64,000 bases of DNA from Gimesia sp. (lineage in GTDB: Bacteria > Planctomycetota > Planctomycetia > Planctomycetales > Planctomycetaceae). The DNA is taken from assembly GCF_040219335.1 (NCBI RefSeq), contig NZ_JAVJSQ010000005.1:124001-188000 (forward strand), in the 5' to 3' direction. The translations under genes were made by a program, and so were the position numbers. Position 1 is the first letter of the stretch, and the number at the start of each line of letters is the position of its first letter. Positions 1 to 64,000 of this stretch are shown piece by piece. The notes beneath the pieces are model-generated. The model had not been told where the DNA came from, made no database searches, and saw nothing but the letters and a program-made list of their open reading frames with translations.

Positions 1-322
1 TGGGGGAGAAGGCTTCCATGGCGTGCAGCCGGGTCGCCTCGTCAATGTAGGGGAAAATTTTAGGGGCCCAGCCCATATGGTAACCACCGCCCGGATAGGT
101 GGGAGTGGGATGGCTGCCGTTGGGTAAGCAGCCGAAGGTGTCGTGGTAGTTGTGGAAGGCCAATCCCAGTTGCTTGAGATTGTTTTTGCACTGAGATCTG
201 CGAGCCGCTTCCCGTGCCTGCTGAACAGCTGGTAAGAGTAAAGCAATCAAGATTGCGATAATTGCGATGACGACCAGAAGTTCAATTAATGTGAATGCTT
301 TGCGTCTTAAGTGGGTGCCCAT
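1..322 (-). CDS. DUF1559 prepilin-like protein, N-terminal part (runs off left edge)
   Basis: The minus strand from ATG at 322 reads a type IV prepilin-like start: short basic leader, then [20 protein letters not shown], then the [12 protein letters not shown] and C-K-N-N-L-K-Q stretch that opens planctomycete DUF1559 proteins. The reading stays open to base 1, so only about 107 residues are seen and the C-terminal H-x9-DG motif lies outside the window. Members of this family are secreted or surface proteins with a pseudopilin N-terminus; their role is not established. An ATG at 329 is in another frame. Three more full copies lie at 14227, 22161 and 31024. Confidence 0.93.
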
Positions 323-731
323 TGTTCATTTCCTTTAAAAAATATGATAAACGGAAATCGATTGATTGAGCGGCTGAATGTATTTAAGAGCGCGAGATAA
401 AGGAGAGTTATTTAAGTAAATATCACTAATTAATAATAATTGAGTTAGTCTATGTGTCAATCTTTTTTCCCATGAGCAGAGGCAGCAGAGCGAGGGGGGA
501 AGTGCATTTTTCAGGATGCCTTGAGGAAAACTGATCAGTTTGTACTGATGTTTTTTTCACTAGATCGAAGAATCAGAATTTCGTTGACAGACGATCCGTA
601 TTCTGAAGTGACAGAAGATGGTTTCTCTGGACCTGAGGGTGGGGCGTAAGTACCATGAATGAAGCCGAAGGGATTCCATCCGGCTGCCTCCGTTCAATCT
701 CCTGCCTGAATCTCAATCTGCATTGATTATC
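323..731. other. Intergenic region between divergent DUF1559 and cytochrome genes
   Basis: About 400 bp without a convincing gene. It is AT-rich between roughly 400 and 460 and must hold promoters for both divergent neighbours. I see no clear palindromic operator, terminator or RNA gene. No copy of the composite repeat found right of 38 kb occurs here. Confidence 0.5.
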
Positions 732-3700
732 ATGCCTGGTTTCTTCAAATTTCTCATCGCGCTTTCAGCTTTTTTTCTGATGGGCACAGTCTGCCTTGCG
801 GAAGATGAGGTGAATTTCAGCCGTGATGTGCTGCCGATCCTTTCGGATCGTTGTTTTCACTGTCATGGTCCCGATCCCACACATCGCGAAGCCGGTCTCA
901 GGCTGGATCTGCGTGAAGCGGCAATTGAAGATCGAGACGGTACGACTGCGGTCGTTCCCGGGAAACCGGAGCAAAGCGAGTTACTGGCACGGATCAGTAC
1001 TGATGATCAAGACCTGCTGATGCCGCCCGTGGACTCGCACCGCAAGCCGTTGACGAAGTCGCAGGTGGAGACGATCCGCAAGTGGATTGAACAGGGGGCG
1101 CAGTGGGGGCAGCACTGGTCGTTTGAGCCGCCCGCGAAGGCGAAATTCAGCGCGGAAGAAACAAAGCAGCATCCGGTCGATGTGCTGGTACAGCGGAAGC
1201 TGGCTGCGGAGGGTCTCACGCTCTCCCCGACTGCGGCAAAGCGAACTTTGATCCGTCGGGTCTCGTTTGATCTGACAGGGCTGCCTCCCACGCCGGCCGA
1301 AGTCGACGCGTTTGTGAATGATGATTCGCCGGAAGCGTATGCGAAACTGGTAGATCGTCTGCTGAAATCAAAGCATTACGGCGAGCGGATGGCGATGTGG
1401 TGGCTGGACCTGGCCCGCTATTCGGATACGGATGGGTTTCAACAGGATGCGACCCGCACGAACTGGCCCTGGCGAGACTGGGTAGTGCAGTCGTTCAATG
1501 AGAACAAGCCCTTCGATCAGTTTACGGTCGAGCAGTTTGCCGGCGATCTGCTGCCGAAGTCGACTCCCGAGCAGCAACTGGCGACCTGCTTTCATCGGAA
1601 TCACATGACCAATGGTGAAGGGGGCCGCGACCCGGAAGAGTCGCGAATCGATTATGTCATCGACCGGGTAAATACTACGGGGACCGTCTGGCTGGGGCTG
1701 ACGCTGGGCTGTTGCCAGTGTCATTCGCACAAATTCGATCCCATTTCGCAGGCCGATTATTACAGCCTGTTCGCCTTCTTCAACAGTATTGACGAGGACG
1801 GCAAAGCGGGGAGTCGGGCAAAGCCTTATCTGAAGTATAAATCACCGCTGGTGGAGCGGGCGATTAAAGAGGCGGAGCAGGTCGTGCAGGACCGGAAGCC
1901 GCTGGAAGCCGCGGCCCGCAAACAGGCGGAAGTAGAGTTCGAACCTTGGCTGGCGGAGCAGATCCAAAAAGTCAAACAACAGGATTTTCAGGCCTGGTAT
2001 CAGCCGCAGATTATCGGGCTGGGTTCGGTGGAAGGCACTGTGTTGAAACAGGAAGCCGAGGGGGTTATCCAGACGAGCGGGCCCGTCCTGCGCCAGGATG
2101 ACTATCGGCTGACTGCATCAACGAAGTTGCCCCGCATTACCGGTCTGCGGCTGGAAGTCTTTCCGCATCCATCGCACACGGATGGAAAATTATCCCGGGG
2201 GAAAACCGGTGAATTCATTCTGACCGATGTGAAACTGCAGGTGCGTCGCGAGGGGAGCTCCCAGTTACGCGACATCGAAATTGCCTCTGCGGTGGCGGAT
2301 GTTGAAAAGTCAGCCAAAGGTCGCAACTACGGCAAAATCAAAGACACACTGGATGACGATCCCCGTAACGGCTGGACGACCGAGACGTACTCGGCCCGCC
2401 AGCAGCATACTGCGGTGTTTGCACTGGCGGAGCCGCTGGTGCTCGAGCCGGGGGAAGAACTGATCTTTGTGATGCTGCATCGCTCCACCGAGGGTGATGC
2501 GAACATTGGTCGGTTCCGACTGCTGCTGACTGATCAGCCGGGGCAGGCCGTGCGGTCGCTCGATCCGATGCCGCTGGAAGCACTGGCCAAGGCGAATGTG
2601 AAAGAGCCGGGCCAGCTGGATTCGAAATTGAGAAAGCGTCTGCTCGAGCAGTTCCTGGTGGATCATGCCGATTACCAGCGAAGGAAGGCGGAGCTGGACC
2701 GGGCGAATGCCCAGTTGGCACAGGTCAAAAAAGCGGCCGGGGAACTGTCGGTGATGGTGCTGGCCGAACGCAAAGAACCGCGAAAGACGTATGTGCTGGA
2801 GCGGGGCGTCTGGGACAAGCATGGTAAGGAGGTTTCCCGCTCGGTGCCGGAAGCGATCCTGCCCCTGCCTGCTGAGAAAACGAAAGACCGGCTGGACCTG
2901 GCACAGTGGCTGGTGGCGGAACAGAACCCGTTAACGGCGCGGGTGGTGGCGAACCATCTGTGGCAGCTCTGTTTCGGCACCGGACTGGTGCGGACGCCGG
3001 GCGACTTCGGTTTGCAGGGAGAGCCGCCTACACACCCGGAACTGCTGGACTGGCTGGCCGTGGAGCTAATGGAACACGACTGGGATCTGCAACACATTCT
3101 GAAACTGATCGTCACCAGCCGGACGTATCAGCAGCGGAGCGACGTCACGCCCGAGCTGCTGACCCGCGATCCCGAGAACCGCTTGCTGGCCCGCGGAGCT
3201 CGCTTCCGTTTGCCCAGCTGGATGATTCACGATGCGGCCCTGCAGGCCAGCGGACTGCTCAACCCGGCACAAGGGGGGCCGCCGGTGATGCCTTACCAGC
3301 CGCCGGGTGTCTGGGCCGAAATGTTCATGGGACGCTTTACGTATGAACCGAGCCAGGGAGCGGCGCAGTACCGCAGGAGCCTGTATGCGTTCTGGCGACG
3401 TTCGAGTGCGCCGACGTTTCTGTTCGACAGTGCCCAGCGGCGGGTCTGTGAAGTGCAGCCGCGGCGGACGAATACTCCGTTGCAGGCGTTGACCCTGTTG
3501 AACGATGTGACGATTCTGGAATCTTCACGTGAGCTGGCACGGACTGCGATTCAAGAGGAACAGACGCCGGCTGAGCGGATCGATTTCATTGCCCAGCGGA
3601 TTCTGTCCCGTGTCCTGACTGCACGGGAGCAGACCGTGCTGGAACGCGAGTATGAGCAGTCACGCGATTATTATCAGAGTCATCCTGAGGCCGCGCTGGA

Positions 3701-3818
3701 ACTACTTGATGTAGGACAGCCGCCAGCCACGAGCAAGGTGGCACCCGATGAGCTGGCGTCCTGGATGGTGGTTGCGAGCATGATCTTTAACCTGGATGAG
3801 GCGATTACCCATGAATGA
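732..3818 (+). CDS. Planctomycetal cytochrome / DUF1549-DUF1553 (PSD1) protein
   Basis: Secreted, about 1028 aa. The start is taken as ATG at 732; a TTG three codons upstream is also in frame. From there a hydrophobic signal peptide ends near CLAEDE. Around residue 41 is a c-type haem motif, C-F-H-C-H, of the PSCyt1 type. DUF1549 (PSCyt2) follows with the marker TLIRRVSFDLTGLPPTPAEV and a second Cys pair in the QCHSHKFDP segment. The C-terminal third is DUF1553 (PSD1). These proteins are abundant in planctomycetes and are thought to be periplasmic haem proteins acting with DUF1501 partners on unknown substrates. The stop overlaps the next gene by 8 bp, so the two are translationally linked. 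Confidence 0.93.
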   Translation: MPGFFKFLIALSAFFLMGTVCLAEDEVNFSRDVLPILSDRCFHCHGPDPTHREAGLRLDLREAAIEDRDGTTAVVPGKPEQSELLARISTDDQDLLMPPVDSHRKPLTKSQVETIRKWIEQGAQWGQHWSFEPPAKAKFSAEETKQHPVDVLVQRKLAAEGLTLSPTAAKRTLIRRVSFDLTGLPPTPAEVDAFVNDDSPEAYAKLVDRLLKSKHYGERMAMWWLDLARYSDTDGFQQDATRTNWPWRDWVVQSFNENKPFDQFTVEQFAGDLLPKSTPEQQLATCFHRNHMTNGEGGRDPEESRIDYVIDRVNTTGTVWLGLTLGCCQCHSHKFDPISQADYYSLFAFFNSIDEDGKAGSRAKPYLKYKSPLVERAIKEAEQVVQDRKPLEAAARKQAEVEFEPWLAEQIQKVKQQDFQAWYQPQIIGLGSVEGTVLKQEAEGVIQTSGPVLRQDDYRLTASTKLPRITGLRLEVFPHPSHTDGKLSRGKTGEFILTDVKLQVRREGSSQLRDIEIASAVADVEKSAKGRNYGKIKDTLDDDPRNGWTTETYSARQQHTAVFALAEPLVLEPGEELIFVMLHRSTEGDANIGRFRLLLTDQPGQAVRSLDPMPLEALAKANVKEPGQLDSKLRKRLLEQFLVDHADYQRRKAELDRANAQLAQVKKAAGELSVMVLAERKEPRKTYVLERGVWDKHGKEVSRSVPEAILPLPAEKTKDRLDLAQWLVAEQNPLTARVVANHLWQLCFGTGLVRTPGDFGLQGEPPTHPELLDWLAVELMEHDWDLQHILKLIVTSRTYQQRSDVTPELLTRDPENRLLARGARFRLPSWMIHDAALQASGLLNPAQGGPPVMPYQPPGVWAEMFMGRFTYEPSQGAAQYRRSLYAFWRRSSAPTFLFDSAQRRVCEVQPRRTNTPLQALTLLNDVTILESSRELARTAIQEEQTPAERIDFIAQRILSRVLTAREQTVLEREYEQSRDYYQSHPEAALELLDVGQPPATSKVAPDELASWMVVASMIFNLDEAITHE

Positions 3819-5268
3819 GCCACTGGAACATTCGGCACTGGAAGTCTCCCGCCGCTATTTTCTGGGGCAGGGCGCAGGCGTTGGTCTGGGTGCGATGGCG
3901 CTGGGACTGCTGGAAGCGACACGCAGTCAGGCGGCTGAGAAGGCACCAGTGATTGGTCTGCCCGATCTGCCGCACAAGCCACCCAAAGCGAAGAACGTGA
4001 TCTTCCTGACACAGTCGGGAGGGCCGTCGCAGATTGAACTGTTCGATTACAAACCCAACCTGATGAAGTGGGCGGGGAAGGAACTGCCCGAAAGCGTAAG
4101 AGGCGGTCAGCGACTGACGACGATGACCGCTAATCAGAAGCAGCTGATTATGCCTTCGCGGACGAAATTCAAACGCTATGGCGAGAGCGGGGCGACGCTG
4201 GGCGAGTGGCTGCCTTACCATGGTGAAGTGGCGGACGAGCTTTGCTTCATCAAGTCGATGAACACCGATCAGATCAATCATGCGCCGGCGATGACGAAGT
4301 TTCTGACCGGACATCAGCTGCCGGGGCGACCGTCAATCGGGGCCTGGTCGAGTTATGGACTGGGGAGCGAGAACCGGAATCTGCCTGACTACCTGGTGTT
4401 GATCTCTAAGATGAAGCGGCCCAGCGATCAGCCGTTGTATGATCATTACTGGGGCAGCGGATTTCTGCCGTCCCGTTACCAGGGGGTGAAGCTGCGAAAC
4501 GCGAAAGAGCCGGTCTTGTATCTGCGCGATCCGGACGGGATGCCGCGTCCGATTCGGCGGGGGATGCTGGACGGCATTGCGGAACTGAATCAGATGCGGC
4601 TCGAGCAGACCGGGGATCCCGAAATTGAAACCCGGATCCGGCAATACGAAATGGCGTGGCGGATGCAATCGAGTATTCCCGAGCTGAATGATTTGAGCGA
4701 CGAGCCGGAATCGACGTTTGAGCTGTATGGTCCCGATTCACGTCGGCCCGGCAGTTACGCGGCCAACTGTGTGCTGGCACGGCGGTTGATCGAGCGGGGC
4801 GTGCGGTTCGTGCAGCTGTTTCACCCGGACTGGGATCATCACAGCCGTCTCGGATCCTGGTGCGTGGCCCGCTGTCGGGATACCGACCAGGCGAGTGCCG
4901 CTTTGGTGAAAGATCTCAAGCAGCGCGGTCTACTGGATGAGACCCTGGTGATCTGGGGCGGTGAGTTCGGCCGCGGTGTGGCGGGGCAGGGAAAATGGGA
5001 CAGCCCCGAAGGGGGCCGCGACCATCATCCGCGGTGCTTCACAACCTGGCTGGCCGGGGGGGGAGTCAAGCCGGGGATGACCTACGGCATGACCGATGAA
5101 TTCAGTTACAACGTGGCCGAGAATCCGGTGCATGTTCGCGATCTGCATGCGACTGTACTGCATCTGCTGGGGATTGATCACGAGCGATTTACGTATCGAC
5201 ATCAGGGACTAGATTTTAAACTGACGGGCGTTGAACCGTCCAGAATTGTTGAGGAGATACTGGTATGA
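3811..5268 (+). CDS. DUF1501 protein (Tat-exported)
   Basis: About 485 aa from ATG 3811, which overlaps the upstream stop as ATGAATGA; an ATG at 3796 is also in frame. A twin-arginine-like signal (S-R-R-Y-F-L) precedes a hydrophobic stretch ending in QAAE. The body matches DUF1501, a family related in fold to alkaline phosphatases and sulfatases: an opening VIFLTQSGGPSQIELFDYKP segment, [20 protein letters not shown], and a late RDHHPR and DLHATVLHLLGID segment rich in potential metal ligands. It is the usual partner of the cytochrome gene just upstream; two more such pairs are in this window. The substrate is unknown. Confidence 0.93.
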   Translation: MNEPLEHSALEVSRRYFLGQGAGVGLGAMALGLLEATRSQAAEKAPVIGLPDLPHKPPKAKNVIFLTQSGGPSQIELFDYKPNLMKWAGKELPESVRGGQRLTTMTANQKQLIMPSRTKFKRYGESGATLGEWLPYHGEVADELCFIKSMNTDQINHAPAMTKFLTGHQLPGRPSIGAWSSYGLGSENRNLPDYLVLISKMKRPSDQPLYDHYWGSGFLPSRYQGVKLRNAKEPVLYLRDPDGMPRPIRRGMLDGIAELNQMRLEQTGDPEIETRIRQYEMAWRMQSSIPELNDLSDEPESTFELYGPDSRRPGSYAANCVLARRLIERGVRFVQLFHPDWDHHSRLGSWCVARCRDTDQASAALVKDLKQRGLLDETLVIWGGEFGRGVAGQGKWDSPEGGRDHHPRCFTTWLAGGGVKPGMTYGMTDEFSYNVAENPVHVRDLHATVLHLLGIDHERFTYRHQGLDFKLTGVEPSRIVEEILV

Positions 5269-6203
5269 GGCGGTGGGCGCTGCTGTCATTATTTGTTGCA
5301 GGCATGATTTGTGGGCTGGTGAGTGCTGTTGAGGCACGCGAGCCGGATGCGGTGATTGATATCTGGCCCGGGATGGCGCCGGGCGAAACGACTAAGAATA
5401 CCGGGGAAAAACTGCCGCGACGGGAGAATGAAAATCCGCCGGCAACCCGCGTTAAAAATATTACGCGACCGCAGCTGTTTCTCTATCAGCCACCGGCGGG
5501 CAAACGGAACGGGTCGGCAGTGCTGATCTTTCCCGGCGGAGGCTATAACTACGTGGTCGCTGACAAAGAGGGATCAGAGACGGCCCAGTGGTTAAATTCG
5601 ATGGGGATCACGGCGTTTGTGGTGCACTATCGAACCAAGCCTGGCAAGACTCCCCCCGAGCGGGCGAACGAAAAACTGCCGGCATTTTCTGAACGTCCTC
5701 TACAGGACGGGCAGCGGGCATTGAGCCTGGTGCGCGAGCGGGCCAAAGAGTGGGATCTGAAACCAGACCAGATTGGCGTGATCGGTTTTTCGGCAGGCGG
5801 TCAGGCGGCGGCGCTGGTGACGTCCCGGTTTGACGAACGGGCGTATCCGGCACAGGATGCGACCGACAAAGTTTCGTGTCGGCCGGACTTCAGCCTGTTG
5901 ATTTATCCATGGCGGCTGATGGATGACAAGACCGGGAAACTGAATGAAGTTTTCACGGTTTCGAAAAAGACACCACCGGTGTTCATGGCTCACGCCCATG
6001 ACGACCACGCGACACCGCTGAGCAGCATTCTGTATTATACGGCTCTCAAAAATAACGGCGTCGGGGCTGAACTGCACATCTATGAAACGGGCGGTCACGG
6101 TTACGGGATGCGTCCGGTGGCCGATTCGAATGTCGACAGCTGGACCGACCGCGCCGCAGACTGGCTGCGGCTGCGGAAACTGGCTTCGCCGGAATGTGAT
6201 TAA
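5265..6203 (+). CDS. Secreted alpha/beta-hydrolase, BD-FAE / acetyl-esterase-like
   Basis: 312 aa, starting ATG 5265 in a 4-bp ATGA overlap with the DUF1501 stop, so it is part of the 732-6203 operon. Signal peptide residues 1-24. The alpha/beta-hydrolase signature is complete: oxyanion-type PGGGY near 90, nucleophile elbow G-F-S-A-G-G with Ser176, acidic residue in HAHDD near 246-247 and His278 in GGHGYG. Proteins of this type are often carbohydrate esterases removing acyl groups from plant or algal polysaccharides. The operon context suggests glycan deacylation; the exact substrate is inference. Confidence 0.88.
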   Translation: MRRWALLSLFVAGMICGLVSAVEAREPDAVIDIWPGMAPGETTKNTGEKLPRRENENPPATRVKNITRPQLFLYQPPAGKRNGSAVLIFPGGGYNYVVADKEGSETAQWLNSMGITAFVVHYRTKPGKTPPERANEKLPAFSERPLQDGQRALSLVRERAKEWDLKPDQIGVIGFSAGGQAAALVTSRFDERAYPAQDATDKVSCRPDFSLLIYPWRLMDDKTGKLNEVFTVSKKTPPVFMAHAHDDHATPLSSILYYTALKNNGVGAELHIYETGGHGYGMRPVADSNVDSWTDRAADWLRLRKLASPECD

Positions 6204-6210
6204 TCTTCGC

Positions 6211-7326
6211 TTAATCTTTTAAGGGAGCTGACTCGCAGTTCTTCAAGGCGAGCAGCGTGTAGGCGGTGACCAGGTTGGGGGCTCCTTCAAACCAGCGATT
6301 GGATTTGGAGTTGACCCAACTGCCATTGTCCTGCTGCAGGGTAAACAGGTGATCGGCGAGTTCCTTGCGCCAGTCGTGTGTTTTGCCTGTGCTGTCTTTG
6401 ACCTGCGCGAGGTCGGCGGTGTCGAGTGCTTTGGCAAACAGCTGGTAATAGTAGTAGAGACCGTTGTCGCCCATCCCGGGATTGTTCTGGACGGTGTAGT
6501 TTTTTTGAATCCAGTCCAAGGCAGCTTTGACGCGGGGATCTTTGGGAGTCAAGCCCGCGTAGATCATGCTTTTGAGACCGGCATAGGTCATGCTGCCGTA
6601 TGAGCGGAGGCCTTCGTCCTGTGTTTTGCCGGAAGGGGACGATCCGCCGGCGGCGACCGTGTAATAGAAGCCTCCATCGTTGATCTTCGCGGCAGCCGGT
6701 GAGGTGTTATATTCGCTTTCCAGGTTCTGACAACGGGAGACGAAGGTCAGTGCTTTTTGAATCGCGGGGTCATCGTCTTTGGCACCGGCGGCTTTGAGGG
6801 CCTGGATCATGAAGGCAGTGTTGGAGAGGTCGGGGCGACCGCCGTCGGGGCTGTAGCCTGCACCGCCGTAGGAGAGATCGCTGGGTTTCACATCTTTGCT
6901 TTCGTCGAATTGCAGACTGCGGAGGAATTTTCCGGCCTTGTTGATCTGCTCGTCATATTTGCCCGATTTGTTGGCGGCCTGCAGGGTCATCAGGGCGATG
7001 GCGGTTTCATAGCCAGCGTGATTGCTGCGAGCCGAACAGATGCGACCATCTTCCTGACAGAAAGCAGACAACCGGTTGAGTGCTTTGGCGACGGTGGGAT
7101 CGTCGAGGGGGACGCCCGATTCAATGAGCGCGGTGGTGACCAGGGCGGAGATGCCGGCGGCTTCGCTGAAGGTCCAGGTTCCATCTTCGTTCTGGGAGTT
7201 CTTGAGGAACGTGATCGCTTTGTCACGGGACACTTTGAGTCGCGCCGGCTCCGGTCCGGCCGCCATGACCAGGCTGGTACTGAAGCTGAGGACACCGATT
7301 AACATCACTCGAAGAAAACCGACCAT
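6211..7326 (-). CDS. Secreted prenyltransferase/squalene-oxidase-repeat (alpha/alpha toroid) protein
   Basis: 371 aa with a signal peptide (about residues 1-22, ending MAAG). Several QW-like repeats are visible, for example SQNEDGTWTFSEAAG near the N-terminus, and QQDNGSWVN near the C-terminus, separated by helices, as in the alpha6/alpha6 barrel of the prenyltransferase beta-subunit and squalene cyclase superfamily. Secreted planctomycete proteins of this shape are not known to make terpenes; the toroid may act as a scaffold or hydrolase-like domain. It converges on the esterase gene with only 7 bp between the two stops. Confidence 0.8.
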   Translation of the reverse strand: MVGFLRVMLIGVLSFSTSLVMAAGPEPARLKVSRDKAITFLKNSQNEDGTWTFSEAAGISALVTTALIESGVPLDDPTVAKALNRLSAFCQEDGRICSARSNHAGYETAIALMTLQAANKSGKYDEQINKAGKFLRSLQFDESKDVKPSDLSYGGAGYSPDGGRPDLSNTAFMIQALKAAGAKDDDPAIQKALTFVSRCQNLESEYNTSPAAAKINDGGFYYTVAAGGSSPSGKTQDEGLRSYGSMTYAGLKSMIYAGLTPKDPRVKAALDWIQKNYTVQNNPGMGDNGLYYYYQLFAKALDTADLAQVKDSTGKTHDWRKELADHLFTLQQDNGSWVNSKSNRWFEGAPNLVTAYTLLALKNCESAPLKD

Positions 7327-7527
7327 TTGATACTCCTGAAAGTTGAAAGAAATTTTGACGACTCATGAGCTGCATAATGCGGGAGCCGCAAAATGTGTTC
7401 CGGTTTCCCTCAAGTCTACGGCTGGTCAATCGGCGGGGAAACCCATTCTCTGAAGAGAAAAGGTGATTTGAGGTGTGGAAAATATCGGCGCAGGTGTCGC
7501 AAAAACCGTCAGGTGTGTGATATCAGA

Positions 7528-8916
7528 TCAGGAGTTGAGAATCTGTTTGACCACGTGTCCGTGCACATCGGTAAGACGGAAGTCCCGTCCTGCGTGGCGG
7601 TAAGTGAGTTGTTCGTGGTCGAGTCCCATGATGTGCAGGATGGTGGCATGGAAGTCGTGGATGTGGACCAGGTCTTTCACAACGTAGTTACCGATGTCGT
7701 CGGATTCGCCGTGAATCACGCCGCCACGTACATTTCCGCCGGCCAGCCAGCAGGAGAACGCGTTGGGGTGATGCGTGCGGGATTTGGTTCCTTTGCCATC
7801 CTGGGCCCAGGGGGAGCGGCCGAATTCGGTGCAGAAGACGAGCAGGGTTTCTTCGAACAGGCCCCGCTGTTTGAGGTCGGTGATCAGGGCGGCGATGGGC
7901 TGATCGACGCGGCGGGCGTATTTTTCGTGCGAGGCCATGTCGCGGTGCGCGGCATCCCAGTTGTCCCGGCAGGCACCGACGGCGTCGATGATTTCGACAA
8001 AGCGGACACCCCGTTCGATGAGACGGCGGGCCATGATGCACTGGGCCGCATAGCTGGCCTGGTCTCCCTGTTCGGCTCCGTAGAGTTCGAGTGTTGACTT
8101 GGATTCCCGGGAGAGGTCGAGTGCTTCGGGGGCCTGGCGCTGGAGACCGGAGGCGGCTTTGAAGGTACTCATGCGACCGGAAAGCTTGGGATCGTGATCG
8201 CGGCGATCCAGGTGCCGCTGATTCAGTTTCTGCAGCAAGGAGAGTTCGAGCTGCTGGCGGGAATGCGACGTGGGAGATTTGAGATAGGGAATCGGATCGT
8301 TGCCGGGCATGACGCGGACGCCGGTGTTGACTGCGGGGAGGAAGTTGGCATCCCACAGCTGGGGTCCATTGTAGGGGCGATGCTCGGAGATAACGACGTG
8401 TGACGGGAGGTTCGGGTTGAATGATTTCAAGCCGTAACTCAGCCAGGCCCCCATGCCGGGCATGGCTGCGGTGGTGCTGCCGGTATGCAGCTGCAGGGTG
8501 GCTTCGCCGTGGTCGCGATGATCGCAGTTCATGGAGCGGATCAATGCGACTTCGTGCATCTGTTTGCGGATCTCGGGGAAGAGGTCGCTGACTTCGGTGC
8601 CGCACTCCCGGTTGGGGCGGAATTTCCAGAGTGGGGCTTTGAGATAGCGTTCTACTTTGGGCTGACTGGAGACGGCGGCTTTGTTTTCGTTGCCGATCGA
8701 CTGGTCGTGCCGTTTGGTGAGTTCGGGTTTGGGGTCGAAGGTGTCGACATGCGAGTAGCCCCCGGACATGTAGAGCATGATTACGTGCTTTGCGCGGGGC
8801 CGGTGGTGCGGGGCCGCGAGTTCGGCAGGCAATACGCGCGGAAGCCAGAGACCTGCGGACGTTCCCAGGCCGGCTTGCAGAAGCTGTCGTCGTGAGATCA
8901 ATGCGGAATCGGACAT
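7528..8916 (-). CDS. DUF1501 protein (Tat-exported)
   Basis: 462 aa from ATG 8916. The open frame extends further upstream but only by running antisense-free into the preceding gene; the Tat-like leader (I-S-R-R-Q-L-L-Q) fixes the start. It has the family markers HVIMLYMSGGYSHVDTFDPK, LKQRGLFEETLLVFCTEFGR and HDFHATILHIMGLDHE. The start lies 25 bp after the stop of the cytochrome gene at 8942-11491, the usual partner. It is the last gene of a long minus-strand run that begins with the regulator at 16080. Confidence 0.93.
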   Translation of the reverse strand: MSDSALISRRQLLQAGLGTSAGLWLPRVLPAELAAPHHRPRAKHVIMLYMSGGYSHVDTFDPKPELTKRHDQSIGNENKAAVSSQPKVERYLKAPLWKFRPNRECGTEVSDLFPEIRKQMHEVALIRSMNCDHRDHGEATLQLHTGSTTAAMPGMGAWLSYGLKSFNPNLPSHVVISEHRPYNGPQLWDANFLPAVNTGVRVMPGNDPIPYLKSPTSHSRQQLELSLLQKLNQRHLDRRDHDPKLSGRMSTFKAASGLQRQAPEALDLSRESKSTLELYGAEQGDQASYAAQCIMARRLIERGVRFVEIIDAVGACRDNWDAAHRDMASHEKYARRVDQPIAALITDLKQRGLFEETLLVFCTEFGRSPWAQDGKGTKSRTHHPNAFSCWLAGGNVRGGVIHGESDDIGNYVVKDLVHIHDFHATILHIMGLDHEQLTYRHAGRDFRLTDVHGHVVKQILNS

Positions 8917-8941
8917 ACTGCGTTCCTGGTGGATTGCGGGG

Positions 8942-11491
8942 TCAGTCAATAAAAAAGAACTCGTTACTGGTGAGCAGAACTTTGGCCAGTCCGGTCCAGG
9001 CGGAAGGGGCCTCTGTTGCTGAATCCTGCGTTTGTTCGGCTGCCAGTTGTGCCTGATACATTTTGAGAAACTCAAGGGCGTCTGCCTGTTCGGATTTGGT
9101 GGGGCTGCGACCGTAGGCCAGCTGCCAGGCGAGTTCCACCTGTTCTGCAGGTGTCGAATATGTCTGTTCGATACGCTGAGCCAGGGCTTCTGCCTGTTGG
9201 GGCACGAAGGGGGCATTCAACAGGTAGAGTGCCTGGGTGGGCAGATGCGAACTGTGCCGACTGCCCGAGGTTTCGTTGGTTTCGGGACCGTTAAAGCGAC
9301 CCAGGAAGGGATGCTTGTAGAGTCGCTGCGTCATCAGGTAGACGCTGCGTTTGTTGGTCTCAAAAACTTCGTGGAAGGGACCGTTGAGGCTGTAGCCTTT
9401 TTTATGCCAGGGGGTGAACGGGTGCGGGCCGCCCTGTTCGCGATCGAGTTCGCCGGAGACGAAGAGCATGGCATCGCGGATGGATTCGGCGTCGAGGCGG
9501 CGGCGGGTGTGTTTCCAGAGGTAGACGTTGTCTGGATCGCGGCGGCTGTTTTCCGGCTGGTCCCGGCTGTCGAGGCGATAGGCGCGGGTCAGCATGATCT
9601 GTCGATGCAGGGCTTTGAGCGACCACTGGTGTGCGATCAGTTGACTGGCCAGGTAATCGAGCAGTTCTGGATGCGAGGGGGCTTCACCGAGGACGCCGAA
9701 ATTATCGACGGTTTTGACGAGACCCTGTCCGAAGTGATGATACCAGAGCCGGTTGACGATCACGCGGGCGGTCAAGGGGTGTTCCGGATCGGTCAGCCAG
9801 CGGGCCAGTTCGAGGCGTCCCGAGTGCTGTTTGTCGAGATCCGGTTTTGATTCCGAGATGACGCTGATGAACTGGCGGGGGACAACATCTCCCTGGTTCT
9901 CCGGATCGCCGCGGCGGTGCAGACGGCTGTGATGCGGTTTGCCGTCGATGACAGCGTAGAGCATCTCCACGGGGGGCTGCTTGACCAGGCGGGCCTTTTC
10001 CTGTTTAAGCCAGGGGAGGCCGTGCAGCATGAGTTCGCGAAACTTCCCTTGTTTGGTATTGAGGAGTTTCTGCCGACGGGCTTCCAGTTTGTCGAATGGT
10101 TTACCAGCCTGTTTCGCCTGTTTGATTTTTGCGGCGACCTCTTCGTATTCCTTGAGAGTGGGTTTGAGCCAGGGGCGGAAGTGATTGCGGATCTGGTGTT
10201 GATAGTGGCTGAGCAGTTTCCAGTAGTCGTTGATTTTCTGTTGTGAACCGGGCGTGTTTTCTGCAGAGACCAGTTGCGTGGGAGAGGGCTGATTCGAGGC
10301 GCCCATGCTGGGGTAGAGTGTGCTTTCGAAGATGCCGTAGAGTCCGTAGTAGTCGGTGGCGAGCATCGGATCGAATTTATGATCGTGACAGCGGGCGCAT
10401 TTGAGCGTGACACCCATGAGTCCGCGGCCGATGGTATCGATGGTGTCGTCGATGGTGAGGTGCTGATCATCAAAACGAGAGTTGCCGAACCGGCGGGAGA
10501 GGGCGATGAAGCCGGTAGCGATTTTGAGCTGTCGGGCTCGGGCCGGATCGGATTCCTGTGTGGAGAGGATATCGCCGGCGAGCTGGGCGGTGAGAAACTG
10601 ATCGTAGGGGAGATCGGCGTTGAGAGAGTCGATGACCCAGTTGCGGTAGAGGTAGGCACCAGGGATCGGGAAATCGCCGACGTCTCCCTGGGTGTCTGCG
10701 TAGCGGGCGACATCCAGCCAGTGGCGGCCCCAGCGTTCCCCATACGCGGGAGAGGCGAGCAGGCGATCGACGACAGTGGCGAACGCGGTTTCGTCTGCAG
10801 CGGGGTCGTTGAGGAAGTCTGTGATTTCCTGTGGCGTGGGCGGCAGGCCGGTGAGATCGAAGGTCGCCCGGCGGATCAGTGTTCTGCGGTCGGCCAGGGG
10901 CACGGGCGTCAGTTGTTCTGTTTGCAGGCGAGCATAGATGAGACGATCGATGGCGGTGTTGGACCAGTCTGCATTTTCAATTGTGGGTGATGTGACTTCC
11001 TGGCGGGGCAGGAAGCACCAGTGGCTGGTGGTCAGTTTTTCGGCTGACTTTGCGTCAGTGTTGGGGCGTGTTTTCGTCTGTTCTCGAGGCCAGGGAGCGC
11101 CCCAGGCGATCCAGCGTTTGAAGTGATTCAGTGTTTCGGCATTGAGCCGCTCTTCCGCATCCGGGGGCATTTTCAGTTCTTTGTGGGTGCGCTGGATGGA
11201 TTGAAAGAGCAGGCTGGCCTGTGGGTTGCCGGGGACGATGGCAGGGCCGAAGTCGCCCCCTTTGAGCAGATCGGCGCGGGATTGGAGGGCGAGCGGACTT
11301 TCTGCGTCTGCATCGCCGGTGTGGCAGTCGGAACATTTTTCGATCAGGGTCGGGCGGATATGCAGTTCGAAGAATTCGAGTTGCTGGTCGCGGGAGGGGG
11401 CCGGTTCCGCTGCGGAGAGCGAACTGCACAGCAGGAGTAAGGTGGCTATGGTCACGATGCTGGCAGTCTGAAGTCGATTCTGTTTCGTCAT
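8942..11491 (-). CDS. Planctomycetal cytochrome / DUF1549-DUF1553 (PSD1) protein
   Basis: About 849 aa from ATG 11491; a TTG five codons upstream is possible. A signal peptide is followed by the haem motif C-S-D-C-H (PSCyt1), then DUF1549 with RRTLIRRATFDLTGLPPTPQ, a second motif C-A-R-C-H in front of DHKFDP, and DUF1553 to the C-terminus. It is shorter than the other two copies because it lacks the jelly-roll-like region seen in them. It lies 35 bp downstream of the isomerase-like gene and 25 bp upstream of its DUF1501 partner, so it probably belongs to the same transcript. Confidence 0.93.
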   Translation of the reverse strand: MTKQNRLQTASIVTIATLLLLCSSLSAAEPAPSRDQQLEFFELHIRPTLIEKCSDCHTGDADAESPLALQSRADLLKGGDFGPAIVPGNPQASLLFQSIQRTHKELKMPPDAEERLNAETLNHFKRWIAWGAPWPREQTKTRPNTDAKSAEKLTTSHWCFLPRQEVTSPTIENADWSNTAIDRLIYARLQTEQLTPVPLADRRTLIRRATFDLTGLPPTPQEITDFLNDPAADETAFATVVDRLLASPAYGERWGRHWLDVARYADTQGDVGDFPIPGAYLYRNWVIDSLNADLPYDQFLTAQLAGDILSTQESDPARARQLKIATGFIALSRRFGNSRFDDQHLTIDDTIDTIGRGLMGVTLKCARCHDHKFDPMLATDYYGLYGIFESTLYPSMGASNQPSPTQLVSAENTPGSQQKINDYWKLLSHYQHQIRNHFRPWLKPTLKEYEEVAAKIKQAKQAGKPFDKLEARRQKLLNTKQGKFRELMLHGLPWLKQEKARLVKQPPVEMLYAVIDGKPHHSRLHRRGDPENQGDVVPRQFISVISESKPDLDKQHSGRLELARWLTDPEHPLTARVIVNRLWYHHFGQGLVKTVDNFGVLGEAPSHPELLDYLASQLIAHQWSLKALHRQIMLTRAYRLDSRDQPENSRRDPDNVYLWKHTRRRLDAESIRDAMLFVSGELDREQGGPHPFTPWHKKGYSLNGPFHEVFETNKRSVYLMTQRLYKHPFLGRFNGPETNETSGSRHSSHLPTQALYLLNAPFVPQQAEALAQRIEQTYSTPAEQVELAWQLAYGRSPTKSEQADALEFLKMYQAQLAAEQTQDSATEAPSAWTGLAKVLLTSNEFFFID

Positions 11492-11526
11492 CGTCGAACC
11501 CTTCAAGGGATGGATTCAATATCTGA

Positions 11527-12465
11527 TCAGCCGCGCTTAATGCCGGCTTTTTTGAAAGCAGGGGCGATATTCTGATAGCAGGTCTTCGCAGCCGCGACGG
11601 GATCGTAGCCGGGTTGTTTGAAGACCATGCCGCTGACTTCGCAGCAGATGTCTCCGCGGTAGCCACCTGCAACAGCAAGTTTGAGCAGGCGGACGTAATC
11701 GATGTCGCCGCTTTCGCCGGGGAGGACGAAGCGGGCTTTGTTGTCTTTGAGGACGGTGTCTTTAATCTGGATGAAGCTGGTGTAGGGGAGCATGGTTTTC
11801 AGCGAATCTTCCAGGGAGATGTCGCGGTGCGTGAAATGGCTGTAGTCATAGTTGAGGCGGATCCAGGGGCTGTTGATCTGTTCGACGAGCCAGACGCCCT
11901 GTTCGGGGCGATCAACGACTCCGCCCCGGTGGGGCTTGACAGCGATGACCGTTTGTGTGCTTTCCGCGATCTGAGCCCAGCCTTTGAGGTTGTCGCGCAT
12001 TTCCTCTTTGCGGTCTTCCCATTTGCCGCTGCCCGCGGTGGTTTCGATGAGCGGGGGCTGATCGGGTTTGAGGTCATGTCCCAACTGGGCGGCCCGTTTG
12101 AGACGCTCGAGGATCGGTTTCTGACTGGCAGGAGAGCCGGTGAGATCACAGTGCTCCATCAGCGAGGTCAGTTTGAGGCCGGTCTCGTCGAGCTTGCCGG
12201 CGATTGCCTTTCTGCGCTGCGGATTGAGTTTGAGCGGTGTGGCGTCCCAGGCGTCCATCAGGCAGAGTTCGGTGGAGTCGTAGCCAATGTCTGCGACGGT
12301 CTGCAGGGCCTGTTCGGTTTGCATCTTAGGCATGCCGTAGAGACTGAAGCCGAGGGTGAGCGTCGGCGGTGCTGTTTTAACGGCGAAAACTGGCGACAGG
12401 CCGGGTAGTGCCAGGCAGGCGGCACTGGTGGAGGAGAGAAACTGACGACGGGACATAGACTGCAT
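11527..12465 (-). CDS. Sugar-phosphate isomerase/epimerase-like TIM barrel, exported
   Basis: 312 aa from ATG 12465 (a second ATG at 12456 is possible). It opens with a twin-arginine-like leader, S-R-R-Q-F-L, and a hydrophobic stretch ending VFA. The body fits the AP-endonuclease-2 / xylose-isomerase-like TIM-barrel family: LGFSLYGMPKM, YDSTELCLMD, and late WIRLNYDYSHFTH and GYRGDICCEVSG segments with the His/Asp/Glu metal ligands expected. Cytoplasmic members isomerise or epimerise sugars; exported versions are common in planctomycetes and their substrates are unknown. It sits between an Asp-box protein and a cytochrome pair, consistent with processing of a sugar-derived substrate. Confidence 0.87.
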   Translation of the reverse strand: MQSMSRRQFLSSTSAACLALPGLSPVFAVKTAPPTLTLGFSLYGMPKMQTEQALQTVADIGYDSTELCLMDAWDATPLKLNPQRRKAIAGKLDETGLKLTSLMEHCDLTGSPASQKPILERLKRAAQLGHDLKPDQPPLIETTAGSGKWEDRKEEMRDNLKGWAQIAESTQTVIAVKPHRGGVVDRPEQGVWLVEQINSPWIRLNYDYSHFTHRDISLEDSLKTMLPYTSFIQIKDTVLKDNKARFVLPGESGDIDYVRLLKLAVAGGYRGDICCEVSGMVFKQPGYDPVAAAKTCYQNIAPAFKKAGIKRG

Positions 12466-12615
12466 GCAAGCTGCTCCTGAGGCGGGGAGTGAGTTCTGAT
12501 CGAGATCCGTAGTGGGTTTACATATAGGCGGATCTTTATCATAGCAGCAAACAGCTGGCTAAACCATCACTATTCCGCTTTCTCACCGGACATTTTCATG
12601 AAGCCGGAGTCGTAT

Positions 12616-13686
12616 TCAGGGGCTGAGGAAATCGGCTTCTTTGAGCTTAAGACGGACGGGCCCCTGCATGGTGGTGACCCAGAGTTCGCCGGGATGGGCT
12701 TCGAAGACATAGGGGTAGGAGACACGGTTTTCGCGTTTCTGTCCTGGGGGAGTCAGATCACGGGCTATGACAGTAGGCTTGCTCCAGGATTGACATTCAT
12801 CGTCGGAGAAAGCGAGTGACAGTTCTTCGCGGCGGCCTGTGCGTTTCTGGGGATCGCGGAAGCGGTTCCAGAGCATGACGATGCGGCCGCTGTCGAGTCG
12901 CTGCAGAATCGCGGGGGACGAACTGGCAGGAATTTTCGAGGGACGAATGGTACGCCAGGAAGCTCCTTCATCTTCAGAGAAGGCTTCCCAGAATCGGCCG
13001 AATTTGGTGCGGATCAGCTGGTAGATGCGCCCGTCTTTGAGTTCGACGATCGTCCCTTCCATGGCGCCATCGTGATCGCCGGAACCGCCGAGGTCAATCA
13101 TGTTGCTGTGTTTCCAGGTCTCGCCTTCATCGTCAGAGTAATAGGTGTGCGAGACATGCCTGCCGGGATTGGCGATGGACTGGGAGACGACGACGATGAT
13201 GCGGCCTGATTTGGTCTGGATCATGCTGCGTACGGCACCGCACCAGCCGTGGTCCTGCAGGATCTGAGGTGTGTGCCAGGTTTTTCCGTTATCGGTGCTG
13301 CGGATGACGTAAACGGGGAGGTAGCAGTCGGGCTGCGGGCCTCCCAGTTTGTCGTTCCAGTTGAATTTGCGTTCGGCCAGATTCATGCAGACGAGGAGGA
13401 TCGTCCCTTTGCGGGTCTGGATCAGTGCGCGTTCGTTGCTGGTGTGAAACTTTTCCGGTTCGGCGTAGAGGGGCGTGGCCTGCCAGGTCTTCCCCTCGTC
13501 CTCACTGATCAGCGACTGTTTGGTGTCGGGAGCGAGGATGTTGCCATCCGTCAGACGGATGAAGGGACCGAGATGCTTGTGGGGCAGTCTGCTGGTCTGG
13601 GGGTGATTCCATTCCTCGGCATGTGCTGATGAAAGAACGAGCAGGAGAGCGGTGAGGAGCAGGGGGATTGTTCGTCGTTGTTGCAT
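12616..13686 (-). CDS. Secreted Asp-box (BNR) sialidase-like glycosidase
   Basis: 356 aa from ATG 13686 (a GTG three codons upstream is in frame). Signal peptide ends at AHAEE. At least five Asp-box motifs of the S-x-D-x-G-x-T/S-W type are visible: SEDEGKTWQ, STDNGKTWH, SDDEGETWK, SEDEGASWR and SDDECQSWS, typical of a six-bladed sialidase propeller. Planctomycete members are annotated as exo-alpha-sialidases, but the actual glycan is not known. It is third in the trio DUF1559, lipoprotein, Asp-box protein, which recurs at 29391-31929. Confidence 0.88.
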   Translation of the reverse strand: MQQRRTIPLLLTALLLVLSSAHAEEWNHPQTSRLPHKHLGPFIRLTDGNILAPDTKQSLISEDEGKTWQATPLYAEPEKFHTSNERALIQTRKGTILLVCMNLAERKFNWNDKLGGPQPDCYLPVYVIRSTDNGKTWHTPQILQDHGWCGAVRSMIQTKSGRIIVVVSQSIANPGRHVSHTYYSDDEGETWKHSNMIDLGGSGDHDGAMEGTIVELKDGRIYQLIRTKFGRFWEAFSEDEGASWRTIRPSKIPASSSPAILQRLDSGRIVMLWNRFRDPQKRTGRREELSLAFSDDECQSWSKPTVIARDLTPPGQKRENRVSYPYVFEAHPGELWVTTMQGPVRLKLKEADFLSP

Positions 13687-13717
13687 GTCTGACACCTGAC
13701 TAGTGAGTGAGCCTGTT

Positions 13718-14140
13718 TCAGTTTTTCAGATCGAAGTCGAGAACCAGGGGGTCGCCGCCCGCTTCAATGTCGGCTTCGAGTTCTGAATTTTTATGGTATT
13801 TATCGGGAACAGGGATGGCGGGTTTTGTGGCGGCGTCGATTTCTCCCAGTGACATACCGGTGGTATCGGCGGGAACGATGGGTGTGCCTTTGATTTCGAC
13901 ACGCTGTTTACCCAGGGGGACGCCACCTTTGTTGGTGACTTCATATTTTCCGTCCCTGATTTTGGCAGCTGCGATTGGTCCTTCGGGCAGCGGACGAAAG
14001 CGGATTACGCCCCCTTCGAGGGGGGCGCCATCCAGGGTGACGGTACCTGTGACAACGCGGCGGTCGGGGGCATCGCTGATCCCCCCGCAGCCGACCAGCA
14101 GTAAGAGAGCCGGTAAGAGCAATAACCCTTTTGCGGGCAT
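13718..14140 (-). CDS. Small lipoprotein, carboxypeptidase-regulatory-like fold
   Basis: 140 aa. A hydrophobic leader ends in a lipobox L-V-G-C-G, so the mature protein should be lipid-anchored. The body has the pattern TGTVTLDGAPLEGGVIRFRP and KYEVTNKGGVPLGKQRVEI seen in small planctomycete lipoproteins with a transthyretin-like / carboxypeptidase regulatory domain. It lies between a DUF1559 gene and an Asp-box gene, as does the protein at 30528. Function unknown; a structural partner for the pseudopilin is a guess. Confidence 0.85.
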   Translation of the reverse strand: MPAKGLLLLPALLLLVGCGGISDAPDRRVVTGTVTLDGAPLEGGVIRFRPLPEGPIAAAKIRDGKYEVTNKGGVPLGKQRVEIKGTPIVPADTTGMSLGEIDAATKPAIPVPDKYHKNSELEADIEAGGDPLVLDFDLKN

Positions 14141-14226
14141 GGTAAACTCCTTGAAACAATGGAGGCTGACGCGGAAGCCTGCACGAATATTCTGAATGCA
14201 ATCATCGAATGAATGAGCGTCGAGAA

Positions 14227-15138
14227 TTAATATTCGCCAACAACTTCACCACCGGCCCGGGTCGTGAGTGCGGTGAGCGTTCCCTGGTCAATGTTTTCGG
14301 AGAGGAAATGCACCGAACCATCGCCGAACACAAAGTGGCAGCCGCCTACGTGATAGCTGGAGAAGCCCTGTGGTCGGAACGCAAAAGAGCCGCCCCCGGG
14401 AACGGTGTCGATACTGTTGATGCCGTTACTGGTATCGAAGACATCGTAGCCGGTGTAGGAGTTTCCATTGAGGCCACTCGAAGCGAGCGAGCCTGTGATT
14501 TCACCCACCACGAGCGTGTTGCTGGAGCCATCGATGATGTCGCGCATTCTGACTTTCGAGATGGCGTAGAGGACTCCGTTACCGACTGAAGTGGGCCGCA
14601 CGCCGGAACCGCTGTTACATTTCCAACTGACGGAATCGGCAACGCCGCCCATGTCGGTACGGGGCATGCCGTTTGGGAGTGCGCCTGCGAAAGCACCGTT
14701 TTTGTTGACGATGGTGTCAGGCTGCGGATTGCTGGGACAGAGGAACGGCACCACGGGGTTGAGACAGGTGGTGTTAGAGAAATTCGCGGGGACAAAGGGA
14801 GTCGGCCCGGAGAAGTTCAGGTTGTTGTAGATATTGGCCTGATCGAGGTAGGGCAGGATACGGGTGCCCCAGGAAAACATGTGGGCGCCGGAGTAACCAC
14901 TGCAGCCCCCACTGATGCCGGCCCCGATGGGAAAGACAGTGTACGTGTCGTGATAGTTCTGCAGAGCGAGCCCAACCTGTTTGAAGTTGTTTTTGCAGGA
15001 CGATCTGCGGGCTGCTTCACGAGCCTGCTGAACCGCGGGCAGGAGCAAAGCGATCAGGATGGCGATAATGGCAATCACGACCAGAAGTTCAATCAGCGTA
15101 AATCCACGAGCTTTCATCTTGGAATGGAAACGGAACAT
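14227..15138 (-). CDS. DUF1559 prepilin-like protein
   Basis: About 303 aa from ATG 15138; an ATG at 15117 is also plausible. After a short basic leader comes [20 protein letters not shown], the type IV pilin-like cleavage and methylation region, then [17 protein letters not shown]. The C-terminus carries the family H-x9-DG motif as H-V-G-G-C-H-F-V-F-G-D-G, followed by FLSENIDQG and a GGEVVGEY end. It is exported and probably surface-anchored by its N-terminal helix. It heads a likely operon with the lipoprotein and Asp-box protein downstream; the GntR gene lies 201 bp upstream on the same strand. Confidence 0.95.
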   Translation of the reverse strand: MFRFHSKMKARGFTLIELLVVIAIIAILIALLLPAVQQAREAARRSSCKNNFKQVGLALQNYHDTYTVFPIGAGISGGCSGYSGAHMFSWGTRILPYLDQANIYNNLNFSGPTPFVPANFSNTTCLNPVVPFLCPSNPQPDTIVNKNGAFAGALPNGMPRTDMGGVADSVSWKCNSGSGVRPTSVGNGVLYAISKVRMRDIIDGSSNTLVVGEITGSLASSGLNGNSYTGYDVFDTSNGINSIDTVPGGGSFAFRPQGFSSYHVGGCHFVFGDGSVHFLSENIDQGTLTALTTRAGGEVVGEY

Positions 15139-15339
15139 GGAAGCATCTCCCAAAATAAACGCAAAAAAATAAATGCTATGATCACCCTTGCACACAGGTG
15201 CATAGATAACAGATTCAGGAATATAGATAAAAAACTGCTGCAGTCCCGGGGCTGACCGGAACGCACCGGATCAGAACTGGTTCTGTTGCCAAATCAATTG
15301 TTCGAGATTCAGGTAATTTATGTTATTTGCCTGAGGCGT

Positions 15340-16080
15340 TTAATTTGTCGTGGATTCTTTACTGGGCGCCTTTAATTGCGGCTTCAAGTGTTCTGTCAAG
15401 TATTTCGTAGCCAGGTCGACATCGCGGTCGGCGATGGCATTGGCAATCTGTTCGTGTTCATGCAACCCACTTTCCCGGGGCGGACATCCATAGACATCGC
15501 CTGCGTGAAAGTAGTCGAGCAGTACGCCATGGAACTGTTGCACAAAGTTTCCATGTGAGGCACCCAGAATGGTTTCGTGGAACAGGCAGTCCAGTTCCTT
15601 GTAGGCTTTGCTGGTTCCCTGGGGATCTTCGTCCAGGTTCCGCATGACCCGTTTCATTTCTGCTACGATGGTCTGCAGGCGGATGATTTCTTCGGTGGAG
15701 ATCGATTCGACAGCCAGGGCGATGGAGCCGATTTCAATCACGGCCCGCAACTGTTGCAGTTCGCGCCAGCCGTCTGCACTGGCGACCTGGGGAACCAGGG
15801 CATTACGGAGCACGGTGGAGAAGTTATCTGCTTCGCCGACACAGAGCCCGAGTCCCTGTCTGCCGACGACCACTCCCAGACCGCGGAGTGAGCCGACTGC
15901 CTCCCGGACGACGGTTCGTGAAACGCCGAATTCACTGGCCAGATCAGCTTCGGTTCCCAGACGAGTTCCGGGAGCGAGACGATCATTGCGGATCCTGGCG
16001 CACAGCTGTTCTGCGAGCTCTGCACTTAAGGTTCGAGAGTCGGAACCGATGACCGGAGAATCACTCTGCAGTGTGTTCAT
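15340..16080 (-). CDS. GntR-family regulator with FCD ligand domain
   Basis: 246 aa from ATG 16080; a TTG start nine codons upstream is less likely. Residues about 20-90 form a winged helix (LCARIRNDRLAPGTRLGTE, LASEFGVSRTVVREAVGSLR), followed by an all-helical FCD domain (EIGSIALAVESISTEEI, FHETILGASHGNFVQQFH). FCD regulators usually sense sugar acids or other carboxylates and bind T-N-G-T-n3-A-C-N-A sites. A site of exactly that type lies in the divergent intergenic region at 16230-16240, so autoregulation and control of the enzymes at 16402-18393 are likely. The Asp-box operon downstream on the same strand may also be a target. Confidence 0.92.
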   Translation of the reverse strand: MNTLQSDSPVIGSDSRTLSAELAEQLCARIRNDRLAPGTRLGTEADLASEFGVSRTVVREAVGSLRGLGVVVGRQGLGLCVGEADNFSTVLRNALVPQVASADGWRELQQLRAVIEIGSIALAVESISTEEIIRLQTIVAEMKRVMRNLDEDPQGTSKAYKELDCLFHETILGASHGNFVQQFHGVLLDYFHAGDVYGCPPRESGLHEHEQIANAIADRDVDLATKYLTEHLKPQLKAPSKESTTN

Positions 16081-16189
16081 GCAACGAATATCCTGTGAGC
16101 GCGACAATGAATGTCAGAAATGATGGCGTTTCAACGCGTGGCTCGAGCGGCCGTACACGAAGAACATCACAGATTTCCGTATGTCTGTC

Positions 16190-16243
16190 ATGGCATCTGC
16201 CATAGACTAATGTAATATAAATATTTAGATTGTATGACAATCT
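16190..16243. promoter_or_regulatory. Candidate FCD/GntR operator region
   Basis: Between the divergent regulator (start 16080) and PLP enzyme (start 16402) are two inverted repeats. The stronger is AGATTG-TATGA-CAATCT at 16227-16243, whose core TTGTATGACAA matches the FadR/FCD-type consensus T-n-G-T-n3-A-C-n-A exactly. A second, ATGGCA-TC-TGCCAT, lies at 16190-16203. The rest of the roughly 320-bp gap is AT-rich and holds no gene. Confidence 0.6.
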
Positions 16244-16401
16244 GATTTATTATCATATAACCCGATATTTACTCGTCAAGACAATTCTGATCTTTTGCTC
16301 AAGAATGCTCATGTTTACGAAGTACCTCTGGTAAGGTAGGCCTTTGTTACAGGGACTGTTATTTCAAGTGGAATCGAGACTGACTTACCAGGGAAATCGA
16401 A

Positions 16402-17454
16402 ATGGATGTTGAGCCGTTTACGTTGGGCGAGGGGGAGACCCCGCTGGTGCGATCGCAGCGGATCGGACCTGCTGTGGGGCTGGAGCATTTATATTTCAAA
16501 CTGGAGACGGTGAATCCGACCGGTTCATATAAAGATCGTTTTGCGGCAGCCGCGATCAACGAGATGCTGTCGCAGGGGAAGCGACGGGTGGTGACCTGTT
16601 CGAGCGGAAATGCAGGTTCGGCCCTGGCAGCTTACAGTGCCGCTGCGGGACTGGAATGTGAGGTCGCGGTCTTCATCGGCGCTCCCGAAAATAAACTGAA
16701 ACAGATGCTGGCCTACGGTGCCCGTGTCTGGAGGATTGAAGGCTTTGGTGCTGATCCGGAAATCAGCCGCGCCACGTTCAAATGTCTCAAACAGATCGGG
16801 GCTGCCGCTGATGCGGCGCTGCAGGTGAGCAGTTATCAGTTCAACCCGGTGGGCATGGCGGGAGTCGAAGTGATTGGACACGAGCTGGTCACGCAGGCGG
16901 CTGCTTTCAACCGATCGATTGATCATGTTGTCTGCTGTGCAGGCGGCGGAGGTCTGCTGCTGGCGGTCTATCGTGGTTTAAAGACGGCGCTCGAAGGAAA
17001 GGAACAAGTCGATTTCCCGGCGATCCACTGTGTTCAGCCCGCGGGGAATAATACGATTGCCGGCCCGTTGCGAGAAGGAAGCAGTCTGGCCCGGTCCTGT
17101 GAAAGTACGACCGCGGTGGGAGGTCTGCAGGTGGCGAACGTGCTGGATGGTCACGAGGTGATTCGCGTCTGCAGAGAGACCGGAGGCAACGGTTACCTGG
17201 TTGCCGATGATTACATTTTTGAGGTACAGGCCCGCCTGGCGCGCGAGGAGGGCATTTTCTGTGAACCGGCGGCAGCCGTTTCGCTGGCAGGTGTATTACG
17301 TGCAGTGGCGCAGGGAGAAATCGCTGCGGATGAAATGGTGGTCTGTCTGATTACCGGTACCGGTTTCAAGGACCAGTGTGCCATCGATCGGATGCTGTCT
17401 GATACGACATGTTCCGTGATCAGCCTGTCGGAATTCCAAAAACAAAGTTTGTAA
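16402..17454 (+). CDS. PLP-dependent enzyme, threonine synthase / threonine dehydratase-like
   Basis: 350 aa, cytoplasmic. Fold-type II PLP signatures are present: the Schiff-base lysine K44 in NPTGSYKDR, the asparagine-containing CSSGNAGS near 66-72, and the phosphate-binding loop G-G-G-G at 181-184. The family covers threonine synthase, threonine dehydratase and related beta-eliminating or replacing enzymes; substrate cannot be read from the sequence. It is followed after 27 bp by a DapA-family aldolase, and both are divergent from an FCD regulator, which suggests a small catabolic pathway rather than threonine biosynthesis. Confidence 0.85.
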   Translation: MDVEPFTLGEGETPLVRSQRIGPAVGLEHLYFKLETVNPTGSYKDRFAAAAINEMLSQGKRRVVTCSSGNAGSALAAYSAAAGLECEVAVFIGAPENKLKQMLAYGARVWRIEGFGADPEISRATFKCLKQIGAAADAALQVSSYQFNPVGMAGVEVIGHELVTQAAAFNRSIDHVVCCAGGGGLLLAVYRGLKTALEGKEQVDFPAIHCVQPAGNNTIAGPLREGSSLARSCESTTAVGGLQVANVLDGHEVIRVCRETGGNGYLVADDYIFEVQARLAREEGIFCEPAAAVSLAGVLRAVAQGEIAADEMVVCLITGTGFKDQCAIDRMLSDTTCSVISLSEFQKQSL

Positions 17455-17481
17455 ATTCTTAACAAGGGAAGCAGTTACAAT

Positions 17482-18393
17482 ATGACCAGTTCGATCAAAA
17501 TGATTACCGCCCTGGGGACTCCGTTGACTCCGGAAGAAGACCTGCACGTGGAAGGGCTGGAAGCCCATCTACAGGATCAGCTGGACCACGGTATAAACGG
17601 TTTCCTGGTTGCGGGAACGATGGGGCTGATGCAGCTCTTGAAGGAGAGTACCTATCGCGATCTGGTTGCCCGGAGTGTGACATGTAACGCCGGTCGGGCG
17701 GAACTGCTGGTGGGCGTTGGCGATACGAGCTACGTGCGGACGCTGGAGCGGATTCGGATGGTGGAAGAGTATGACATCGACGGCGTCGTCGCACTGGCTC
17801 CCTTTTTCATCAAGTACAGTCAGTCTGATCTGATCGATTATTATCAGTCGCTGGCAGATGCGAGTTCCCGCCCCCTGTTTCTGTATGACTTGCCGCAGAC
17901 GACGGGGACCAAACTGGAAGTGGCGACCGTGCTGCAGCTGGCACAGCATCCGAACATTCACGGCATTAAGTGTTCCGATCACTTTGTGACGATCCGCCCG
18001 GTGCTGGATGCGATTGGTGATGAATTTCGCGTGATCGTCGCCCAGCCAACCCTGATGGATGTGCTGCTGCGTGCGGGCGTTCGCGAGCATCTGGACGGGA
18101 TTTATGGCGTTGTGCCAGAGTGGATCGCGGCGATGGTGACCGCGACAGAAGCGGAAGACTGGGAGACTCTGGCGGCAGTTCAGCAGGATCTTTCTGCCTT
18201 ACTCACACTGCTGCAGACGTTTTCTGCGCCGCTGTTTTCCTCGGTGACCGCATTACTGAACCGGCGGGGGATTCCCGGCAATTTTGCGCCGCGGCCCATG
18301 CGTCCCATCACGGAGGCAGAAGAGGCAGCCCTGTTTGAACTGCCCCTGGTGAAAAAGATGTTTGCCGGTAAAACGGTCACTGCAGCGGAGTGA
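17482..18393 (+). CDS. Dihydrodipicolinate synthase / N-acetylneuraminate lyase family aldolase
   Basis: 303 aa, preceded by a good AAGGGA-type ribosome site. The class I aldolase pattern is present: Schiff-base lysine K163 in HGIKCSDHF, Tyr135 in LYDLPQTTG (usually YN-P in the family) and an atypical GTMGLMQ in place of the usual GTTGE loop. The family includes DapA, sialic acid lyase and 2-keto-3-deoxy sugar acid aldolases. The changed loop and the neighbouring FCD regulator and PLP enzyme argue against lysine biosynthesis and for degradation of a keto or amino acid. With several sialidase-like proteins nearby, a sialic-acid-like substrate is possible but unproven. Confidence 0.85.
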   Translation: MTSSIKMITALGTPLTPEEDLHVEGLEAHLQDQLDHGINGFLVAGTMGLMQLLKESTYRDLVARSVTCNAGRAELLVGVGDTSYVRTLERIRMVEEYDIDGVVALAPFFIKYSQSDLIDYYQSLADASSRPLFLYDLPQTTGTKLEVATVLQLAQHPNIHGIKCSDHFVTIRPVLDAIGDEFRVIVAQPTLMDVLLRAGVREHLDGIYGVVPEWIAAMVTATEAEDWETLAAVQQDLSALLTLLQTFSAPLFSSVTALLNRRGIPGNFAPRPMRPITEAEEAALFELPLVKKMFAGKTVTAAE

Positions 18394-18415
18394 AAGCACG
18401 TCTGAGGAAGACAGG

Positions 18416-19816
18416 TCACTCGACCTGTTTGACGAGCTTGTTTACGGTTTCTGAAATGAGATCTTCCGTCTGTTCGGACCAGCGGTAAGCGGGGCGGCCG
18501 TATTCATACAGGTTTGAGCCCCCCTCGTAACCTCCTTCGAGCCAGACCCGTTTGGATGGGATGTAGGAGATCATGTCGTCAGCATATCCGCAGACCCAGG
18601 TGCCCGGGCCGAACTCGCGTTTGAAACGGAGTGAATAATCGACGACGGTTTCGGCGCCCATGCCAATCATGAGAGTTTCCTTACCCAGCCGCCAGGCATG
18701 AATCGGATAGGGATAGGCTGAGGGGAAGGTCTCTCCCTGATCCAGTTTTTTCAGGAGCCGTTTGGCCCACCTTTGTTTGATGGCACTTCCGCTTTTGGTA
18801 TCCGCTTCGAGGTCGGCGCGGGTGACGACTTTGAGGTAGGGGAGATCAACATAAGTGAAAGCGGTTTTTAAACCGGGGGAAACGTTCTGCAACGGCTGCT
18901 TTAAGGCTTCTTCGACGGCGACTGCCAGCATGTGTCCGTATTTTTCACAGAGCTCGACTTTCCGACGGGGGAGCGGGTTCTGATCACCGCCGCAGGTGTT
19001 GACGAACATGGCCAGCGTGCCGGGATGATTTTTTTCGATCTCCAGTTGTGCGAAGCCGGGATAGTCGCCACAGATTTTGGTGAAGCTGAGCGTCGTGGGA
19101 TGACAGGCATAGCCGAACAGGACGGCCGCGAGCTGGCCATCGGGGCGGGTGACGGTCAGGATGGGAACGTCGTGATCGACGGGGCCCACGAGTGCCTTGC
19201 CTGCTTTGAGCAGATTGGGAATGTCGGCTTCACGGTTGTTACGGCGATTGACGGCGAACGTAGTGTGTCCGTTGCCTTGCTTGAGTGTTGCGGGGGCGAG
19301 ATTATCGAGTGCCTCGCCGATCATGGCGACGGTTTTCTCGACCATACGATCCGTGTACTCGGCGACGGTTTTGTCCTGCTCCGGCGTGGTGGGATAGTAA
19401 TCGTAAAGGTCGTCTCCCAGTCGGGGCCCACAGTGATTATGCGAGAAGGTAAACATGATCTGGCGGCGTTCCAGGTCAAACTTCGTTTTAATTTTTTTGA
19501 AGACGCGATCGCTCATGCTTTTGGGGACGCCCTGGAAATCGCTGGTGATCAGCACGGCCCGCTCACCGCCTGGTGCTTCGAGTGCGAGGGCTTTCATCCA
19601 GATGTCATGCAGCTTGCCATCGGGGGCCCGTTTGGAGCCGTAGCCTGCCAGCCAGACATCGGTTTCGGGAGTGATTTTGGCCTTGGCTAAACCGGCGTGC
19701 CATTGTTCTGCAGCCGTGAGACTTGTCGTGCTCAGAAGAAACAGAACACTGAAGGCGAACAGAAACGAACGTCGGGGCAGGTGGAGTGTGCGGGAGAGCA
19801 AGGTCAGGCCGGGCAT
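18416..19816 (-). CDS. Secreted neutral/alkaline ceramidase-like protein
   Basis: 466 aa from ATG 19816, chosen because a clear signal peptide follows (LFAFSVLFLLSTTSLTAAEQ); the open frame runs further upstream without features. The body matches the N-terminal domain of neutral/alkaline non-lysosomal ceramidases: GLAKAKITPETDVWLAGYG, the His cluster in TFSHNHCGPR at 124-131 and NTCGGDQNP. Planctomycete relatives usually lack the C-terminal domain of true ceramidases, as here, so amide hydrolysis of a lipid is possible but unproven. It converges on the aldolase gene with 22 bp between stops. Confidence 0.85.
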   Translation of the reverse strand: MPGLTLLSRTLHLPRRSFLFAFSVLFLLSTTSLTAAEQWHAGLAKAKITPETDVWLAGYGSKRAPDGKLHDIWMKALALEAPGGERAVLITSDFQGVPKSMSDRVFKKIKTKFDLERRQIMFTFSHNHCGPRLGDDLYDYYPTTPEQDKTVAEYTDRMVEKTVAMIGEALDNLAPATLKQGNGHTTFAVNRRNNREADIPNLLKAGKALVGPVDHDVPILTVTRPDGQLAAVLFGYACHPTTLSFTKICGDYPGFAQLEIEKNHPGTLAMFVNTCGGDQNPLPRRKVELCEKYGHMLAVAVEEALKQPLQNVSPGLKTAFTYVDLPYLKVVTRADLEADTKSGSAIKQRWAKRLLKKLDQGETFPSAYPYPIHAWRLGKETLMIGMGAETVVDYSLRFKREFGPGTWVCGYADDMISYIPSKRVWLEGGYEGGSNLYEYGRPAYRWSEQTEDLISETVNKLVKQVE

Positions 19817-20002
19817 GGTGCTGCTTTCTGTGTGCGTGAAACAGGAGCTCTTCGTGAATCGATTAAATTCTAATGTATGTTTATAAATTGTAAATCGCAA
19901 GGGGATTCGAAGGATCAGAGCGAATGAGGTCGCCAGAAGCATCTGTAAAGAAAATAATGCTGGGACTGGGAGGACGCGCGTTGAGAGGCGTGTGAGAGAA
20001 CG

Positions 20003-21508
20003 TCAGCGCGTGACGGAGGTCGACTTGCGGGCGAGTCGCGCGGCGATCTGAGGAATCAGAACGTTGCGGTCAATCGGCTTGGTCAGGCAGTCATCAAAGC
20101 CGACGCTCAGGCAGCGTTCGAGTTCGCCCGTGAGTGCATGCGCGGTGAGTGCGACGATGGGACCGGTGTAACCTGCGTCGCGGAGGGCAATGGTCGCCTG
20201 GTAGCCGTCGAGGACGGGCATCTGCAGATCCATCAGGATCAGGTCGAAAGGGGATTCCGATTGCAGGGCCATGTCGACACCCTGCTGTCCGTTCGCGGCA
20301 ATCGTGATCTCGGCACCAGCACGGTTGAGCAGGAAGCGGATCAGCCGCTGGTTGTCGAGGTTGTCTTCCACCACCAGAATGCGCCCCTGCAGTCTACTGT
20401 TGGCAGAGAAAGAGCGGGGATCGGGTAGATCGAGTTCTCCTGCCTCCTGTGAAGACAGCATGCGGACCTGAGTCAACGGGCCGGTGGCGATCGCAAAAGT
20501 GAATTCGCTGTGCTCTGAGGCATCCTGTTCCAGGCGGATTTCGCCCTGCAGGAGTTCTGCAATGCGGCTGATGATCGTAAAACCTGAGCCTGCTTTGCTG
20601 CGCTTGCCTGTCGGCGTTGCGGCTGCCTGACGAAAAGGTTGAAAGACGTGCTGGCGCTGATCGGTGGGAATACCCATGCCGGTGTCGCTGACACGGAAGC
20701 AGAAGGCCTGCTGTGACGGCTCGCAACTGAGTGTGAGTCGGATGTGTCCCTCGGTGGTCAGTTTGAGTGCATTGGTCAACAGGTTGACCAGCGCCTGTTT
20801 CAGGAGTGTGGGATCGGTTTGTATGGTTTCCGGAACAGTGCCTTCGATTTCCAGATGAATCGTATTATTCAACGCGCGGGCCTGTTCGGATAACTGGTCG
20901 ACGACTTCGCGTCCGATCTGGATGGGATTGACCTGCAACTGTTCGATTTCGAGAAGTCCCGATTCCAGCCGGGAGAGTTCCAGGATTTCATTGATGACAT
21001 CCAGCAGGTAGTTGCTGTTACGCCGGATGGTTTTGACGGCTCGATTCTGATCTTCATCCGAAAGGGCTTCGTTCTGCAACAGTTCCGTGAAACCCAGGAT
21101 GGCGGTCATCGGCGTACGGATTTCATGACTCATGTAAGCCAGGAATTCGCAGCGGGCGCGTGTTGCAGCGGCAGCGACTGCTTGTGCCTGCTTCAGTTCT
21201 TTACGCGTCGCCTGCAGTTCCCGACGCAACCGGGCCGTCTCTGTTTCCTCTGTAGTGGATGCATCCGGGTGGGGCTGTTGAGGGACGACTGGCAGGCGGG
21301 AGGGCACGGGGTTGTTTTGAGGAGCGAAGGCCTCGCGGAATGTCTCCCGCACCGACTCTTCGAGTCTGTTGAGGATCTGCGAGACTTGAGTGTGTGATAA
21401 ATCGGGTCTAGGCATTCCCGCGTGACTCCACTGGTTGAGCGAGCGGGCCAGTACCGCTGCCGCATCAAGCTCTCTGAAGTTTGAGATCCTGATGCATGTC
21501 TTTTTCAA
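20003..21508 (-). CDS. Soluble hybrid histidine kinase with C-terminal receiver
   Basis: 501 aa if it starts at TTG 21508; ATG 21415 would give 470 aa. The extra 31 residues look coding. There is no membrane segment and no recognised sensor domain, only a coiled-coil-like stretch around 85-115. HisKA H-box with His128 in YMSHEIRTPM, HATPase with N-box N246, G1 DTGMGIP at 275 and a G2 GSGF near 308. A receiver domain follows with acidic pair 381-382, phosphoacceptor Asp427 in LMDLQMP and Lys477. Phosphate probably passes from His128 to Asp427 and then to an unlinked phosphotransfer protein. No response regulator is adjacent. Confidence 0.93.
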   Translation of the reverse strand: MKKTCIRISNFRELDAAAVLARSLNQWSHAGMPRPDLSHTQVSQILNRLEESVRETFREAFAPQNNPVPSRLPVVPQQPHPDASTTEETETARLRRELQATRKELKQAQAVAAAATRARCEFLAYMSHEIRTPMTAILGFTELLQNEALSDEDQNRAVKTIRRNSNYLLDVINEILELSRLESGLLEIEQLQVNPIQIGREVVDQLSEQARALNNTIHLEIEGTVPETIQTDPTLLKQALVNLLTNALKLTTEGHIRLTLSCEPSQQAFCFRVSDTGMGIPTDQRQHVFQPFRQAAATPTGKRSKAGSGFTIISRIAELLQGEIRLEQDASEHSEFTFAIATGPLTQVRMLSSQEAGELDLPDPRSFSANSRLQGRILVVEDNLDNQRLIRFLLNRAGAEITIAANGQQGVDMALQSESPFDLILMDLQMPVLDGYQATIALRDAGYTGPIVALTAHALTGELERCLSVGFDDCLTKPIDRNVLIPQIAARLARKSTSVTR

Positions 21509-22160
21509 AACGGTTTGAATGTCAGGGTTTCTTCGTTATCGGTCGTCGTTGGTCAGGCGCGAACCTGATTTTTCAGAGTCTGAGAGACACACAGGGATTT
21601 AAGGGAAAAACCTGTTACTTCAGTGAGTGGTTTCCAGCAGCCTGATCGCCTTGACCGATTCTGGCTGCTTTTGATCGAAGGTGACTGAATGTAGTGTCCG
21701 AATGGACCGTTTTGCACATCTTTGGAATGCAGATTCAGAGGAAGTTTTCTGACTTTGATTTTATGAATCGAATCGAAATCAACGTAATAAGTCTGCAGGA
21801 AATATTCAGCGTGAGCAGGGAGGAGATTCAATTCAAACTGATTTCTGATTAGTAAAGGAAGTTGTTAATTGTCTGTAAGTGGTGAATGTGTGGTGAACAT
21901 CGACTGTTTTTTATGAATTCCGGTTCGAATTAAAGGATGTATAGATTGCCCACGCGTCAAGTTTACATAAAATTCACATGGCTTTTACGAAGAATACATT
22001 CTTCGAGATCTTCTGAGTGCGTCGGTTTTCCAACGATACCCGCCTCTCTCCGATCACGGTTCCTCCCCGGGTGAAGCGCTCATATCGAACCATTATTCTA
22101 TCATTCCGTACTGCCCGGTACGGATTCATCACAATCTTAACAGTGTAAGGGGTCCAAACT
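21509..22160. other. 652-bp intergenic region, leader of the DUF1559 gene at 22161
   Basis: No convincing gene. A 92-codon minus-strand open frame at 21553-21831 has no family resemblance or ribosome site. Near the downstream gene a hairpin, TCCGTAC/GTACGGA with a 6-nt loop, lies at 22105-22124, about 36 bp before the ATG. The stretch 21880-21980 is AT-rich and is the probable promoter area. Confidence 0.45.
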
Positions 22161-23129
22161 ATGCACTCAAAGATGCAAACAAAACGAGGTTTTACTTTGA
22201 TTGAATTGCTGGTGGTCATTGCGATCATCGCGATTCTGATCGCGCTCTTACTGCCCGCGGTGCAACAGGCACGCGAGGCTGCTCGCCGCAGTACCTGCAA
22301 GAATAATCTGAAGCAGCTCGGACTGGCGATGCACAACTATCACGATACGCACCGCACATTCCCTCCGGGAGCCGTCTGGTATGGTATCGGTTCCGCTCCG
22401 GAAGATGGACGTCACGCTGACTGGGGGACGACCTGGGTGGTTCAGATTCTGCCGTTCATGGATCAGGCCAACCTGTACAACAATTACAACATGTCTCTGA
22501 AGGCCCGCAGTGCGAATGCAAGTTCCACAGACAGTGTACTGCGAGCCAAGATTCCCAGCCTGATTTGTCCTTCTCAGCCGGGCGTGGATCGTTCCAACCT
22601 GACCCAGGACTTCAATGGATTTTCTAAGATCACTTATGCTGCCTCTGTCGGAGCCGGATCAACGATGACCCGTTCGGACTACACGAACCCGAACCGCCGT
22701 GGCTTTTTCAGTGCAGTTGCCCAGAATGGTGCCAAAATCCGCGACGTCACCGATGGTTCGTCCAACTCAATCATGTTGAGCGAAATTGTGGTTGGCATCA
22801 GCACTGGTGACGATAAAGGCGCCTGGGGCTGGTGTACCGGGGCTCTGTTCGCAGGACGGAACAACAACGGGATTCTGACCCCCAACGCGAAAGTTTACGA
22901 CGCGACTCCTTATTCCGCTAACAACACTTCCGATAACAACTTTAACCGTCGGAATAATCCCGACCGAACCGGGACTCTTTCCGGCCAGGCGGCACGCAGT
23001 TTCCATGTCGGTGGCGTACATGCTACAATGGGAGACGGTGCTGTGCGTTTCCTTTCAGAAAACATCGATCAGACGACTTACCTGAATCTGCTGTCGATTG
23101 CAGATGGTAACGTAGTTGGTGAATTCTAA
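22161..23129 (+). CDS. DUF1559 prepilin-like protein
   Basis: 322 aa. Short leader, then [20 protein letters not shown] and the [20 protein letters not shown] block. The C-terminal motif reads H-V-G-G-V-H-A-T-M-G-D-G followed by [11 protein letters not shown], and the protein ends VVGEF. It is the only one of the four copies on the plus strand with a strong rho-independent terminator directly behind it (23159-23195). A small lipoprotein gene follows that terminator. Confidence 0.95.
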   Translation: MHSKMQTKRGFTLIELLVVIAIIAILIALLLPAVQQAREAARRSTCKNNLKQLGLAMHNYHDTHRTFPPGAVWYGIGSAPEDGRHADWGTTWVVQILPFMDQANLYNNYNMSLKARSANASSTDSVLRAKIPSLICPSQPGVDRSNLTQDFNGFSKITYAASVGAGSTMTRSDYTNPNRRGFFSAVAQNGAKIRDVTDGSSNSIMLSEIVVGISTGDDKGAWGWCTGALFAGRNNNGILTPNAKVYDATPYSANNTSDNNFNRRNNPDRTGTLSGQAARSFHVGGVHATMGDGAVRFLSENIDQTTYLNLLSIADGNVVGEF

Positions 23130-23158
23130 ACGATTCGCGATCACGAATTCGTAAACAC

Positions 23159-23195
23159 AAACAGCTCCAATGAATTTAATTGGAGCTGTTTTTTT
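23159..23195 (+). terminator. Rho-independent terminator after DUF1559 gene
   Basis: A perfect 13-bp stem (AAACAGCTCCAAT at 23159-23171 with its complement at 23179-23191), a 7-nt loop and a run of seven T. It begins 29 bp after the DUF1559 stop and lies 27 bp before the next start, so it could reduce rather than abolish readthrough into the lipoprotein gene. Confidence 0.93.
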
Positions 23196-23221
23196 AATTC
23201 AGATGACAAAGGCTTAGACAA

Positions 23222-23611
23222 ATGAAAATCAGTATTGGTATCGGCAGACAACTGCTCTGCTGCCTGGCATTGTTTCTCTTCACTGTATCGCTCGCAGGCT
23301 GTGGTGGTCCGCCCTCTACGCCTCCTCCCAGCGATACGGAAAAAAGCGAAATGGTGCAGAAATCCATTGATGAATTCATTGCCTCTGCCAAAAAACAGCC
23401 CAAAGCGGCGGCACAGAAACTGTCGATTCTGATGGAATCGCTGGAATCGTATGCTACCGAATTCGAAGGCCCTTACATCGAGTTGCGGGACGAAGCAAAG
23501 AAACTGCAGGAGCTGTATCAGAGTTCTGCAGCGAAAGATAAGATCGCAGCCCAACTGGAGGTGCTCAAGCAGAAGGCGAGCTCACTCTCTGGTGGAGGGG
23601 CTGCTGAGTAA
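23222..23611 (+). CDS. Small lipoprotein with helical body
   Basis: 129 aa. The leader ends in the lipobox L-A-G-C-G, followed by a Pro-rich linker (GGPPSTPPPS). The mature part is predicted to be mostly helical (SEMVQKSIDEFIASAKK, QKLSILMESLESYATEF) and ends in GGGAAE. It resembles no family I recognise and differs from the beta-type lipoproteins at 13718 and 30528. It lies downstream of a DUF1559 gene and is closed by its own terminator. Confidence 0.85.
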   Translation: MKISIGIGRQLLCCLALFLFTVSLAGCGGPPSTPPPSDTEKSEMVQKSIDEFIASAKKQPKAAAQKLSILMESLESYATEFEGPYIELRDEAKKLQELYQSSAAKDKIAAQLEVLKQKASSLSGGGAAE

Positions 23612-23641
23612 TCGGCATTTGATGTGAAATCAAACAGACTG

Positions 23642-23690
23642 ATCCGCTGATCGCATTCTGGAGACAGAGATGTGATCAGCGGATTTTTTT
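23642..23690 (+). terminator. Rho-independent terminator after lipoprotein gene
   Basis: An 11-bp stem, ATCCGCTGATC at 23642-23652 with GATCAGCGGAT at 23674-23684, a 21-nt loop and a run of seven T. It separates the lipoprotein gene from the convergent EF-hand gene ending at 23695. Confidence 0.88.
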
Positions 23691-23694
23691 ACGT

Positions 23695-24804
23695 CTATTT
23701 GATGGTCAGAGATTTAAGGCTGCCGTTCTGTGAAAAATCCGGTCCGAACTGGAGAGCTGCCGTGATCTGCAGATCGGGATAGCCAGCGACGGAAATCCGT
23801 GGCGGCGTTGTATAGCCGGAGCCGGCGCGCGTGATTTTGAAACCAGTCACCTTACCATCTTTGATGACGGCGGTTGCTGTCGCGGGCGTTCGTTTCCAGA
23901 CTTCTCCGTTGTGGGGTTGATAGCGGTAGTAGTTGGAGACTTCGTCCAGTCGCTCATTGGTGATGCCGTATTTTCCCAGGGCCGCCAGCAGGACCTCTTT
24001 GTTGGCGCGGGCCCGGGATTCCGTGGGGGCACCGTTGCGGGCCAGACGGACGTTGCTGAATGCATCTCGAAAGACCTGGGGCTCGACACCCAGGGCAGCA
24101 GCGATCAGGTTCACAGGGCGACCATGATCGCGGGGATCGGTTTCGTAGCCTCCCTCGATGATTACGGTGCCTGCGGGGACGTTCTCGGAAACAGCAGGGG
24201 GAAGTGGCGCGTCAATGTGATCACGATCGGGACGGGGCGGGCGCGGAGAATTCTCGCGTGGGAAATTTTCTCGTGGGGAATTTTCTCTGGGCGGACCGTG
24301 GTGAGGGCGTCCTTCGTGATGGTTGCGATCGGAGGACGGACCCGGGCGACCTTGCTCGCGACGGTCACGTTCATGTCGATCATGTCCGTGGCGCGGGCGG
24401 TCATGATGGGCGTCTGGTCGTTCTCCCCGCTGCGGGGGGCCATGATGTCCGGGACGTTCTGCATGTTGATGTCTGCCGCGCTCCATGGGGGGCGGTCCGT
24501 GACGATCATCGCGTCGATGTCCCTGATCTTCTAGAGGGCGGGGAGGACGGGGAAGTTCTTCCCGGGTCAGGCTGCCATCCTGATCGCGGTCGAGATTCTT
24601 GAGGGCGACTGCGGACTGATCCATTTCGTTGGTGGAGATGCGGCCATCCTGGTCGGTATCGAACAGGACCATAAAGGGATCGGGGGGAGGACCTCCCGGG
24701 CAATGACAGTCACGATCTCCTCTGCCACGTGGATGTTGAGATGAGACGCCCGTAGTAATTAATCCCGCGACAGCGACAAACGCAATGAGGTATTTCATCA
24801 GCAT
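23695..24804 (-). CDS. Secreted EF-hand protein with His/Arg/Pro-rich low-complexity region
   Basis: About 369 aa from ATG 24804 (or 24798). After a signal peptide come two canonical EF-hand loops, DTDQDGRISTNE and DRDQDGSLTREE, at about residues 49-82, so calcium binding is likely. Residues about 85-200 are a highly charged repeat-like region dominated by His, Arg, Asp, Gly and Pro (HHGPP, RHGHDRHER and similar), which could bind metals. The C-terminal part is folded and ends in a segment with ATATAVIKDGKVTGFKITRAG and GYTTPPRISV, reminiscent of repeated beta motifs in other planctomycete surface proteins. Function unknown. Confidence 0.82.
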   Translation of the reverse strand: MLMKYLIAFVAVAGLITTGVSSQHPRGRGDRDCHCPGGPPPDPFMVLFDTDQDGRISTNEMDQSAVALKNLDRDQDGSLTREELPRPPRPLEDQGHRRDDRHGPPPMERGRHQHAERPGHHGPPQRGERPDAHHDRPRHGHDRHERDRREQGRPGPSSDRNHHEGRPHHGPPRENSPRENFPRENSPRPPRPDRDHIDAPLPPAVSENVPAGTVIIEGGYETDPRDHGRPVNLIAAALGVEPQVFRDAFSNVRLARNGAPTESRARANKEVLLAALGKYGITNERLDEVSNYYRYQPHNGEVWKRTPATATAVIKDGKVTGFKITRAGSGYTTPPRISVAGYPDLQITAALQFGPDFSQNGSLKSLTIK

Positions 24805-25050
24805 GGCTCTCCCGTTATGAGTGAAGGGACTCAATTCAGCACGATTTCAGCAATCACTGCAACGGAATTGCATAGAAAACGGCCCGATGCAGGAATTAAC
24901 GGAGCGGTGGGGAGATGACTACCGATTTTTTCGAAGGAAATGAAATTAATGGAAGGAGTGTGAACTTCGTGGCAGGTGGAGCCCTCTTGAAAGAGTGATT
25001 CAACTGACTGAGATTTAAGTCGATCAAAATTTGTGTAGAAGCGCCCTGAT

Positions 25051-26217
25051 ATGGAAAAAGAACGTCTGGAATGGTTGAAACAGGTCGAGGACTGGCTGTT
25101 GACGGAGGAAGCTCAATGTGGACAGGATGCGCTGGTCGAAAGAGAGAGATTGTTTGTGGCATTGAAAACCCTCAATTACGAGTGGGATTACCTTCTCGAT
25201 GCTTACGGATCGGCAAGTGAAGTACCTGTCCTATTATTGAAGTTAACCAGCGATAATCCCGAGGTCCGTGAGAGAGCCATTTTAACGCTCTATACGACCG
25301 TCTTTCATCAAGGGATGAGGACCCTGTCCGCAGTTTATGTTGTGTCTTTTCTGTTTTATTTACTGCTATCAGAGAAGGTTCACTCGAAAGAGGAGATCAT
25401 TGATTATCTGGTCCGCCTGGCGATTGGATACCCGGAAGAGTCACTGCCTGAGGGGGTGGATCCGGCTGCGATGCGGCAGGCTGCAGATGATGCTGAACAG
25501 GGTATGACTCGCGAGCAGCGTGGTGCCTATCTATATGAATATTACAGCCTACGGGTTGAAGTCCAATGTTATCAGGAAGTATTCAGGCAACTGGATATCC
25601 TGATGCCACTTACACATGATCCTGATCCCAAAATCAGGAAGAGCGCCATTTTTGCGCTGGCCTGGTTTCCGGAACAGGCTGAGCAGTCTCTCATCCATAT
25701 TCTGGATCAACTGGAATCGGAAACGGAAGATGCTGCGGTTGCCAATGCAATTCTGGCTGCCGGGTTACTGATCTTTCAGGCAGGGCTCAGCCCTGAGCTG
25801 TTGAAACTGGAGAAGTATCGAGGCGAAGCATTCGGTCCACTGGTGCGGATGGCCGTTGCCATTGTTCAGGGGCGATTCTCTCTGAACAGGGAGTCTATCG
25901 ATCTCCTCTTAGCTTCATTATGCGAAGCAGATCAGCTTAATCAATTTCATCGGGAAGACATCCAGTTTTATGATGGCTGGTTTGTAAGCTACGTCATCGA
26001 GATCCTGACCTGTGGTACTGTTGATTCTCAGAAAGAGGTCGTCCTGTCGCTGTGTGATCGAATCGGTACATACCAGAAGATTGAATCGAGTTCAGTTCGG
26101 TATGCCATCCTCGATTTGTTGAATCAAGTACAGGATGACGTCTATTCTGAAAATATAAATCTCCTGGTGGCATGTGGCTTTCCCGAACAGAAAGCAGATC
26201 TGTTTAAATTAAACTGA
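25051..26217 (+). CDS. HEAT-like repeat protein, function unknown
   Basis: 388 aa, no signal peptide. Helical pairs of HEAT type are visible, for example TSDNPEVRERAILTLYTT near 70 and THDPDPKIRKSAIFALAWF near 195, followed by QLESETEDAAVANAILAAG. The base composition is more AT-rich than in neighbouring genes and codon use is less biased, which may mean a more recent arrival. Such scaffolds mediate protein contacts; proteins of this general type can be immunity or adaptor proteins, but nothing here identifies a partner. The neighbours are an EF-hand protein and a large propeller protein, both on the other strand. Confidence 0.75.
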   Translation: MEKERLEWLKQVEDWLLTEEAQCGQDALVERERLFVALKTLNYEWDYLLDAYGSASEVPVLLLKLTSDNPEVRERAILTLYTTVFHQGMRTLSAVYVVSFLFYLLLSEKVHSKEEIIDYLVRLAIGYPEESLPEGVDPAAMRQAADDAEQGMTREQRGAYLYEYYSLRVEVQCYQEVFRQLDILMPLTHDPDPKIRKSAIFALAWFPEQAEQSLIHILDQLESETEDAAVANAILAAGLLIFQAGLSPELLKLEKYRGEAFGPLVRMAVAIVQGRFSLNRESIDLLLASLCEADQLNQFHREDIQFYDGWFVSYVIEILTCGTVDSQKEVVLSLCDRIGTYQKIESSSVRYAILDLLNQVQDDVYSENINLLVACGFPEQKADLFKLN

Positions 26218-26240
26218 ACTGGAAGTAGTCCGGGCAAAAT

Positions 26241-29200
26241 TCATTCACTGCCTTCCAGAGCGAACCAGGCCTGCATCTGGTAGGAGCAGTTACACTGGGA
26301 CGAGCCGTCGGGAACGAGGACCAGGCCGCCGGCCGGGATGGCGTTGATGTAACAACCCAGGCGGATGCCGCCGAAGTTTTCGACGCCGGCTTTGCGGGTC
26401 AGGTCGACGTACCCGAGTGTGGCGGAGCGGAAGACCATCAGGTGTTTGCTGGCAGAGATCTGGCCGCAGCCATAGGAGCGTTCGAAGCTGAAGGAGATCG
26501 GTTTTCCGGTCTTCAGTTCCCAGGCACCTCCCTGGGCAAAGATTTTGTCGCCGTTGATGATCGGATGCGATTGATACTCGGCTGCGATATCCCAGATCCG
26601 TTTTCCCGTTTTGGCATCGACGGCAGCGAGTCGCCCGCCGACTTCGGAAGGGAGTCGGAAGAATTTGTGCCGGATGCCCTGGTAGAACATCAGCAGGATG
26701 TCGTGGTCTGCGGAGAGTGCCAGCTGGGTGCCGAAGATTTCCTGATCGTCTTCCCAGAGGTCAGCCCCGGTTTTGGCCTGGAAGGCTTTCAACTTGCCCT
26801 TGCGGTGTGCGTCTTCCGGAGAGGGAGGGTTGGGGCGACCGTTGCGGCGGGCCTGTTTGACGTGGTCCGCTTTGGCGATTTCCCGATCGACGAGAAAGAC
26901 GCTGTTGTTGCCAATGGTGATTGCGTTGTTGCGGATCGAGTACTCAGGCTGGTAGGTCCAGAGAATGTTCCCGGTTTTGGCATCGGCGGCGAAAAACAGA
27001 ACCGATTCATTACGGAGGCTGATGCCTTCATAGCGGGGACTGGTGTGATGCGCGTCATTGCTTACGGTGCCATAGATCACGCCGTCATGGTACGCGAGAT
27101 AGCCCCAGTTCTGGTTCGGATCGTCGCGACTGACGGGAGTGGAGATCTTGCGGACCAGCTTCCCGGTCTTCAGTTCGATCTGATGGCAGAAGGTGTCTTT
27201 GTAGACGAAGGCATAGTCGCCCCCGAGGCAGAAGTTGCTGCCGACCTCGGCCGTGCTGACATCATGATGAATGCCATTCATGTCGGTCAGGTTGTTTCTG
27301 AGCTGATATTTCCAGAGCGTATGCCCGTTATAGGCGTCGAGTCCACACAGACCGTGCAGACCGCCGACGACCATGACGCCGCGACTCACGAGTGGGGCAG
27401 GGCCCTGTCCGTGCCGGTTGGGGATCTGGAAGTCGACATCGCGATACCAGTACATGCGGAGCGGCCCTTTGACGATTTCATCTTTGGAATTCACCGTATT
27501 CGTGGAATCAGAGTACTGGTGTGTCCAACTGCCGGCCCCTTTGAGATCGTCTTTGGTTTCCAGCTGCAGGTTCTCAACGGAACCCCAGCAGAGCTGACCG
27601 CCGAAAGGACGTTGAATCCGACGGGCTTCTTTGAGGAGAGCCGGAGAGACATCCTGATTCAGCGCAGCCGAGCAGATGACGAGGTTCGCGAAGTTCTTTG
27701 AATAAGGGACCTGTTTGGGATCAGCCAGGTGCACGGCGACCCTCGAACCGTAGAGACCCGCTTCCGCGAGGCGTTCACGGGCCTGCTGGGCTTGGTCTGG
27801 ATCCGCCATGACGACGTAAATCTGAAAGTCGGACTGGCGGGCCAGTTCGAGGGCGAGGTCCGCGTTGGTAGCGCCCAGGTCGACACAAATTCCGGTGGAG
27901 ACGTTGGTCTTCTCACAGATGGCTTGGGCTGCCTGCTGGTAGAGTGGGCTGGTGGTGACGGGCGATTGTGGCTGTGCTTCGACCGTTTCCGGTGGCTGTG
28001 CGTTGGCGAAACAACAGATGACTCCCTGATCGGTGCTGGCAATGAGGCATTCATCAGAGGCAGCCAGGCCACGGACGGTGCCTTCGATTTCATGCGACCA
28101 CCAGGTATTGGCCTGGCCTTTGAAGTCGACGCCGGTGACCTTGTTGTGCGAACCACAGTACGCGTCATTGCCGGCGATGATGACATCGGTGATCGTATAA
28201 TTCAGGGGGATGAGTCGTTTTTCTTTGAGGCTTCTGATCGAGATCGGCTTGCCTTTGCGGTCATTGGTTTTGGTGTCGATCCATGTGCTGTAAACGAGTG
28301 ACTGTCCACTGCCGCGGAGAACGCCCTGGGGAGTCGCCGCGATGGGGCCGGTTCCGGTCTGTTGTGACAGGTCGCCTGTCAGCTGGTCGAACAGGCAGCC
28401 CGCGTTCGCGAAGAACCGGTCAGCCAGCATGACTTCCGAGCCGCCGCGCTGCTGATTTTTCTGCAGATGGTAATAGCGAAATTCGCCGGTCGCCCGATCA
28501 AAGGCGGCGGGGACGGCGCGTCCGGTGGGCATGAAGATCTGGTCCTGGCTGGCAGCGAGATAGCCTTGTGATGAGACGCCGCTTTTGGCACTCGCACCGC
28601 CGTGCGGCTGATTCATGAGGCGTTGCCCGGAGTTCTGATTGCTCCAGGTAACGTTGCCGGTTTCCGCGTCGAGGGCATACAGGTAAACGCCATCGGAGGG
28701 CCAGACCCCGGCTGCAAAATAGACCTGATCCCCGAGGACGACCGGGCCGCCTCGGGCCGGCCAGTGTGAGATCAGTCGATCGTTACCCATAATGAATTTT
28801 CGTTCGGGGCCGCCCCGTTTTTTCCAGAGCAGCGAACCGTCTTCAACATTCAATGCATACAGGCAGCCATCATCGCTGGCGACGAAGACACGATCTTTCC
28901 AGGCAGCGGGAGCAAAGCGAATTGGCCCTTCTGTAAAGAATTTCCATTTGAGCTGACCGCTTTTGAGATCGAGGGCGTACAACTGGTCGTCGGTAGAACT
29001 GCCGAAGAGGACCGTCTGTTTGACCACGATGGGCTGAAAGACTTCGTCAAAGGTAATGCGGGTATGCGTGGGCCAGGCGGGAGTGGGGGGCTGGGGAGTG
29101 CGAAACGTCCACTGCAGCTCCATGCGATTGGGTAGAGGTTCCTCTGTCGATCCGCTGCGGGCGGCATCACCGCGATACTGGGGCCAGTCGGCGAGAATGA

Positions 29201-29255
29201 ACTCAGGCGCACAGACAAATACGAATAGAAACAGTAAGACCGGCGGGAATTTCAT
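26241..29255 (-). CDS. Secreted PQQ-type beta-propeller protein with methyltransferase-like insert
   Basis: 1004 aa with a signal peptide (ending FILADWPQYRGD, the usual start of planctomycete PQQ-propeller proteins). Repeats such as LYALDLKSGQLKWKF, LYALNVEDGSLLWKK and LYALDAETGNVTWS mark the first propeller (to about residue 420). Residues about 440-565 then look like a Rossmann SAM-methyltransferase domain, but motif I reads VDLGATNADLA instead of DLG-G-G, so SAM binding is doubtful. A second propeller half follows with LCGLDAYNGHTLWKYQ and LAAVDAKTGKRIWDI. The single gene is alone in its stretch. Redox or binding function unknown. Confidence 0.85.
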   Translation of the reverse strand: MKFPPVLLFLFVFVCAPEFILADWPQYRGDAARSGSTEEPLPNRMELQWTFRTPQPPTPAWPTHTRITFDEVFQPIVVKQTVLFGSSTDDQLYALDLKSGQLKWKFFTEGPIRFAPAAWKDRVFVASDDGCLYALNVEDGSLLWKKRGGPERKFIMGNDRLISHWPARGGPVVLGDQVYFAAGVWPSDGVYLYALDAETGNVTWSNQNSGQRLMNQPHGGASAKSGVSSQGYLAASQDQIFMPTGRAVPAAFDRATGEFRYYHLQKNQQRGGSEVMLADRFFANAGCLFDQLTGDLSQQTGTGPIAATPQGVLRGSGQSLVYSTWIDTKTNDRKGKPISIRSLKEKRLIPLNYTITDVIIAGNDAYCGSHNKVTGVDFKGQANTWWSHEIEGTVRGLAASDECLIASTDQGVICCFANAQPPETVEAQPQSPVTTSPLYQQAAQAICEKTNVSTGICVDLGATNADLALELARQSDFQIYVVMADPDQAQQARERLAEAGLYGSRVAVHLADPKQVPYSKNFANLVICSAALNQDVSPALLKEARRIQRPFGGQLCWGSVENLQLETKDDLKGAGSWTHQYSDSTNTVNSKDEIVKGPLRMYWYRDVDFQIPNRHGQGPAPLVSRGVMVVGGLHGLCGLDAYNGHTLWKYQLRNNLTDMNGIHHDVSTAEVGSNFCLGGDYAFVYKDTFCHQIELKTGKLVRKISTPVSRDDPNQNWGYLAYHDGVIYGTVSNDAHHTSPRYEGISLRNESVLFFAADAKTGNILWTYQPEYSIRNNAITIGNNSVFLVDREIAKADHVKQARRNGRPNPPSPEDAHRKGKLKAFQAKTGADLWEDDQEIFGTQLALSADHDILLMFYQGIRHKFFRLPSEVGGRLAAVDAKTGKRIWDIAAEYQSHPIINGDKIFAQGGAWELKTGKPISFSFERSYGCGQISASKHLMVFRSATLGYVDLTRKAGVENFGGIRLGCYINAIPAGGLVLVPDGSSQCNCSYQMQAWFALEGSE

Positions 29256-29390
29256 GGAGCGCCTCTGAGCGACTGGTTGGGTGTGAATATCGGTGTGGGT
29301 TGATGTGTTTATGGTAAACCATCAAAGAGCCATTGTCACCGAAACGGTCACTCATTTGTCTGATTTCTCAGAAGGCGTAGCAGGTTACCC

Positions 29391-30515
29391 TCACTCCTGT
29401 GTGGCGGATTTCTGTTTTAGATCATGGTTTAAGATCTGCTGGAGTGGGATCGTTCGATAACGCAGTCCTCCCGGTCCATAATAGACCAGATGCAGGGTGT
29501 CATCACGGAAGTCCATGCTGGCATAACAGTAGGAGCCTTTGGAATTGTCTTCAATGTTGATCAGTTTTTCCCAGGTGGTGCCATCATCGTAGGACAGCCC
29601 GAGTGTGAGAGGCGTGCGCGGTCCCTGGTGGTCGGCTCCGGGGACGACCGCATTATTCCAGATCAGAATCAATGGTGCCTTTTCACCAGGAATCCGTTGT
29701 AACAGCATGGGGGCTTCGGGATGCACGATGTCGGTCTTCTCTGCCGGACTCCAGGTCTGTCCGCCATCCTGGCTGAATGAGCGGTACATGCGTGTGGTTT
29801 GAGTGCGAATCAGCATCAGAATCCGTCCGTCAGAGAGTTGTTCGATTTCCGGTTCCATTGCACCCCGGAGCGGACAGTCGACCTGGTTATCAGAGCGATG
29901 CCAGGTCTGCCCTTCGTCATCAGAATAGTAACTGAAAGAAACAAAGTGCTCGTCTTTCTGCCAGGCACTGGGAGAACCATAGGCGGCCAGCAGGATGCGT
30001 CCCGATTTCAGCCGGATTGCGGCAGAATTCACCGCGAAGATCAGCCCCTGTTTACCATGCGAGAGTTGCTTCGGTTCGCTCCACGATGCTCCCAGGTCTG
30101 TCGATTCTTTGTACCAGAGATTGGCAAACCGATTGCTGTCGATACGGATATAGATCAGCAGGATTTTGCCACTCGTCGTTTTGACAAGGCTGGCTGACAT
30201 CACATTCATTTTGCCGATATTTTCCTGCACGGTTTGCGGGGGGGACCAGGTTTTGCCGCCGTCATCCGAATGAATCTCGACGAGGCGGGCAGGATCGTGG
30301 TCGTTGCCGGTCCCGTGATACCACTGCGTGTAAACCAGCAGCAGACGCCCGTTGTCGAGCGTCAGCAGACTGCCTTCCCCGTGTCGCGGGAGTTCTTTCG
30401 TCGCTTTGACAAGCAGTCGTGATTCGGCGCGGCTGAGACTGCTGAACTGAATCTCTCCGCCGAGAATAAAGGCCAGGATCAGACAGAGTCCGTAAAGGGA
30501 AGTAGAACGAGGCAT
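29391..30515 (-). CDS. Secreted Asp-box (BNR) sialidase-like glycosidase
   Basis: 374 aa with a signal peptide (ending SLSRAES). At least five Asp-boxes are visible: HSDDGGKTWSP, STDLGASWSE, SDDEGQTWHR, SQDGGQTWSP and SYDDGTTWEK. It begins 12 bp after the stop of the lipoprotein at 30528, so the trio DUF1559 (31929), lipoprotein (30941), Asp-box (30515) is one transcription unit, mirroring 15138-12616. The glycan substrate is unknown; the family includes true sialidases and unrelated exo-glycosidases. Confidence 0.88.
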   Translation of the reverse strand: MPRSTSLYGLCLILAFILGGEIQFSSLSRAESRLLVKATKELPRHGEGSLLTLDNGRLLLVYTQWYHGTGNDHDPARLVEIHSDDGGKTWSPPQTVQENIGKMNVMSASLVKTTSGKILLIYIRIDSNRFANLWYKESTDLGASWSEPKQLSHGKQGLIFAVNSAAIRLKSGRILLAAYGSPSAWQKDEHFVSFSYYSDDEGQTWHRSDNQVDCPLRGAMEPEIEQLSDGRILMLIRTQTTRMYRSFSQDGGQTWSPAEKTDIVHPEAPMLLQRIPGEKAPLILIWNNAVVPGADHQGPRTPLTLGLSYDDGTTWEKLINIEDNSKGSYCYASMDFRDDTLHLVYYGPGGLRYRTIPLQQILNHDLKQKSATQE

Positions 30516-30527
30516 GAATCGCTTCTT

Positions 30528-30941
30528 TCAGTTAAAGTGATAATCCTGTTGAATTTCGCCATTGCCGGTTTGCACCTGCAGCACTTCGATTTCAGACTGC
30601 GTGTTGAATTGTTCCGGCAGAATCTGTTCCCGTTCCGGGGAGTCTGCGGTTTTATCTCCCGGCAGGCCGGAGCCACCACGATAAGCATAGATTTCCACCT
30701 GGTATGTCCCGGCCTTGACTGCGTTACGTTCGGTGAACTGATAGCGTCCCGATTTAATTTGCGTGGTGCGGGCCGGTGCCTGGGTTCCAGTCGCAGGTGA
30801 GAGACGAATTACTCCGTCCAGAATCGGCTGTCCCTTGTAGGTGACTTCTCCGGCAACAGAAGTAAAATCCTGCCCGCCTGTCTTGCTTCCACAACTCGAC
30901 AGCAGCAGGCAACAGACGCTTAAGATAAAAAAGTTCTGCAT
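30528..30941 (-). CDS. Small lipoprotein, carboxypeptidase-regulatory-like fold
   Basis: 137 aa. Leader with lipobox L-S-S-C-G; the body has SVAGEVTYKGQPILDGVIRL and AGTYQVEIYAYRG, the same arrangement as the lipoprotein at 13718 (TGTVTLDGAPLEGGVIRF). The two are probably paralogues occupying the same operon position between a DUF1559 and an Asp-box gene. Likely anchored in a membrane facing the periplasm; role unknown. Confidence 0.85.
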   Translation of the reverse strand: MQNFFILSVCCLLLSSCGSKTGGQDFTSVAGEVTYKGQPILDGVIRLSPATGTQAPARTTQIKSGRYQFTERNAVKAGTYQVEIYAYRGGSGLPGDKTADSPEREQILPEQFNTQSEIEVLQVQTGNGEIQQDYHFN

Positions 30942-31023
30942 GGTCAGGCATCAAATCAATAACGAGAGGGTTAACAACGGATGGCGATGAATACGAGAAA
31001 CGACCTGTGTTGAGCCGGGAAGA

Positions 31024-31929
31024 TCAGAATTCTCCCACGACTTCACTTCCGGCCCGTGTGGTCAGGCTTTGTAACGTTCCCAGGTCAATATTTTCTGAAA
31101 GGAAGCGGACCGCGCCATCAGCCAGTAAAAAATGACAGCCTCCGGTGTGGTAACTCGCCGGGCCGGTGAAGTCATCGCCGTTCCAGTTCCAGCCGGAGAG
31201 CAGGGGAAAGTTGGCATTGATCCCGCTACGGACTCCGATGCCGCCTCCGCCGTAGGCACCCCAGGTGAAAAGTTCGTGGGAACCGGGAGTATCGCCCACG
31301 GTTTCCGAGAACGCGAGGGTATTGCTGGATCCGTCGAGAATATCTCGGAACCTGGTTTTCGAGTTGCGGTAGAACATGCCGTCCTTATTGAAACCGACTG
31401 CATCCTGTCCATCCCGCGCGGGGTTCCCGTCTTTACCACTGTGTGCGACCGGTTGATAATGGCTGCCCCAGGAGTCGTTGGGGCCTCCGGCGCCGGTCCA
31501 GTTCTGTCCTTCATCCTGCGGGTTACTGGGACAGATGAAGACGTTGATTTTCTGCTGGGTGACAGGCGCATTTGCGGCTGAGTTGAAGGCAGACAGAAAA
31601 TTAAACTGGTTGTAAACATTGGTCTGATCGAGGAAGGGAAGAAGCATGGTGGCACACATGTGCGAACCGAAGTTCTGGGGCGCCGAGTTGGAATTATCAG
31701 CAAAGCTGCGGCCGAAGGGGAACATGCTGTGCGAATCGTGGTAGTTATGCAGCGCCAGTCCGATCTGCTTCAGATTGTTTTTGCAGGTACTGCGGCGCGC
31801 CGATTCCCGGGCCTGCTGAACCGCAGGCAGGAGCAGGGCGATCAGAATGGCGATGATGGCTATTACCACCAGGAGTTCGATCAGCGTGAATCCGTCGCGT
31901 CGTATAGGGGAGTTTTTACTTGTTGACAT
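31024..31929 (-). CDS. DUF1559 prepilin-like protein
   Basis: 301 aa from ATG 31929. Basic leader, [20 protein letters not shown], then [20 protein letters not shown]. The C-terminal motif reads [12 protein letters not shown], followed by [12 protein letters not shown] and GSEVVGEF. The lipoprotein and Asp-box genes follow directly. Upstream (32005-32053) are AT-rich inverted repeats that resemble the one in front of the GntR gene at 34021, suggesting shared control. Confidence 0.95.
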
Positions 31930-32004
31930 CGGAAAATCTCCAGAAACAGATCAACAGGGACAGGAATGAGACGCTCTTCAGAATATACCCGGCAATAGAA
32001 GGTA

Positions 32005-32053
32005 GATATATTATGATATATCATTATGATGGTTTGATATATTTTCAATATCA
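32005..32053. promoter_or_regulatory. AT-rich inverted repeats, candidate GntR operator
   Basis: GATATAT-TATG-ATATATC at 32005-32022 and TGATAT/ATATCA at 32035-32053, upstream of the DUF1559 gene (start 31929) and downstream of the Asp-box gene ending 32152. The half-sites ATATATC and GATATAT are the same as those of the palindrome at 34079-34094 in front of the regulator gene. Confidence 0.5.
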
Positions 32054-32151
32054 AAATGAAAAAATGAGTCCGATTTCGGAAAATTGCTTCTCGAACGAGG
32101 CGCAGCAGGTGCCGGGAAAAGAGCATAGGGAAGTGAAACTTCCGAGGAGAA

Positions 32152-33312
32152 TCAGCAGTGGGCAGTCGTCTGCTGTTCTCGCGGTATTTCTTGTGGAGAC
32201 ACCGAAAACCGGAACCAGCGAATGACGCTCACGCACTGTTCATAACACCAGAAGGTGACGAAGAGGTCTCCGTCGGGCAGCCGGCTGATGTGTGGCGCGC
32301 CGAACTTGAGAGCAGCAAACGTTTCCGACATATTTACGCTCGTGTGCGTCATGCCTTCCAGCAGATTGTGTCCCCAGAGCGGCTGCTGATCGAGATTGGT
32401 CCAGTGCCCCTGTTCGTCAATCCGGGACAGGCAGGCCCACAGGCCGGGGTGATCCATGCGGCGGTAAATATTCAGCAGACTGCCGTCCTCCAGCAGACAG
32501 GGGGTCAGTGTCTGGCCTGTCAGTTGCGTCGAAGCGGGAGACGACCAGGTCGCCCCCCCGTCATCACTGAGCGCGTACTGGTTAGGGAGATCCTGGCCGC
32601 TGGCTTCATCATAGCACCAGGCAACCGAGAGCAGTCTGTCGTCCGGGATTTCAATCACCTTCGATTCCCAGAAGATGAGGTTGTTCTGCGGACTGTGCAT
32701 GATATCCAGGTAGCCACTCCAGTTTTCTCCCTGATCGTTGGAAACGAAGGCCAACTGTCGATTGCCGTTGGGTAGTTGTCCCTCCCAGTCGCGCCAGGTG
32801 GAGGTAGACCAGATCCAGCGGCCATCTCTGAGTTCTGTAATGGGGCTGCACATTTCGAATTCCGGACCCGCAAGCGGCGTAGAGACCGGCTCCGGATTGT
32901 TCCAGGTCTGCCCCTGATCGATGGAACGCAGCAGGAGTAGCTCTGAGGGAACCATACCCAGGGTTTCGGGGTTGCAGAGACCTTCCTCAGTCCGTCCGGT
33001 CCGGTCAAACCGGACCAGGTTTGCGATGATTTCCCCGCTTTTTGTGATCGAAAGACGTCCGAATGTGGAAGTGTCATGCCCGGGGACGGCGGTCTCCAGT
33101 GGTCCCAGTTGTTCCCAGGTCGCGCCCTGATCCTGTGAGCGGGAGAGGTACGGCTGCAGGTTGACGGCTTCAAAGGCTTCCCCCAGCATGTACATGGCGA
33201 GCAGGGAACCGTCGGGCAGGACAACAACCGAGGGAAAATATGCGTGTACGCTGTGGACGTGCGGTTTGGGGTTTTTAAACAGCAGTCCGGTTTCGAGATG
33301 TTCAAGTTGCAT
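32152..33312 (-). CDS. Asp-box (BNR) sialidase-like protein without signal peptide
   Basis: 386 aa from ATG 33312, which overlaps the regulator's stop by 11 bp; longer in-frame starts would lie inside the regulator gene. Asp-boxes: SQDQGATWEQ, SIDQGQTWNN, SNDQGENWSG and SDDGGATWSS. Unlike the other Asp-box proteins here it has no evident signal peptide, opening MQLEHLETGLLFKNPKP, so it may act in the cytoplasm on imported material. Tight overlap with the GntR/FCD gene suggests one transcript and a substrate related to the regulator's ligand. Confidence 0.85.
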   Translation of the reverse strand: MQLEHLETGLLFKNPKPHVHSVHAYFPSVVVLPDGSLLAMYMLGEAFEAVNLQPYLSRSQDQGATWEQLGPLETAVPGHDTSTFGRLSITKSGEIIANLVRFDRTGRTEEGLCNPETLGMVPSELLLLRSIDQGQTWNNPEPVSTPLAGPEFEMCSPITELRDGRWIWSTSTWRDWEGQLPNGNRQLAFVSNDQGENWSGYLDIMHSPQNNLIFWESKVIEIPDDRLLSVAWCYDEASGQDLPNQYALSDDGGATWSSPASTQLTGQTLTPCLLEDGSLLNIYRRMDHPGLWACLSRIDEQGHWTNLDQQPLWGHNLLEGMTHTSVNMSETFAALKFGAPHISRLPDGDLFVTFWCYEQCVSVIRWFRFSVSPQEIPREQQTTAHC

Positions 33313-34021
33313 GTTTTCCCCGTTCCTGTTTCCGCATGAATGCCAGCACGTCACGCCGACCGGCCTGAATCTGTTCGCTCATGATCTGCCGGGCCTGTTC
33401 CGGATTTCGCTTTTTTAACGCATCCAGAAGCTGTTCTTTTCCAAGACACGTCTCCTCGGCACTGGCAGGTGTGATGATCTTGTGCTTCAACTGTCTCAGT
33501 GCATAAAAGATGTCGGTGATCGTCCGCTGGTCCTGGATGACTTTTTTCAGCAACCGATTGCGGGAGGCTTCGATCAGAATCTCATGGAATTCGGTCTCCA
33601 GATCGACCCAGCGGTTGAACTGGGCCGGTGTGGTATGTCTGGCCTGACGTTCCTGGAGGTCGGCGGTGATCTCGCGCAGATCATCGATGATGAACTGCAG
33701 GTCTTCCAGTTGCGACTGGGAGATGAACTGTGCTGCTTCGCCGGCAGCGAAGCTTTCCAGCAGGTCGCGGAGGACATAGAGTTCGTCGAGGTCTTCGCGG
33801 CTGATCTCTCGCACAAATGCCCCGGAGCCCTGAATGTGTTCGACGAGTCCTTCTGAAGCCAGACGGCAGATCGCTTCCCGCACTGGAATGGCACTCACGC
33901 CCAGTTCCTCCGCCAGTTTGCGGTTCACCAGACGGGTTCCGGGAGCGAGGACGTTCTGTTCCATCTGCTGCCTGATATACTGATAAGATTGTTCGGTCAG
34001 ATTTTTAGAGGCGTCTTCCAT
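33302..34021 (-). CDS. GntR-family regulator with FCD ligand domain
   Basis: 239 aa from ATG 34021. Winged helix (IRQQMEQNVLAPGTRLVN, LAEELGVSAIPVREAICRLA) and FCD domain (LYVLRDLLESFAAGEAAQF, ETEFHEILIEASRNRLLKKV). The stop overlaps the start of the Asp-box gene downstream. A 16-bp palindrome of ATATATC/GATATAT type lies 58 bp upstream of its start and related sites lie at 32005-32053, which fits autoregulation plus control of the DUF1559-lipoprotein-Asp-box unit. The ligand is unknown; FCD regulators commonly bind sugar acids. Confidence 0.92.
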   Translation of the reverse strand: MEDASKNLTEQSYQYIRQQMEQNVLAPGTRLVNRKLAEELGVSAIPVREAICRLASEGLVEHIQGSGAFVREISREDLDELYVLRDLLESFAAGEAAQFISQSQLEDLQFIIDDLREITADLQERQARHTTPAQFNRWVDLETEFHEILIEASRNRLLKKVIQDQRTITDIFYALRQLKHKIITPASAEETCLGKEQLLDALKKRNPEQARQIMSEQIQAGRRDVLAFMRKQERGKHAT

Positions 34022-34078
34022 CGGGCGTTGGTATCTGCAGCTGTTGAGATCGGAAAAATGTAAAACAGAACGCTTTTA

Positions 34079-34094
34079 ATATATCGTGATATAT
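34079..34094. promoter_or_regulatory. Palindrome upstream of GntR gene, candidate operator
   Basis: ATATATC-GT-GATATAT, perfect 7-bp half-sites around a 2-bp centre, in the promoter region of the minus-strand regulator that starts at 34021. Half-sites recur at 32005-32022. Confidence 0.55.
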
Positions 34095-34236
34095 CGAGGG
34101 CGTCAAGTTTTGGTTTTTCCCCGGAAGCTGGGAGTCCCTGATCGACTTCAGGCAGGATGCGGACAGGGAAAGCGCGGACCGGCCGACACTTTCCCTGTTG
34201 TGCATTGTAACGCAGATAGATCTGGAGCATCAATAA

Positions 34237-35307
34237 TTATTTCTTCAGCCACAGATCGGCCATGTAGATGGCGGTGATCGTTTTGCCGTCCTTGTCTTTT
34301 TCATGGCTGGAGTACCAGGAAATTACGGCATGATCCGGCGAGAGGACCAATATGCCCGGATACGAGTTGTCGCCGCCACTGGGGAGCGTGGCGAATTCGT
34401 GCAGCTGATTGTCTATGAACCAGTAGAGCGAAGTGACATACTTGCCGTCCTTGCGCTGACGTCCGCCGACGAGGTAACGGTCGCCCCATTTGGCGAGCAG
34501 GGGGCCGCCGATGTAGCGGTCGAGCTGTTTACGGTCCCAGTGGTCGAAGGGAGGTCGGGAACGCATGACCCAGGCGGGGTTGGATCCGCTGCGACCGATG
34601 GCCAGCAGGTCGCCGTTCTTTTCGAACAGGAAGGCGGTTTCGTCGCCCTGGCGTTCGTTGAACAGGCTGGCGGTTTTCCAGACCAGGCCGTCGTCACTTT
34701 CCAGGATGGCGGTTTCGATCAGTTCGCGTCCCTGGTCATCTTTGGCGAAGTGACGGATGCGGCGTCCGCAGAGATAAGCTTTGCCGTCATAGGCGGCGGC
34801 CCGCCAGATGTAATGGCCGTAGGTGCCTTCCAGCATGATCGGTTTCGACCACTCTTTACCGTCGGCCGACCAGACGGCGTAGCCCAGGTGTTCGTTGATG
34901 GTGCGGGTTTTGGGAGCGGAGTCGCCACAGTACCAGGTGCCGGTATAGACGAAGAGTTTGTCTTTGAAGATCAGGAAGTGCGGATCGCGGACATCGCGTT
35001 TGGGGACGGAGAATTCATCGACCTGTTTCCAGGTTTTGGTGTCGTCGCTCTGCATGATCAGAATGCGGGAGGTCGGAAACAGCATGTGGCCGCCCGGGCA
35101 GGTGCGGAAGGTGAGGTAGTACTTGCCTTTGAATTCGATCATGTCGGTGAAGGCATTGTGTTCGCCGTTATCGAAGACCTGGCGGACATTGGTGACTTCC
35201 ACGGCGGGCAGATCATTATCACTGCCTGCAGACAGTGATGCAGGGGAATTTAGAAGACTGCCGAGCAGGGCCAGGATGGTCAGGAATGAGGGGGCGAGTT
35301 GCTGCAT
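34237..35307 (-). CDS. Secreted beta-propeller glycoside-hydrolase-like (sialidase-type) protein
   Basis: 356 aa with a signal peptide (ending SASLSAGS). The sequence reads as a propeller: HNAFTDMIEFKGKYYLTFRT, IMQSDDTKTWKQ, KDKLFVYTGTWYCG, YDGKAYLCGRRI, ESDDGLVWKT and GDNSYPGILVLSPD. Only two segments resemble Asp-boxes, so it is nearer to the five- or six-bladed arabinanase/sialidase-like folds than to classical sialidases. It lies 26 bp behind the GntR gene starting at 36047 and is probably co-transcribed with it. Confidence 0.8.
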   Translation of the reverse strand: MQQLAPSFLTILALLGSLLNSPASLSAGSDNDLPAVEVTNVRQVFDNGEHNAFTDMIEFKGKYYLTFRTCPGGHMLFPTSRILIMQSDDTKTWKQVDEFSVPKRDVRDPHFLIFKDKLFVYTGTWYCGDSAPKTRTINEHLGYAVWSADGKEWSKPIMLEGTYGHYIWRAAAYDGKAYLCGRRIRHFAKDDQGRELIETAILESDDGLVWKTASLFNERQGDETAFLFEKNGDLLAIGRSGSNPAWVMRSRPPFDHWDRKQLDRYIGGPLLAKWGDRYLVGGRQRKDGKYVTSLYWFIDNQLHEFATLPSGGDNSYPGILVLSPDHAVISWYSSHEKDKDGKTITAIYMADLWLKK

Positions 35308-35333
35308 GTTGTCGAACCTCGTCAGAAAAAGTT

Positions 35334-36047
35334 TCAGGTGGTTTCCGGTGGTGTGAGTAACAGGTATTTCAGATGCGAACGCAGTACGGAGCGGGCCCGT
35401 TCGACATCGCGGTCTTTGATGGCGTCGACCAGTTCAAAGTGCTGCCAGATGATGCGCTGGTTGATTTCCTCGGCCAGCACGGGGGTTTCCCGGGCGGGGT
35501 AGGAATTTTCAAACAGGGTCGCCAGCAGTTTCTGCATGTCGGCAATGATCGGAGAGCCGGACATTTCCAGGATCAGTCCGTGGAACTGACGCTCGACCTC
35601 GATGCGTTGGGGCCGGTCTTCGGGAGTGCCGGCGGTCTGCTGGAATTCTTCGGCGAGTGCCGCCAGTTGTGTGATCTGTTCCTCGCTGGCATTTTTGATG
35701 GCCAGTTCAATCGCACCCACCTCCAGGGCGTAACGGAAATGGGCCAGGTCGGCCAGTTTTTCCGGTGACCGCGCCAGCGAGGGGAGGCAGTTGGCCCAGA
35801 CTTCGACCGGGTCGGGGTGGCGGACAATCAACCCTTTCCGCTTGCGGCCTTCGAGCAGACCCAGGGCACAGAGCCGATTGACGGCTTCGCGGGCAATCCG
35901 CCGGGAGACGTTGTATTCTTCAGCCAGTTCGGCTTCGGTAAGAAAGAAATCGCCGTCGGTGAACTCGGCGGACTGGATGCGATGCCGAATACGTTCGGAG
36001 AGATCCAGAGCCAGTGAGTTGGGCGATTCTTTGTTGATAAGTGTCAT
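35334..36047 (-). CDS. GntR-family regulator with FCD ligand domain
   Basis: 237 aa from ATG 36047; the open frame extends 21 codons upstream but into the intergenic region. Winged helix (RIRHRIQSAEFTDGDFFLTE, LAEEYNVSRRIAREAVNRL) and FCD domain (HFRYALEVGAIELAIKNASE, EVERQFHGLILEMSGSP). It is divergent from an FAD oxidoreductase gene (start about 36136) and followed by a secreted propeller protein, so both are likely targets. Confidence 0.92.
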   Translation of the reverse strand: MTLINKESPNSLALDLSERIRHRIQSAEFTDGDFFLTEAELAEEYNVSRRIAREAVNRLCALGLLEGRKRKGLIVRHPDPVEVWANCLPSLARSPEKLADLAHFRYALEVGAIELAIKNASEEQITQLAALAEEFQQTAGTPEDRPQRIEVERQFHGLILEMSGSPIIADMQKLLATLFENSYPARETPVLAEEINQRIIWQHFELVDAIKDRDVERARSVLRSHLKYLLLTPPETT

Positions 36048-36135
36048 TACAGTGTCTAGTTTTGGGGGAAAAATCTTGAATAATGACAATTGGCGATTAT
36101 TATATGACATTTAATGGGCGTGTCAAATTCAAAGG
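36048..36135. promoter_or_regulatory. Divergent promoter/operator region between GntR and FAD oxidoreductase genes
   Basis: An 88-bp gap shared by two divergent genes. It contains AATAAT at 36079-36084 and ATTATT at 36096-36101 around a CAATTG centre, an imperfect inverted repeat suited to a dimeric regulator. The site differs from the ATATATC type used upstream of the other GntR genes. Confidence 0.45.
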
Positions 36136-38028
36136 ATGAAATTTACGATGTCGATACTGGAACCGCATTTTCTGGAGACTGAGATCCTCGTGGCCGGGGG
36201 AGGCATGGCGGGGTGCTGCTGTGCGATTGCCGCGGCGCGATGTGGGGCACGCGTGATTCTCTGCCAGGATCGCGGGGTGCTGGGGGGGAATGCATCGAGC
36301 GAAGTGCGGATGCATATTGTCGGAGCGAACGGCACGGGGCACTTTGATCGGGGAGCGGAACTGGAGACGGAAGCCCGCGAAGGAGGGATCATCGAAGAGT
36401 TGCGGCTGGAGAACTGTGTGCGGAATCCGCAGCGGTCGGCGTCGATGTTTGATCTGATTCTGTATGAGAAGTGCCGGGCCGAAGCGAATCTGACGTTGCT
36501 GCTGAATACCTGTGTGACCGGTGTGCGGCTGGAAGGGGAGCGGATCACGCAGGCGATCGCCGAACGGCAGAGTACGGAAGACCGCTTTACGATTGATGCG
36601 TCGATTTTCATCGACTGTACCGGCGATGGTCGTCTGGCGGCGGAAGCCGGGGCGCTGTTCATGGAGGGCCGCGAAGGGCAGGATGATTACCGGGAAACGC
36701 TGGCTCCCGTTAAGGCGGACAACGAGCGGCTGGGATCGACCATTCTGATGCAGGCCCGAAAACATACGCGGCCGATGCCGTTTGTGGCTTCCGACTGGGC
36801 ACGCCGATTCACCAAGGATGAACTCAAGCTGCGACTGTATGCGACGCCGGGTGAAGAGGAGCCGACGCACGAGTACGGATACTGGTGGGCCGAGTGGGGT
36901 GGCACGCTGGATACGATCAAGGAGAATGAAACGATCCGCGACGAACTGCTGTCGATTGTGCTGGGGATCTGGGATCACGTAAAGAACGGACCGCCGGGCA
37001 CACCAGCGGGGGACGATCCTTTCGAGGCGGCTCACTGGGCGCTGGACTGGTTCGGTTTTCTGCCGGGCAAGCGGGAGAGTCGACGGTTCATCGGACAGCA
37101 TGTGTTGACGGAGCAGGACCTGCTTGCGTCGCGTGACTTTCCGGATGCGATTGCCTATGGCGGCTGGTCACTGGATCTGCACCCTCCCGCAGGAATCGAT
37201 GCGGCGGAGGAGGAGCCGTGCCGACAGCATCCGGTGCCGCACTTATATAATGTGCCGCTGACGGCCTGTGTTTCGGGGAATCGGAGTAACCTGATGTTTG
37301 CGGGTCGGAATCTTTCCGCGACGCACGTGGCGTTTTCGTCGACCCGTGTGATGGCGACCTGCGCGGTGATCGGGCAGGGAGTGGGGACGGCGGCGGCGTG
37401 CGCGGTGCACCGAAAGTTGAGTCCCGCGGAGCTGAGTTCCCATACCGAGATAATGTTAGAGATTCAGCAGCGGTTGTTACGCGATGATGCGTACCTGGTG
37501 GGGATTCGCAGTGCAGATGAGAATGACCTCGCGCGGTCGGCCCGGATTTCTGCCAGCAGTGAGCAGCCGGGATTCGGGGCGACGGAAGTGGTTTCGGGGC
37601 AGACACGGAGTGTGCAGGGAGAACGGGGCGCACCGCCCGAGCGGGCTCTGCCGGGCGGTCATCGCTGGATGTCGGATCCGGCTGCGGGACTACCGGCGAC
37701 GCTGCTGCTGGAGTGGGAGACGCCGATCACGGTGCGTGAGGTTCAGCTGATTTTTGATACGGGCCTGCATCGGCATCTGACACTGAGTCAGCATGACGGA
37801 TATACGTCGCGGATGTTGTGGGGACAGGCGCAGCCGGAAACGGTGCGGGCTTATGCGATTGAGGTGTTTGACGGGCATGACTGGCAGACCGTAGTGACTG
37901 TGGAAGGGAACTGGCAGCGCCGCCGGTTGCATCAGGTCGATGTGGCAGGAGTGTCTCAACTGCGGCTGGTGATAACGGGGACGAACGGTGCGGAGCAGGC
38001 ACGGGTATGTGAGATCAGGGTGTATTGA
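36136..38028 (+). CDS. FAD-dependent oxidoreductase with C-terminal discoidin-like domain
   Basis: 630 aa; start at ATG 36136 or ATG 36148, the second having an AAGGA 11 bp upstream. N-terminal dinucleotide-binding fold with V-A-G-G-G-M-A-G, then GGNASSEVRMHI, a marker of the FAD_oxidored (PF12831) family, FIDCTGDGRLA near 155 and FAGRNLSATHVAFSSTRVMAT near 395. Residues about 490-630 look like a jelly-roll carbohydrate-binding (discoidin-like) domain. No signal peptide is evident. Divergent from a GntR/FCD regulator and near a secreted propeller, so oxidation of a sugar or sugar acid is the best guess. Confidence 0.88.
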   Translation: MKFTMSILEPHFLETEILVAGGGMAGCCCAIAAARCGARVILCQDRGVLGGNASSEVRMHIVGANGTGHFDRGAELETEAREGGIIEELRLENCVRNPQRSASMFDLILYEKCRAEANLTLLLNTCVTGVRLEGERITQAIAERQSTEDRFTIDASIFIDCTGDGRLAAEAGALFMEGREGQDDYRETLAPVKADNERLGSTILMQARKHTRPMPFVASDWARRFTKDELKLRLYATPGEEEPTHEYGYWWAEWGGTLDTIKENETIRDELLSIVLGIWDHVKNGPPGTPAGDDPFEAAHWALDWFGFLPGKRESRRFIGQHVLTEQDLLASRDFPDAIAYGGWSLDLHPPAGIDAAEEEPCRQHPVPHLYNVPLTACVSGNRSNLMFAGRNLSATHVAFSSTRVMATCAVIGQGVGTAAACAVHRKLSPAELSSHTEIMLEIQQRLLRDDAYLVGIRSADENDLARSARISASSEQPGFGATEVVSGQTRSVQGERGAPPERALPGGHRWMSDPAAGLPATLLLEWETPITVREVQLIFDTGLHRHLTLSQHDGYTSRMLWGQAQPETVRAYAIEVFDGHDWQTVVTVEGNWQRRRLHQVDVAGVSQLRLVITGTNGAEQARVCEIRVY

Positions 38029-38055
38029 ATTGGGAATTCAAGATACGATTTTTAC

Positions 38056-38319
38056 TACCACGAAAGACACGAAAAGCACGAAATGGGTCTTGTGTAAGTG
38101 CTGGCGAGATAAAGTGGGTACGAATTTAAGAAAACCGAACCGTGGGTGGTATCGGATGTAATCCGATATTGCCGGAGGCAACAGGAGGTCGCAGTGTGCG
38201 TGTGGTGCGTGGATGTGCCTTTTATAGGGGATGGAGTTGGTAGCTCTGTAGTGAATTGATCTGGTGAGCTGGGACCTCCTGCTCGCTGCGCTCGGCCCGA
38301 ATTACATTCGGGCTTACCC
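38056..38319 (+). repeat. Composite repeat copy 1 (modules A-B-C)
   Basis: Full copy. Module A at 38056-38083 is stuttered CACGAAARR. Module B at 38142-38194 is two adjacent hairpins, TATCGGAT-GTA-ATCCGATA and TTGCC-GGA-GGCAA. Module C at 38251-38319 is a block containing GCTCGCTGCGCTCGG and the hairpin CCCGAAT-TAC-ATTCGGG. It fills the 317-bp gap between an oxidoreductase and an esterase, and C ends 26 bp before the esterase ATG, so it lies in that gene's leader. Confidence 0.93.
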
Positions 38320-38345
38320 ATGATGTTTTAATAACTCAGGAAAAT

Positions 38346-39221
38346 ATGATGATATCGGGACGGTGCTTGAACAGACTGATGCGAGCTGGTCTGGTGGTGG
38401 GAGTCTGGTTGTCTGTTTCTGTAGTGAAGGCCGCAGAGCTGGAAACAGCAGAACTCTATCCGCGGATTGAAGTGGTTTCGTTTGAGAGTACGAGTCTCAA
38501 ACAGCGGAAGCGGGCTGTGATAGTGCTGCCGGAAAACTGGCGGTCGATCAAACCTGCGGAGCGGCGGACGCTGGTCATTCTGCATGGGCGGGGGCGGCAT
38601 GAGCGGTCGCTGGTGGATGACAAAGTGATTCGTCAGCAGCTGCTGGATTCAGGACTGTTTGTGATTCTGCCGGACGGCGATGACGGCTGGTACATCAATT
38701 CATCCGTACGCAAACAGGATGTGTACGAGACGTACCTGGAAGAGGTGCTGACGAAGATGGCGAACGCGTATGACCTGCCCGAACAGGGGGCGCAGTGGGC
38801 GATCGCGGGCTGGTCGATGGGCGGGTATGGCTGTGTGCGGTTTGCCGAACGGCATCCTGGTCGGTTTGCGGCGGTGAGTTCAATGATCGGGCTGCTCGAT
38901 TTTCCCCGCAATGGTCTGCCGGCGGGACAGTCTTACAAAGTGCCCGTGGAGCGGTTTGGTGCTGATGAAGTTGAATGGAACAAGTTCAATCCGTTGAATC
39001 AGGCGGAGAAACTGCGCGGGGTATCGCTGTTGATTATCACCGCGGACCAGGCGTTTGACCGGACGATGAACGAGCATTTTCGTGACCGGCTGACTGCGCT
39101 GGAGATTCCTCACCAATATGTGGAGCTCAAAGGGGGGCACACGTTTCCCGTGGTGCGGGCGGCGATTCCGCTGGTTCTGGCGCATACGCAACGCGTGCTA
39201 CTACGGAAGACGCGAAATTGA
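38346..39221 (+). CDS. Secreted esterase (esterase D / PHB-depolymerase-like alpha/beta-hydrolase)
   Basis: 291 aa, signal peptide (ending VVKAAE). Segments LVILHGRGRHERSLVDD, LPDGDDGWYIN and the nucleophile elbow G-W-S-M-G-G-Y-G mark an esterase-D-type alpha/beta-hydrolase; the late DQAFDRTMNEHF and GGHTFPV supply the acid and His. Probable exported carboxylesterase of short acyl chains. Composite repeats lie immediately on both sides. Confidence 0.87.
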   Translation: MMISGRCLNRLMRAGLVVGVWLSVSVVKAAELETAELYPRIEVVSFESTSLKQRKRAVIVLPENWRSIKPAERRTLVILHGRGRHERSLVDDKVIRQQLLDSGLFVILPDGDDGWYINSSVRKQDVYETYLEEVLTKMANAYDLPEQGAQWAIAGWSMGGYGCVRFAERHPGRFAAVSSMIGLLDFPRNGLPAGQSYKVPVERFGADEVEWNKFNPLNQAEKLRGVSLLIITADQAFDRTMNEHFRDRLTALEIPHQYVELKGGHTFPVVRAAIPLVLAHTQRVLLRKTRN

Positions 39222-39249
39222 TGCTGCCGCGAAAGACACGGAATTTTTT

Positions 39250-39503
39250 CTACCACGAAAGGCACGAAAGACACGAAAAAATTGCTGGTGTGGGGAGATC
39301 AATAAAAGAGTATTCCATGGGTGGTATCGGATGTAATCCGATATTGCCGCAGGCAACAGGAGGTCGCAGTGAATGCGATCTGTAGAGTGCGTGTTCCTCA
39401 AGCTCTTTTGATCAGCCAAGTGGGTTACTCTGTTGTGAATTGATCTCGTGAGCTGGGACCTCCTGCTCGCTGCGCTCGGCCCGAATTGTATTCGGGCGCA
39501 CCC
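39250..39503 (+). repeat. Composite repeat copy 2 (A-B-C)
   Basis: A at 39250-39278, B at 39317-39369 with stem TATCGGAT/ATCCGATA and second loop GCA instead of GGA, C at 39434-39503 with stem CCCGAAT/ATTCGGG and loop TGT. It sits between convergent genes, 8 bp from the stop of the minus-strand gene at 39511, so it could serve as a bidirectional end region. Confidence 0.93.
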
Positions 39504-39510
39504 GTCATGT

Positions 39511-40173
39511 TTAAAAATCATCATCATCCCGTCTCAGGTTCCGGTTACGGTACCAGAGTCCGATAGCGAAGATTGCTATCACGATCACAAAGAAAAATTT
39601 GAGGAGGTTAGTGAAAAGCTTGTAGGGCTTTTTTCTGGTTTCGGGGATGGGCGGTTTATACGAAGACTCTGGCGTTTGTGATTCTCCAATGAATTCGAAC
39701 GCGTCAAAGATCAGGTTGCGATTTTCTTTGTCGTCTAACTGATCACCGGGAAGGTTCAGGAATAGTGTGTAGATCTTTTGATGGGCAGCAAAAGTACGCG
39801 CAACAGTAAAGGAGTCCTCAGCCTTGATTTTTAGTAAATATTGATAACAGGGGACATCTTTAAAGACGATGAGTTTTCCACTCATGAATTTGACGGGATC
39901 TTCTTCCCGATAGGAGTTACGGATCTGAGCGATTGTGGAATCGTCGAGTTTTGCATCGTCCGGAGCATCCCGCGCTAAAAGCACCAGACTGATACCGGTG
40001 CCGTTCCTGCACTCAGCCAGAAAATTCGGAGGCAGTTCCTTCTCAGACCAGGTGAAAAAAGGATCTGGCAGCCTCAGACGACAGGAATAAGCGGGGAATT
40101 CTTTGACCCCAGGCGTTGTGTCCGGCTCTAACTGAAGAACAAAACAGGAGATTGCGGCGAGTGTATAGAGCAT
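39511..40173 (-). CDS. Membrane-anchored protein of unknown function
   Basis: 220 aa. An N-terminal hydrophobic segment (MLYTLAAISCFVLQL) may be a signal peptide. The main domain (residues about 20-170) is soluble with no family I recognise. A membrane helix near the C-terminus, LLKFFFVIVIAIFAIGLWY, is followed by a basic-then-acidic tail, RNRNLRRDDDDF. The predicted topology is an outside domain held by a C-terminal anchor. The stop is 8 bp from composite repeat copy 2. Confidence 0.75.
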   Translation of the reverse strand: MLYTLAAISCFVLQLEPDTTPGVKEFPAYSCRLRLPDPFFTWSEKELPPNFLAECRNGTGISLVLLARDAPDDAKLDDSTIAQIRNSYREEDPVKFMSGKLIVFKDVPCYQYLLKIKAEDSFTVARTFAAHQKIYTLFLNLPGDQLDDKENRNLIFDAFEFIGESQTPESSYKPPIPETRKKPYKLFTNLLKFFFVIVIAIFAIGLWYRNRNLRRDDDDF

Positions 40174-40317
40174 GATCTGCTTTCAGAAGTTTTTTTCTGA
40201 TCCTACATAACTGGTTTTGAGTTCGAAACAGAAATCAGTATAAGATAAGAGAAGTTTTATTGATTGAGTCACTCAAATTCAGTTCCAACCTTGTATCCCC
40301 TGCCTGTGAGTCCTGCC

Positions 40318-42627
40318 GTGAAAAAGATTGCTGTGTTATTTGCCTTTGTTTTGCTCTGTCTCCCTCCAGTGCTGGTGGTGGCCGATAATGTTTTGCCGAT
40401 GATTAATCTGTTGCAGAATCCCGGGTTTCAGTTACGCAAGACCGCTGATCCGGAACCGGGGCGTTCGATACTCTGCTGGAATACGGATCGCTGGGTGGAT
40501 GTGATCGGCGGAACGGCAGAGGACAAATCCAATCTCAACACATCAGCGAAAGCGGTGGAGATTCTGCCGGGTAAACGGATCTGGCAGTTTGCGACGCTGC
40601 CGGAACTGGGGCTCAAGGGCGGGAATGCAGTCAGTCTGTCAGTCAACGGGTATCAGGAACAGAGCGGGGCACTCAAGGCGCGGCTCTGTCTGATGCTGAT
40701 TGAAAGTGCCGACGGGCAGTGGTCGCCGGCGGACTTCGGAATGCCCGACAAGCGGACGTTTGCGAAGCACGGGCGAGGAGAGCTCGTACGCTCGCCGCAG
40801 TTGGAGGCTTCGTCTGAGGAGACGCAAAAAGAATTTCAGTTGCAGTTAAACGGACTCAAGATCGATCCCCGGTTTAAAGAACAGCGCGAATCGGATGCTG
40901 CGTTTCGCAATGTGGTGGGCGTGCTGGTCGAGTTTGTGAATGATTCTGACAAGCGGGTCTGGATTCAGTCTCCCGCACTGGTCAAAGGGGAGACTGCCGC
41001 GAAGACAGCACCGACCACGTCCCGCGCACTGCCCGAACTGTATCAGAAGATTCCCCGCACGATGCAGAAGCTGAGTACGGGACAGCCGATTTCGATCCTG
41101 ACGCTGGGGTCGAGCATCGACCGGGGGAGTGCCAATCCGCGGCTCTATTTTTATGACGAAGATCCCGCGAGCCCGCACTATAAGGAACCGCTGATCGAAG
41201 CCCGACCGGGTACGCCGGCCGCGATGAAACGGCTTATCGCAGAGCGGATGGGACGGCCCGATCTGCAGGATTATGTGGGCTGGTCGCAGCACTATTTCAT
41301 GTATACGGGACGGCTGCGACAGGAACTGCTGCGGAAGTATCATTATCCTGTCGACAGGATGCTGCTCAACGTAATGGCCTGCGATGGATCGTCGATTGGC
41401 GAATCGCACAGCGGCTTCAAAGCTTATGCGGAACTGGAACTGTCGCCCAACCCGAATGAGAACGGGCACCCGACCGGGAAGTCCTGGCAGGAACTGTATC
41501 CGGCGCTGTTTGAAAACGGAAACAAGCCGGGACCGGACCTGGTGATCTTCGGGCACGGGCATAACGAGCATATCGACCGACCGGATGAAATCGCCGCCTA
41601 TGAAGGAGCGATCCGCTGGTTTCAACGTCATTATCCCGGCGTCGAGTTTGTCTCCTGCATGTGGATTCGGGATAAAGGCTCTGCCAATTCGATGACGGAG
41701 CCGATGCAGGAGCTGTGCGCCTATTACGAAATTCCGTTCGTGGACATGGGGCAGTTGATCATCGATCTCAAAGCGACGACCAATTATTATGCGATGGCCC
41801 CCGATGGCGGGCATCCCGCCGCCGGCAGTCATTACCTGTGGTTCAAACAGCTGGAGCAGGTGTTCGAGATGCCGGCGGAAGCCACACTGCAGGGAGTGCC
41901 GCAAAAACAGTTGCCGCCGCGGATGAATGGGTATGCGCGGAACTGGGAAGGGACCATGGTCCGGTTTCAAAAAGACAGCCCGCGGCTTGTAGACGGGCGG
42001 ATGATGATCCTGGAAGACGCCGCGTTCAATCTGTGGGCGGATAACAAACGGGAGATGATGCAACTGCTGATCGATGGTCAGCCGGCAGAGCATGCGGGGC
42101 ATGGTCGCCACAGTTTCTCAGTTCCCAATCCGCGGAATTCGACGTTCGTGCATGGACGGCTGACACGCGGGGATCGGCACATCATCGAGATTCCGAATCC
42201 GAGTGCACGACTGAGTGTCGTGGATTGTAAGGTGGGATTGAAGCGTCGTTTCTATGGCGCGGATGCGCAGGGCTGGCAGGGGAAGTCTGCGGTAGAGGAG
42301 TTCGAATCGATGTGGGGCGCTCCGTATGGGGAAAAGGCGTTCCAACTGCAGCCGGGAGAGACGCTGGAGATTGAAGTGGAGGTGGATGAGCTGTCGATCG
42401 CCTGGCTGGATGATCCGGCAGGCGGGACGCTGGTGGCGGAGGTGGACGGCAAGCAGGCCTGGTCACAGCCGACGAATCAGCCGTTTACCGATTCGCAGGA
42501 GCGGAACCATTTTATTGAGAACCGTCGCGGCGTGTTGGGGCTGCCGTTCGGGAAGCATCGGATTCGGTTGCAGGCGGAAGGGAAGCCGGTGCGGGTGATT
42601 GGGGTGTTTGGTTATGATGGGCGGTAG
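40318..42627 (+). CDS. Secreted SGNH/GDSL-type hydrolase
   Basis: About 769 aa if it starts at GTG 40318, which gives a normal signal peptide (KKIAVLFAFVLLCLPPVLVVA); a TTG at 40264 is also in frame. The N-terminal 230 residues look like a carbohydrate-binding beta domain. Catalytic core: TLGSSIDRGS with Ser near 265, where most relatives have GDS; PDLVIFGHGHNEH (block III) and DGGHPAAGSHY (block V, Asp/His). A C-terminal beta domain follows (about 560-769). Probably deacylates an extracellular polysaccharide; substrate unknown. Confidence 0.85.
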   Translation: MKKIAVLFAFVLLCLPPVLVVADNVLPMINLLQNPGFQLRKTADPEPGRSILCWNTDRWVDVIGGTAEDKSNLNTSAKAVEILPGKRIWQFATLPELGLKGGNAVSLSVNGYQEQSGALKARLCLMLIESADGQWSPADFGMPDKRTFAKHGRGELVRSPQLEASSEETQKEFQLQLNGLKIDPRFKEQRESDAAFRNVVGVLVEFVNDSDKRVWIQSPALVKGETAAKTAPTTSRALPELYQKIPRTMQKLSTGQPISILTLGSSIDRGSANPRLYFYDEDPASPHYKEPLIEARPGTPAAMKRLIAERMGRPDLQDYVGWSQHYFMYTGRLRQELLRKYHYPVDRMLLNVMACDGSSIGESHSGFKAYAELELSPNPNENGHPTGKSWQELYPALFENGNKPGPDLVIFGHGHNEHIDRPDEIAAYEGAIRWFQRHYPGVEFVSCMWIRDKGSANSMTEPMQELCAYYEIPFVDMGQLIIDLKATTNYYAMAPDGGHPAAGSHYLWFKQLEQVFEMPAEATLQGVPQKQLPPRMNGYARNWEGTMVRFQKDSPRLVDGRMMILEDAAFNLWADNKREMMQLLIDGQPAEHAGHGRHSFSVPNPRNSTFVHGRLTRGDRHIIEIPNPSARLSVVDCKVGLKRRFYGADAQGWQGKSAVEEFESMWGAPYGEKAFQLQPGETLEIEVEVDELSIAWLDDPAGGTLVAEVDGKQAWSQPTNQPFTDSQERNHFIENRRGVLGLPFGKHRIRLQAEGKPVRVIGVFGYDGR

Positions 42628-42678
42628 GGACCACTAAGGGGGCGAAAAATACTACTGCGAAAGGCTTGGGTTTTTTTC

Positions 42679-42780
42679 TACCACGAAAAGCACGAAAGAC
42701 ACGAAAAGGGTTTCAGGCAGGAGTGCGTGTGAGAAAGTGGGTGGTATCGGATGTAATTCGGTATTGCCGGAGGCAACAGG
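42679..42780 (+). repeat. Composite repeat copy 3, modules A-B
   Basis: A at 42679-42707 and B at 42737-42780. B's first stem reads TATCGGAT/ATTCGGTA, where both changed positions remain G-T wobble pairs. The C module is not in its usual place about 70 bp downstream; a C copy appears only at 43121, after a small open reading frame. Confidence 0.88.
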
Positions 42781-42847
42781 AAATTGATAATAAATTGAAC
42801 GACCATTTTTGATTCACGGTATGAAATAATATCAGACCGAGCAGCCC

Positions 42848-43021
42848 ATGAAACGAATGTATAAAATTCGGCTACTGACAATGGAACTCTGTGTGGCATT
42901 GCTCTCAATAGTTTTCATCTGGGCTATGTTGTGGGGGTTGTATTATCTATTGATGCTGTGGTATGCGATTATTGATTTCTGCTACTGGATTGGATTCGAA
43001 TACTTCAGTTTCAGGGTTTGA
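42848..43021 (+). CDS. Possible small membrane protein (57 aa)
   Basis: ATG 42848 to TGA 43021. The product is short and strongly hydrophobic: a basic start (MKRMYKIRLL), then a long apolar segment (CVALLSIVFIWAMLWGLYYL) and an aromatic-rich tail. No good ribosome site is seen. It lies between modules B and C of a composite repeat, where other copies have only a short spacer. Similar to no family I know. An expressed small protein is plausible but unproven. Confidence 0.4.
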   Translation: MKRMYKIRLLTMELCVALLSIVFIWAMLWGLYYLLMLWYAIIDFCYWIGFEYFSFRV

Positions 43022-43120
43022 TTTTATGAGGCATCGTGCTGCCGGATCTGATTCCGTGTTGATGCAGACGAAAAGTTGAGCGGGCTCTTCGATTCCTGTG
43101 CTCTCAATTGGGGATCACTG

Positions 43121-43192
43121 TTATGAATTGTTCTCGTGAGCTGTGACCTCTTGCTCGCTGCGCTCGGCACGGATTGCATCCGTGCCCACCCT
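43121..43192 (+). repeat. Composite repeat copy 3, module C
   Basis: C block with GCTCGCTGCGCTCGG and terminal hairpin CACGGAT-TGC-ATCCGTG, the alternative stem sequence of this family. It probably completes the A-B copy at 42679. Confidence 0.85.
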
Positions 43193-43242
43193 CTAAGATG
43201 CTTGTCTGATCTGGTTCCATTGAGCGGGGAAATGAACTCGTT

Positions 43243-43373
43243 CGCCGTGAGGCGGGCGGGCACGTGGGCACCGCCCCTACGTTTGAGTTGAGGAGCGGTC
43301 TTTCTCAGTTGGGTGGTTTCTCTGTCAGTTTCCTGCTCGCTGCGCTCGGCCCGAATTTTATTCGGGCTTACCC
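43243..43373 (+). repeat. Composite repeat modules D and C
   Basis: A GC-rich segment, GCGGGCGGGCACGTGGGCA followed by CCGCCCC (43251-43280, here module D), precedes a truncated C at 43321-43373 with hairpin CCCGAAT-TTT-ATTCGGG. The same D-then-C arrangement recurs at 62583-62711, and D alone at 57481-57510. Most of the rest of 42628-43547 is repeat or AT-rich spacer. Confidence 0.8.
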
Positions 43374-43547
43374 GTTTCTGTTGCGTATGTTCAATCTCTG
43401 CAGTGCTTTATGTTCTTTTATGCCTGCTCGGTTTGATGAATAAATATCTTTTTATCAGAAACTGCGTTAGATTGGGGATGGTTGATCTAATGAACTGATA
43501 CAGGATGTTTTGAATCGACCTGACTTGCGCGCGGAAGGGCCTTTGTT

Positions 43548-44078
43548 TTGACGAATCGTGATCTGGATGAGGAATATGTGGCGTTGATTGCCGGGAGCCA
43601 GCCTGTGTTGCGGGGGCTGCTGGTGGCGCTGATTCGTCGGGCGGCCGATGTGGATGATGTGCTGCAGGAGACGAATACCGTCCTGTGGCGGAAGCGGGAT
43701 GAGTATGACCCGGAGCGGGTGTTTCTGCCCTGGGCGTGCCGGATTGCTCAGCTGCAGGCGCTGGCCTTTTTCAAGCGGGTGCGGAACGACGGTCAGGCGG
43801 TGCTGGAAGAATGGACGCTGGAGCAGATCGCGGCTGCGACGACGCGGCGGGCGATCGAGGCGAAATCGCATACGGAGGCGTTGACGCACTGTATGGAAAA
43901 GCTGCCGAGTTCGCATCGACAACTGGTGGAGAGCCGGTATCGGGATGCGGTACCCGTGAATCAGATCGCTGCGGATGAGGGGCGGTCGGCGGATGCGGTT
44001 TCGATGACCCTGTATCGCATTCGCAAAACACTGATGGAGTGCATCCAGAAGACGATGGCCCGGGAGGCGCAGACATGA
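43548..44078 (+). CDS. ECF-type RNA polymerase sigma factor
   Basis: 176 aa, start TTG 43548 with a GGAAGGG site 9 bp upstream; no ATG is suitable. Region 2 (ADVDDVLQETNTVLWRKRDEY, FLPWACRIAQLQALAFFKR) and region 4 (LPSSHRQLVESRYRD, IAADEGRSADAVSMTLYRIR) are clear; the protein matches the ECF group common in Rhodopirellula and Verrucomicrobium relatives. It overlaps the FecR-domain gene by 4 bp (ATGA), the classical sigma / anti-sigma layout, and heads a four-gene operon to 50410. It probably directs RNA polymerase to that operon. Confidence 0.93.
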   Translation: MTNRDLDEEYVALIAGSQPVLRGLLVALIRRAADVDDVLQETNTVLWRKRDEYDPERVFLPWACRIAQLQALAFFKRVRNDGQAVLEEWTLEQIAAATTRRAIEAKSHTEALTHCMEKLPSSHRQLVESRYRDAVPVNQIAADEGRSADAVSMTLYRIRKTLMECIQKTMAREAQT

Positions 44079-45829
44079 ATTCCCCCGACGATGCTTTGCG
44101 GAATGAACTGGCGCGGCTGACCAGCCGGTTGATGGCGGATGAGCTGACGACCGATGAGGATGCGCGGCTGACCGAGATATTAAATGATCATCCGGAGCTG
44201 ATCGAAGAATACACGGACCAGCTGCACCTGGATCAGCTATTGAGCACGAACCTGTATGCGTCGGTGCCGGACGGGATTAGCCTGGAGACGCTGGAAGCGG
44301 ATGCGGTGACTGAGGACGCGCCTGTGGTGGTGAAAGCCACGGCTGCGGGAGCCGCGGGGAGTGGCTTCGGTTATCTGGCGCAGGTATCTGTGGTCGTCGT
44401 GCTGCTGATTCTGGTGGGGAGCTTTGTCTGGTTCCGGGGAAACGGAGAGACGAACTTACCTGAGGAGCCGGTGGTGGTCACTCCCGAACCGCTGATTGAG
44501 CTGCCTCGTTATGTGGGGATGCTGCTGGATACAGAGGATGCGGTCTGGGAAGACGAGCAACTGGGGGATGACATCGCTTATGGAACCCGGTTTACCGCGG
44601 GGAAGCAGCTGTGGCTGAAATCGGGGATTGCCCGGATTCGCTTTGAAAGCGGGGCGGGCGTGGTGCTGGAAGGTCCCGCACAGATTGAGCTGAATTCGTC
44701 CATGAATGCGAAGTTGAACTATGGCAAGCTGGCCGCCTATGTGCCTGACGAAGCGCATGGGTTTACCGTCGATACGCCGAAGATGGAGATTGTCGATCAG
44801 GGGACGCGGTTCGGGACGGTCGTCGATCCGCTCGGGAAGGCCGAAGTGCATGTGTTTGAGGGGGAAGTCGATATCAAACCCAAGGCGCAGGCAGAGCAAC
44901 CCCGTAATCTGAAAGCGAGCCAGGCGGTGCTGTTCACACGCGGGAATGCACAGGGGGCCGACATCCGGGTGACGCCGACCAAGTTTGCAGATGTGCCGAC
45001 GCCGGAACAGCTGATTGCGGCGAAATCGGGAAACTATCCGCCGTTAGAAGCAGTACCCTTTGAAGCGGAAGCACCCTTCAATGAATTCGCGCTGCTGCAC
45101 ATCAATACGGCATTACCCAAAAACATTCTGGCAGGGGAAGCATTCGAGTACCGAGCGACTTCTTTGTCAGAGCAGACCGGGGGCGTGGGCTTCGGTCATG
45201 AGGGCTGGTGGGCTGATCCGAATTTTACGCGGCTGATGGTTCCCGAACAGCGTCTGCAGTGGGGCGCACTGGAGGGGGGACCGATGGTATTGCAATCCCG
45301 CGGTCATCATCATGCCTATCCTTCGCTGGCACATCGCATGGCCCGCAAACTGGCAGAACCGCTCACCGAAGACTTCTATTTCAGTCTGCTGGTGAAGTAC
45401 GAAGGGCTGGACAAGAATGATTTCTTTGCACTCTGGTTCGACGATGTGGCGGGCGGCAAGGGGAGCAGCCATTCGCGGGTGCCCAACTTCGGCTTGAAAG
45501 AGAAACAGTTCTTTACCCGTTTCGAGGTGAACAAGGAAGGCTTTTCCAGGGAACTGATCGACGGGGAATGTTTTCTGCTGGTGGGGCGTGTGATGAAAGA
45601 TCAGTCGTCTGATTTCAATCGCCTGGAATTCTGGGTGAATCCGGACGGTGATCGGAGCGCGAATCCGGATGCCGTGGTGCAGCAGGAAACAGGGGCGAAG
45701 CCGTTAAAAGAGATCAACGTCGTGGGAATGCGGATTGGACAGTACACGGAAGTTTCTGATTCCCTGTTCGTGGATCGACTGGTACTGGGGAAGACTTTTG
45801 CATCAGTGACACAACCTGTAGAGAATTGA
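44075..45829 (+). CDS. FecR-domain membrane protein (probable anti-sigma) with C-terminal LamG-like domain
   Basis: 584 aa from ATG 44075. Cytoplasmic N-terminus (ELARLTSRLMADELTTDEDA) suited to sigma binding, one membrane helix at about 101-120 (LAQVSVVVVLLILVGSFVWF), then a FecR domain at about 140-245 with IRFESGAGVVLEGPA and IVDQGTRFGTVV. Residues about 345-580 form a jelly-roll-like domain that reads FLLVGRV, FNRLEFWVNPDGD and FVDRLVLGKTFASV; the next gene's N-terminal part has the matching [20 protein letters not shown] and [14 protein letters not shown]. The shared domain suggests the regulator and enzyme recognise related ligands. Confidence 0.88.
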   Translation: MNSPDDALRNELARLTSRLMADELTTDEDARLTEILNDHPELIEEYTDQLHLDQLLSTNLYASVPDGISLETLEADAVTEDAPVVVKATAAGAAGSGFGYLAQVSVVVVLLILVGSFVWFRGNGETNLPEEPVVVTPEPLIELPRYVGMLLDTEDAVWEDEQLGDDIAYGTRFTAGKQLWLKSGIARIRFESGAGVVLEGPAQIELNSSMNAKLNYGKLAAYVPDEAHGFTVDTPKMEIVDQGTRFGTVVDPLGKAEVHVFEGEVDIKPKAQAEQPRNLKASQAVLFTRGNAQGADIRVTPTKFADVPTPEQLIAAKSGNYPPLEAVPFEAEAPFNEFALLHINTALPKNILAGEAFEYRATSLSEQTGGVGFGHEGWWADPNFTRLMVPEQRLQWGALEGGPMVLQSRGHHHAYPSLAHRMARKLAEPLTEDFYFSLLVKYEGLDKNDFFALWFDDVAGGKGSSHSRVPNFGLKEKQFFTRFEVNKEGFSRELIDGECFLLVGRVMKDQSSDFNRLEFWVNPDGDRSANPDAVVQQETGAKPLKEINVVGMRIGQYTEVSDSLFVDRLVLGKTFASVTQPVEN

Positions 45830-45863
45830 ACGCGGATTTTGACTCAAGAGGATTGAAGGCAGG

Positions 45864-48800
45864 ATGATACATCGGGCTCAGACATCGAATCGAGTATACA
45901 GGCACCTGGTAACGGCGCTGTTGGTTTGCGGGTTGCTGTTCTGTTCTGCACGAGCGTTTGCCGAGGAAACTCCGCGGCTGGCACACGGGCTGGTCAACCC
46001 GCAGATAGATTCCGTGAAACGGGATCAGAAAGGGTTCGGCTGGAACGGGGGGTGGGTGCTTTCGAATCGTCACCCGGCACTGTTTGTGGATGCGAAGCCG
46101 AAGCAGGCTTCCGGTTCCGTGATTCAGCATGAGGCGTTGATTCAGGGATCGGTAGAGCGGAACAACCCTTTGCGGAGGGAGTTGAAGGAGACGTACCAGG
46201 ATCAGGAGCTGTTTCTGCGGTTTCGTTTCCGGTATGCGGCGGATCAGAAGCCGCGCGATGAAGGGGAGTTTTTCGTCTTCTGGCTGGATCGGTATGAGGG
46301 TTCGGACAAGGCCGTGCATGCGAATCATGTTCCGAATATCGGCGTGCATATTGCCTCCAGCGGTCCCCAGAAGGGGAAGGTCGTGTTCATGGTGCGGATT
46401 GGTTCACAGCAGACGGCCTGGAGTTCGGTGGAACTGGAACGCGACCGGGATTACGTGGTTGTGGGGCGGCTGTCGAAGCCGGAAAAATCGTTGCGGGCCG
46501 GGTTCACGCGATTTGATTTGTGGGTGGATCCGAAGCCGGACGAACTGGGTGAGCCGGTGGCATCGACCGTGAATCCACAGAGTGTGAACGCCGTGCGGTG
46601 GGTCGGTTTTGCGACCGGTTACAAGACGGAACTGGAAGACCGGATCTACGTGAGTGACCTGGTGCTGAGCCGGACGTGGAACGATGTGCTGGATCTTTCA
46701 CCCGGGCAGATCCCGAAACTGGCGGGCAAGAAAAAGACGGCGTGGTCGAAGCCGGTGAACTTTGAGAAAGAGATTTACCCGCTGCTCGAGTCGCGGTGTT
46801 TCAACTGTCATGCAGGGACGAATCCGGATTCCGGGTATCGGCTGGATGTGCATGAGGAACTGCTGGGCTTCAGTACGGGAGAGACGCTGATTGTGCCGGG
46901 GGACAGCGAACAGAGCAAGCTGATCGAACTCGTCTCCACACAGGTGGCGGAAACGCGGATGCCTCCCGTCGATGCGGGCGCGGCTTTGAAGAAAGAGGAG
47001 ATTGCGAAGCTGCGGGCGTGGATCGACCAGGGGGCGAAGTGGGATTATGCATTGCTGCCAACACCGAAGACGGAATCGGATCACTGGGCGTTTCAACTGG
47101 TAAAACGTCCCGAAGTGCCGCAGGTGAAGAGCAGTAAGCCGATTCGGACGGCGGTCGACGCATTCCTGGCGCGGGCCTGGAATAAAGCAGGGATCACGCC
47201 GGTTCCCGAAGCGGACCGGGGGACGTTGATCCGTCGGTTGTACCTGGATCTGACGGGGCTGCCGCCGAGTGCGGAGGAGATTGAGGCGTTCGAATATAAT
47301 ACTGATCCCCGGGCGTATGAGAAACTGGTGGAGCGGCTGCTGGCATCTCCCCATTATGGCGAACGCTGGGCGCGATACTGGCTGGATCTGACGCGGTGGG
47401 CCGAGAGTCACGGGTATCAGCATGATCTGCCGCGACCTTATGCGTGGCGGTATCGGGATTATGTGATCGAGAGTTTTAATGCAGACAAGCCTTATGATGT
47501 ATTCCTCAAGGAGCAGCTGGCGGGGGATGAGCTGACGCCTTACGCGGACGAGCATGTGATCGCGACCGGTTTTCTGGCTTCGGCCCGGATCAGCGGGAAC
47601 AATATGGACAAGGCGGCGCAGCGGAACGATGTGCTGGTGGACATTGTGAATGTGACGAGCAGTGCGCTGCTGGGGCTGACGCTGGAATGTGCCCAGTGTC
47701 ATAATCATAAGTTCGATCCCTTGACACAGCGGGACTACTATCGGCTGCAGGGATTCTTTGTGAACGGCCAGCTGGGGAATCTGTCGCTCAAAGGGGATGG
47801 GCTGCCGAACCCGACCGAAATGAATGTCTGGATGCCGAAAGGTACGTATGATTTTTATCAGCGCGAGGCGAAGAAGCTGATCAACCGCAAGCGATTCGCG
47901 CATACGAAGGAGCCGCATACGTGGGGTTATTATTCGCCGTTGACCGGACAGGCAGAGATCGAGCGGCTGCCGGTGGTGAACCGGGACCCGATTCCGTATT
48001 CCGCGGAACAGCTGAAGCAGACGAAGTCGCAGATTTTGATTCGCGGGGATGTGCATAAGCGGGGACCGGAAGTGGGCAAGGGCTGGCCGGCGGTACTGGG
48101 GGCGACGACGAGTGGTTCGGATCAACTGTCGCGGACGGCACTGGCGGAGTGGCTGACGGATCGGAAGAATCCGCTGGTTTCACGGGTCTGGGTGAACCGG
48201 TTATGGCAGTATCACTTCGGGCGGGGACTGGTGGCGACGCCCAGCGATTTTGGCGTGCAGGGGGAACCGCCTTCGCATCCGGAGCTGCTGGACTGGCTGG
48301 CCTCGGAGCTGATGGAACAGGGGTGGAGTACGAAGCAGATTCACCGTGAGATTGTGCTGTCTTCCGCGTATCGGCAGCAGCGGTCATTCAACGAAGCGAA
48401 CCTGAAACGGGACCCGGAGAACCGGCTGCTGTGGAGCTGGCCGCGACGTCGACTGGAAGCGGAAGTGATCCGGGATTCGATTCTGTGTGCGACGGGAGAA
48501 CTGAAACCGGAGGTAGGGGGACCGAGCGTGCCCCAGGAGCGGGAAGAGCAGGATCTGCGGCGGACGATTTATCTGTTCCAGCGGCGGAGCGAAATGCCGT
48601 CGGTGATGGCGATGTTCGATGCGCCGGACAGTGTGACCAGCTGTTCGCGACGGCAGGTCTCAACGGTGGCACTGCAGCCGCTGTTTATGTTGAACAGCCA
48701 GTTCATGGATCGGCGGGCGCAGGTGCTGGCGGAGAAGATCACAAAGGATGTAGGCGAGGATCACGGGCAGCAGGTGACTCAAGCGTTTCTGCGTGTGCTG

Positions 48801-48941
48801 GGACGTAAGCCGAATGCGCAGGAGCGGCTACGGTCGCTGGTCTTCTTTGAAGGTGAAGAGACTGCGGATGCGGCGCCCCGGCGGCTTTCGATGTTGTGTC
48901 ATGCGTTAATGAATCTCAACGAGTTTATGTATATTCCCTGA
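45864..48941 (+). CDS. Planctomycetal cytochrome / DUF1549-DUF1553 protein with N-terminal LamG-like domain
   Basis: 1025 aa with signal peptide (about 1-33). Residues 35-280 form the LamG-like domain shared with the FecR protein upstream. Then a haem motif C-F-N-C-H near 312 (PSCyt1), DUF1549 with [20 protein letters not shown], a second Cys pair in [11 protein letters not shown] near 612 and DUF1553 (PSD1) from about 740 to the end. Starts 34 bp after the FecR gene and ends 14 bp before its DUF1501 partner. Likely ECF-controlled. Confidence 0.93.
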
Positions 48942-48955
48942 AGGCGAGGGCTTTG

Positions 48956-50410
48956 ATGTTGTTTGATCCGCAGAATGTGAGTCATGGTTTTTCCACGTCG
49001 CCTGTGAGCCGACGGGCGATGCTGGAGCAGAGCGTGCTGGGCATGGGAGCGGTCGGTCTGGCGGCGCTGCTGGCGGACGAGGGACTGCTTGAGGCCTCAG
49101 AGGGAACACAGGCGGTGACCGGACAGAGTCATTTTCCAGCGACGGCGAAAAGCGTGATCTTTCTGTTCATGTCGGGAGCGCCGAGCCAGGTGGATACGTT
49201 CGATCCGAAGCCGCTGCTGACGAAGCTGGAGGGAGAGCCGGTCCCGGCGAGCATTGCGGCCCGGGTGCCCAACATTCCGCGGGCGGGGCTGGGTTCGAAG
49301 CTGATGGCGTCGCCTTTTACGTTCAAGAATTATGGGGAGAGCGGGATTCCTGTGTCGAACATGTTCCCCGAGACGGCGAAGATGATCGATGAGATCTGCG
49401 TGCTGCGGTCGGTGAATCATCGGGTGCCCGTGCATGGTCCCGGGGAATGTATCGCGCTGACCGGGTCGGCGGTAGGGGACCGGCCCAGCCTGGGAGCGTG
49501 GATGACGTACGGCCTGGGGAGTGAGAGCTGCGATCTGCCGGGGTTTATTTCGATGCTGTCGAACAGCACCGGGCCGGCACCGCAGACGCCGGGCTGGGGG
49601 AACGGGTTTCTGCCTTCGCGTTACCAGGGGACCCTGGTGGACGGCAAGCGGGGGATTCCGTATACGAAGATGCCCGTCGGTTATTCTCATGCCAACCGGC
49701 GCGAGCAGCTGGATTTCATCAAATGGATGAACGAAGCGCATCTGCAGCAGCTGGGGCAGGATTCGGAACTGGAGGCGCGGATTGCCTCGTATGAGCTCGG
49801 GTTTCGGCTGCAGACATCAGCGCCGGAGGTGTTCGATCTCAAGAGTGAATCGGCAGAGACGGCGGAGCTGTATGGCCTGGATGACAAGGAGACGGCGGAG
49901 TTCGGCAGGCACTGTCTGATTGCACGGCGACTCGTGGAGCGGGGCGTGCGGGTGGTACAGTTGCGGAATGGAGGCTGGGACGCGCATGGGGCGATCAAGG
50001 CGAATCACACGAAACGCTCCAAAGCGACGGACCGGCCGGTGGCGGCGCTCTTGAGAGATCTGAAGCAGCGGGGTCTGCTGGATGAGACGCTGGTGGTCTG
50101 GGGAGGCGAGTTTGGACGGACGCCGACGACGGAAGGGAATACGAAAGGAGACCGGCGGGGCCGCGATCATCTGCCGACAACGTATTGCATGTGGATGGCT
50201 GGCGGCGGCGTGAAGGGGGGGCAGATTATCGGTCAGACGGATGAGCTGGGTTATACGCCAGTGGAACAGCCGATGTCGCCCGCGGACCTGCATGCGACGC
50301 TGTTACACGCTTTGGGGCTGGATCAGCATAAGCTTGTCTATCGGCATAATAACCGAAAGGAAATTGCGACGGTGCTGGGTGGGGAAGTGGTGAGTGAGGT
50401 GTTTGGGTAG
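48956..50410 (+). CDS. DUF1501 protein
   Basis: 484 aa from ATG 48956, 14 bp after the cytochrome stop with a GGCGAGGG-like site in between; the longer open frame overlaps the upstream gene. Leader S-R-R-A-M-L-E-Q then hydrophobic, Tat-like. Body: [40 protein letters not shown] and [15 protein letters not shown]. The last 30 bp and the adjoining repeat are duplicated about 1 kb downstream (51372). Confidence 0.93.
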
Positions 50411-50433
50411 ACCGTGAATCGCTCGAAAATTTC

Positions 50434-50762
50434 TACCACGAAAGAGACGAAAGACACGAAAATTTTGCTGATGCAGGTTGGTGGCGTTGCGGGAGCGGAT
50501 GTGGGTGGTACCGGATGTAATCCGGTATTGCCGTAGGCAACAGGAGGTTGCAGGTCAGACGATGTAAAGAGTACACGTTCCTCAACCTAATTTAATTTGG
50601 TTGGTGTCTCTTTTGTGTATTGATCTAGTGAGCTGCGACCTCTTGCTCGCTGCGCTCGGCCCGAATTGCATTCGGGCTTACCCGATGTTTTTTCGAGTTT
50701 TGGTTGGCGGGTTGAATGCTGGTTTTTCAGCACTGTCGGGCAAGCCGACAGATGGTACCCGG
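50434..50762 (+). repeat. Composite repeat copy 5 (A-B-C-E)
   Basis: A 50434-50461, B 50501-50553 with stem TACCGGAT/ATCCGGTA and second loop GTA, C 50615-50683 with stem CCCGAAT/ATTCGGG. Behind it, 50731-50762 holds module E, a hairpin CTGTCGG-GCAAG-CCGACAG followed by ATGGTACCC, also found at 60646 and 61491. It ends just before the stop of the minus-strand membrane gene. Confidence 0.92.
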
Positions 50763-50777
50763 CGTGGAGTCGTTTGA

Positions 50778-51275
50778 CTAGGTGTCGATCTCTTGTTGCT
50801 CGTTTTGTGTCAGGTATTCTGCTAGTGGTGAATCGGGGCTGGCCAGTTCGCAAACCAGGGTTCGGAAACGATTCATATCCGCAAGGTACATGGGAAGCCA
50901 AATTTTGTTTGAACGACTGTGAAGTATCGCCGTTTTAAGCCCAAACAGATAGTTGCACGGTCGCACATTCTCTATTTCACTCCATGTTTGCTCTCGATAG
51001 AACCCCCAAAAGTCATGGCCTCCAATTCGATCCTGATACACGCTTACCTTAAAGTATGCGACTAGAAGGGCTGATAGAGACGCTGCAGCGACTGCCATTC
51101 CAATAAAAATCACCAGAATTGCGATCAGAGTACCAGCAAAATGCATGTTTTCAACACCGCAATCCACTGCATCTGCAATCACAATCAATAGAAATCCCAG
51201 AAGATCCCAGGCCATCACCACAAGGTACATACGCTTGAATGACAGTTTGAATCTGGCGATGGGTTTCTCTTTCAT
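50778..51275 (-). CDS. Two-helix membrane protein with PH-like C-terminal domain
   Basis: 165 aa from ATG 51275 (TTG 51290 is possible). Two membrane helices at about 20-75 (VVMAWDLLGFLLIVIADAV, GTLIAILVIFIGMAVAAASL) followed by a soluble part with YQDRIGGHDFWGF, EQTWSEIENVRP and LPMYLADMNRFRTLV, a layout like small bacterial PH-domain membrane proteins. Its AT content exceeds that of its neighbours. It sits inside a roughly 990-bp segment flanked by duplicated copies of the repeat and the DUF1501 gene end, so it may have arrived by duplication or insertion. Confidence 0.75.
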   Translation of the reverse strand: MKEKPIARFKLSFKRMYLVVMAWDLLGFLLIVIADAVDCGVENMHFAGTLIAILVIFIGMAVAAASLSALLVAYFKVSVYQDRIGGHDFWGFYREQTWSEIENVRPCNYLFGLKTAILHSRSNKIWLPMYLADMNRFRTLVCELASPDSPLAEYLTQNEQQEIDT

Positions 51276-51371
51276 CAGCCCTTTTCCCAAGAGATGTCTC
51301 GATTTTCCGAGACTTGATGGTCAGTATATACTTTAGCCATGCCTCATCGCTCAAGCAAGAAAAACGCAAAC

Positions 51372-51401
51372 TGGGGAAGTGGTGAGTGAGTTGTTTGGGG
51401 A
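51372..51401 (+). pseudogene. Duplicated 3' end fragment of the DUF1501 gene
   Basis: The 30 bp from TGGGGAAGTGGTGAGTGAG onwards repeat the last bases of the DUF1501 gene at 50380-50410 with a few changes; the TAG stop has become GAG. Sequence identity continues through GTGAATCGCTCGAAAATTTC into the neighbouring repeat. No gene body is attached, so this is a relic of a segmental duplication. Confidence 0.8.
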
Positions 51402-51425
51402 GACTGTGAATCGCTCGAAAATTTC

Positions 51426-51701
51426 TACCTCGAAAGAGACGAAAGTTTTGCTACCACGAAATTCACGAAAGACACGAAAATTTTGCTGATGCAGGTTGGT
51501 GGCGTTGCGGGAGCGGATGTGGGTGGTACCGGATGTAATCCGGTATTGCCGGAGGCAACAGGAGGTTGCGGGGCAGACATTGTGAAGAGCACGCGTTCCT
51601 CAAGCTAAGTTGAATTAGTTGGTGATTCTGTCGTGAATTGCTCTGGTGAGCTGGGACCTCTTGCTCGCTGCGCTCGGCCCGAATTGCATTCGGGCCCACC
51701 C
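51426..51701 (+). repeat. Composite repeat copy 6 (A-A-B-C), duplicate of copy 5
   Basis: A degenerate A at 51426-51445 is followed by a normal A at 51452-51480, B at 51519-51570 (stem TACCGGAT/ATCCGGTA) and C at 51633-51701 (stem CCCGAAT/ATTCGGG). The spacer between A and B is virtually identical to that of copy 5, as expected if the two arose by segmental duplication. Confidence 0.92.
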
Positions 51702-51778
51702 CTGGTTTAACTTTGATTGGTTCCTGGGGAATCTTTAGATCTTCGAAAACGGCGTCTAGCGCCTTGCCGCTCATTTTT

Positions 51779-53317
51779 TTATAGATCGAACTTGATGCCC
51801 TGGGCTAAGGGGAGTTCGGTGGAGTAGTTGATCGTGTTGGTGGCGCGGCGCATGTAGGCTTTCCAGGCGTCGGAGCCGGATTCGCGACCGCCGCCGGTCT
51901 CTTTTTCGCCTCCAAATGCGCCGCCGATTTCTGCGCCGCTGGGACCGACGTTGACATTTGCGATGCCGCAATCAGAGCCGGCGGGGGAGAGGAACTGTTC
52001 CGCCTGGCGGATGTCGTTGGTCATGATGGAGGAGGAGAGTCCCTGGGGAACCCCGTTATGCACGGCGATGGCTTCGTTCAGATCTGTGTAGCGGATGACG
52101 TACAGAATGGGGGCGAAGGTTTCCTGACGGACGATTTCGGTCTGGCCGGGCATCTCGACGATGGCGGGGTGGACGTAACAGCCACCTGCGGGGACATCTT
52201 GCATAATCGGGTTACCGAAATGGACGGTGCCTCCCTGTTCCTCGGCGGTGCGGAGGGCTGTTTGCATGGCGTCGAGCGAACGCTGATCGACGAGCGGGCC
52301 GACGAGCGTTCCTGCATCGAGGGGGGTGCCGATCGGTAATTTGGCGTAAGCTTTCTTGAGCGACGCGAGGAGTTTGTCGGCGATGCTGTGGTGGACGATC
52401 AGGCGACGCAGCGACGTGCAGCGTTGGCCACAAGTCCCCACGGCAGAGAAGAGGGCTGAGCGGACCGTCATTTCGAGGTCGGCGGATTCGGTGACGATCA
52501 TCGCGTTGTTGCCGCCCAGTTCGAGCAGACTTAATCCCAGCCGACCGGCAACCGTGGAGGCGACAGCGCGTCCCATGGGTACCGAGCCGGTGGCTGAGAT
52601 CAACGGGAGATCGGGGTGTGCGGCGAGCGCCTGTCCGACGTCGGCACCGCCAATGAGCAGGCTGGAGATACCGTCTGGGGCTTCGGGGAAGCCGCGGGCG
52701 ACGTTGTTGACAATCTGCTGACAGGCGATGGAACAGAGCGGCGTTTTTTCCGAAGGCTTCCAGACGACCGGGTCGCCGCAGACGAACGCGAGCATCGCAT
52801 TCCAGGACCAGACGGCGACCGGGAAGTTGAAGGCACTGATCACACCGATCGGTCCGAGCGGGTGCCACTGTTCCATCAGGCGATGGCCGGGGCGTTCGCT
52901 GGCGATGGTTTTGCCGTAGAGCTGACGGCTCTGCCCGACGGCGAAGTCGCAGATGTCGATCATTTCCTGTACTTCGCCGAGGGCTTCCTGCGTGATTTTG
53001 CCGGCTTCCCAGCTGACGATGGCGGCGAGGTCGGCCTTGTGTTCGCGCAGGGCGTTGCCAATCAGCCGCACGAATTCGCCGCGGCGGGGGGCGGGGACGT
53101 TGCGCCAGGTCCGGAAAGCGGATTGGGCGGTGGCGACCACCGTGTCGACGTCACTCGGCGTGGCCTGGGTGAGTGTAACGAGCGTCGAGCCGTCGATGGG
53201 GGACTTGCCCGTCAGTGCTTCACCGGCGCCTGCCTGCCACGTATTTCCGACGGCAACGGCGACGGGATGATCGTTGACGCCGATCCGCTTGAGAACTTCC
53301 TGTATCGGATGAGTCAT
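51779..53317 (-). CDS. Antiquitin-type aldehyde dehydrogenase (alpha-aminoadipic semialdehyde dehydrogenase-like)
   Basis: 512 aa from ATG 53317. It carries the markers of the ALDH7/antiquitin group: LGEVQEMIDICDFAVGQSRQ, SERPGHRLMEQWHPLGPIGV, ISAFNFPVAVWSWNAM and CGDPVVWKPSEKTPL, with the general-base Glu in LELGGNN and catalytic Cys in CGQRCTS near 300. ALDH7 enzymes oxidise alpha-aminoadipate semialdehyde to alpha-aminoadipate in lysine breakdown. The gene lies 24 bp behind a lysine 6-dehydrogenase-like gene, which would make its substrate, so the assignment is well supported. Confidence 0.9.
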   Translation of the reverse strand: MTHPIQEVLKRIGVNDHPVAVAVGNTWQAGAGEALTGKSPIDGSTLVTLTQATPSDVDTVVATAQSAFRTWRNVPAPRRGEFVRLIGNALREHKADLAAIVSWEAGKITQEALGEVQEMIDICDFAVGQSRQLYGKTIASERPGHRLMEQWHPLGPIGVISAFNFPVAVWSWNAMLAFVCGDPVVWKPSEKTPLCSIACQQIVNNVARGFPEAPDGISSLLIGGADVGQALAAHPDLPLISATGSVPMGRAVASTVAGRLGLSLLELGGNNAMIVTESADLEMTVRSALFSAVGTCGQRCTSLRRLIVHHSIADKLLASLKKAYAKLPIGTPLDAGTLVGPLVDQRSLDAMQTALRTAEEQGGTVHFGNPIMQDVPAGGCYVHPAIVEMPGQTEIVRQETFAPILYVIRYTDLNEAIAVHNGVPQGLSSSIMTNDIRQAEQFLSPAGSDCGIANVNVGPSGAEIGGAFGGEKETGGGRESGSDAWKAYMRRATNTINYSTELPLAQGIKFDL

Positions 53318-53341
53318 ATTGAGCCTCACTTGCTGAATGAA

Positions 53342-54448
53342 TTAGTCCAGGGCAAAGGTTTCTGTTTCGTAAAACTGTCCGAAGCGGTTCTGGATGAACT
53401 TTTCGAACGGGATCTGTTCCTGTCGGATCAGACCGGTGCCTTCCAGCTGTTTCTGTTGAATCATGTCGAAGACGGCACAGACGCCTGCTCCAGTGGTGAG
53501 TTGAATGGCGCTCCAGATTTCGCCGTTGATTTCCTGTGCATACATCTTACGCAGGTCACTCTTTTCAACGAACTGTCCGTTGCGGTGCCCGCGGACGGTG
53601 CAGAAGACGATAACCACGTCCTGGAAGGTGACGGGAATCGAGTGTTCCATCACATCCTTGAGCAGATCGCGGCGTTCATTGAGTCTCAGGTCCTGCAGGA
53701 GGAACTTCATGAGTTCACGATGGCCGGGATAGCGAATCGTTTTGTAATTCAATTCACGGACCTTGCCATCCATGGTGTCACAGAGCGTACCGAGTCCGCC
53801 TGACGTGTTGAAGGCTTCGTAGACGTTGCCATCAAGTGTGAACTGCTCCAGTCCTTCGAGAGGGAGGTGATTTTTAATCTTGCGATTGTGAATCACTTCG
53901 CAGGTGTTGCAGTACTCATTGATCAGGCCGTCGGTTGACCAGGTCAGGTTGTAGGCGAGCGCGTTGGTGGGCCGCTGGGGGAGGGCCCCCACGCGCATGC
54001 GGACGGTATCGATTTCGTCGAACCAGTCCATCACGTGTTTGGTGACGATGGTGACGAAGCCGGGGGCCAGGCCGGACTGGGGGAGAAAGACCTGACCCTC
54101 GGCGGCACCGTCGGCAATTTCTTTAACGGCGGCCGTTGTCTGACGATCTTCTGTGAGGTCGAAATAGTTGATGCCCGCTTCAAGTGCAGCGCGGGCGACA
54201 TAGGGATTCTCCCGGAAGCTGAGCGCCGAGATGACTGCAGTGCAGCCCTGCATGAGGTGCACCAGTTCCTCGTGCGACTCAGCGTTGAGGACGCGTGTTT
54301 CGACTGAGGGAATCCGTTTCTGTATATGGTCTAAAGCGGCGGGAACGCGGTCGGCGACGCGGACATGATAGTCGCCCGATCTGCTGAGCAGAGTGGCAAT
54401 CATGCGGCCGATCTTTCCCGCGCCGATGAGCAGGATTGTTTGAGACAT
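53342..54448 (-). CDS. Saccharopine-dehydrogenase family protein, probably lysine 6-dehydrogenase
   Basis: 368 aa. N-terminal nucleotide-binding G-A-G-K-I-G near 8-13; later LAPGFVTIV, RPTNALAYNLTWSTDGLINE, EAFNTSGGLGTL and ELNYKTIRYPGHRELMKF. These match the general layout of lysine 6-dehydrogenase (for example the Geobacillus enzyme, from memory) as well as bacterial saccharopine reductases. Either activity yields alpha-aminoadipate semialdehyde, the substrate of the ALDH7 enzyme 24 bp downstream. Divergent from the VOC-like gene at 54637. A palindrome lies in the gap. Confidence 0.87.
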   Translation of the reverse strand: MSQTILLIGAGKIGRMIATLLSRSGDYHVRVADRVPAALDHIQKRIPSVETRVLNAESHEELVHLMQGCTAVISALSFRENPYVARAALEAGINYFDLTEDRQTTAAVKEIADGAAEGQVFLPQSGLAPGFVTIVTKHVMDWFDEIDTVRMRVGALPQRPTNALAYNLTWSTDGLINEYCNTCEVIHNRKIKNHLPLEGLEQFTLDGNVYEAFNTSGGLGTLCDTMDGKVRELNYKTIRYPGHRELMKFLLQDLRLNERRDLLKDVMEHSIPVTFQDVVIVFCTVRGHRNGQFVEKSDLRKMYAQEINGEIWSAIQLTTGAGVCAVFDMIQQKQLEGTGLIRQEQIPFEKFIQNRFGQFYETETFALD

Positions 54449-54636
54449 CGCAGGTCCTCCTGTGTAGAATTCATGATGTGAGAAGTGATTTGAAAGACCT
54501 CACTATAGATTATATACGTGGAAAATCGGTTTTCTGATTGAGTTTCTGTTTTCGCAGGTTTTGACGTATTAATTTATAGAGACGCCACTTGACTCTAACA
54601 TAAGTGGTAGAAATTAAAAAACATTGGAGATAAACC
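54449..54636. promoter_or_regulatory. Divergent promoter region of the lysine-type cluster
   Basis: 188 bp between divergent genes. It contains an inverted repeat CCACTT at 54585-54590 and AAGTGG at 54602-54607 (11-bp gap), close to the plus-strand gene, and an AT-rich stretch near 54500-54580. GGAGA at 54626-54630 is the ribosome site of the plus-strand gene. Confidence 0.45.
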
Positions 54637-56001
54637 ATGTCCAGCAAGCAGCTTACAGTTTATGACTGGGAACGGTATCCGGAAACGGCCCGCTTGATTG
54701 ATGAGCGGATTGATGTGTTTTGTCAGAAGTCCGCCGATATTCAACAGTTTGCCCATGACCTCCAGACCCGCACGGGAACCCGGCTCAGGGACTGGGTGGA
54801 TCACCTGGAAGTGGAGTGGTCTGATGCGCTGGCCAATGAACTGGTTGCGTTGGGCTATGAGCCGGTGATGGATGCGGATCGTCCGTTGTATCATCATCCG
54901 GCGGCGATGTTTCCGGCGGTGAAGGCGGCTGAGTCGGCGGTCGAACGTTTGTTTGTCCGCGTCGACAGTGTGGCTGATTTTCTGCTGGTGCAGCAGCGCG
55001 ACCTGGACATGCCGATTGAAGGTGACGTGGGGTCCGCGGTGCGACAACGGATCGCTTTTGCTGGTGAGGGGGTTGAGCTGCATGTCATCGAGAGGCACGG
55101 TTGCCCGGTGACGTGTACGACACCGCCGGCCACTCCGGATCTGAAGAAACTGGCCGCCCATGCGGAAGCGCTGCGGTTACGGAAGCGGGACTTCGCGGAA
55201 GCGAGTTCAGGGTTCGCGCATGCGGCTTTGCTGATCAAGTCGTCGATTGCGGATCTGGGTGTGGACCGGACGTGTGATCTGTTCTTTGCCGGCGAACGGG
55301 ATTACTGGCAGCAGCGGAATCTGGCGGCACGGATTCAGAAAGCCCGCCAGGATGCCATGGGTATGGGCTGGGCGAATCACGATCATCATACGTATCGTTC
55401 GAGCCGTAAGTATTTCCAGAGCCTGATTGGGATCTTCGAACTCTTGGGTTTCAATCTGCGTGAACGGTTTTATGCTGGCAAGGAAGCGGGCTGGGGTGCC
55501 CAGGTGATTGAGCAGCCTCACGCGCGGATCACAATTTTTGCGCATGTGGATCTCTCGGCCGAAGAGGTATCGCAGGACTTTGCACACGAGCCGTTCCAGG
55601 AACGGAGTGAGCTGGGGACGGTGGGACTCTGGTGCCGACTGCATGGGGAAGCGTTTCTGGAGGCGGGCATGCATCACCTGGAATGCCAGTTCGACTTCGA
55701 CGCCGCGCGGGACCAGCTGGCGGAAGAGGAGGACGTGAAAACGATGAAGCCCTTTACCGATCTGCCACATTTGCGTCAGGCGTTTACGGCAGGGGAAATC
55801 TGGCCGGTGCAAGAGAGCCGGATTCAGTCGCTGCTGAATGACGGACTGATCTCGGCTGAAGAGGCGGACAAGTTCCGCGAGAAAGGGGCCATCGGTTCGC
55901 ACCTCGAAATTCTGCAACGGGAAGAAGGATTCAAAGGATTTAACCAGACGGGGATTAATGACATTATTCTGGAGACGAACCCGTTGAAGCAGCAGGCTTG
56001 A
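54637..56001 (+). CDS. Uncharacterised protein with VOC-like (glyoxalase-fold) C-terminal half
   Basis: 454 aa, no signal peptide, good GGAGA site. The N-terminal half (1-200) has no family I can name. From residue 247 the sequence reads NHDHHTYRSSRKYFQSLIGI and FELLGFNLRERF, the typical start of a VOC fold; the next candidate ligands are His303 in IFAHVDLS and Glu349 in HHLECQFDF, giving a His250/251-His303-Glu349 pattern. Many VOC metalloenzymes bind Fe or Zn this way. The gene is divergent from lysine 6-dehydrogenase and ALDH7 genes. In Pseudomonas a VOC-fold DUF1338 enzyme turns 2-oxoadipate into 2-hydroxyglutarate, a role this protein could fill, though it is not evidently DUF1338. Confidence 0.72.
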   Translation: MSSKQLTVYDWERYPETARLIDERIDVFCQKSADIQQFAHDLQTRTGTRLRDWVDHLEVEWSDALANELVALGYEPVMDADRPLYHHPAAMFPAVKAAESAVERLFVRVDSVADFLLVQQRDLDMPIEGDVGSAVRQRIAFAGEGVELHVIERHGCPVTCTTPPATPDLKKLAAHAEALRLRKRDFAEASSGFAHAALLIKSSIADLGVDRTCDLFFAGERDYWQQRNLAARIQKARQDAMGMGWANHDHHTYRSSRKYFQSLIGIFELLGFNLRERFYAGKEAGWGAQVIEQPHARITIFAHVDLSAEEVSQDFAHEPFQERSELGTVGLWCRLHGEAFLEAGMHHLECQFDFDAARDQLAEEEDVKTMKPFTDLPHLRQAFTAGEIWPVQESRIQSLLNDGLISAEEADKFREKGAIGSHLEILQREEGFKGFNQTGINDIILETNPLKQQA

Positions 56002-56003
56002 TG

Positions 56004-56293
56004 GTACCACGAATCGCACGAATTTTTTTGCTACCACGGCCAGCACGAAAGACACGAAAATTATGCTGGCGCAGGTTAGTTGCGTTACCGGAGCGGATGT
56101 GGGTGGTACCGGATATAATCCGGTATTGCCGAAGGCAACAGGAAATTGTCAAGGTAGAGGTGCGAACTGGTAATTCTCTTTCCGACCTCAGTTCAGAATG
56201 GTTTTGAGAACAAACTAACTGTTACTTGGTTGGTGGCAACACTGTCAGTTTCTTGCTCGCTGCGCTCGGCCCGAATTGCATTTGGGCTTACCC
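56004..56293 (+). repeat. Composite repeat copy 7 (A-B-truncated C)
   Basis: Two A blocks (56004-56024 partial, 56032-56060), B at 56099-56142 with first loop ATA instead of GTA and second loop GAA, and a C at 56245-56293 that lacks its usual start and has stem CCCGAAT/ATTTGGG with one wobble pair. Fills the gap between the VOC-like gene and the convergent secretin-domain gene. Confidence 0.9.
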
Positions 56294-56343
56294 GGGGAGG
56301 GGCGAAACAGTGCTGGGGCAGAGTGTGAAATCGTGTTGTTCGA

Positions 56344-57192
56344 TTATTCTTCAAAATTAACCGGTGTGACCATAAACAGGGTTACGGTCTCTGACTCGTC
56401 ATTAGTGTTCGAGACTGTTTTCACCACCAGCGTTTCACCGAGATTCATTTCTGCCTTGGTGCTGACGCGTCGCACTGTCAGACCGGGGACCGTGGTGCCG
56501 TTGACCTGGACCGCGTTTGCAAAGTCCGGTTCTGAGATCTCAGGAGAGAAACGGAGCAGGATTTTACCATTCTCCAGCAGAACCAGATCGACTTTGCAGA
56601 TGACGCCAAATTCTCTCCATTCGACTGTGGGCTGCTTGTCACCTGCCGGGACTGGGATCGGAAATTCGCCGCCACTTTTAAAGGTCGCTGGTTTCCCTGG
56701 CCTCGTCACAATCTGCGGACTGGCGTGGACCAGCTTGATTTTTCCTTCGCGTTTCAGCTTCGCGAAGACCGATTCGGCATTGCTGTAAATTGCGACTCCT
56801 GATTGAACCTGATTCAAAGGCTTCGCTGCTGCTGCAAATTCTTCTGCAGCGTCCGGGGTGAGTTCCAGAATACAACAGCGGCATAAAATCTGAGCCGACG
56901 TTCCCACCAGCTGTTGCAGTTGTTTTGCCTGTGTCTCCAATTCCGCCTGTTTCTGGCGAATGCGTTGTTTGATCTGCAGGGAGAGTTCCCGCAATTTCTC
57001 TGCTTCTGTTTTCAGGCCCGCCGCCTGCAGTTGTTCTGTTGCCAGGCGAAGATGATCGAGGGCTGCTGGCCGCTGATTAGTTTCAGGGGTGACCTGTTTC
57101 AGCAGACCCGGACGTTCCTGCGGATCAGCAGCCAGGCAAACCGTACCCAAACAGAGCAGACAGGCAAAAACAATGCGACCAAGAACCGGCAT
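56344..57192 (-). CDS. Secreted protein with a secretin-type (type II/III secretion) C-terminal domain
   Basis: 282 aa. Signal peptide (ending VCLAAD), a helical stretch about 40-95 (LRLATEQLQAAGLKTEAEKL, LEKQ-like), then from about 130 to the end a secretin-like beta-domain: ASPQIVTRPGKPATFKSGGE, FPIPVP, VEWREFGVICKVDLVLL, ILLRFSPEISEPD and TVPGLTVRRVSTKAEMNLGE. It lacks the N0/N1 domains and is far shorter than true secretins (usually >450 aa). It may be a partner that inserts into an outer-membrane secretin ring, or a stand-alone planctomycete variant. Confidence 0.82.
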   Translation of the reverse strand: MPVLGRIVFACLLCLGTVCLAADPQERPGLLKQVTPETNQRPAALDHLRLATEQLQAAGLKTEAEKLRELSLQIKQRIRQKQAELETQAKQLQQLVGTSAQILCRCCILELTPDAAEEFAAAAKPLNQVQSGVAIYSNAESVFAKLKREGKIKLVHASPQIVTRPGKPATFKSGGEFPIPVPAGDKQPTVEWREFGVICKVDLVLLENGKILLRFSPEISEPDFANAVQVNGTTVPGLTVRRVSTKAEMNLGETLVVKTVSNTNDESETVTLFMVTPVNFEE

Positions 57193-57297
57193 CCTGAACC
57201 TCCTTGAAATTGGACGAGCAACGGGAGGCTGGATGCTATCAGTTCTTTACAAATTGTGTCAATGTGATCTGCAACTGGACTGTCGTGTGTTAATTGC

Positions 57298-57424
57298 TAC
57301 CACGAAAGGCACAAAAGACACGAAAATTATGCTGACGCAGGTTGGTGATTCTGTTGTGAATTGCTCTGGTGAGCTGGGACCTCTTGCTCGCTGCGATCGG
57401 CACGGATTACATCCGCGCCCACCC
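57298..57424 (+). repeat. Composite repeat copy 8 (A-C, module B deleted)
   Basis: A at 57298-57326 runs straight into C at 57355-57424. The join, GCAGGTTGGTGATTCTG, fuses the post-A spacer to the pre-C spacer, both of which contain GTTGGT in full copies. C stem is CACGGAT/ATCCGCG with one A-C mismatch. Module D appears alone at 57481-57510. Confidence 0.88.
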
Positions 57425-57515
57425 GGGGTTGGGGGCTTGCTATCGTTCCTTTGGAAGTGTGGTTCTGATTTGTTATTCGCCAGGCGGGCGGGCACATGGT
57501 GCCGCCCCTGTTTTT

Positions 57516-58826
57516 TTAGACTTCCGGTAGAACCCAGGGTTTGCGCCATTCTTCTCGGCCGCGGAGCTGGTTGGCGGCGTCGTCGTTTTTGAAGGTTTCG
57601 GTTTCGGGATCGAGAGTCAGGGTGCGGCCGATGCGGGCGGCGATGTTGCCGGCGTGGCAGAGGATGGAGGCCGGGTGACCTACCGTTTCCAGATCGCAGG
57701 CCGGTTTGCTGCGGGTCTTGATGCAGTCGAGGAAGTTGGCCACGTGCGGGCCGGCGTCACTGTCCCCTTTGACTTCCTTGATCAGCTTGCCGCGCTCACC
57801 GTACACGCGCCAGCGACTGTTGCCGATGGTCATGTGGGCTTTATCGCCGTAGATGACGGCGCCTTCTGATTCGCCGTGATAATGGTAGGGGGCCCAGATC
57901 CGCATTTCGTAGGTGAGGATCTTGGGCGTATCGCTCTGGTATTCGTAGGTGACCTGCAGAGTGTCGGGCCATTCCTGCATGTCGTCGAAGTACCATTTGC
58001 CGCCGGTCGCGGAAATTTTGGAGGGGAGCGAAATCGCGGCGTCACCCTGTGCTTCACAAGCGGCGTTGAGCGCGGCGAAGGCCATGTCGAGACGATGTAC
58101 GCCGTCGTTGCCCAGGTCGCCGGTGCCGTAATCGTGGAACCAGCGCCAGCGGCCGTGGAAGCGGTTTTTATTGAAGGGGCGTTTTTTGGCAGGGCCGAGC
58201 CACATGTCGTAATCGACGGTGTCGGGGGGCGTGCTGTCGGGCGGGTAGCCGATGTTTCCCTGCCGGGTGCTTTCCCAGGCTTTGGCGACGAGGCAGCGAC
58301 CGAGGGCACCGCTGCGGATGTAGGCGAGGGCGGACTTCAGGCGTTCGGTGGAACGGTGCTGCGAGCCCAATTGCACGACGCGGTTGTGTTTTTTCATGGC
58401 GGCGACCATCCGCTGGCCTTCGACGATGTTGTGGCCGTCCGGCTTTTCGACGTAGACATCTTTGCCAGCCTGGCAGGCGAGGATCGTGGGGATGGCGTGC
58501 CAGTGATCGGGAGTGCCGACCACGATGGCGTCGAGACTGTTGTCGTCGAGCAGGTGGCGGAAATCGCGGATGACTTCAGGTTTCTTTCCCTGCAGTTTGG
58601 TGACGGTGTCCACGGTGTTGCCGAGGCGGGCGGAATCGATCTCGGCGATGGTGACGATTTCGGCCTGGGAGTTTTCCGCGAAGTGACGGTTGAGAGCGGC
58701 AGCACGGCCGCCGGCACCGATCACGCCGACGCGGATGCGTTCGCTGGCGGCGGCTTTAGCAACCTGATCCAGGGAGAGGGTGGCCAGCCCGGCGGCTGAA
58801 CCCTGTAGAAACGTCCTGCGGTCCAT
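57516..58826 (-). CDS. Gfo/Idh/MocA-family oxidoreductase (Tat-exported)
   Basis: 436 aa from ATG 58826, chosen for the twin-arginine leader D-R-R-T-F-L-Q. Dinucleotide-binding RVGVIGAGGRAAAL near 32-45, then VGTPDHWHAIP and the family signature E-K-P at 127-129. Gfo/Idh/MocA proteins oxidise or rearrange sugars with NAD(P); exported planctomycete forms are frequent. Composite repeats lie on both sides. Substrate unknown. Confidence 0.9.
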   Translation of the reverse strand: MDRRTFLQGSAAGLATLSLDQVAKAAASERIRVGVIGAGGRAAALNRHFAENSQAEIVTIAEIDSARLGNTVDTVTKLQGKKPEVIRDFRHLLDDNSLDAIVVGTPDHWHAIPTILACQAGKDVYVEKPDGHNIVEGQRMVAAMKKHNRVVQLGSQHRSTERLKSALAYIRSGALGRCLVAKAWESTRQGNIGYPPDSTPPDTVDYDMWLGPAKKRPFNKNRFHGRWRWFHDYGTGDLGNDGVHRLDMAFAALNAACEAQGDAAISLPSKISATGGKWYFDDMQEWPDTLQVTYEYQSDTPKILTYEMRIWAPYHYHGESEGAVIYGDKAHMTIGNSRWRVYGERGKLIKEVKGDSDAGPHVANFLDCIKTRSKPACDLETVGHPASILCHAGNIAARIGRTLTLDPETETFKNDDAANQLRGREEWRKPWVLPEV

Positions 58827-58937
58827 GGTGTGTGCTCCTGACTGGTGAGACACGGTGGTGGGAGACGGATAAACGAACTTTTATTATAGGAAGCAGGGAT
58901 TCGAGAGCAAAAGAAAACTGGGAGATAGGTTTTTTTC

Positions 58938-59175
58938 TACCACGAACGGCACGAAAAGCACGAAAGTCTGCTGACGCAGGTTGGTTGTGTTACGGGAGCG
59001 GATGTGGGTGGTACCGGATGTAATCCGGTATTGCCGGAGGCAACAGGATGTCGCAGGGTAAACGATGTGAAGAGTACGCGTTCCTCAAGGTAAATTAATT
59101 TAGTTGGTGGCTCTGTTATGAAGTGATCTCATGAGTTGGGGCATCCTGCTCGCTGCACTTAGTCTTTCCCGCCTG
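58938..59175 (+). repeat. Composite repeat copy 9 (A-B-degenerate C)
   Basis: A at 58938-58965, B at 59003-59056 (stem TACCGGAT/ATCCGGTA), then the usual spacer and a decayed C at 59118-59175 in which the terminal hairpin is replaced by CTTTCCCGCCTG. The same decayed form ends the array at 61470, so the two are related by descent. Confidence 0.9.
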
Positions 59176-59237
59176 CCTGTGGTTTGCAGATCAGCGGTAG
59201 GTTAAAATGAAATCAGTGATTTTTTGATGGCTGACTA

Positions 59238-59277
59238 TGATACCATGGCCAAGACTGTGATACCATGGCCAAGACTG
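59238..59277 (+). repeat. Short tandem repeat, 2 x 20 bp
   Basis: Two exact copies of the 20-bp unit TGATACCATGGCCAAGACTG back to back, just upstream of a possible small membrane protein gene. The unit contains the palindrome CCATGG. A replication slippage product or a dimeric binding site are both possible. Confidence 0.85.
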
Positions 59278-59306
59278 TTGAGTGATTTGAGAGCGGAGGC
59301 AGGGCG

Positions 59307-59525
59307 GTGATCCAAACGAATAAACTGGTTGCTTGCCAAATTGGGATACTGATCATCATTGTGGTCTCTTTTGTGACCTGCAGTCTGATGATTTTTCAGG
59401 GGATTACAGAACTGGCGCTTGTCGGGTTTTTGGGAATCTTTCTTTTCCTGCCAAGATTGCCTCGCATAATCTTTATTCCCTGGGGGGGGGACAATGCTTC
59501 CGCATACGTCACTGAATCGTTTTGA
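59307..59525 (+). CDS. Possible small membrane protein (72 aa)
   Basis: GTG 59307 with GGCAGGG just upstream. Two apolar helices (IGILIIIVVSFVTCSLMIF and ELALVGFLGIFLFLPRLPRI) then a short polar tail. Low complexity and AT-rich. An opposite-strand frame of 105 codons covers the same bases but has no hydrophobic or other pattern. Plausible but not certain. Confidence 0.45.
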   Translation: MIQTNKLVACQIGILIIIVVSFVTCSLMIFQGITELALVGFLGIFLFLPRLPRIIFIPWGGDNASAYVTESF

Positions 59526-59645
59526 AGATCCTCTGGAAAAACTGGCTCTCATATTATTTTATCTCATTCTGGTCCTGAAAGCAGTGCACTATTTCTGCTT
59601 TAGCTGAATGGGGATATTCAGAGCAGTGAGTAATTGAATCAATTC

Positions 59646-60068
59646 ATGAAAGCGTTTCAACCGGTATGTATTGATCGGCCTGAGTGGGCCAGGGAACCCG
59701 ATGTCTGGCTGGACCGGATCAGGTTGCGCGATTATCAGCTGTTGCAGTCTCATCGCTCCTCGATTCTCAAGCTGGTCCAGAATGAAGTGGCTCAATACTT
59801 GAATACAGACGATCTGGTATTTTTTGATCCGGCTGATGGTTTTCCGGTCCTGCCACGAATGACCGGTGAGTATTATATCTCCGATGAATCCTACTCGGGA
59901 AATGTCGGACCATACTGGTTTGAGATTCGCATTCAGACTCACTTTCTGGAACGCCAATGGATGGATGGTCAAACGGATTTCGATTATCTGGGCCTGGAAG
60001 TTTGTCTGCGATATGATCCGGAAAAAGATGAGTTGGAAAGCCTGGGAATTAATTCTTCAGCGATTTAA
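59646..60068 (+). CDS. Small soluble protein of unknown function
   Basis: 140 aa from ATG 59646 (TTG 59634 possible). Acidic, aromatic-rich and without signal or membrane segment: FQPVCIDRPEWAREPDVWLD, FFDPADGFPVLPRM, and DYLGLEVCLRYDPEKDELES near the end. I recognise no family. It is AT-richer than the main operons and sits with the 98-aa gene at 60176 in a repeat-bounded stretch, so it may be an accessory gene. Confidence 0.65.
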   Translation: MKAFQPVCIDRPEWAREPDVWLDRIRLRDYQLLQSHRSSILKLVQNEVAQYLNTDDLVFFDPADGFPVLPRMTGEYYISDESYSGNVGPYWFEIRIQTHFLERQWMDGQTDFDYLGLEVCLRYDPEKDELESLGINSSAI

Positions 60069-60175
60069 GAGCCGGACATTATTTAGATTGCGAGTTTATT
60101 TCTTTGCTTGCTGACTCTACTGTAAAATGGTTGATGGAAAGACTCCTTATATTGCATTCCAAGTGACTGGTTTCT

Positions 60176-60472
60176 ATGGCAATTCCGCGCATCTATGCCG
60201 ACTTTAATAAACTGGATCGGGATCGAAATGCGATCCTGGTTTGTGCCGGGACATGGCGGGATCTGGAAGAACAGGGGTTACAGTTTTCTCGCGGAATGAA
60301 AGTCATCTTAAGTCAGCCGGATGATATCGATGAAGCTGGTAATCCGGATTTTCTGGAAACGCCTGCGGTGATCGACTACGACCAGGAACATCAGTACTGG
60401 ATCGGACGGTTTGACTGGGATGAACTTGAATATCGATCCGTGAAAGAAAAGAGACTGCCGGATTCTACTTGA
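60176..60472 (+). CDS. Small soluble protein of unknown function
   Basis: 98 aa, start ATG 60176. Segments include YADFNKLDRDRNAILVCAGT, FSRGMKVILSQPDD, TPAVIDYDQEHQYWIGRFDW. It reads like a small OB- or beta-barrel-type domain, with no catalytic motif. It lies 107 bp after the previous gene, same strand. Similar one-domain proteins are widespread as hypothetical proteins in planctomycetes. No function assigned. Confidence 0.65.
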   Translation: MAIPRIYADFNKLDRDRNAILVCAGTWRDLEEQGLQFSRGMKVILSQPDDIDEAGNPDFLETPAVIDYDQEHQYWIGRFDWDELEYRSVKEKRLPDST

Positions 60473-60549
60473 GTAATCGGTATGCGGTACCTCCTGGTGA
60501 TCCGGTTGCGGATGAGGTTTTCAAATGTTTGAATGGGCCGGGCTCTCAG

Positions 60550-61522
60550 TTATGAATGGATCTGGTGAACTGGGACCTCTTGCTCGCTGTGCTCGGCCCG
60601 AATTGCATTCGGGCTTACCCGGTGGGAGGGGGATCTCAAATTCACTGTCGGGCAAGCCGACAGATGGCACCCGGTGGAAATTTTCTACCACGAAAAGCAC
60701 GAAAGACACGAAAAAATTACTGGTAGGAGTACCAGAGATAAAGTGGGTGATACCGGATGTAATCCGGTATTGCCGGAGGCAACGGGAGGTCGCAGGACAA
60801 ACGATGTGAAGAGTATGCGTTCCTCAAGGTAAATTAATTTAGTTGGTGGCTCTGTTATTCATTGATCTGGTGAGCTGGGACCTCCTGCTCGCTGCGCTCA
60901 GCACGGATTTCATCCGCGCCCACCCGGTTTGATCGTGGAATACGTGAAGGTTTTACTACCACGAAAGACACGAAAGGCACGAAAAAATGCTAATGCAGGT
61001 TGGTTGTGTTGTGGGAGCGGATGGGGGTGGTACCGGATGTAATCTGGTATTGCCGGAGGCAACAGGAGGTTGCAGGGCAAACGATGTGAAGAGTACGCGT
61101 TCCTCAGGGTAAGTTAATTTAGTTCATGGTTCTGTTATGAATTGATCTCGTGAGTTGGGACCTTCTGCTCGCTGCGCTCGGCACGGATTACATCCGCGCC
61201 CACCCGGTTTGATCGTGGAATACGTGAAAGTTTTACTACCACGAAAGACACGAAAAGCACGAAAAAATGCTAATGCAGGTTGGTTGTGTTATGGGAGCGG
61301 ATGTGGGTGGTACCAGATGTAATCCGGTATTGTTGGAGGCAACAGGAAGTCGCAGGGCAAACGATGTGAAGAGTATGCGTTCCTCAAGGTAAATTAATTT
61401 AGTACATGGCTCTGTTATGAAGTGATCTCATGAGTTGGGGCATCCTGCTCGCTGCGCTTGGTCTTACCCGCCTGCTGGAGGATCTCGATTTCATTGTCGG
61501 GCAAGCCGGCAGATGGCACCCG
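60550..61522 (+). repeat. Tandem array of composite repeats (C-E-[A-B-C]x3-E)
   Basis: Begins with C (60550-60620) and E (60646-60674), then three units: A 60686, B 60743, C 60855; A 60957, B 61023, C 61135; A 61237, B 61303, C 61415 (decayed), with unit lengths of 271 and 280 bp. Units two and three are joined by the same GTTTGATCGTGGAATACGTG linker. E ends the array at 61491-61522. B-stem variants ATCTGGTA (wobble) and TACCAGAT (one mismatch) occur. Array ends 46 bp from the DUF3309 gene. Confidence 0.93.
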
Positions 61523-61567
61523 ACGTTACCGCGAACCTGCTGGGGTCGTCGGGTGGAGTTGATTCGA

Positions 61568-61714
61568 TCAAAGGAGGACCAGCAGCAGAATGATCAGCAG
61601 GATCAGGCCCAGTCCGCCGCTGGGTCCGTAACCCCAGCTACGACTGTATCCCCAGGTGGGGAGTGCACCGATGATAAACAGAATCAGAACGATCAGAAGT
61701 ATGGTCTCCAACAT
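61568..61714 (-). CDS. DUF3309 small membrane protein (48 aa)
   Basis: ATG 61714 to TGA 61568, preceded by an AAGGA site. The product, MLETILLIVLILFIIGALP then TWGYSRSWGYGPSGGLGLI and a hydrophobic end, is a near-textbook DUF3309 protein (about 50 aa, two short helices around W-G-Y-G-P-S-G-G-L-G). The family is common in proteobacteria and planctomycetes and its role is unknown. It lies between the two repeat arrays. Short enough to be missed by usual gene callers. Confidence 0.9.
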   Translation of the reverse strand: MLETILLIVLILFIIGALPTWGYSRSWGYGPSGGLGLILLIILLLVLL

Positions 61715-62054
61715 GATGTGGTTCCTTTGCTAAACGCACCACAGCCTTCAACGGTCAATTGGCTGTTTTCTTGAACGGCTTCGATTTATTGTTGAATCGA
61801 ATAAGGCAGCTTGCGTGCCGAGGAAGGAAAAATGAGCCGAGAATATTGAAACGGGACGGGAAACCGTTGGCACAACGGGAGATCCGGCAGGGCTTTTTTT
61901 GAGATTTCCATTTTTAGTGATGCGTAGTGTGCGGGGAAACGGCGTCTGTCTGCGGGCTGGTGAACCCGACTGATCGGCGAACCGCCAGTGGAGGATTGCT
62001 GGCTCGGTTGGAGAAGATGTGTTTCCAAGGGAATCGGAATACAGTTGGTTGCTC
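61715..62054. other. Intergenic region upstream of DUF3309 gene
   Basis: 340 bp with no convincing gene and no composite repeat until a C at 62055. Open frames on the minus strand at 61748-62182 run through repeat sequence and have no protein-like pattern. It must hold the promoter of the DUF3309 gene. Confidence 0.4.
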
Positions 62055-62468
62055 TGTTGTGAATTGATCTGGTGAGCTGGGACCTCCTGCTCGCTGCGCT
62101 CGGCACGGATTGCATTCGCGCCCACCCGGTGGGAACCCGAAATGGATTCGAATTTTACTACCACGAAATTCACGAAAGGCACGAAAATCTGCTGACGCAG
62201 GTTGGTTGTGTTGTGGGAGCGGATGGGGGTGGTACCGGATGCAATCCGGTATTGCCGGAGGCAACAAGAGGTCGCAGGGCAAACGATGTGAAGAGTATGC
62301 GTTCCTCAAGGTAAATTAATTTAGTTGGTGGCTCTGTTGTGAATTGACCTCATGATCTGGGACCTCTTGCTCGCTGCGCTCGGCACGGATTTCATCCGCG
62401 CCCACCCGGTTGGATCGTGGAATACGTGAAATTTATTTACTACCACGAAAGACACGAAAGGCACGAAA
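62055..62468 (+). repeat. Second tandem array of composite repeats (C-A-B-C-A)
   Basis: C 62055-62127, A 62159-62187, B 62225-62277 (first loop GCA), C 62338-62408 (stem CACGGAT/ATCCGCG) and a final A at 62441-62468 after the linker GGATCGTGGAATACGTG. Linker and order match the array at 60550. The last A is followed by unrelated sequence. Confidence 0.92.
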
Positions 62469-62582
62469 TACTTTCTGATGCCGATTGGCATTGGTGGTTG
62501 TTTCTCTACCTTACTGCTGCTGAGCCGATGGGTATGATTGTTGGATTCGGATCCAGTGGTCCGTTGGAAATGGGTTTGTGAG

Positions 62583-62711
62583 TTGCGAGGCGGGCGGGCA
62601 CGTGGGCACCGCCCCTGCGTTTGTGGTGTAGTGCGGTTTTTCTAAGTTGGGTGTTTGCTCTTTCCGTTTCCTGCTCGCTGTGCTCGGCCCGCAGGTATTC
62701 GGGTTTATCCT
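62583..62711 (+). repeat. Composite repeat modules D and C, degenerate
   Basis: D (GCGAGGCGGGCGGGCACGTG then CACCGCCCC) followed by a C with GCTCGCTGTGCTCGG and GCAGGTATTCGGGTTTA, in which the terminal hairpin is disrupted. Same order as 43243-43373. Confidence 0.75.
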
Positions 62712-63491
62712 TGATTTGGGGACTCTGGTTTTGGTTGTGGTTTATTGTGTTGATGATTTTGTTCAATGGCGTGTGGGGGTCAAGAGGAAATCGTGGATTG
62801 AGTGTGGGGTGAGATGTGTTGAGTTTGCAGTGAGTCTGTGTCGAACTGCGTTGAGTGTGCTGTGAGATGATTTGAAAATGGACGAGACATTGCGAACCTG
62901 TGATTTTTGTTCTGGTGAAAAACTGGAAAATTCGACGCCGATTCAGGTGCATCTGGGTCAGTTGTGGTCCGTGTTCCAGTGCACGCATCACCCGCCTCGC
63001 GCGCGAAGCACAATTGCACAAGAATATGATTCGGAGAGTGACGATCAAGTCCAGTTTATACAGCAAGTACATCTGGTCTTCAGTGGTGGGCAGGCTGAAC
63101 TGAGAGCATGGTCAGCAGGAGACAATGCAGACCTTTGAATCGTTGAAAATGGAATTCGCTTCTTGTCTGTTTTTTGAAGTCTTGTTTATTTATTTCGTTA
63201 ATAAAAAGCGGGGACTGTGGAATTGCAGGGAATGGGAAGTTGTGTGGGTGAAATTCCAGTCTGGAAGGGGAAAGAAAGGGAATTTTCGGGAGGAATACGA
63301 GTAAAAGTATCAAAATGCGTTGTTATTTAGTTCATCGAGTGCCTGTGGGGGTTTATAATCGACGATGATTGAAATTCAGGCCATTTTAACGTCTCTCCAT
63401 CCCTCCAGGTCTGAATCAATCCATCAGAGTCTGCTTTCCCAAAGCGTATTGAGTGCGTTCATCATTAAAAGCTTCGAGAAGGAGAACTCCC
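62712..63491. other. Region without a convincing gene
   Basis: About 780 bp. An 86-codon frame from 62878 (with C-D-F-C near its start) and an opposite 188-codon frame cover the same bases; neither has a family match I can see. The stretch 63140-63400 is AT-rich and probably carries the promoter of the gene starting at 63492. Confidence 0.4.
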
Positions 63492-64000
63492 TTGCGTTCT
63501 TTCCTGATTTCCTCCTGCCTGACACTCCTCGTTACTTCTGCTGTGCTGGTGACGGATTCCCGTGCCGCTGACAAGGTGTCTGTAACGAAGGTCTCACCAC
63601 TGGCGGGCATTGAATTTTTTGAAAACAAGATCCGCCCGGTACTGGTGGAGCACTGTTACGATTGCCATTCGGGGGAACCTGATCCGGAGAGTGCATCGTT
63701 TGTGCTGGACAGTCGCGCGGGGATGTTGCAGGGGGGCGATTCCGGGAAAGCGGTGGTGCCTGGCAATGTCAAACAGAGTCTGATTCTACAGGCGCTGGAA
63801 CACGATCCCGATTTTTACGCGATGCCGCCGGATGAGAAGTTGCCTGCAGCAGTGATTGCCGACTTCCGGAAATGGATTCAGATGGGGGCACCCGATCCGC
63901 GGAAGGGGGGGGATGTGCCCGCCCGTGCAAAGGTCGCCGCTGATGAGGGATTTGATTTTGACAAGGAGCGCGAGTTCTGGTCGTTTCGTCCGTTGACCCG
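63492..64000 (+). CDS. Planctomycetal cytochrome protein, N-terminal part (runs off right edge)
   Basis: Start TTG 63492 with a strong AAGGAGA site 6 bp upstream; GTG 63453 is an alternative. Signal peptide (RSFLISSCLTLLVTSAVLV, ending SRAAD). Then FFENKIRPVLVEHCYDCHSG carries the haem motif C-Y-D-C-H, followed by VLDSRAGMLQGGDSGKAVVP, and KWIQMGAPDPR, typical of PSCyt1. About 169 residues are in view; DUF1549 and DUF1553 are expected beyond the edge. The fourth such gene here. Confidence 0.87.
   Translation, partial: MRSFLISSCLTLLVTSAVLVTDSRAADKVSVTKVSPLAGIEFFENKIRPVLVEHCYDCHSGEPDPESASFVLDSRAGMLQGGDSGKAVVPGNVKQSLILQALEHDPDFYAMPPDEKLPAAVIADFRKWIQMGAPDPRKGGDVPARAKVAADEGFDFDKEREFWSFRPLT

Follow-up and report, generated by a model that had tools for sequence, protein, structure and literature searches.

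B and C repeats of a Gimesia genome as probable REP units and REPINs of a planctomycete RAYT lineage

The results described below make it highly probable that the B and C hairpin repeats in a 64,000 nt stretch of a Gimesia sp. genome (the window) are REP units and that B–C pairs are REPINs of a planctomycete RAYT (REP-associated tyrosine transposase) lineage; the units may have spread at replication forks. The first-pass annotation of the window had considered the family unassignable to a known class; we now place it with the REP elements, given that its units form inverted, REPIN/BIME-like doublets and that these frame a RAYT gene in sister species.

Authenticity and architecture of the units

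The covariance model R1 (E ≤ 0.01) identifies 26 units (11 B and 15 C) in the window, all within 38–63 kb, and positions 1–38000 contain no B/C unit by this model and no copy of module A (Table 1). A further C unit at about 59140, badly decayed and recognized by eye, brings C to 16, so that the counts originally given (13 A, 11 B, 16 C) are reproduced. The stem variants described there were located as well: TATCGGAT/ATCCGATA at 38144 and 39319, TACCGGAT/ATCCGGTA at 50503, 51521 and 59006, wobble variants of the first B stem at 42739 and 61025, and both terminal stems of C (CCCGAAT/ATTCGGG and CACGGAT/ATCCGTG). That the B/C repeats are real, and not due to chance, is confirmed: the last 28 kb, dinucleotide-shuffled 20 times, gave a top unit score of 10.2 bits, and with the same profile 25 real window units were detected, one at 14.1 bits and the remaining 24 at 30 bits or above.

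C, taken initially for a third module, is the B unit in inverted form: on its own strand it has the same layout as B, namely GG-GTRR, hairpin 1, hairpin 2, CAGGA, in which the two hairpins abut and mostly carry GNA triloops; the foot is GT[AG]G in 44 of 56 B units and 51 of 102 C units, and GTRR in 87 of the 102 C units and in 133 of all 158. The inverted B–C doublets are about 181 nt long. Regions of the source genome hold 30 inverted pairs, 28 of them spanning 171–193 nt, and 98 of the 158 units are unpaired; every pair joins B with C, provided that seven initially unclassified units are counted as C-like. Pair members share one loose tail class in 27 of the 30 pairs, and since hairpin 1 agrees less between the two units of a pair than between shuffled partners, the doublet is not maintained as one perfect palindrome. 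At least 150 unit matches occur in the source genome, and 112 of 128 elements lie outside ORFs of ≥150 aa (simple ORF finder). For REPIN 3 the computed ssDNA fold has −39.9 kcal/mol (z −7.55).

Covariation was tested by pair counting on 74 source-genome units, with shuffling as the control. Pairing was found in 89.3% of the pairing cells, vs 71.6% after shuffling, and the covariation score of 0.436 (0.140 shuffled) was reached by none of 500 shuffles, in agreement with the earlier proposal of an intergenic family with a folded form whose changes preserve pairing. The pattern used for collecting the units (≤4 mismatches; 75 found, the poorest dropped) itself prescribed CGRAT/ATYCG and a section of hairpin 2, so that just the three outermost pairs of hairpin 1 escaped this filter; G-C/U-A/C-G and similar exchanges occur there. 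The conserved pairing claimed for the second hairpin stands, as Watson–Crick pairing, for B-type units only, two of its five positions being unpaired in 46 and 49 of the 74 cells.

Module A is a separate repeat co-located with the units and is no part of the REP unit; the A–B–C assembly proposed at first does not hold, given that the distance and orientation of A to the unit both vary and that 11 of 45 counted copies lie more than 400 nt from any unit. By inspection module A lacks a hairpin, and a literature search found no paper for its sequence.

Table 1. Repeat elements located in the window (positions refer to the window)
Feature	Coordinates	Strand	Components or remarks	Basis
REPIN 1	38144..38319	+	B 38144-38194 (+), C 38269-38319 (-)	covariance model R1, inverted pair
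REPIN 2	39319..39503	+	B 39319-39369 (+), C 39453-39503 (-)	covariance model, inverted pair
Single B unit	42739..42789	+	AAT-type tail	covariance model
Single C unit	43141..43191	-		covariance model
Single C unit	43323..43373	-	AAC-type tail	covariance model
REPIN 3	50503..50683	+	B 50503-50553 (+), C 50633-50683 (-)	covariance model
REPIN 4	51521..51701	+	B 51521-51571 (+), C 51651-51701 (-)	covariance model
REPIN 5	56101..56293	+	B 56101-56151 (+), C 56243-56293 (-); AAT/AAC-type tails	covariance model
Single C unit	57374..57424	-		covariance model
B unit of REPIN with decayed C end	59006..59056	+	C end at ~59140	B, covariance model; C end, by eye
Single C unit	60570..60620	-		covariance model
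REPIN 6	60745..60925	+	B 60745-60795 (+), C 60875-60925 (-)	covariance model
REPIN 7	61025..61205	+	B 61025-61075 (+), C 61155-61205 (-)	covariance model
B unit and decayed C unit	61305..61469	+	B 61305-61355 (+), C 61435-61469 (-)	covariance model
Single C unit	62077..62127	-		covariance model
REPIN 8	62227..62407	+	B 62227-62277 (+), C 62357-62407 (-)	covariance model
Weak C-type unit	62661..62710	-	29 bits	covariance model
Module A, 13 copies of ~29 nt	38055..62468	+	starts 38055, 39250, 42678, 50433, 51451, 56031, 57297, 58937, 60685, 60956, 61236, 62158, 62440	

The RAYT gene and related systems

In five sister species a RAYT gene is framed on both sides by R1 doublets, four of the five genes being one orthologous locus. 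When 33 sources were scanned at E ≤ 1, R1 matches were confined to these five loci and to L194, where the match lies about 4 kb from the transposase. The RAYT translations carry, by eye, the DHVH (HUH) and Y[IM]HMNP (Tyr) motifs, and all four RAYTs scanned reach 113–124 bits with the NCBIfam model NF047646 (REP-associated tyrosine transposase; cut-off 80). At 13 RAYT loci outside the genus (48–53% identity; three fragmentary loci, two of them with units, are excluded) an R1 unit (E ≤ 0.01), diverged in sequence, lies within 1.5 kb in eight and is absent in five, and the loci of distant Y1 homologues (29–38% identical) have an R1 unit within 1.5 kb in 0 of 14 cases. In a sample of the order outside the genus, RAYT (E ≤ 1e-35) was found in 11 of 12 R1-positive vs 20 of 74 R1-negative genomes (Fisher p 3e-5). 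The genes found framed by units are Y1 RAYTs, and the unit consists of two hairpins and not of a plain terminal repeat; we consider it highly improbable that the inverted ends and near-fixed length, which would fit such elements, mark non-autonomous copies (MITEs) of an insertion sequence of the DDE type or recombination sites resembling those of integrons.

Known REP/REPIN (BIME) elements with their RAYT (TnpA-REP), of the GTAG super-family (PMC3733652, PMC6006769, PMC3116915), are likewise short, high-copy extragenic palindromes. They have a GT[AG]G-like foot beside the stem, which the units here show in part; their doublets, too, are inverted and face outward, are often heterodimeric and have spacer ends that are complementary, and their RAYT gene is flanked by units (here, in sister species). 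The Gimesia-type unit differs in its two abutting, mostly GNA-looped hairpins, its C-type foot relaxed to GTRR, the B:C composition of all 30 pairs, its marked GC-skew orientation and the existence of unit-rich species without RAYT. A literature search for Gimesia together with repetitive extragenic palindromic sequences found nothing.

The first-pass annotation had also stated that its reading would fall if the copies were explained by the ends of a known insertion sequence, which is borne out in part, in that a Y1 transposase gene is found between units. With IS200/IS605 elements (IS608, ISDra2) the system shares the Y1 transposase superfamily (PF01797) and an orientation linked to replication direction, as reported for IS200/IS605 copies in PMC5371812; however, the RAYTs reach 24–30 bits with the IS200/IS605 model NF033573, below its cut-off of 55, the units are dispersed without transposase, and the strand of single units is opposite to the simple lagging-template expectation from IS608. 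Class 3 TnpA-Y1 proteins of Planctomycetes also have high-copy structured flanks, but PMC6006769 gives them a CnGA foot and the tyrosine motif YV[VI][AENY]EQ, whereas B and C have GTRR (133 of 158 units) and the RAYTs Y[IM]HMNP.

Since a search of the window's genome for a cognate RAYT found none, the copies there look like orphans. Its two Y1 genes, L001 and L002, score 66 and 69 bits vs the NF047646 cut-off of 80 and have no B/C unit within 1.5 kb on each side. The absence of units from these flanks led us to reject them as drivers of the repeats. They are probably TIRYTs (TIRtrons; subclass 2.1 TnpA-Y1): L002 lies between inverted copies of GGGGTCAG, in keeping with the motif GGGGWSAS given for TIRYT in PMC3733652 and PMC6006769, and L001 between inverted copies of GGTGTCAG, near a GGGGTCAG pair.

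R1 units are present in all 17 genus genomes searched, which refutes a restriction of the repeats to the source species, an impression that came from a 61-genome pattern survey with just one other genus member. Copies per genome range from 1 to at least 150. RAYT presence (5 of 14 genus genomes) does not follow that of the units (14 of 14): genomes without RAYT are among the unit-richest (G000 and G070, at least 150 each; G066, 148; G062, 137), and there are few-copy sister genomes (G038, 1; G063, 5; G072, 15; G067, 31). At a response-regulator locus units are retained in RAYT-less genomes, and RAYT loss there via recombination between the flanking doublets is possible; clean excision is rejected, given that in G000 and G066 other DNA, including an open stretch, lies where RAYT would be. 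No clean insertion site was found, the junctions in the presence/absence case examined being ragged. A scan with the window's aldehyde dehydrogenase gene as query placed no genus locus among the best 80 matches, from which near records may have been omitted.

Orientation of the units and GC skew

Unit orientation tracks local GC skew regardless of gene direction. It matches the skew in 71 of 72 single C units, 27 of 30 pairs and 22 of 26 single B units; 38 of 39 elements in convergent or divergent gene gaps are oriented by skew, as are 22 of 22 where both flanking genes are opposed to it. The polarity persists with the units masked by 350 nt, which rules out their own composition as its source, and a composition artefact was also ruled out with coding-DNA skew averaged over both gene strands. 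This disregard of gene direction, and the finding of no family match at E ≤ 0.1 in an Rfam 15 search of 37000–64000, make it very improbable that the hairpins work at transcript level, as structured elements in neighbouring genes' mRNAs that might govern stability or termination, even though the covarying stems and the location of most elements outside ORFs would suit such a role. An RNA role for the units is unsupported; a secondary one may exist.

The orientation bias is common to module A and two other repeats. With three other repeats polarized, hairpinless module A included, the polarity is not specific to RAYT's REP units and therefore does not point to RAYT. The unit strand lies on the negative-skew strand, which under the usual leading-strand convention places single units on the leading-strand template; for IS608 the lagging-strand template is reported. 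Among the papers that our literature searches listed, none reports REP strand polarity or the repeats of the Gimesia window in its title or abstract opening.

This polarity is best read, we infer, as replication-coupled spreading of single strands. Strand-biased survival or function, in which copies would insert both ways and one orientation persist, is in our estimate unlikely, if far from negligible. The nearly absolute polarity in the source genome and the polarization of unrelated repeats speak for it. The strand with the more stable hairpins may be deleted more often when on the exposed lagging-strand template, and the position of the unit strand, with its mostly GNA loops, on the negative-skew strand is what such a deletion bias would predict (usual convention); yet inverted pairs put one unit on each strand and still keep a fixed order in 27 of 30, and module A is polarized without a hairpin. 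Oriented copies might instead serve a chromosome-scale role, as the oriented motifs KOPS and Chi do elsewhere, a role that fits poorly with sister genomes of just 1, 5, 15 and 31 copies.

Returning to spreading at forks, we suggest that RAYT would cut and join units as single strands exposed there, each new copy thereby taking a single orientation with respect to the fork, and that local tandem duplication may later enlarge clusters, as at 60.7–61.5 kb, where REPIN 7 sits 280 bp downstream of REPIN 6 in tandem and the element at 61305..61469 is the third copy of the 280-bp tandem. Since no cognate RAYT was found in the source species, its copies are probably no longer mobilized but passed on by inheritance, duplicated and in decay, unless another Y1 protein acts on them. 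As a broader conjecture, which we regard as doubtful, a single replication-strand-coupled single-strand process may copy all the intergenic repeats (RAYT's REP units, GTAG-type, the GGGTGCCA hairpin repeat and module A) and continue after RAYT loss, so that fork direction and later inversions would be densely recorded, as if by fossils, in the orientation of these repeats.

REPIN movement is still largely inferred. In the Gimesia doublet the asymmetry between B and C makes orientation readable, and its very close agreement with local strand asymmetry is what single-strand copying at forks would produce. Since species of the genus differ in RAYT presence and in unit number (1 to at least 150), the genus permits direct tests of strand coupling and of dependence on RAYT.

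Unit structure and doublets

The repeats listed in the first-pass annotation are borne out by repeat finding and profile searches, and C, read on its own strand, proves to be the same object as B, so that the earlier scheme of B and C as separate modules is superseded by a single unit of ~51 nt in either orientation. A covariance model of this unit (R1), derived from 74 of the 75 units collected in the window's genome (the poorest was left out), finds 26 units in the window at E<=0.01 (11 B and 15 C), and none in its first 38 kb. A profile search of the window gave 25 units, the weakest at 14.1 bits and the remaining 24 at 30 bits or more; when the last 28 kb was shuffled 20 times by dinucleotides, the best score was 10.2 bits.

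In order, the unit comprises GG, GTRR, a hairpin 1 of 8 bp and a hairpin 2 of 5 positions, each with a 3-nt loop, then CAGGA and a tail, which is of the GGTCNCAG or AAYTGNCA type in most. The covariation first noted by eye was right: across the 74 units 89.3% of cells are paired (71.6% shuffled), 157 cells are altered on both sides (50.9 shuffled), and the covariation score, 0.436 (0.140 shuffled), is lost when the partner is slid. Some positions in each hairpin were constrained by the pattern used to collect the units, so that the freest test is provided by the three outermost pairs of hairpin 1, which display exchanges such as GC/UA/CG; 99.2% of hairpin 1 cells are paired.

We counted 158 units in 664 kb of the window's genome fetched around matches: 56 B, 95 C and 7 unclassified, the last treated as C-like in later tallies (hence 102 C). 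In B-type units hairpin 2 has Watson-Crick pairing (TTGCC-GNA-GGCAA); in C-type units it is mostly CGAGC-GCA-GCGAG, with G/A mismatches at the middle two positions. Loop 1 is GNA in 45/56 B and 78/102 C units, and loop 2 in 48/56 and 92/102, respectively. Single-stranded DNA accommodates tandem sheared G-A pairs and GNA triloops as stable motifs, so that the mismatches and loops are at most a hint towards a DNA form. An RNA role is unsupported, though conceivable.

Sixty of these units form 30 inverted, outward-facing pairs, always of B with a C or C-like unit, spanning 171-193 nt in 28 cases and 244 and 264 nt in the other two, and 98 of the 158 units are unpaired. Within pairs the tails agree at 0.70 versus 0.54 for shuffled partners (0/2000 shuffles reach the observed value), and hairpin 1 at 0.65, lower than the 0.71 of shuffled partners. 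One doublet, folded computationally as single-stranded DNA, gave -39.9 kcal/mol (z -7.55), with hairpins predicted at the ends and a central stem from both tails; for four single units folded by themselves z ranged from -3.0 to -5.4, the proposed double hairpin being the exact minimum in one. Spacers are more alike among doublets within 30 kb (alignment score per base 0.66, 35 doublet pairs) than beyond (0.47, 400 pairs), a pattern consistent with spread over short distances or with duplication in tandem.

Three copies in the window are spaced by exactly 280 bp. Separately, a 74-nt match (95% identical) lies upstream of, and reaches into, two neighbouring doublet regions separated by an ORF, as if flank and element had been duplicated jointly. 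A 20-nt unit, GATACCATGGCCAAGACTGT, also occurs twice in direct tandem.

Positions of repeats, transposase loci and sites of comparison
Feature	Source	Position	Strand	Detail
B and C units	window	38144-62710	B +, C -	R1, E<=0.01
Module A	window	38055-62468	+	13 copies
Copies at 280-bp spacing	window	60.7-61.5 kb
74-nt match	window	50380-50453, 51372-51445
ORF between 74-nt copies	window	50778-51290
20-nt tandem	window	59239-59278
Second hairpin repeat	window	50731-50762, 60643-60674, 61492-61523	-	GGGTGCCAT-CTGTCGG-CTTG-CCCGACA
GTAGGGGCGGTGCCC-type repeat	window	43237-43267, 57469-57499, 62575-62605	-	14/14 counted copies on negative-skew strand
Doublet-framed RAYT loci	L178, L179, L180, L181, L182			R1 scan
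TIRYT-like Y1 genes	window's genome	L001 1204-1878; L002 1456-2142		inverted flanks GGTGTCAG or GGGGTCAG
B-type unit near response regulator	G000	L250 ~7906-7938
B-type unit near response regulator	G066	L251 7312-7362
Doublet presence/absence site	window's genome	C29:304306

Association with a RAYT lineage

Genes of the Y1 transposase superfamily were listed across the genus, which is probably Gimesia, and 33 sources, mostly Y1 loci, were searched with R1. Five genus genomes encode a protein of 169-172 aa (one frameshifted) with an inverted unit doublet on each side, and the four intact proteins score above the cut-off of NCBIfam NF047646, REP-associated tyrosine transposase (RAYT). This framing identifies as REP/REPIN a family that the first-pass annotation could not assign to any known class. 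Since four of the five RAYTs adjoin the same response-regulator gene, they are orthologous and not five independent insertions; a protein search found proteins closely related to the query (72-82% identity) in those five genomes only.

Outside the genus, RAYT relatives at 48-53% identity occur in 7/7 genomes, which were picked for having R1 matches. An R1 unit (E<=0.01) lies within 1.5 kb of 8 of the 13 loci of these relatives, several with outward-facing units on both sides, and is absent within that distance from the other 5; more distant Y1 homologues (29-38%) have R1 units at 0/14 loci. Of 100 genomes sampled across the order, R1 has matches in 26 (14 in the genus, 12 outside), and outside the genus a RAYT at E<=1e-35 is found in 11/12 R1-positive versus 20/74 R1-negative genomes (Fisher p 3e-5).

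Among the genus members RAYT and units are loosely linked: in the same sample RAYT is present in 5/14 genomes and units in 14/14, and R1 detects units in 17/17 genus genomes, from 1 to at least 150 in each. No cognate RAYT was found by protein search in the window's genome, whose two Y1 genes are flanked in the manner of TIRYTs (subclass 2.1 TnpA-Y1). At the response-regulator locus units persist in all six examined genomes that lack a RAYT at this site (G000, G066, G062, G070, G067 and G068), and in G000 and G066 other DNA occupies the place where RAYT sits elsewhere. Near this response regulator, a B-type unit in G000 lacks most of hairpin 1 and the foot relative to G066, as if the palindrome had been deleted.

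The window's genome and G066 share ~94-98% identity over aligned stretches of at least 1 kb. One doublet of the former (on contig C29) is missing from G066 and matched only in part in G064; its junctions are ragged, and comparison with these two genomes defines no precise insertion site.

Strand polarity

The orientation of each element (a pair or a single unit) was scored against whether GC skew is positive or negative in the surrounding DNA (up to 16 kb), units being masked by 350 nt. In the window's genome the negative-skew strand carries 71/72 single C units, 22/26 single B units and the C of 27/30 pairs. Gene direction does not explain this orientation, since of the 102 elements that are pairs or single C units skew is followed by 38/39 in convergent or divergent gaps and by 22/22 whose flanking genes both run against it. 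With coding-DNA skew averaged over both gene strands (115/128 elements, those with nearby genes on both strands), 64/64 single C units, 24/27 pairs and 20/24 single B units agree; by region, counting only pairs and C units and omitting ties, the agreement is 40/42.

In eight other species 113/132 elements agree, not all of them independent, as some loci are orthologous (one same-type pair was unscored); the misses are 10/46 in G068, 7/26 in G062 and 2/25 in G064. Regions were taken around strong matches or Y1/response-regulator loci and, for G066, at 20 evenly spaced positions. The complete genome G066 begins with dnaA, dnaN and gyrB on the + strand, and most samples on their right, out to 3.3 Mb, have positive skew, which makes the leading strand G-rich there. 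In most of these samples the skew is strong; in the other half of the chromosome it is mostly weak and mixed, and a reversed patch lies at 1.23-1.30 Mb. Elements track local skew also at 1.25, 4.80 and 6.56 Mb, where it deviates from the origin picture, as would be expected if inversions flipped skew and elements together.

As controls, other intergenic repeats were counted in the same unit-bearing regions, with only REP units masked; unexpectedly, they proved polarised too. Module A, a ~29-nt CACGAAAG stutter outside the REP unit, is on the positive-skew strand in 41/45 copies (11/45 have no unit within 400 nt), and the GGGTGCCAT and GTAGGGGC repeats are on the negative-skew strand in 10/10 and 14/14. 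The units therefore share their polarity with other intergenic repeats here, and it is no signature of one RAYT. The GTAGGGGCGGTGCCC-type repeat looks like another GTAG REP family.

Mode of spread and class

On the best reading, a RAYT would have moved the units in single-stranded form at replication forks. IS608 and ISDra2 reportedly favour the lagging-strand template and are oriented according to replication (PMC5371812); single units here lie, by the usual convention, on the opposite strand, so that the complement may be processed, copies may be made differently, or survival may be biased. In Pseudomonas fluorescens, REP tandem arrays are forward (~2 Mb) and reverse (~4 Mb) (Bertels and Rainey, PMC3116915), a possible parallel to the polarity seen here; the available text of the literature searched describes no strand bias of REPs in general. 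We conclude that the B/C repeats are a population of REPs and REPINs that belongs to a RAYT lineage of planctomycetes and has a double-hairpin unit and marked strand polarity.
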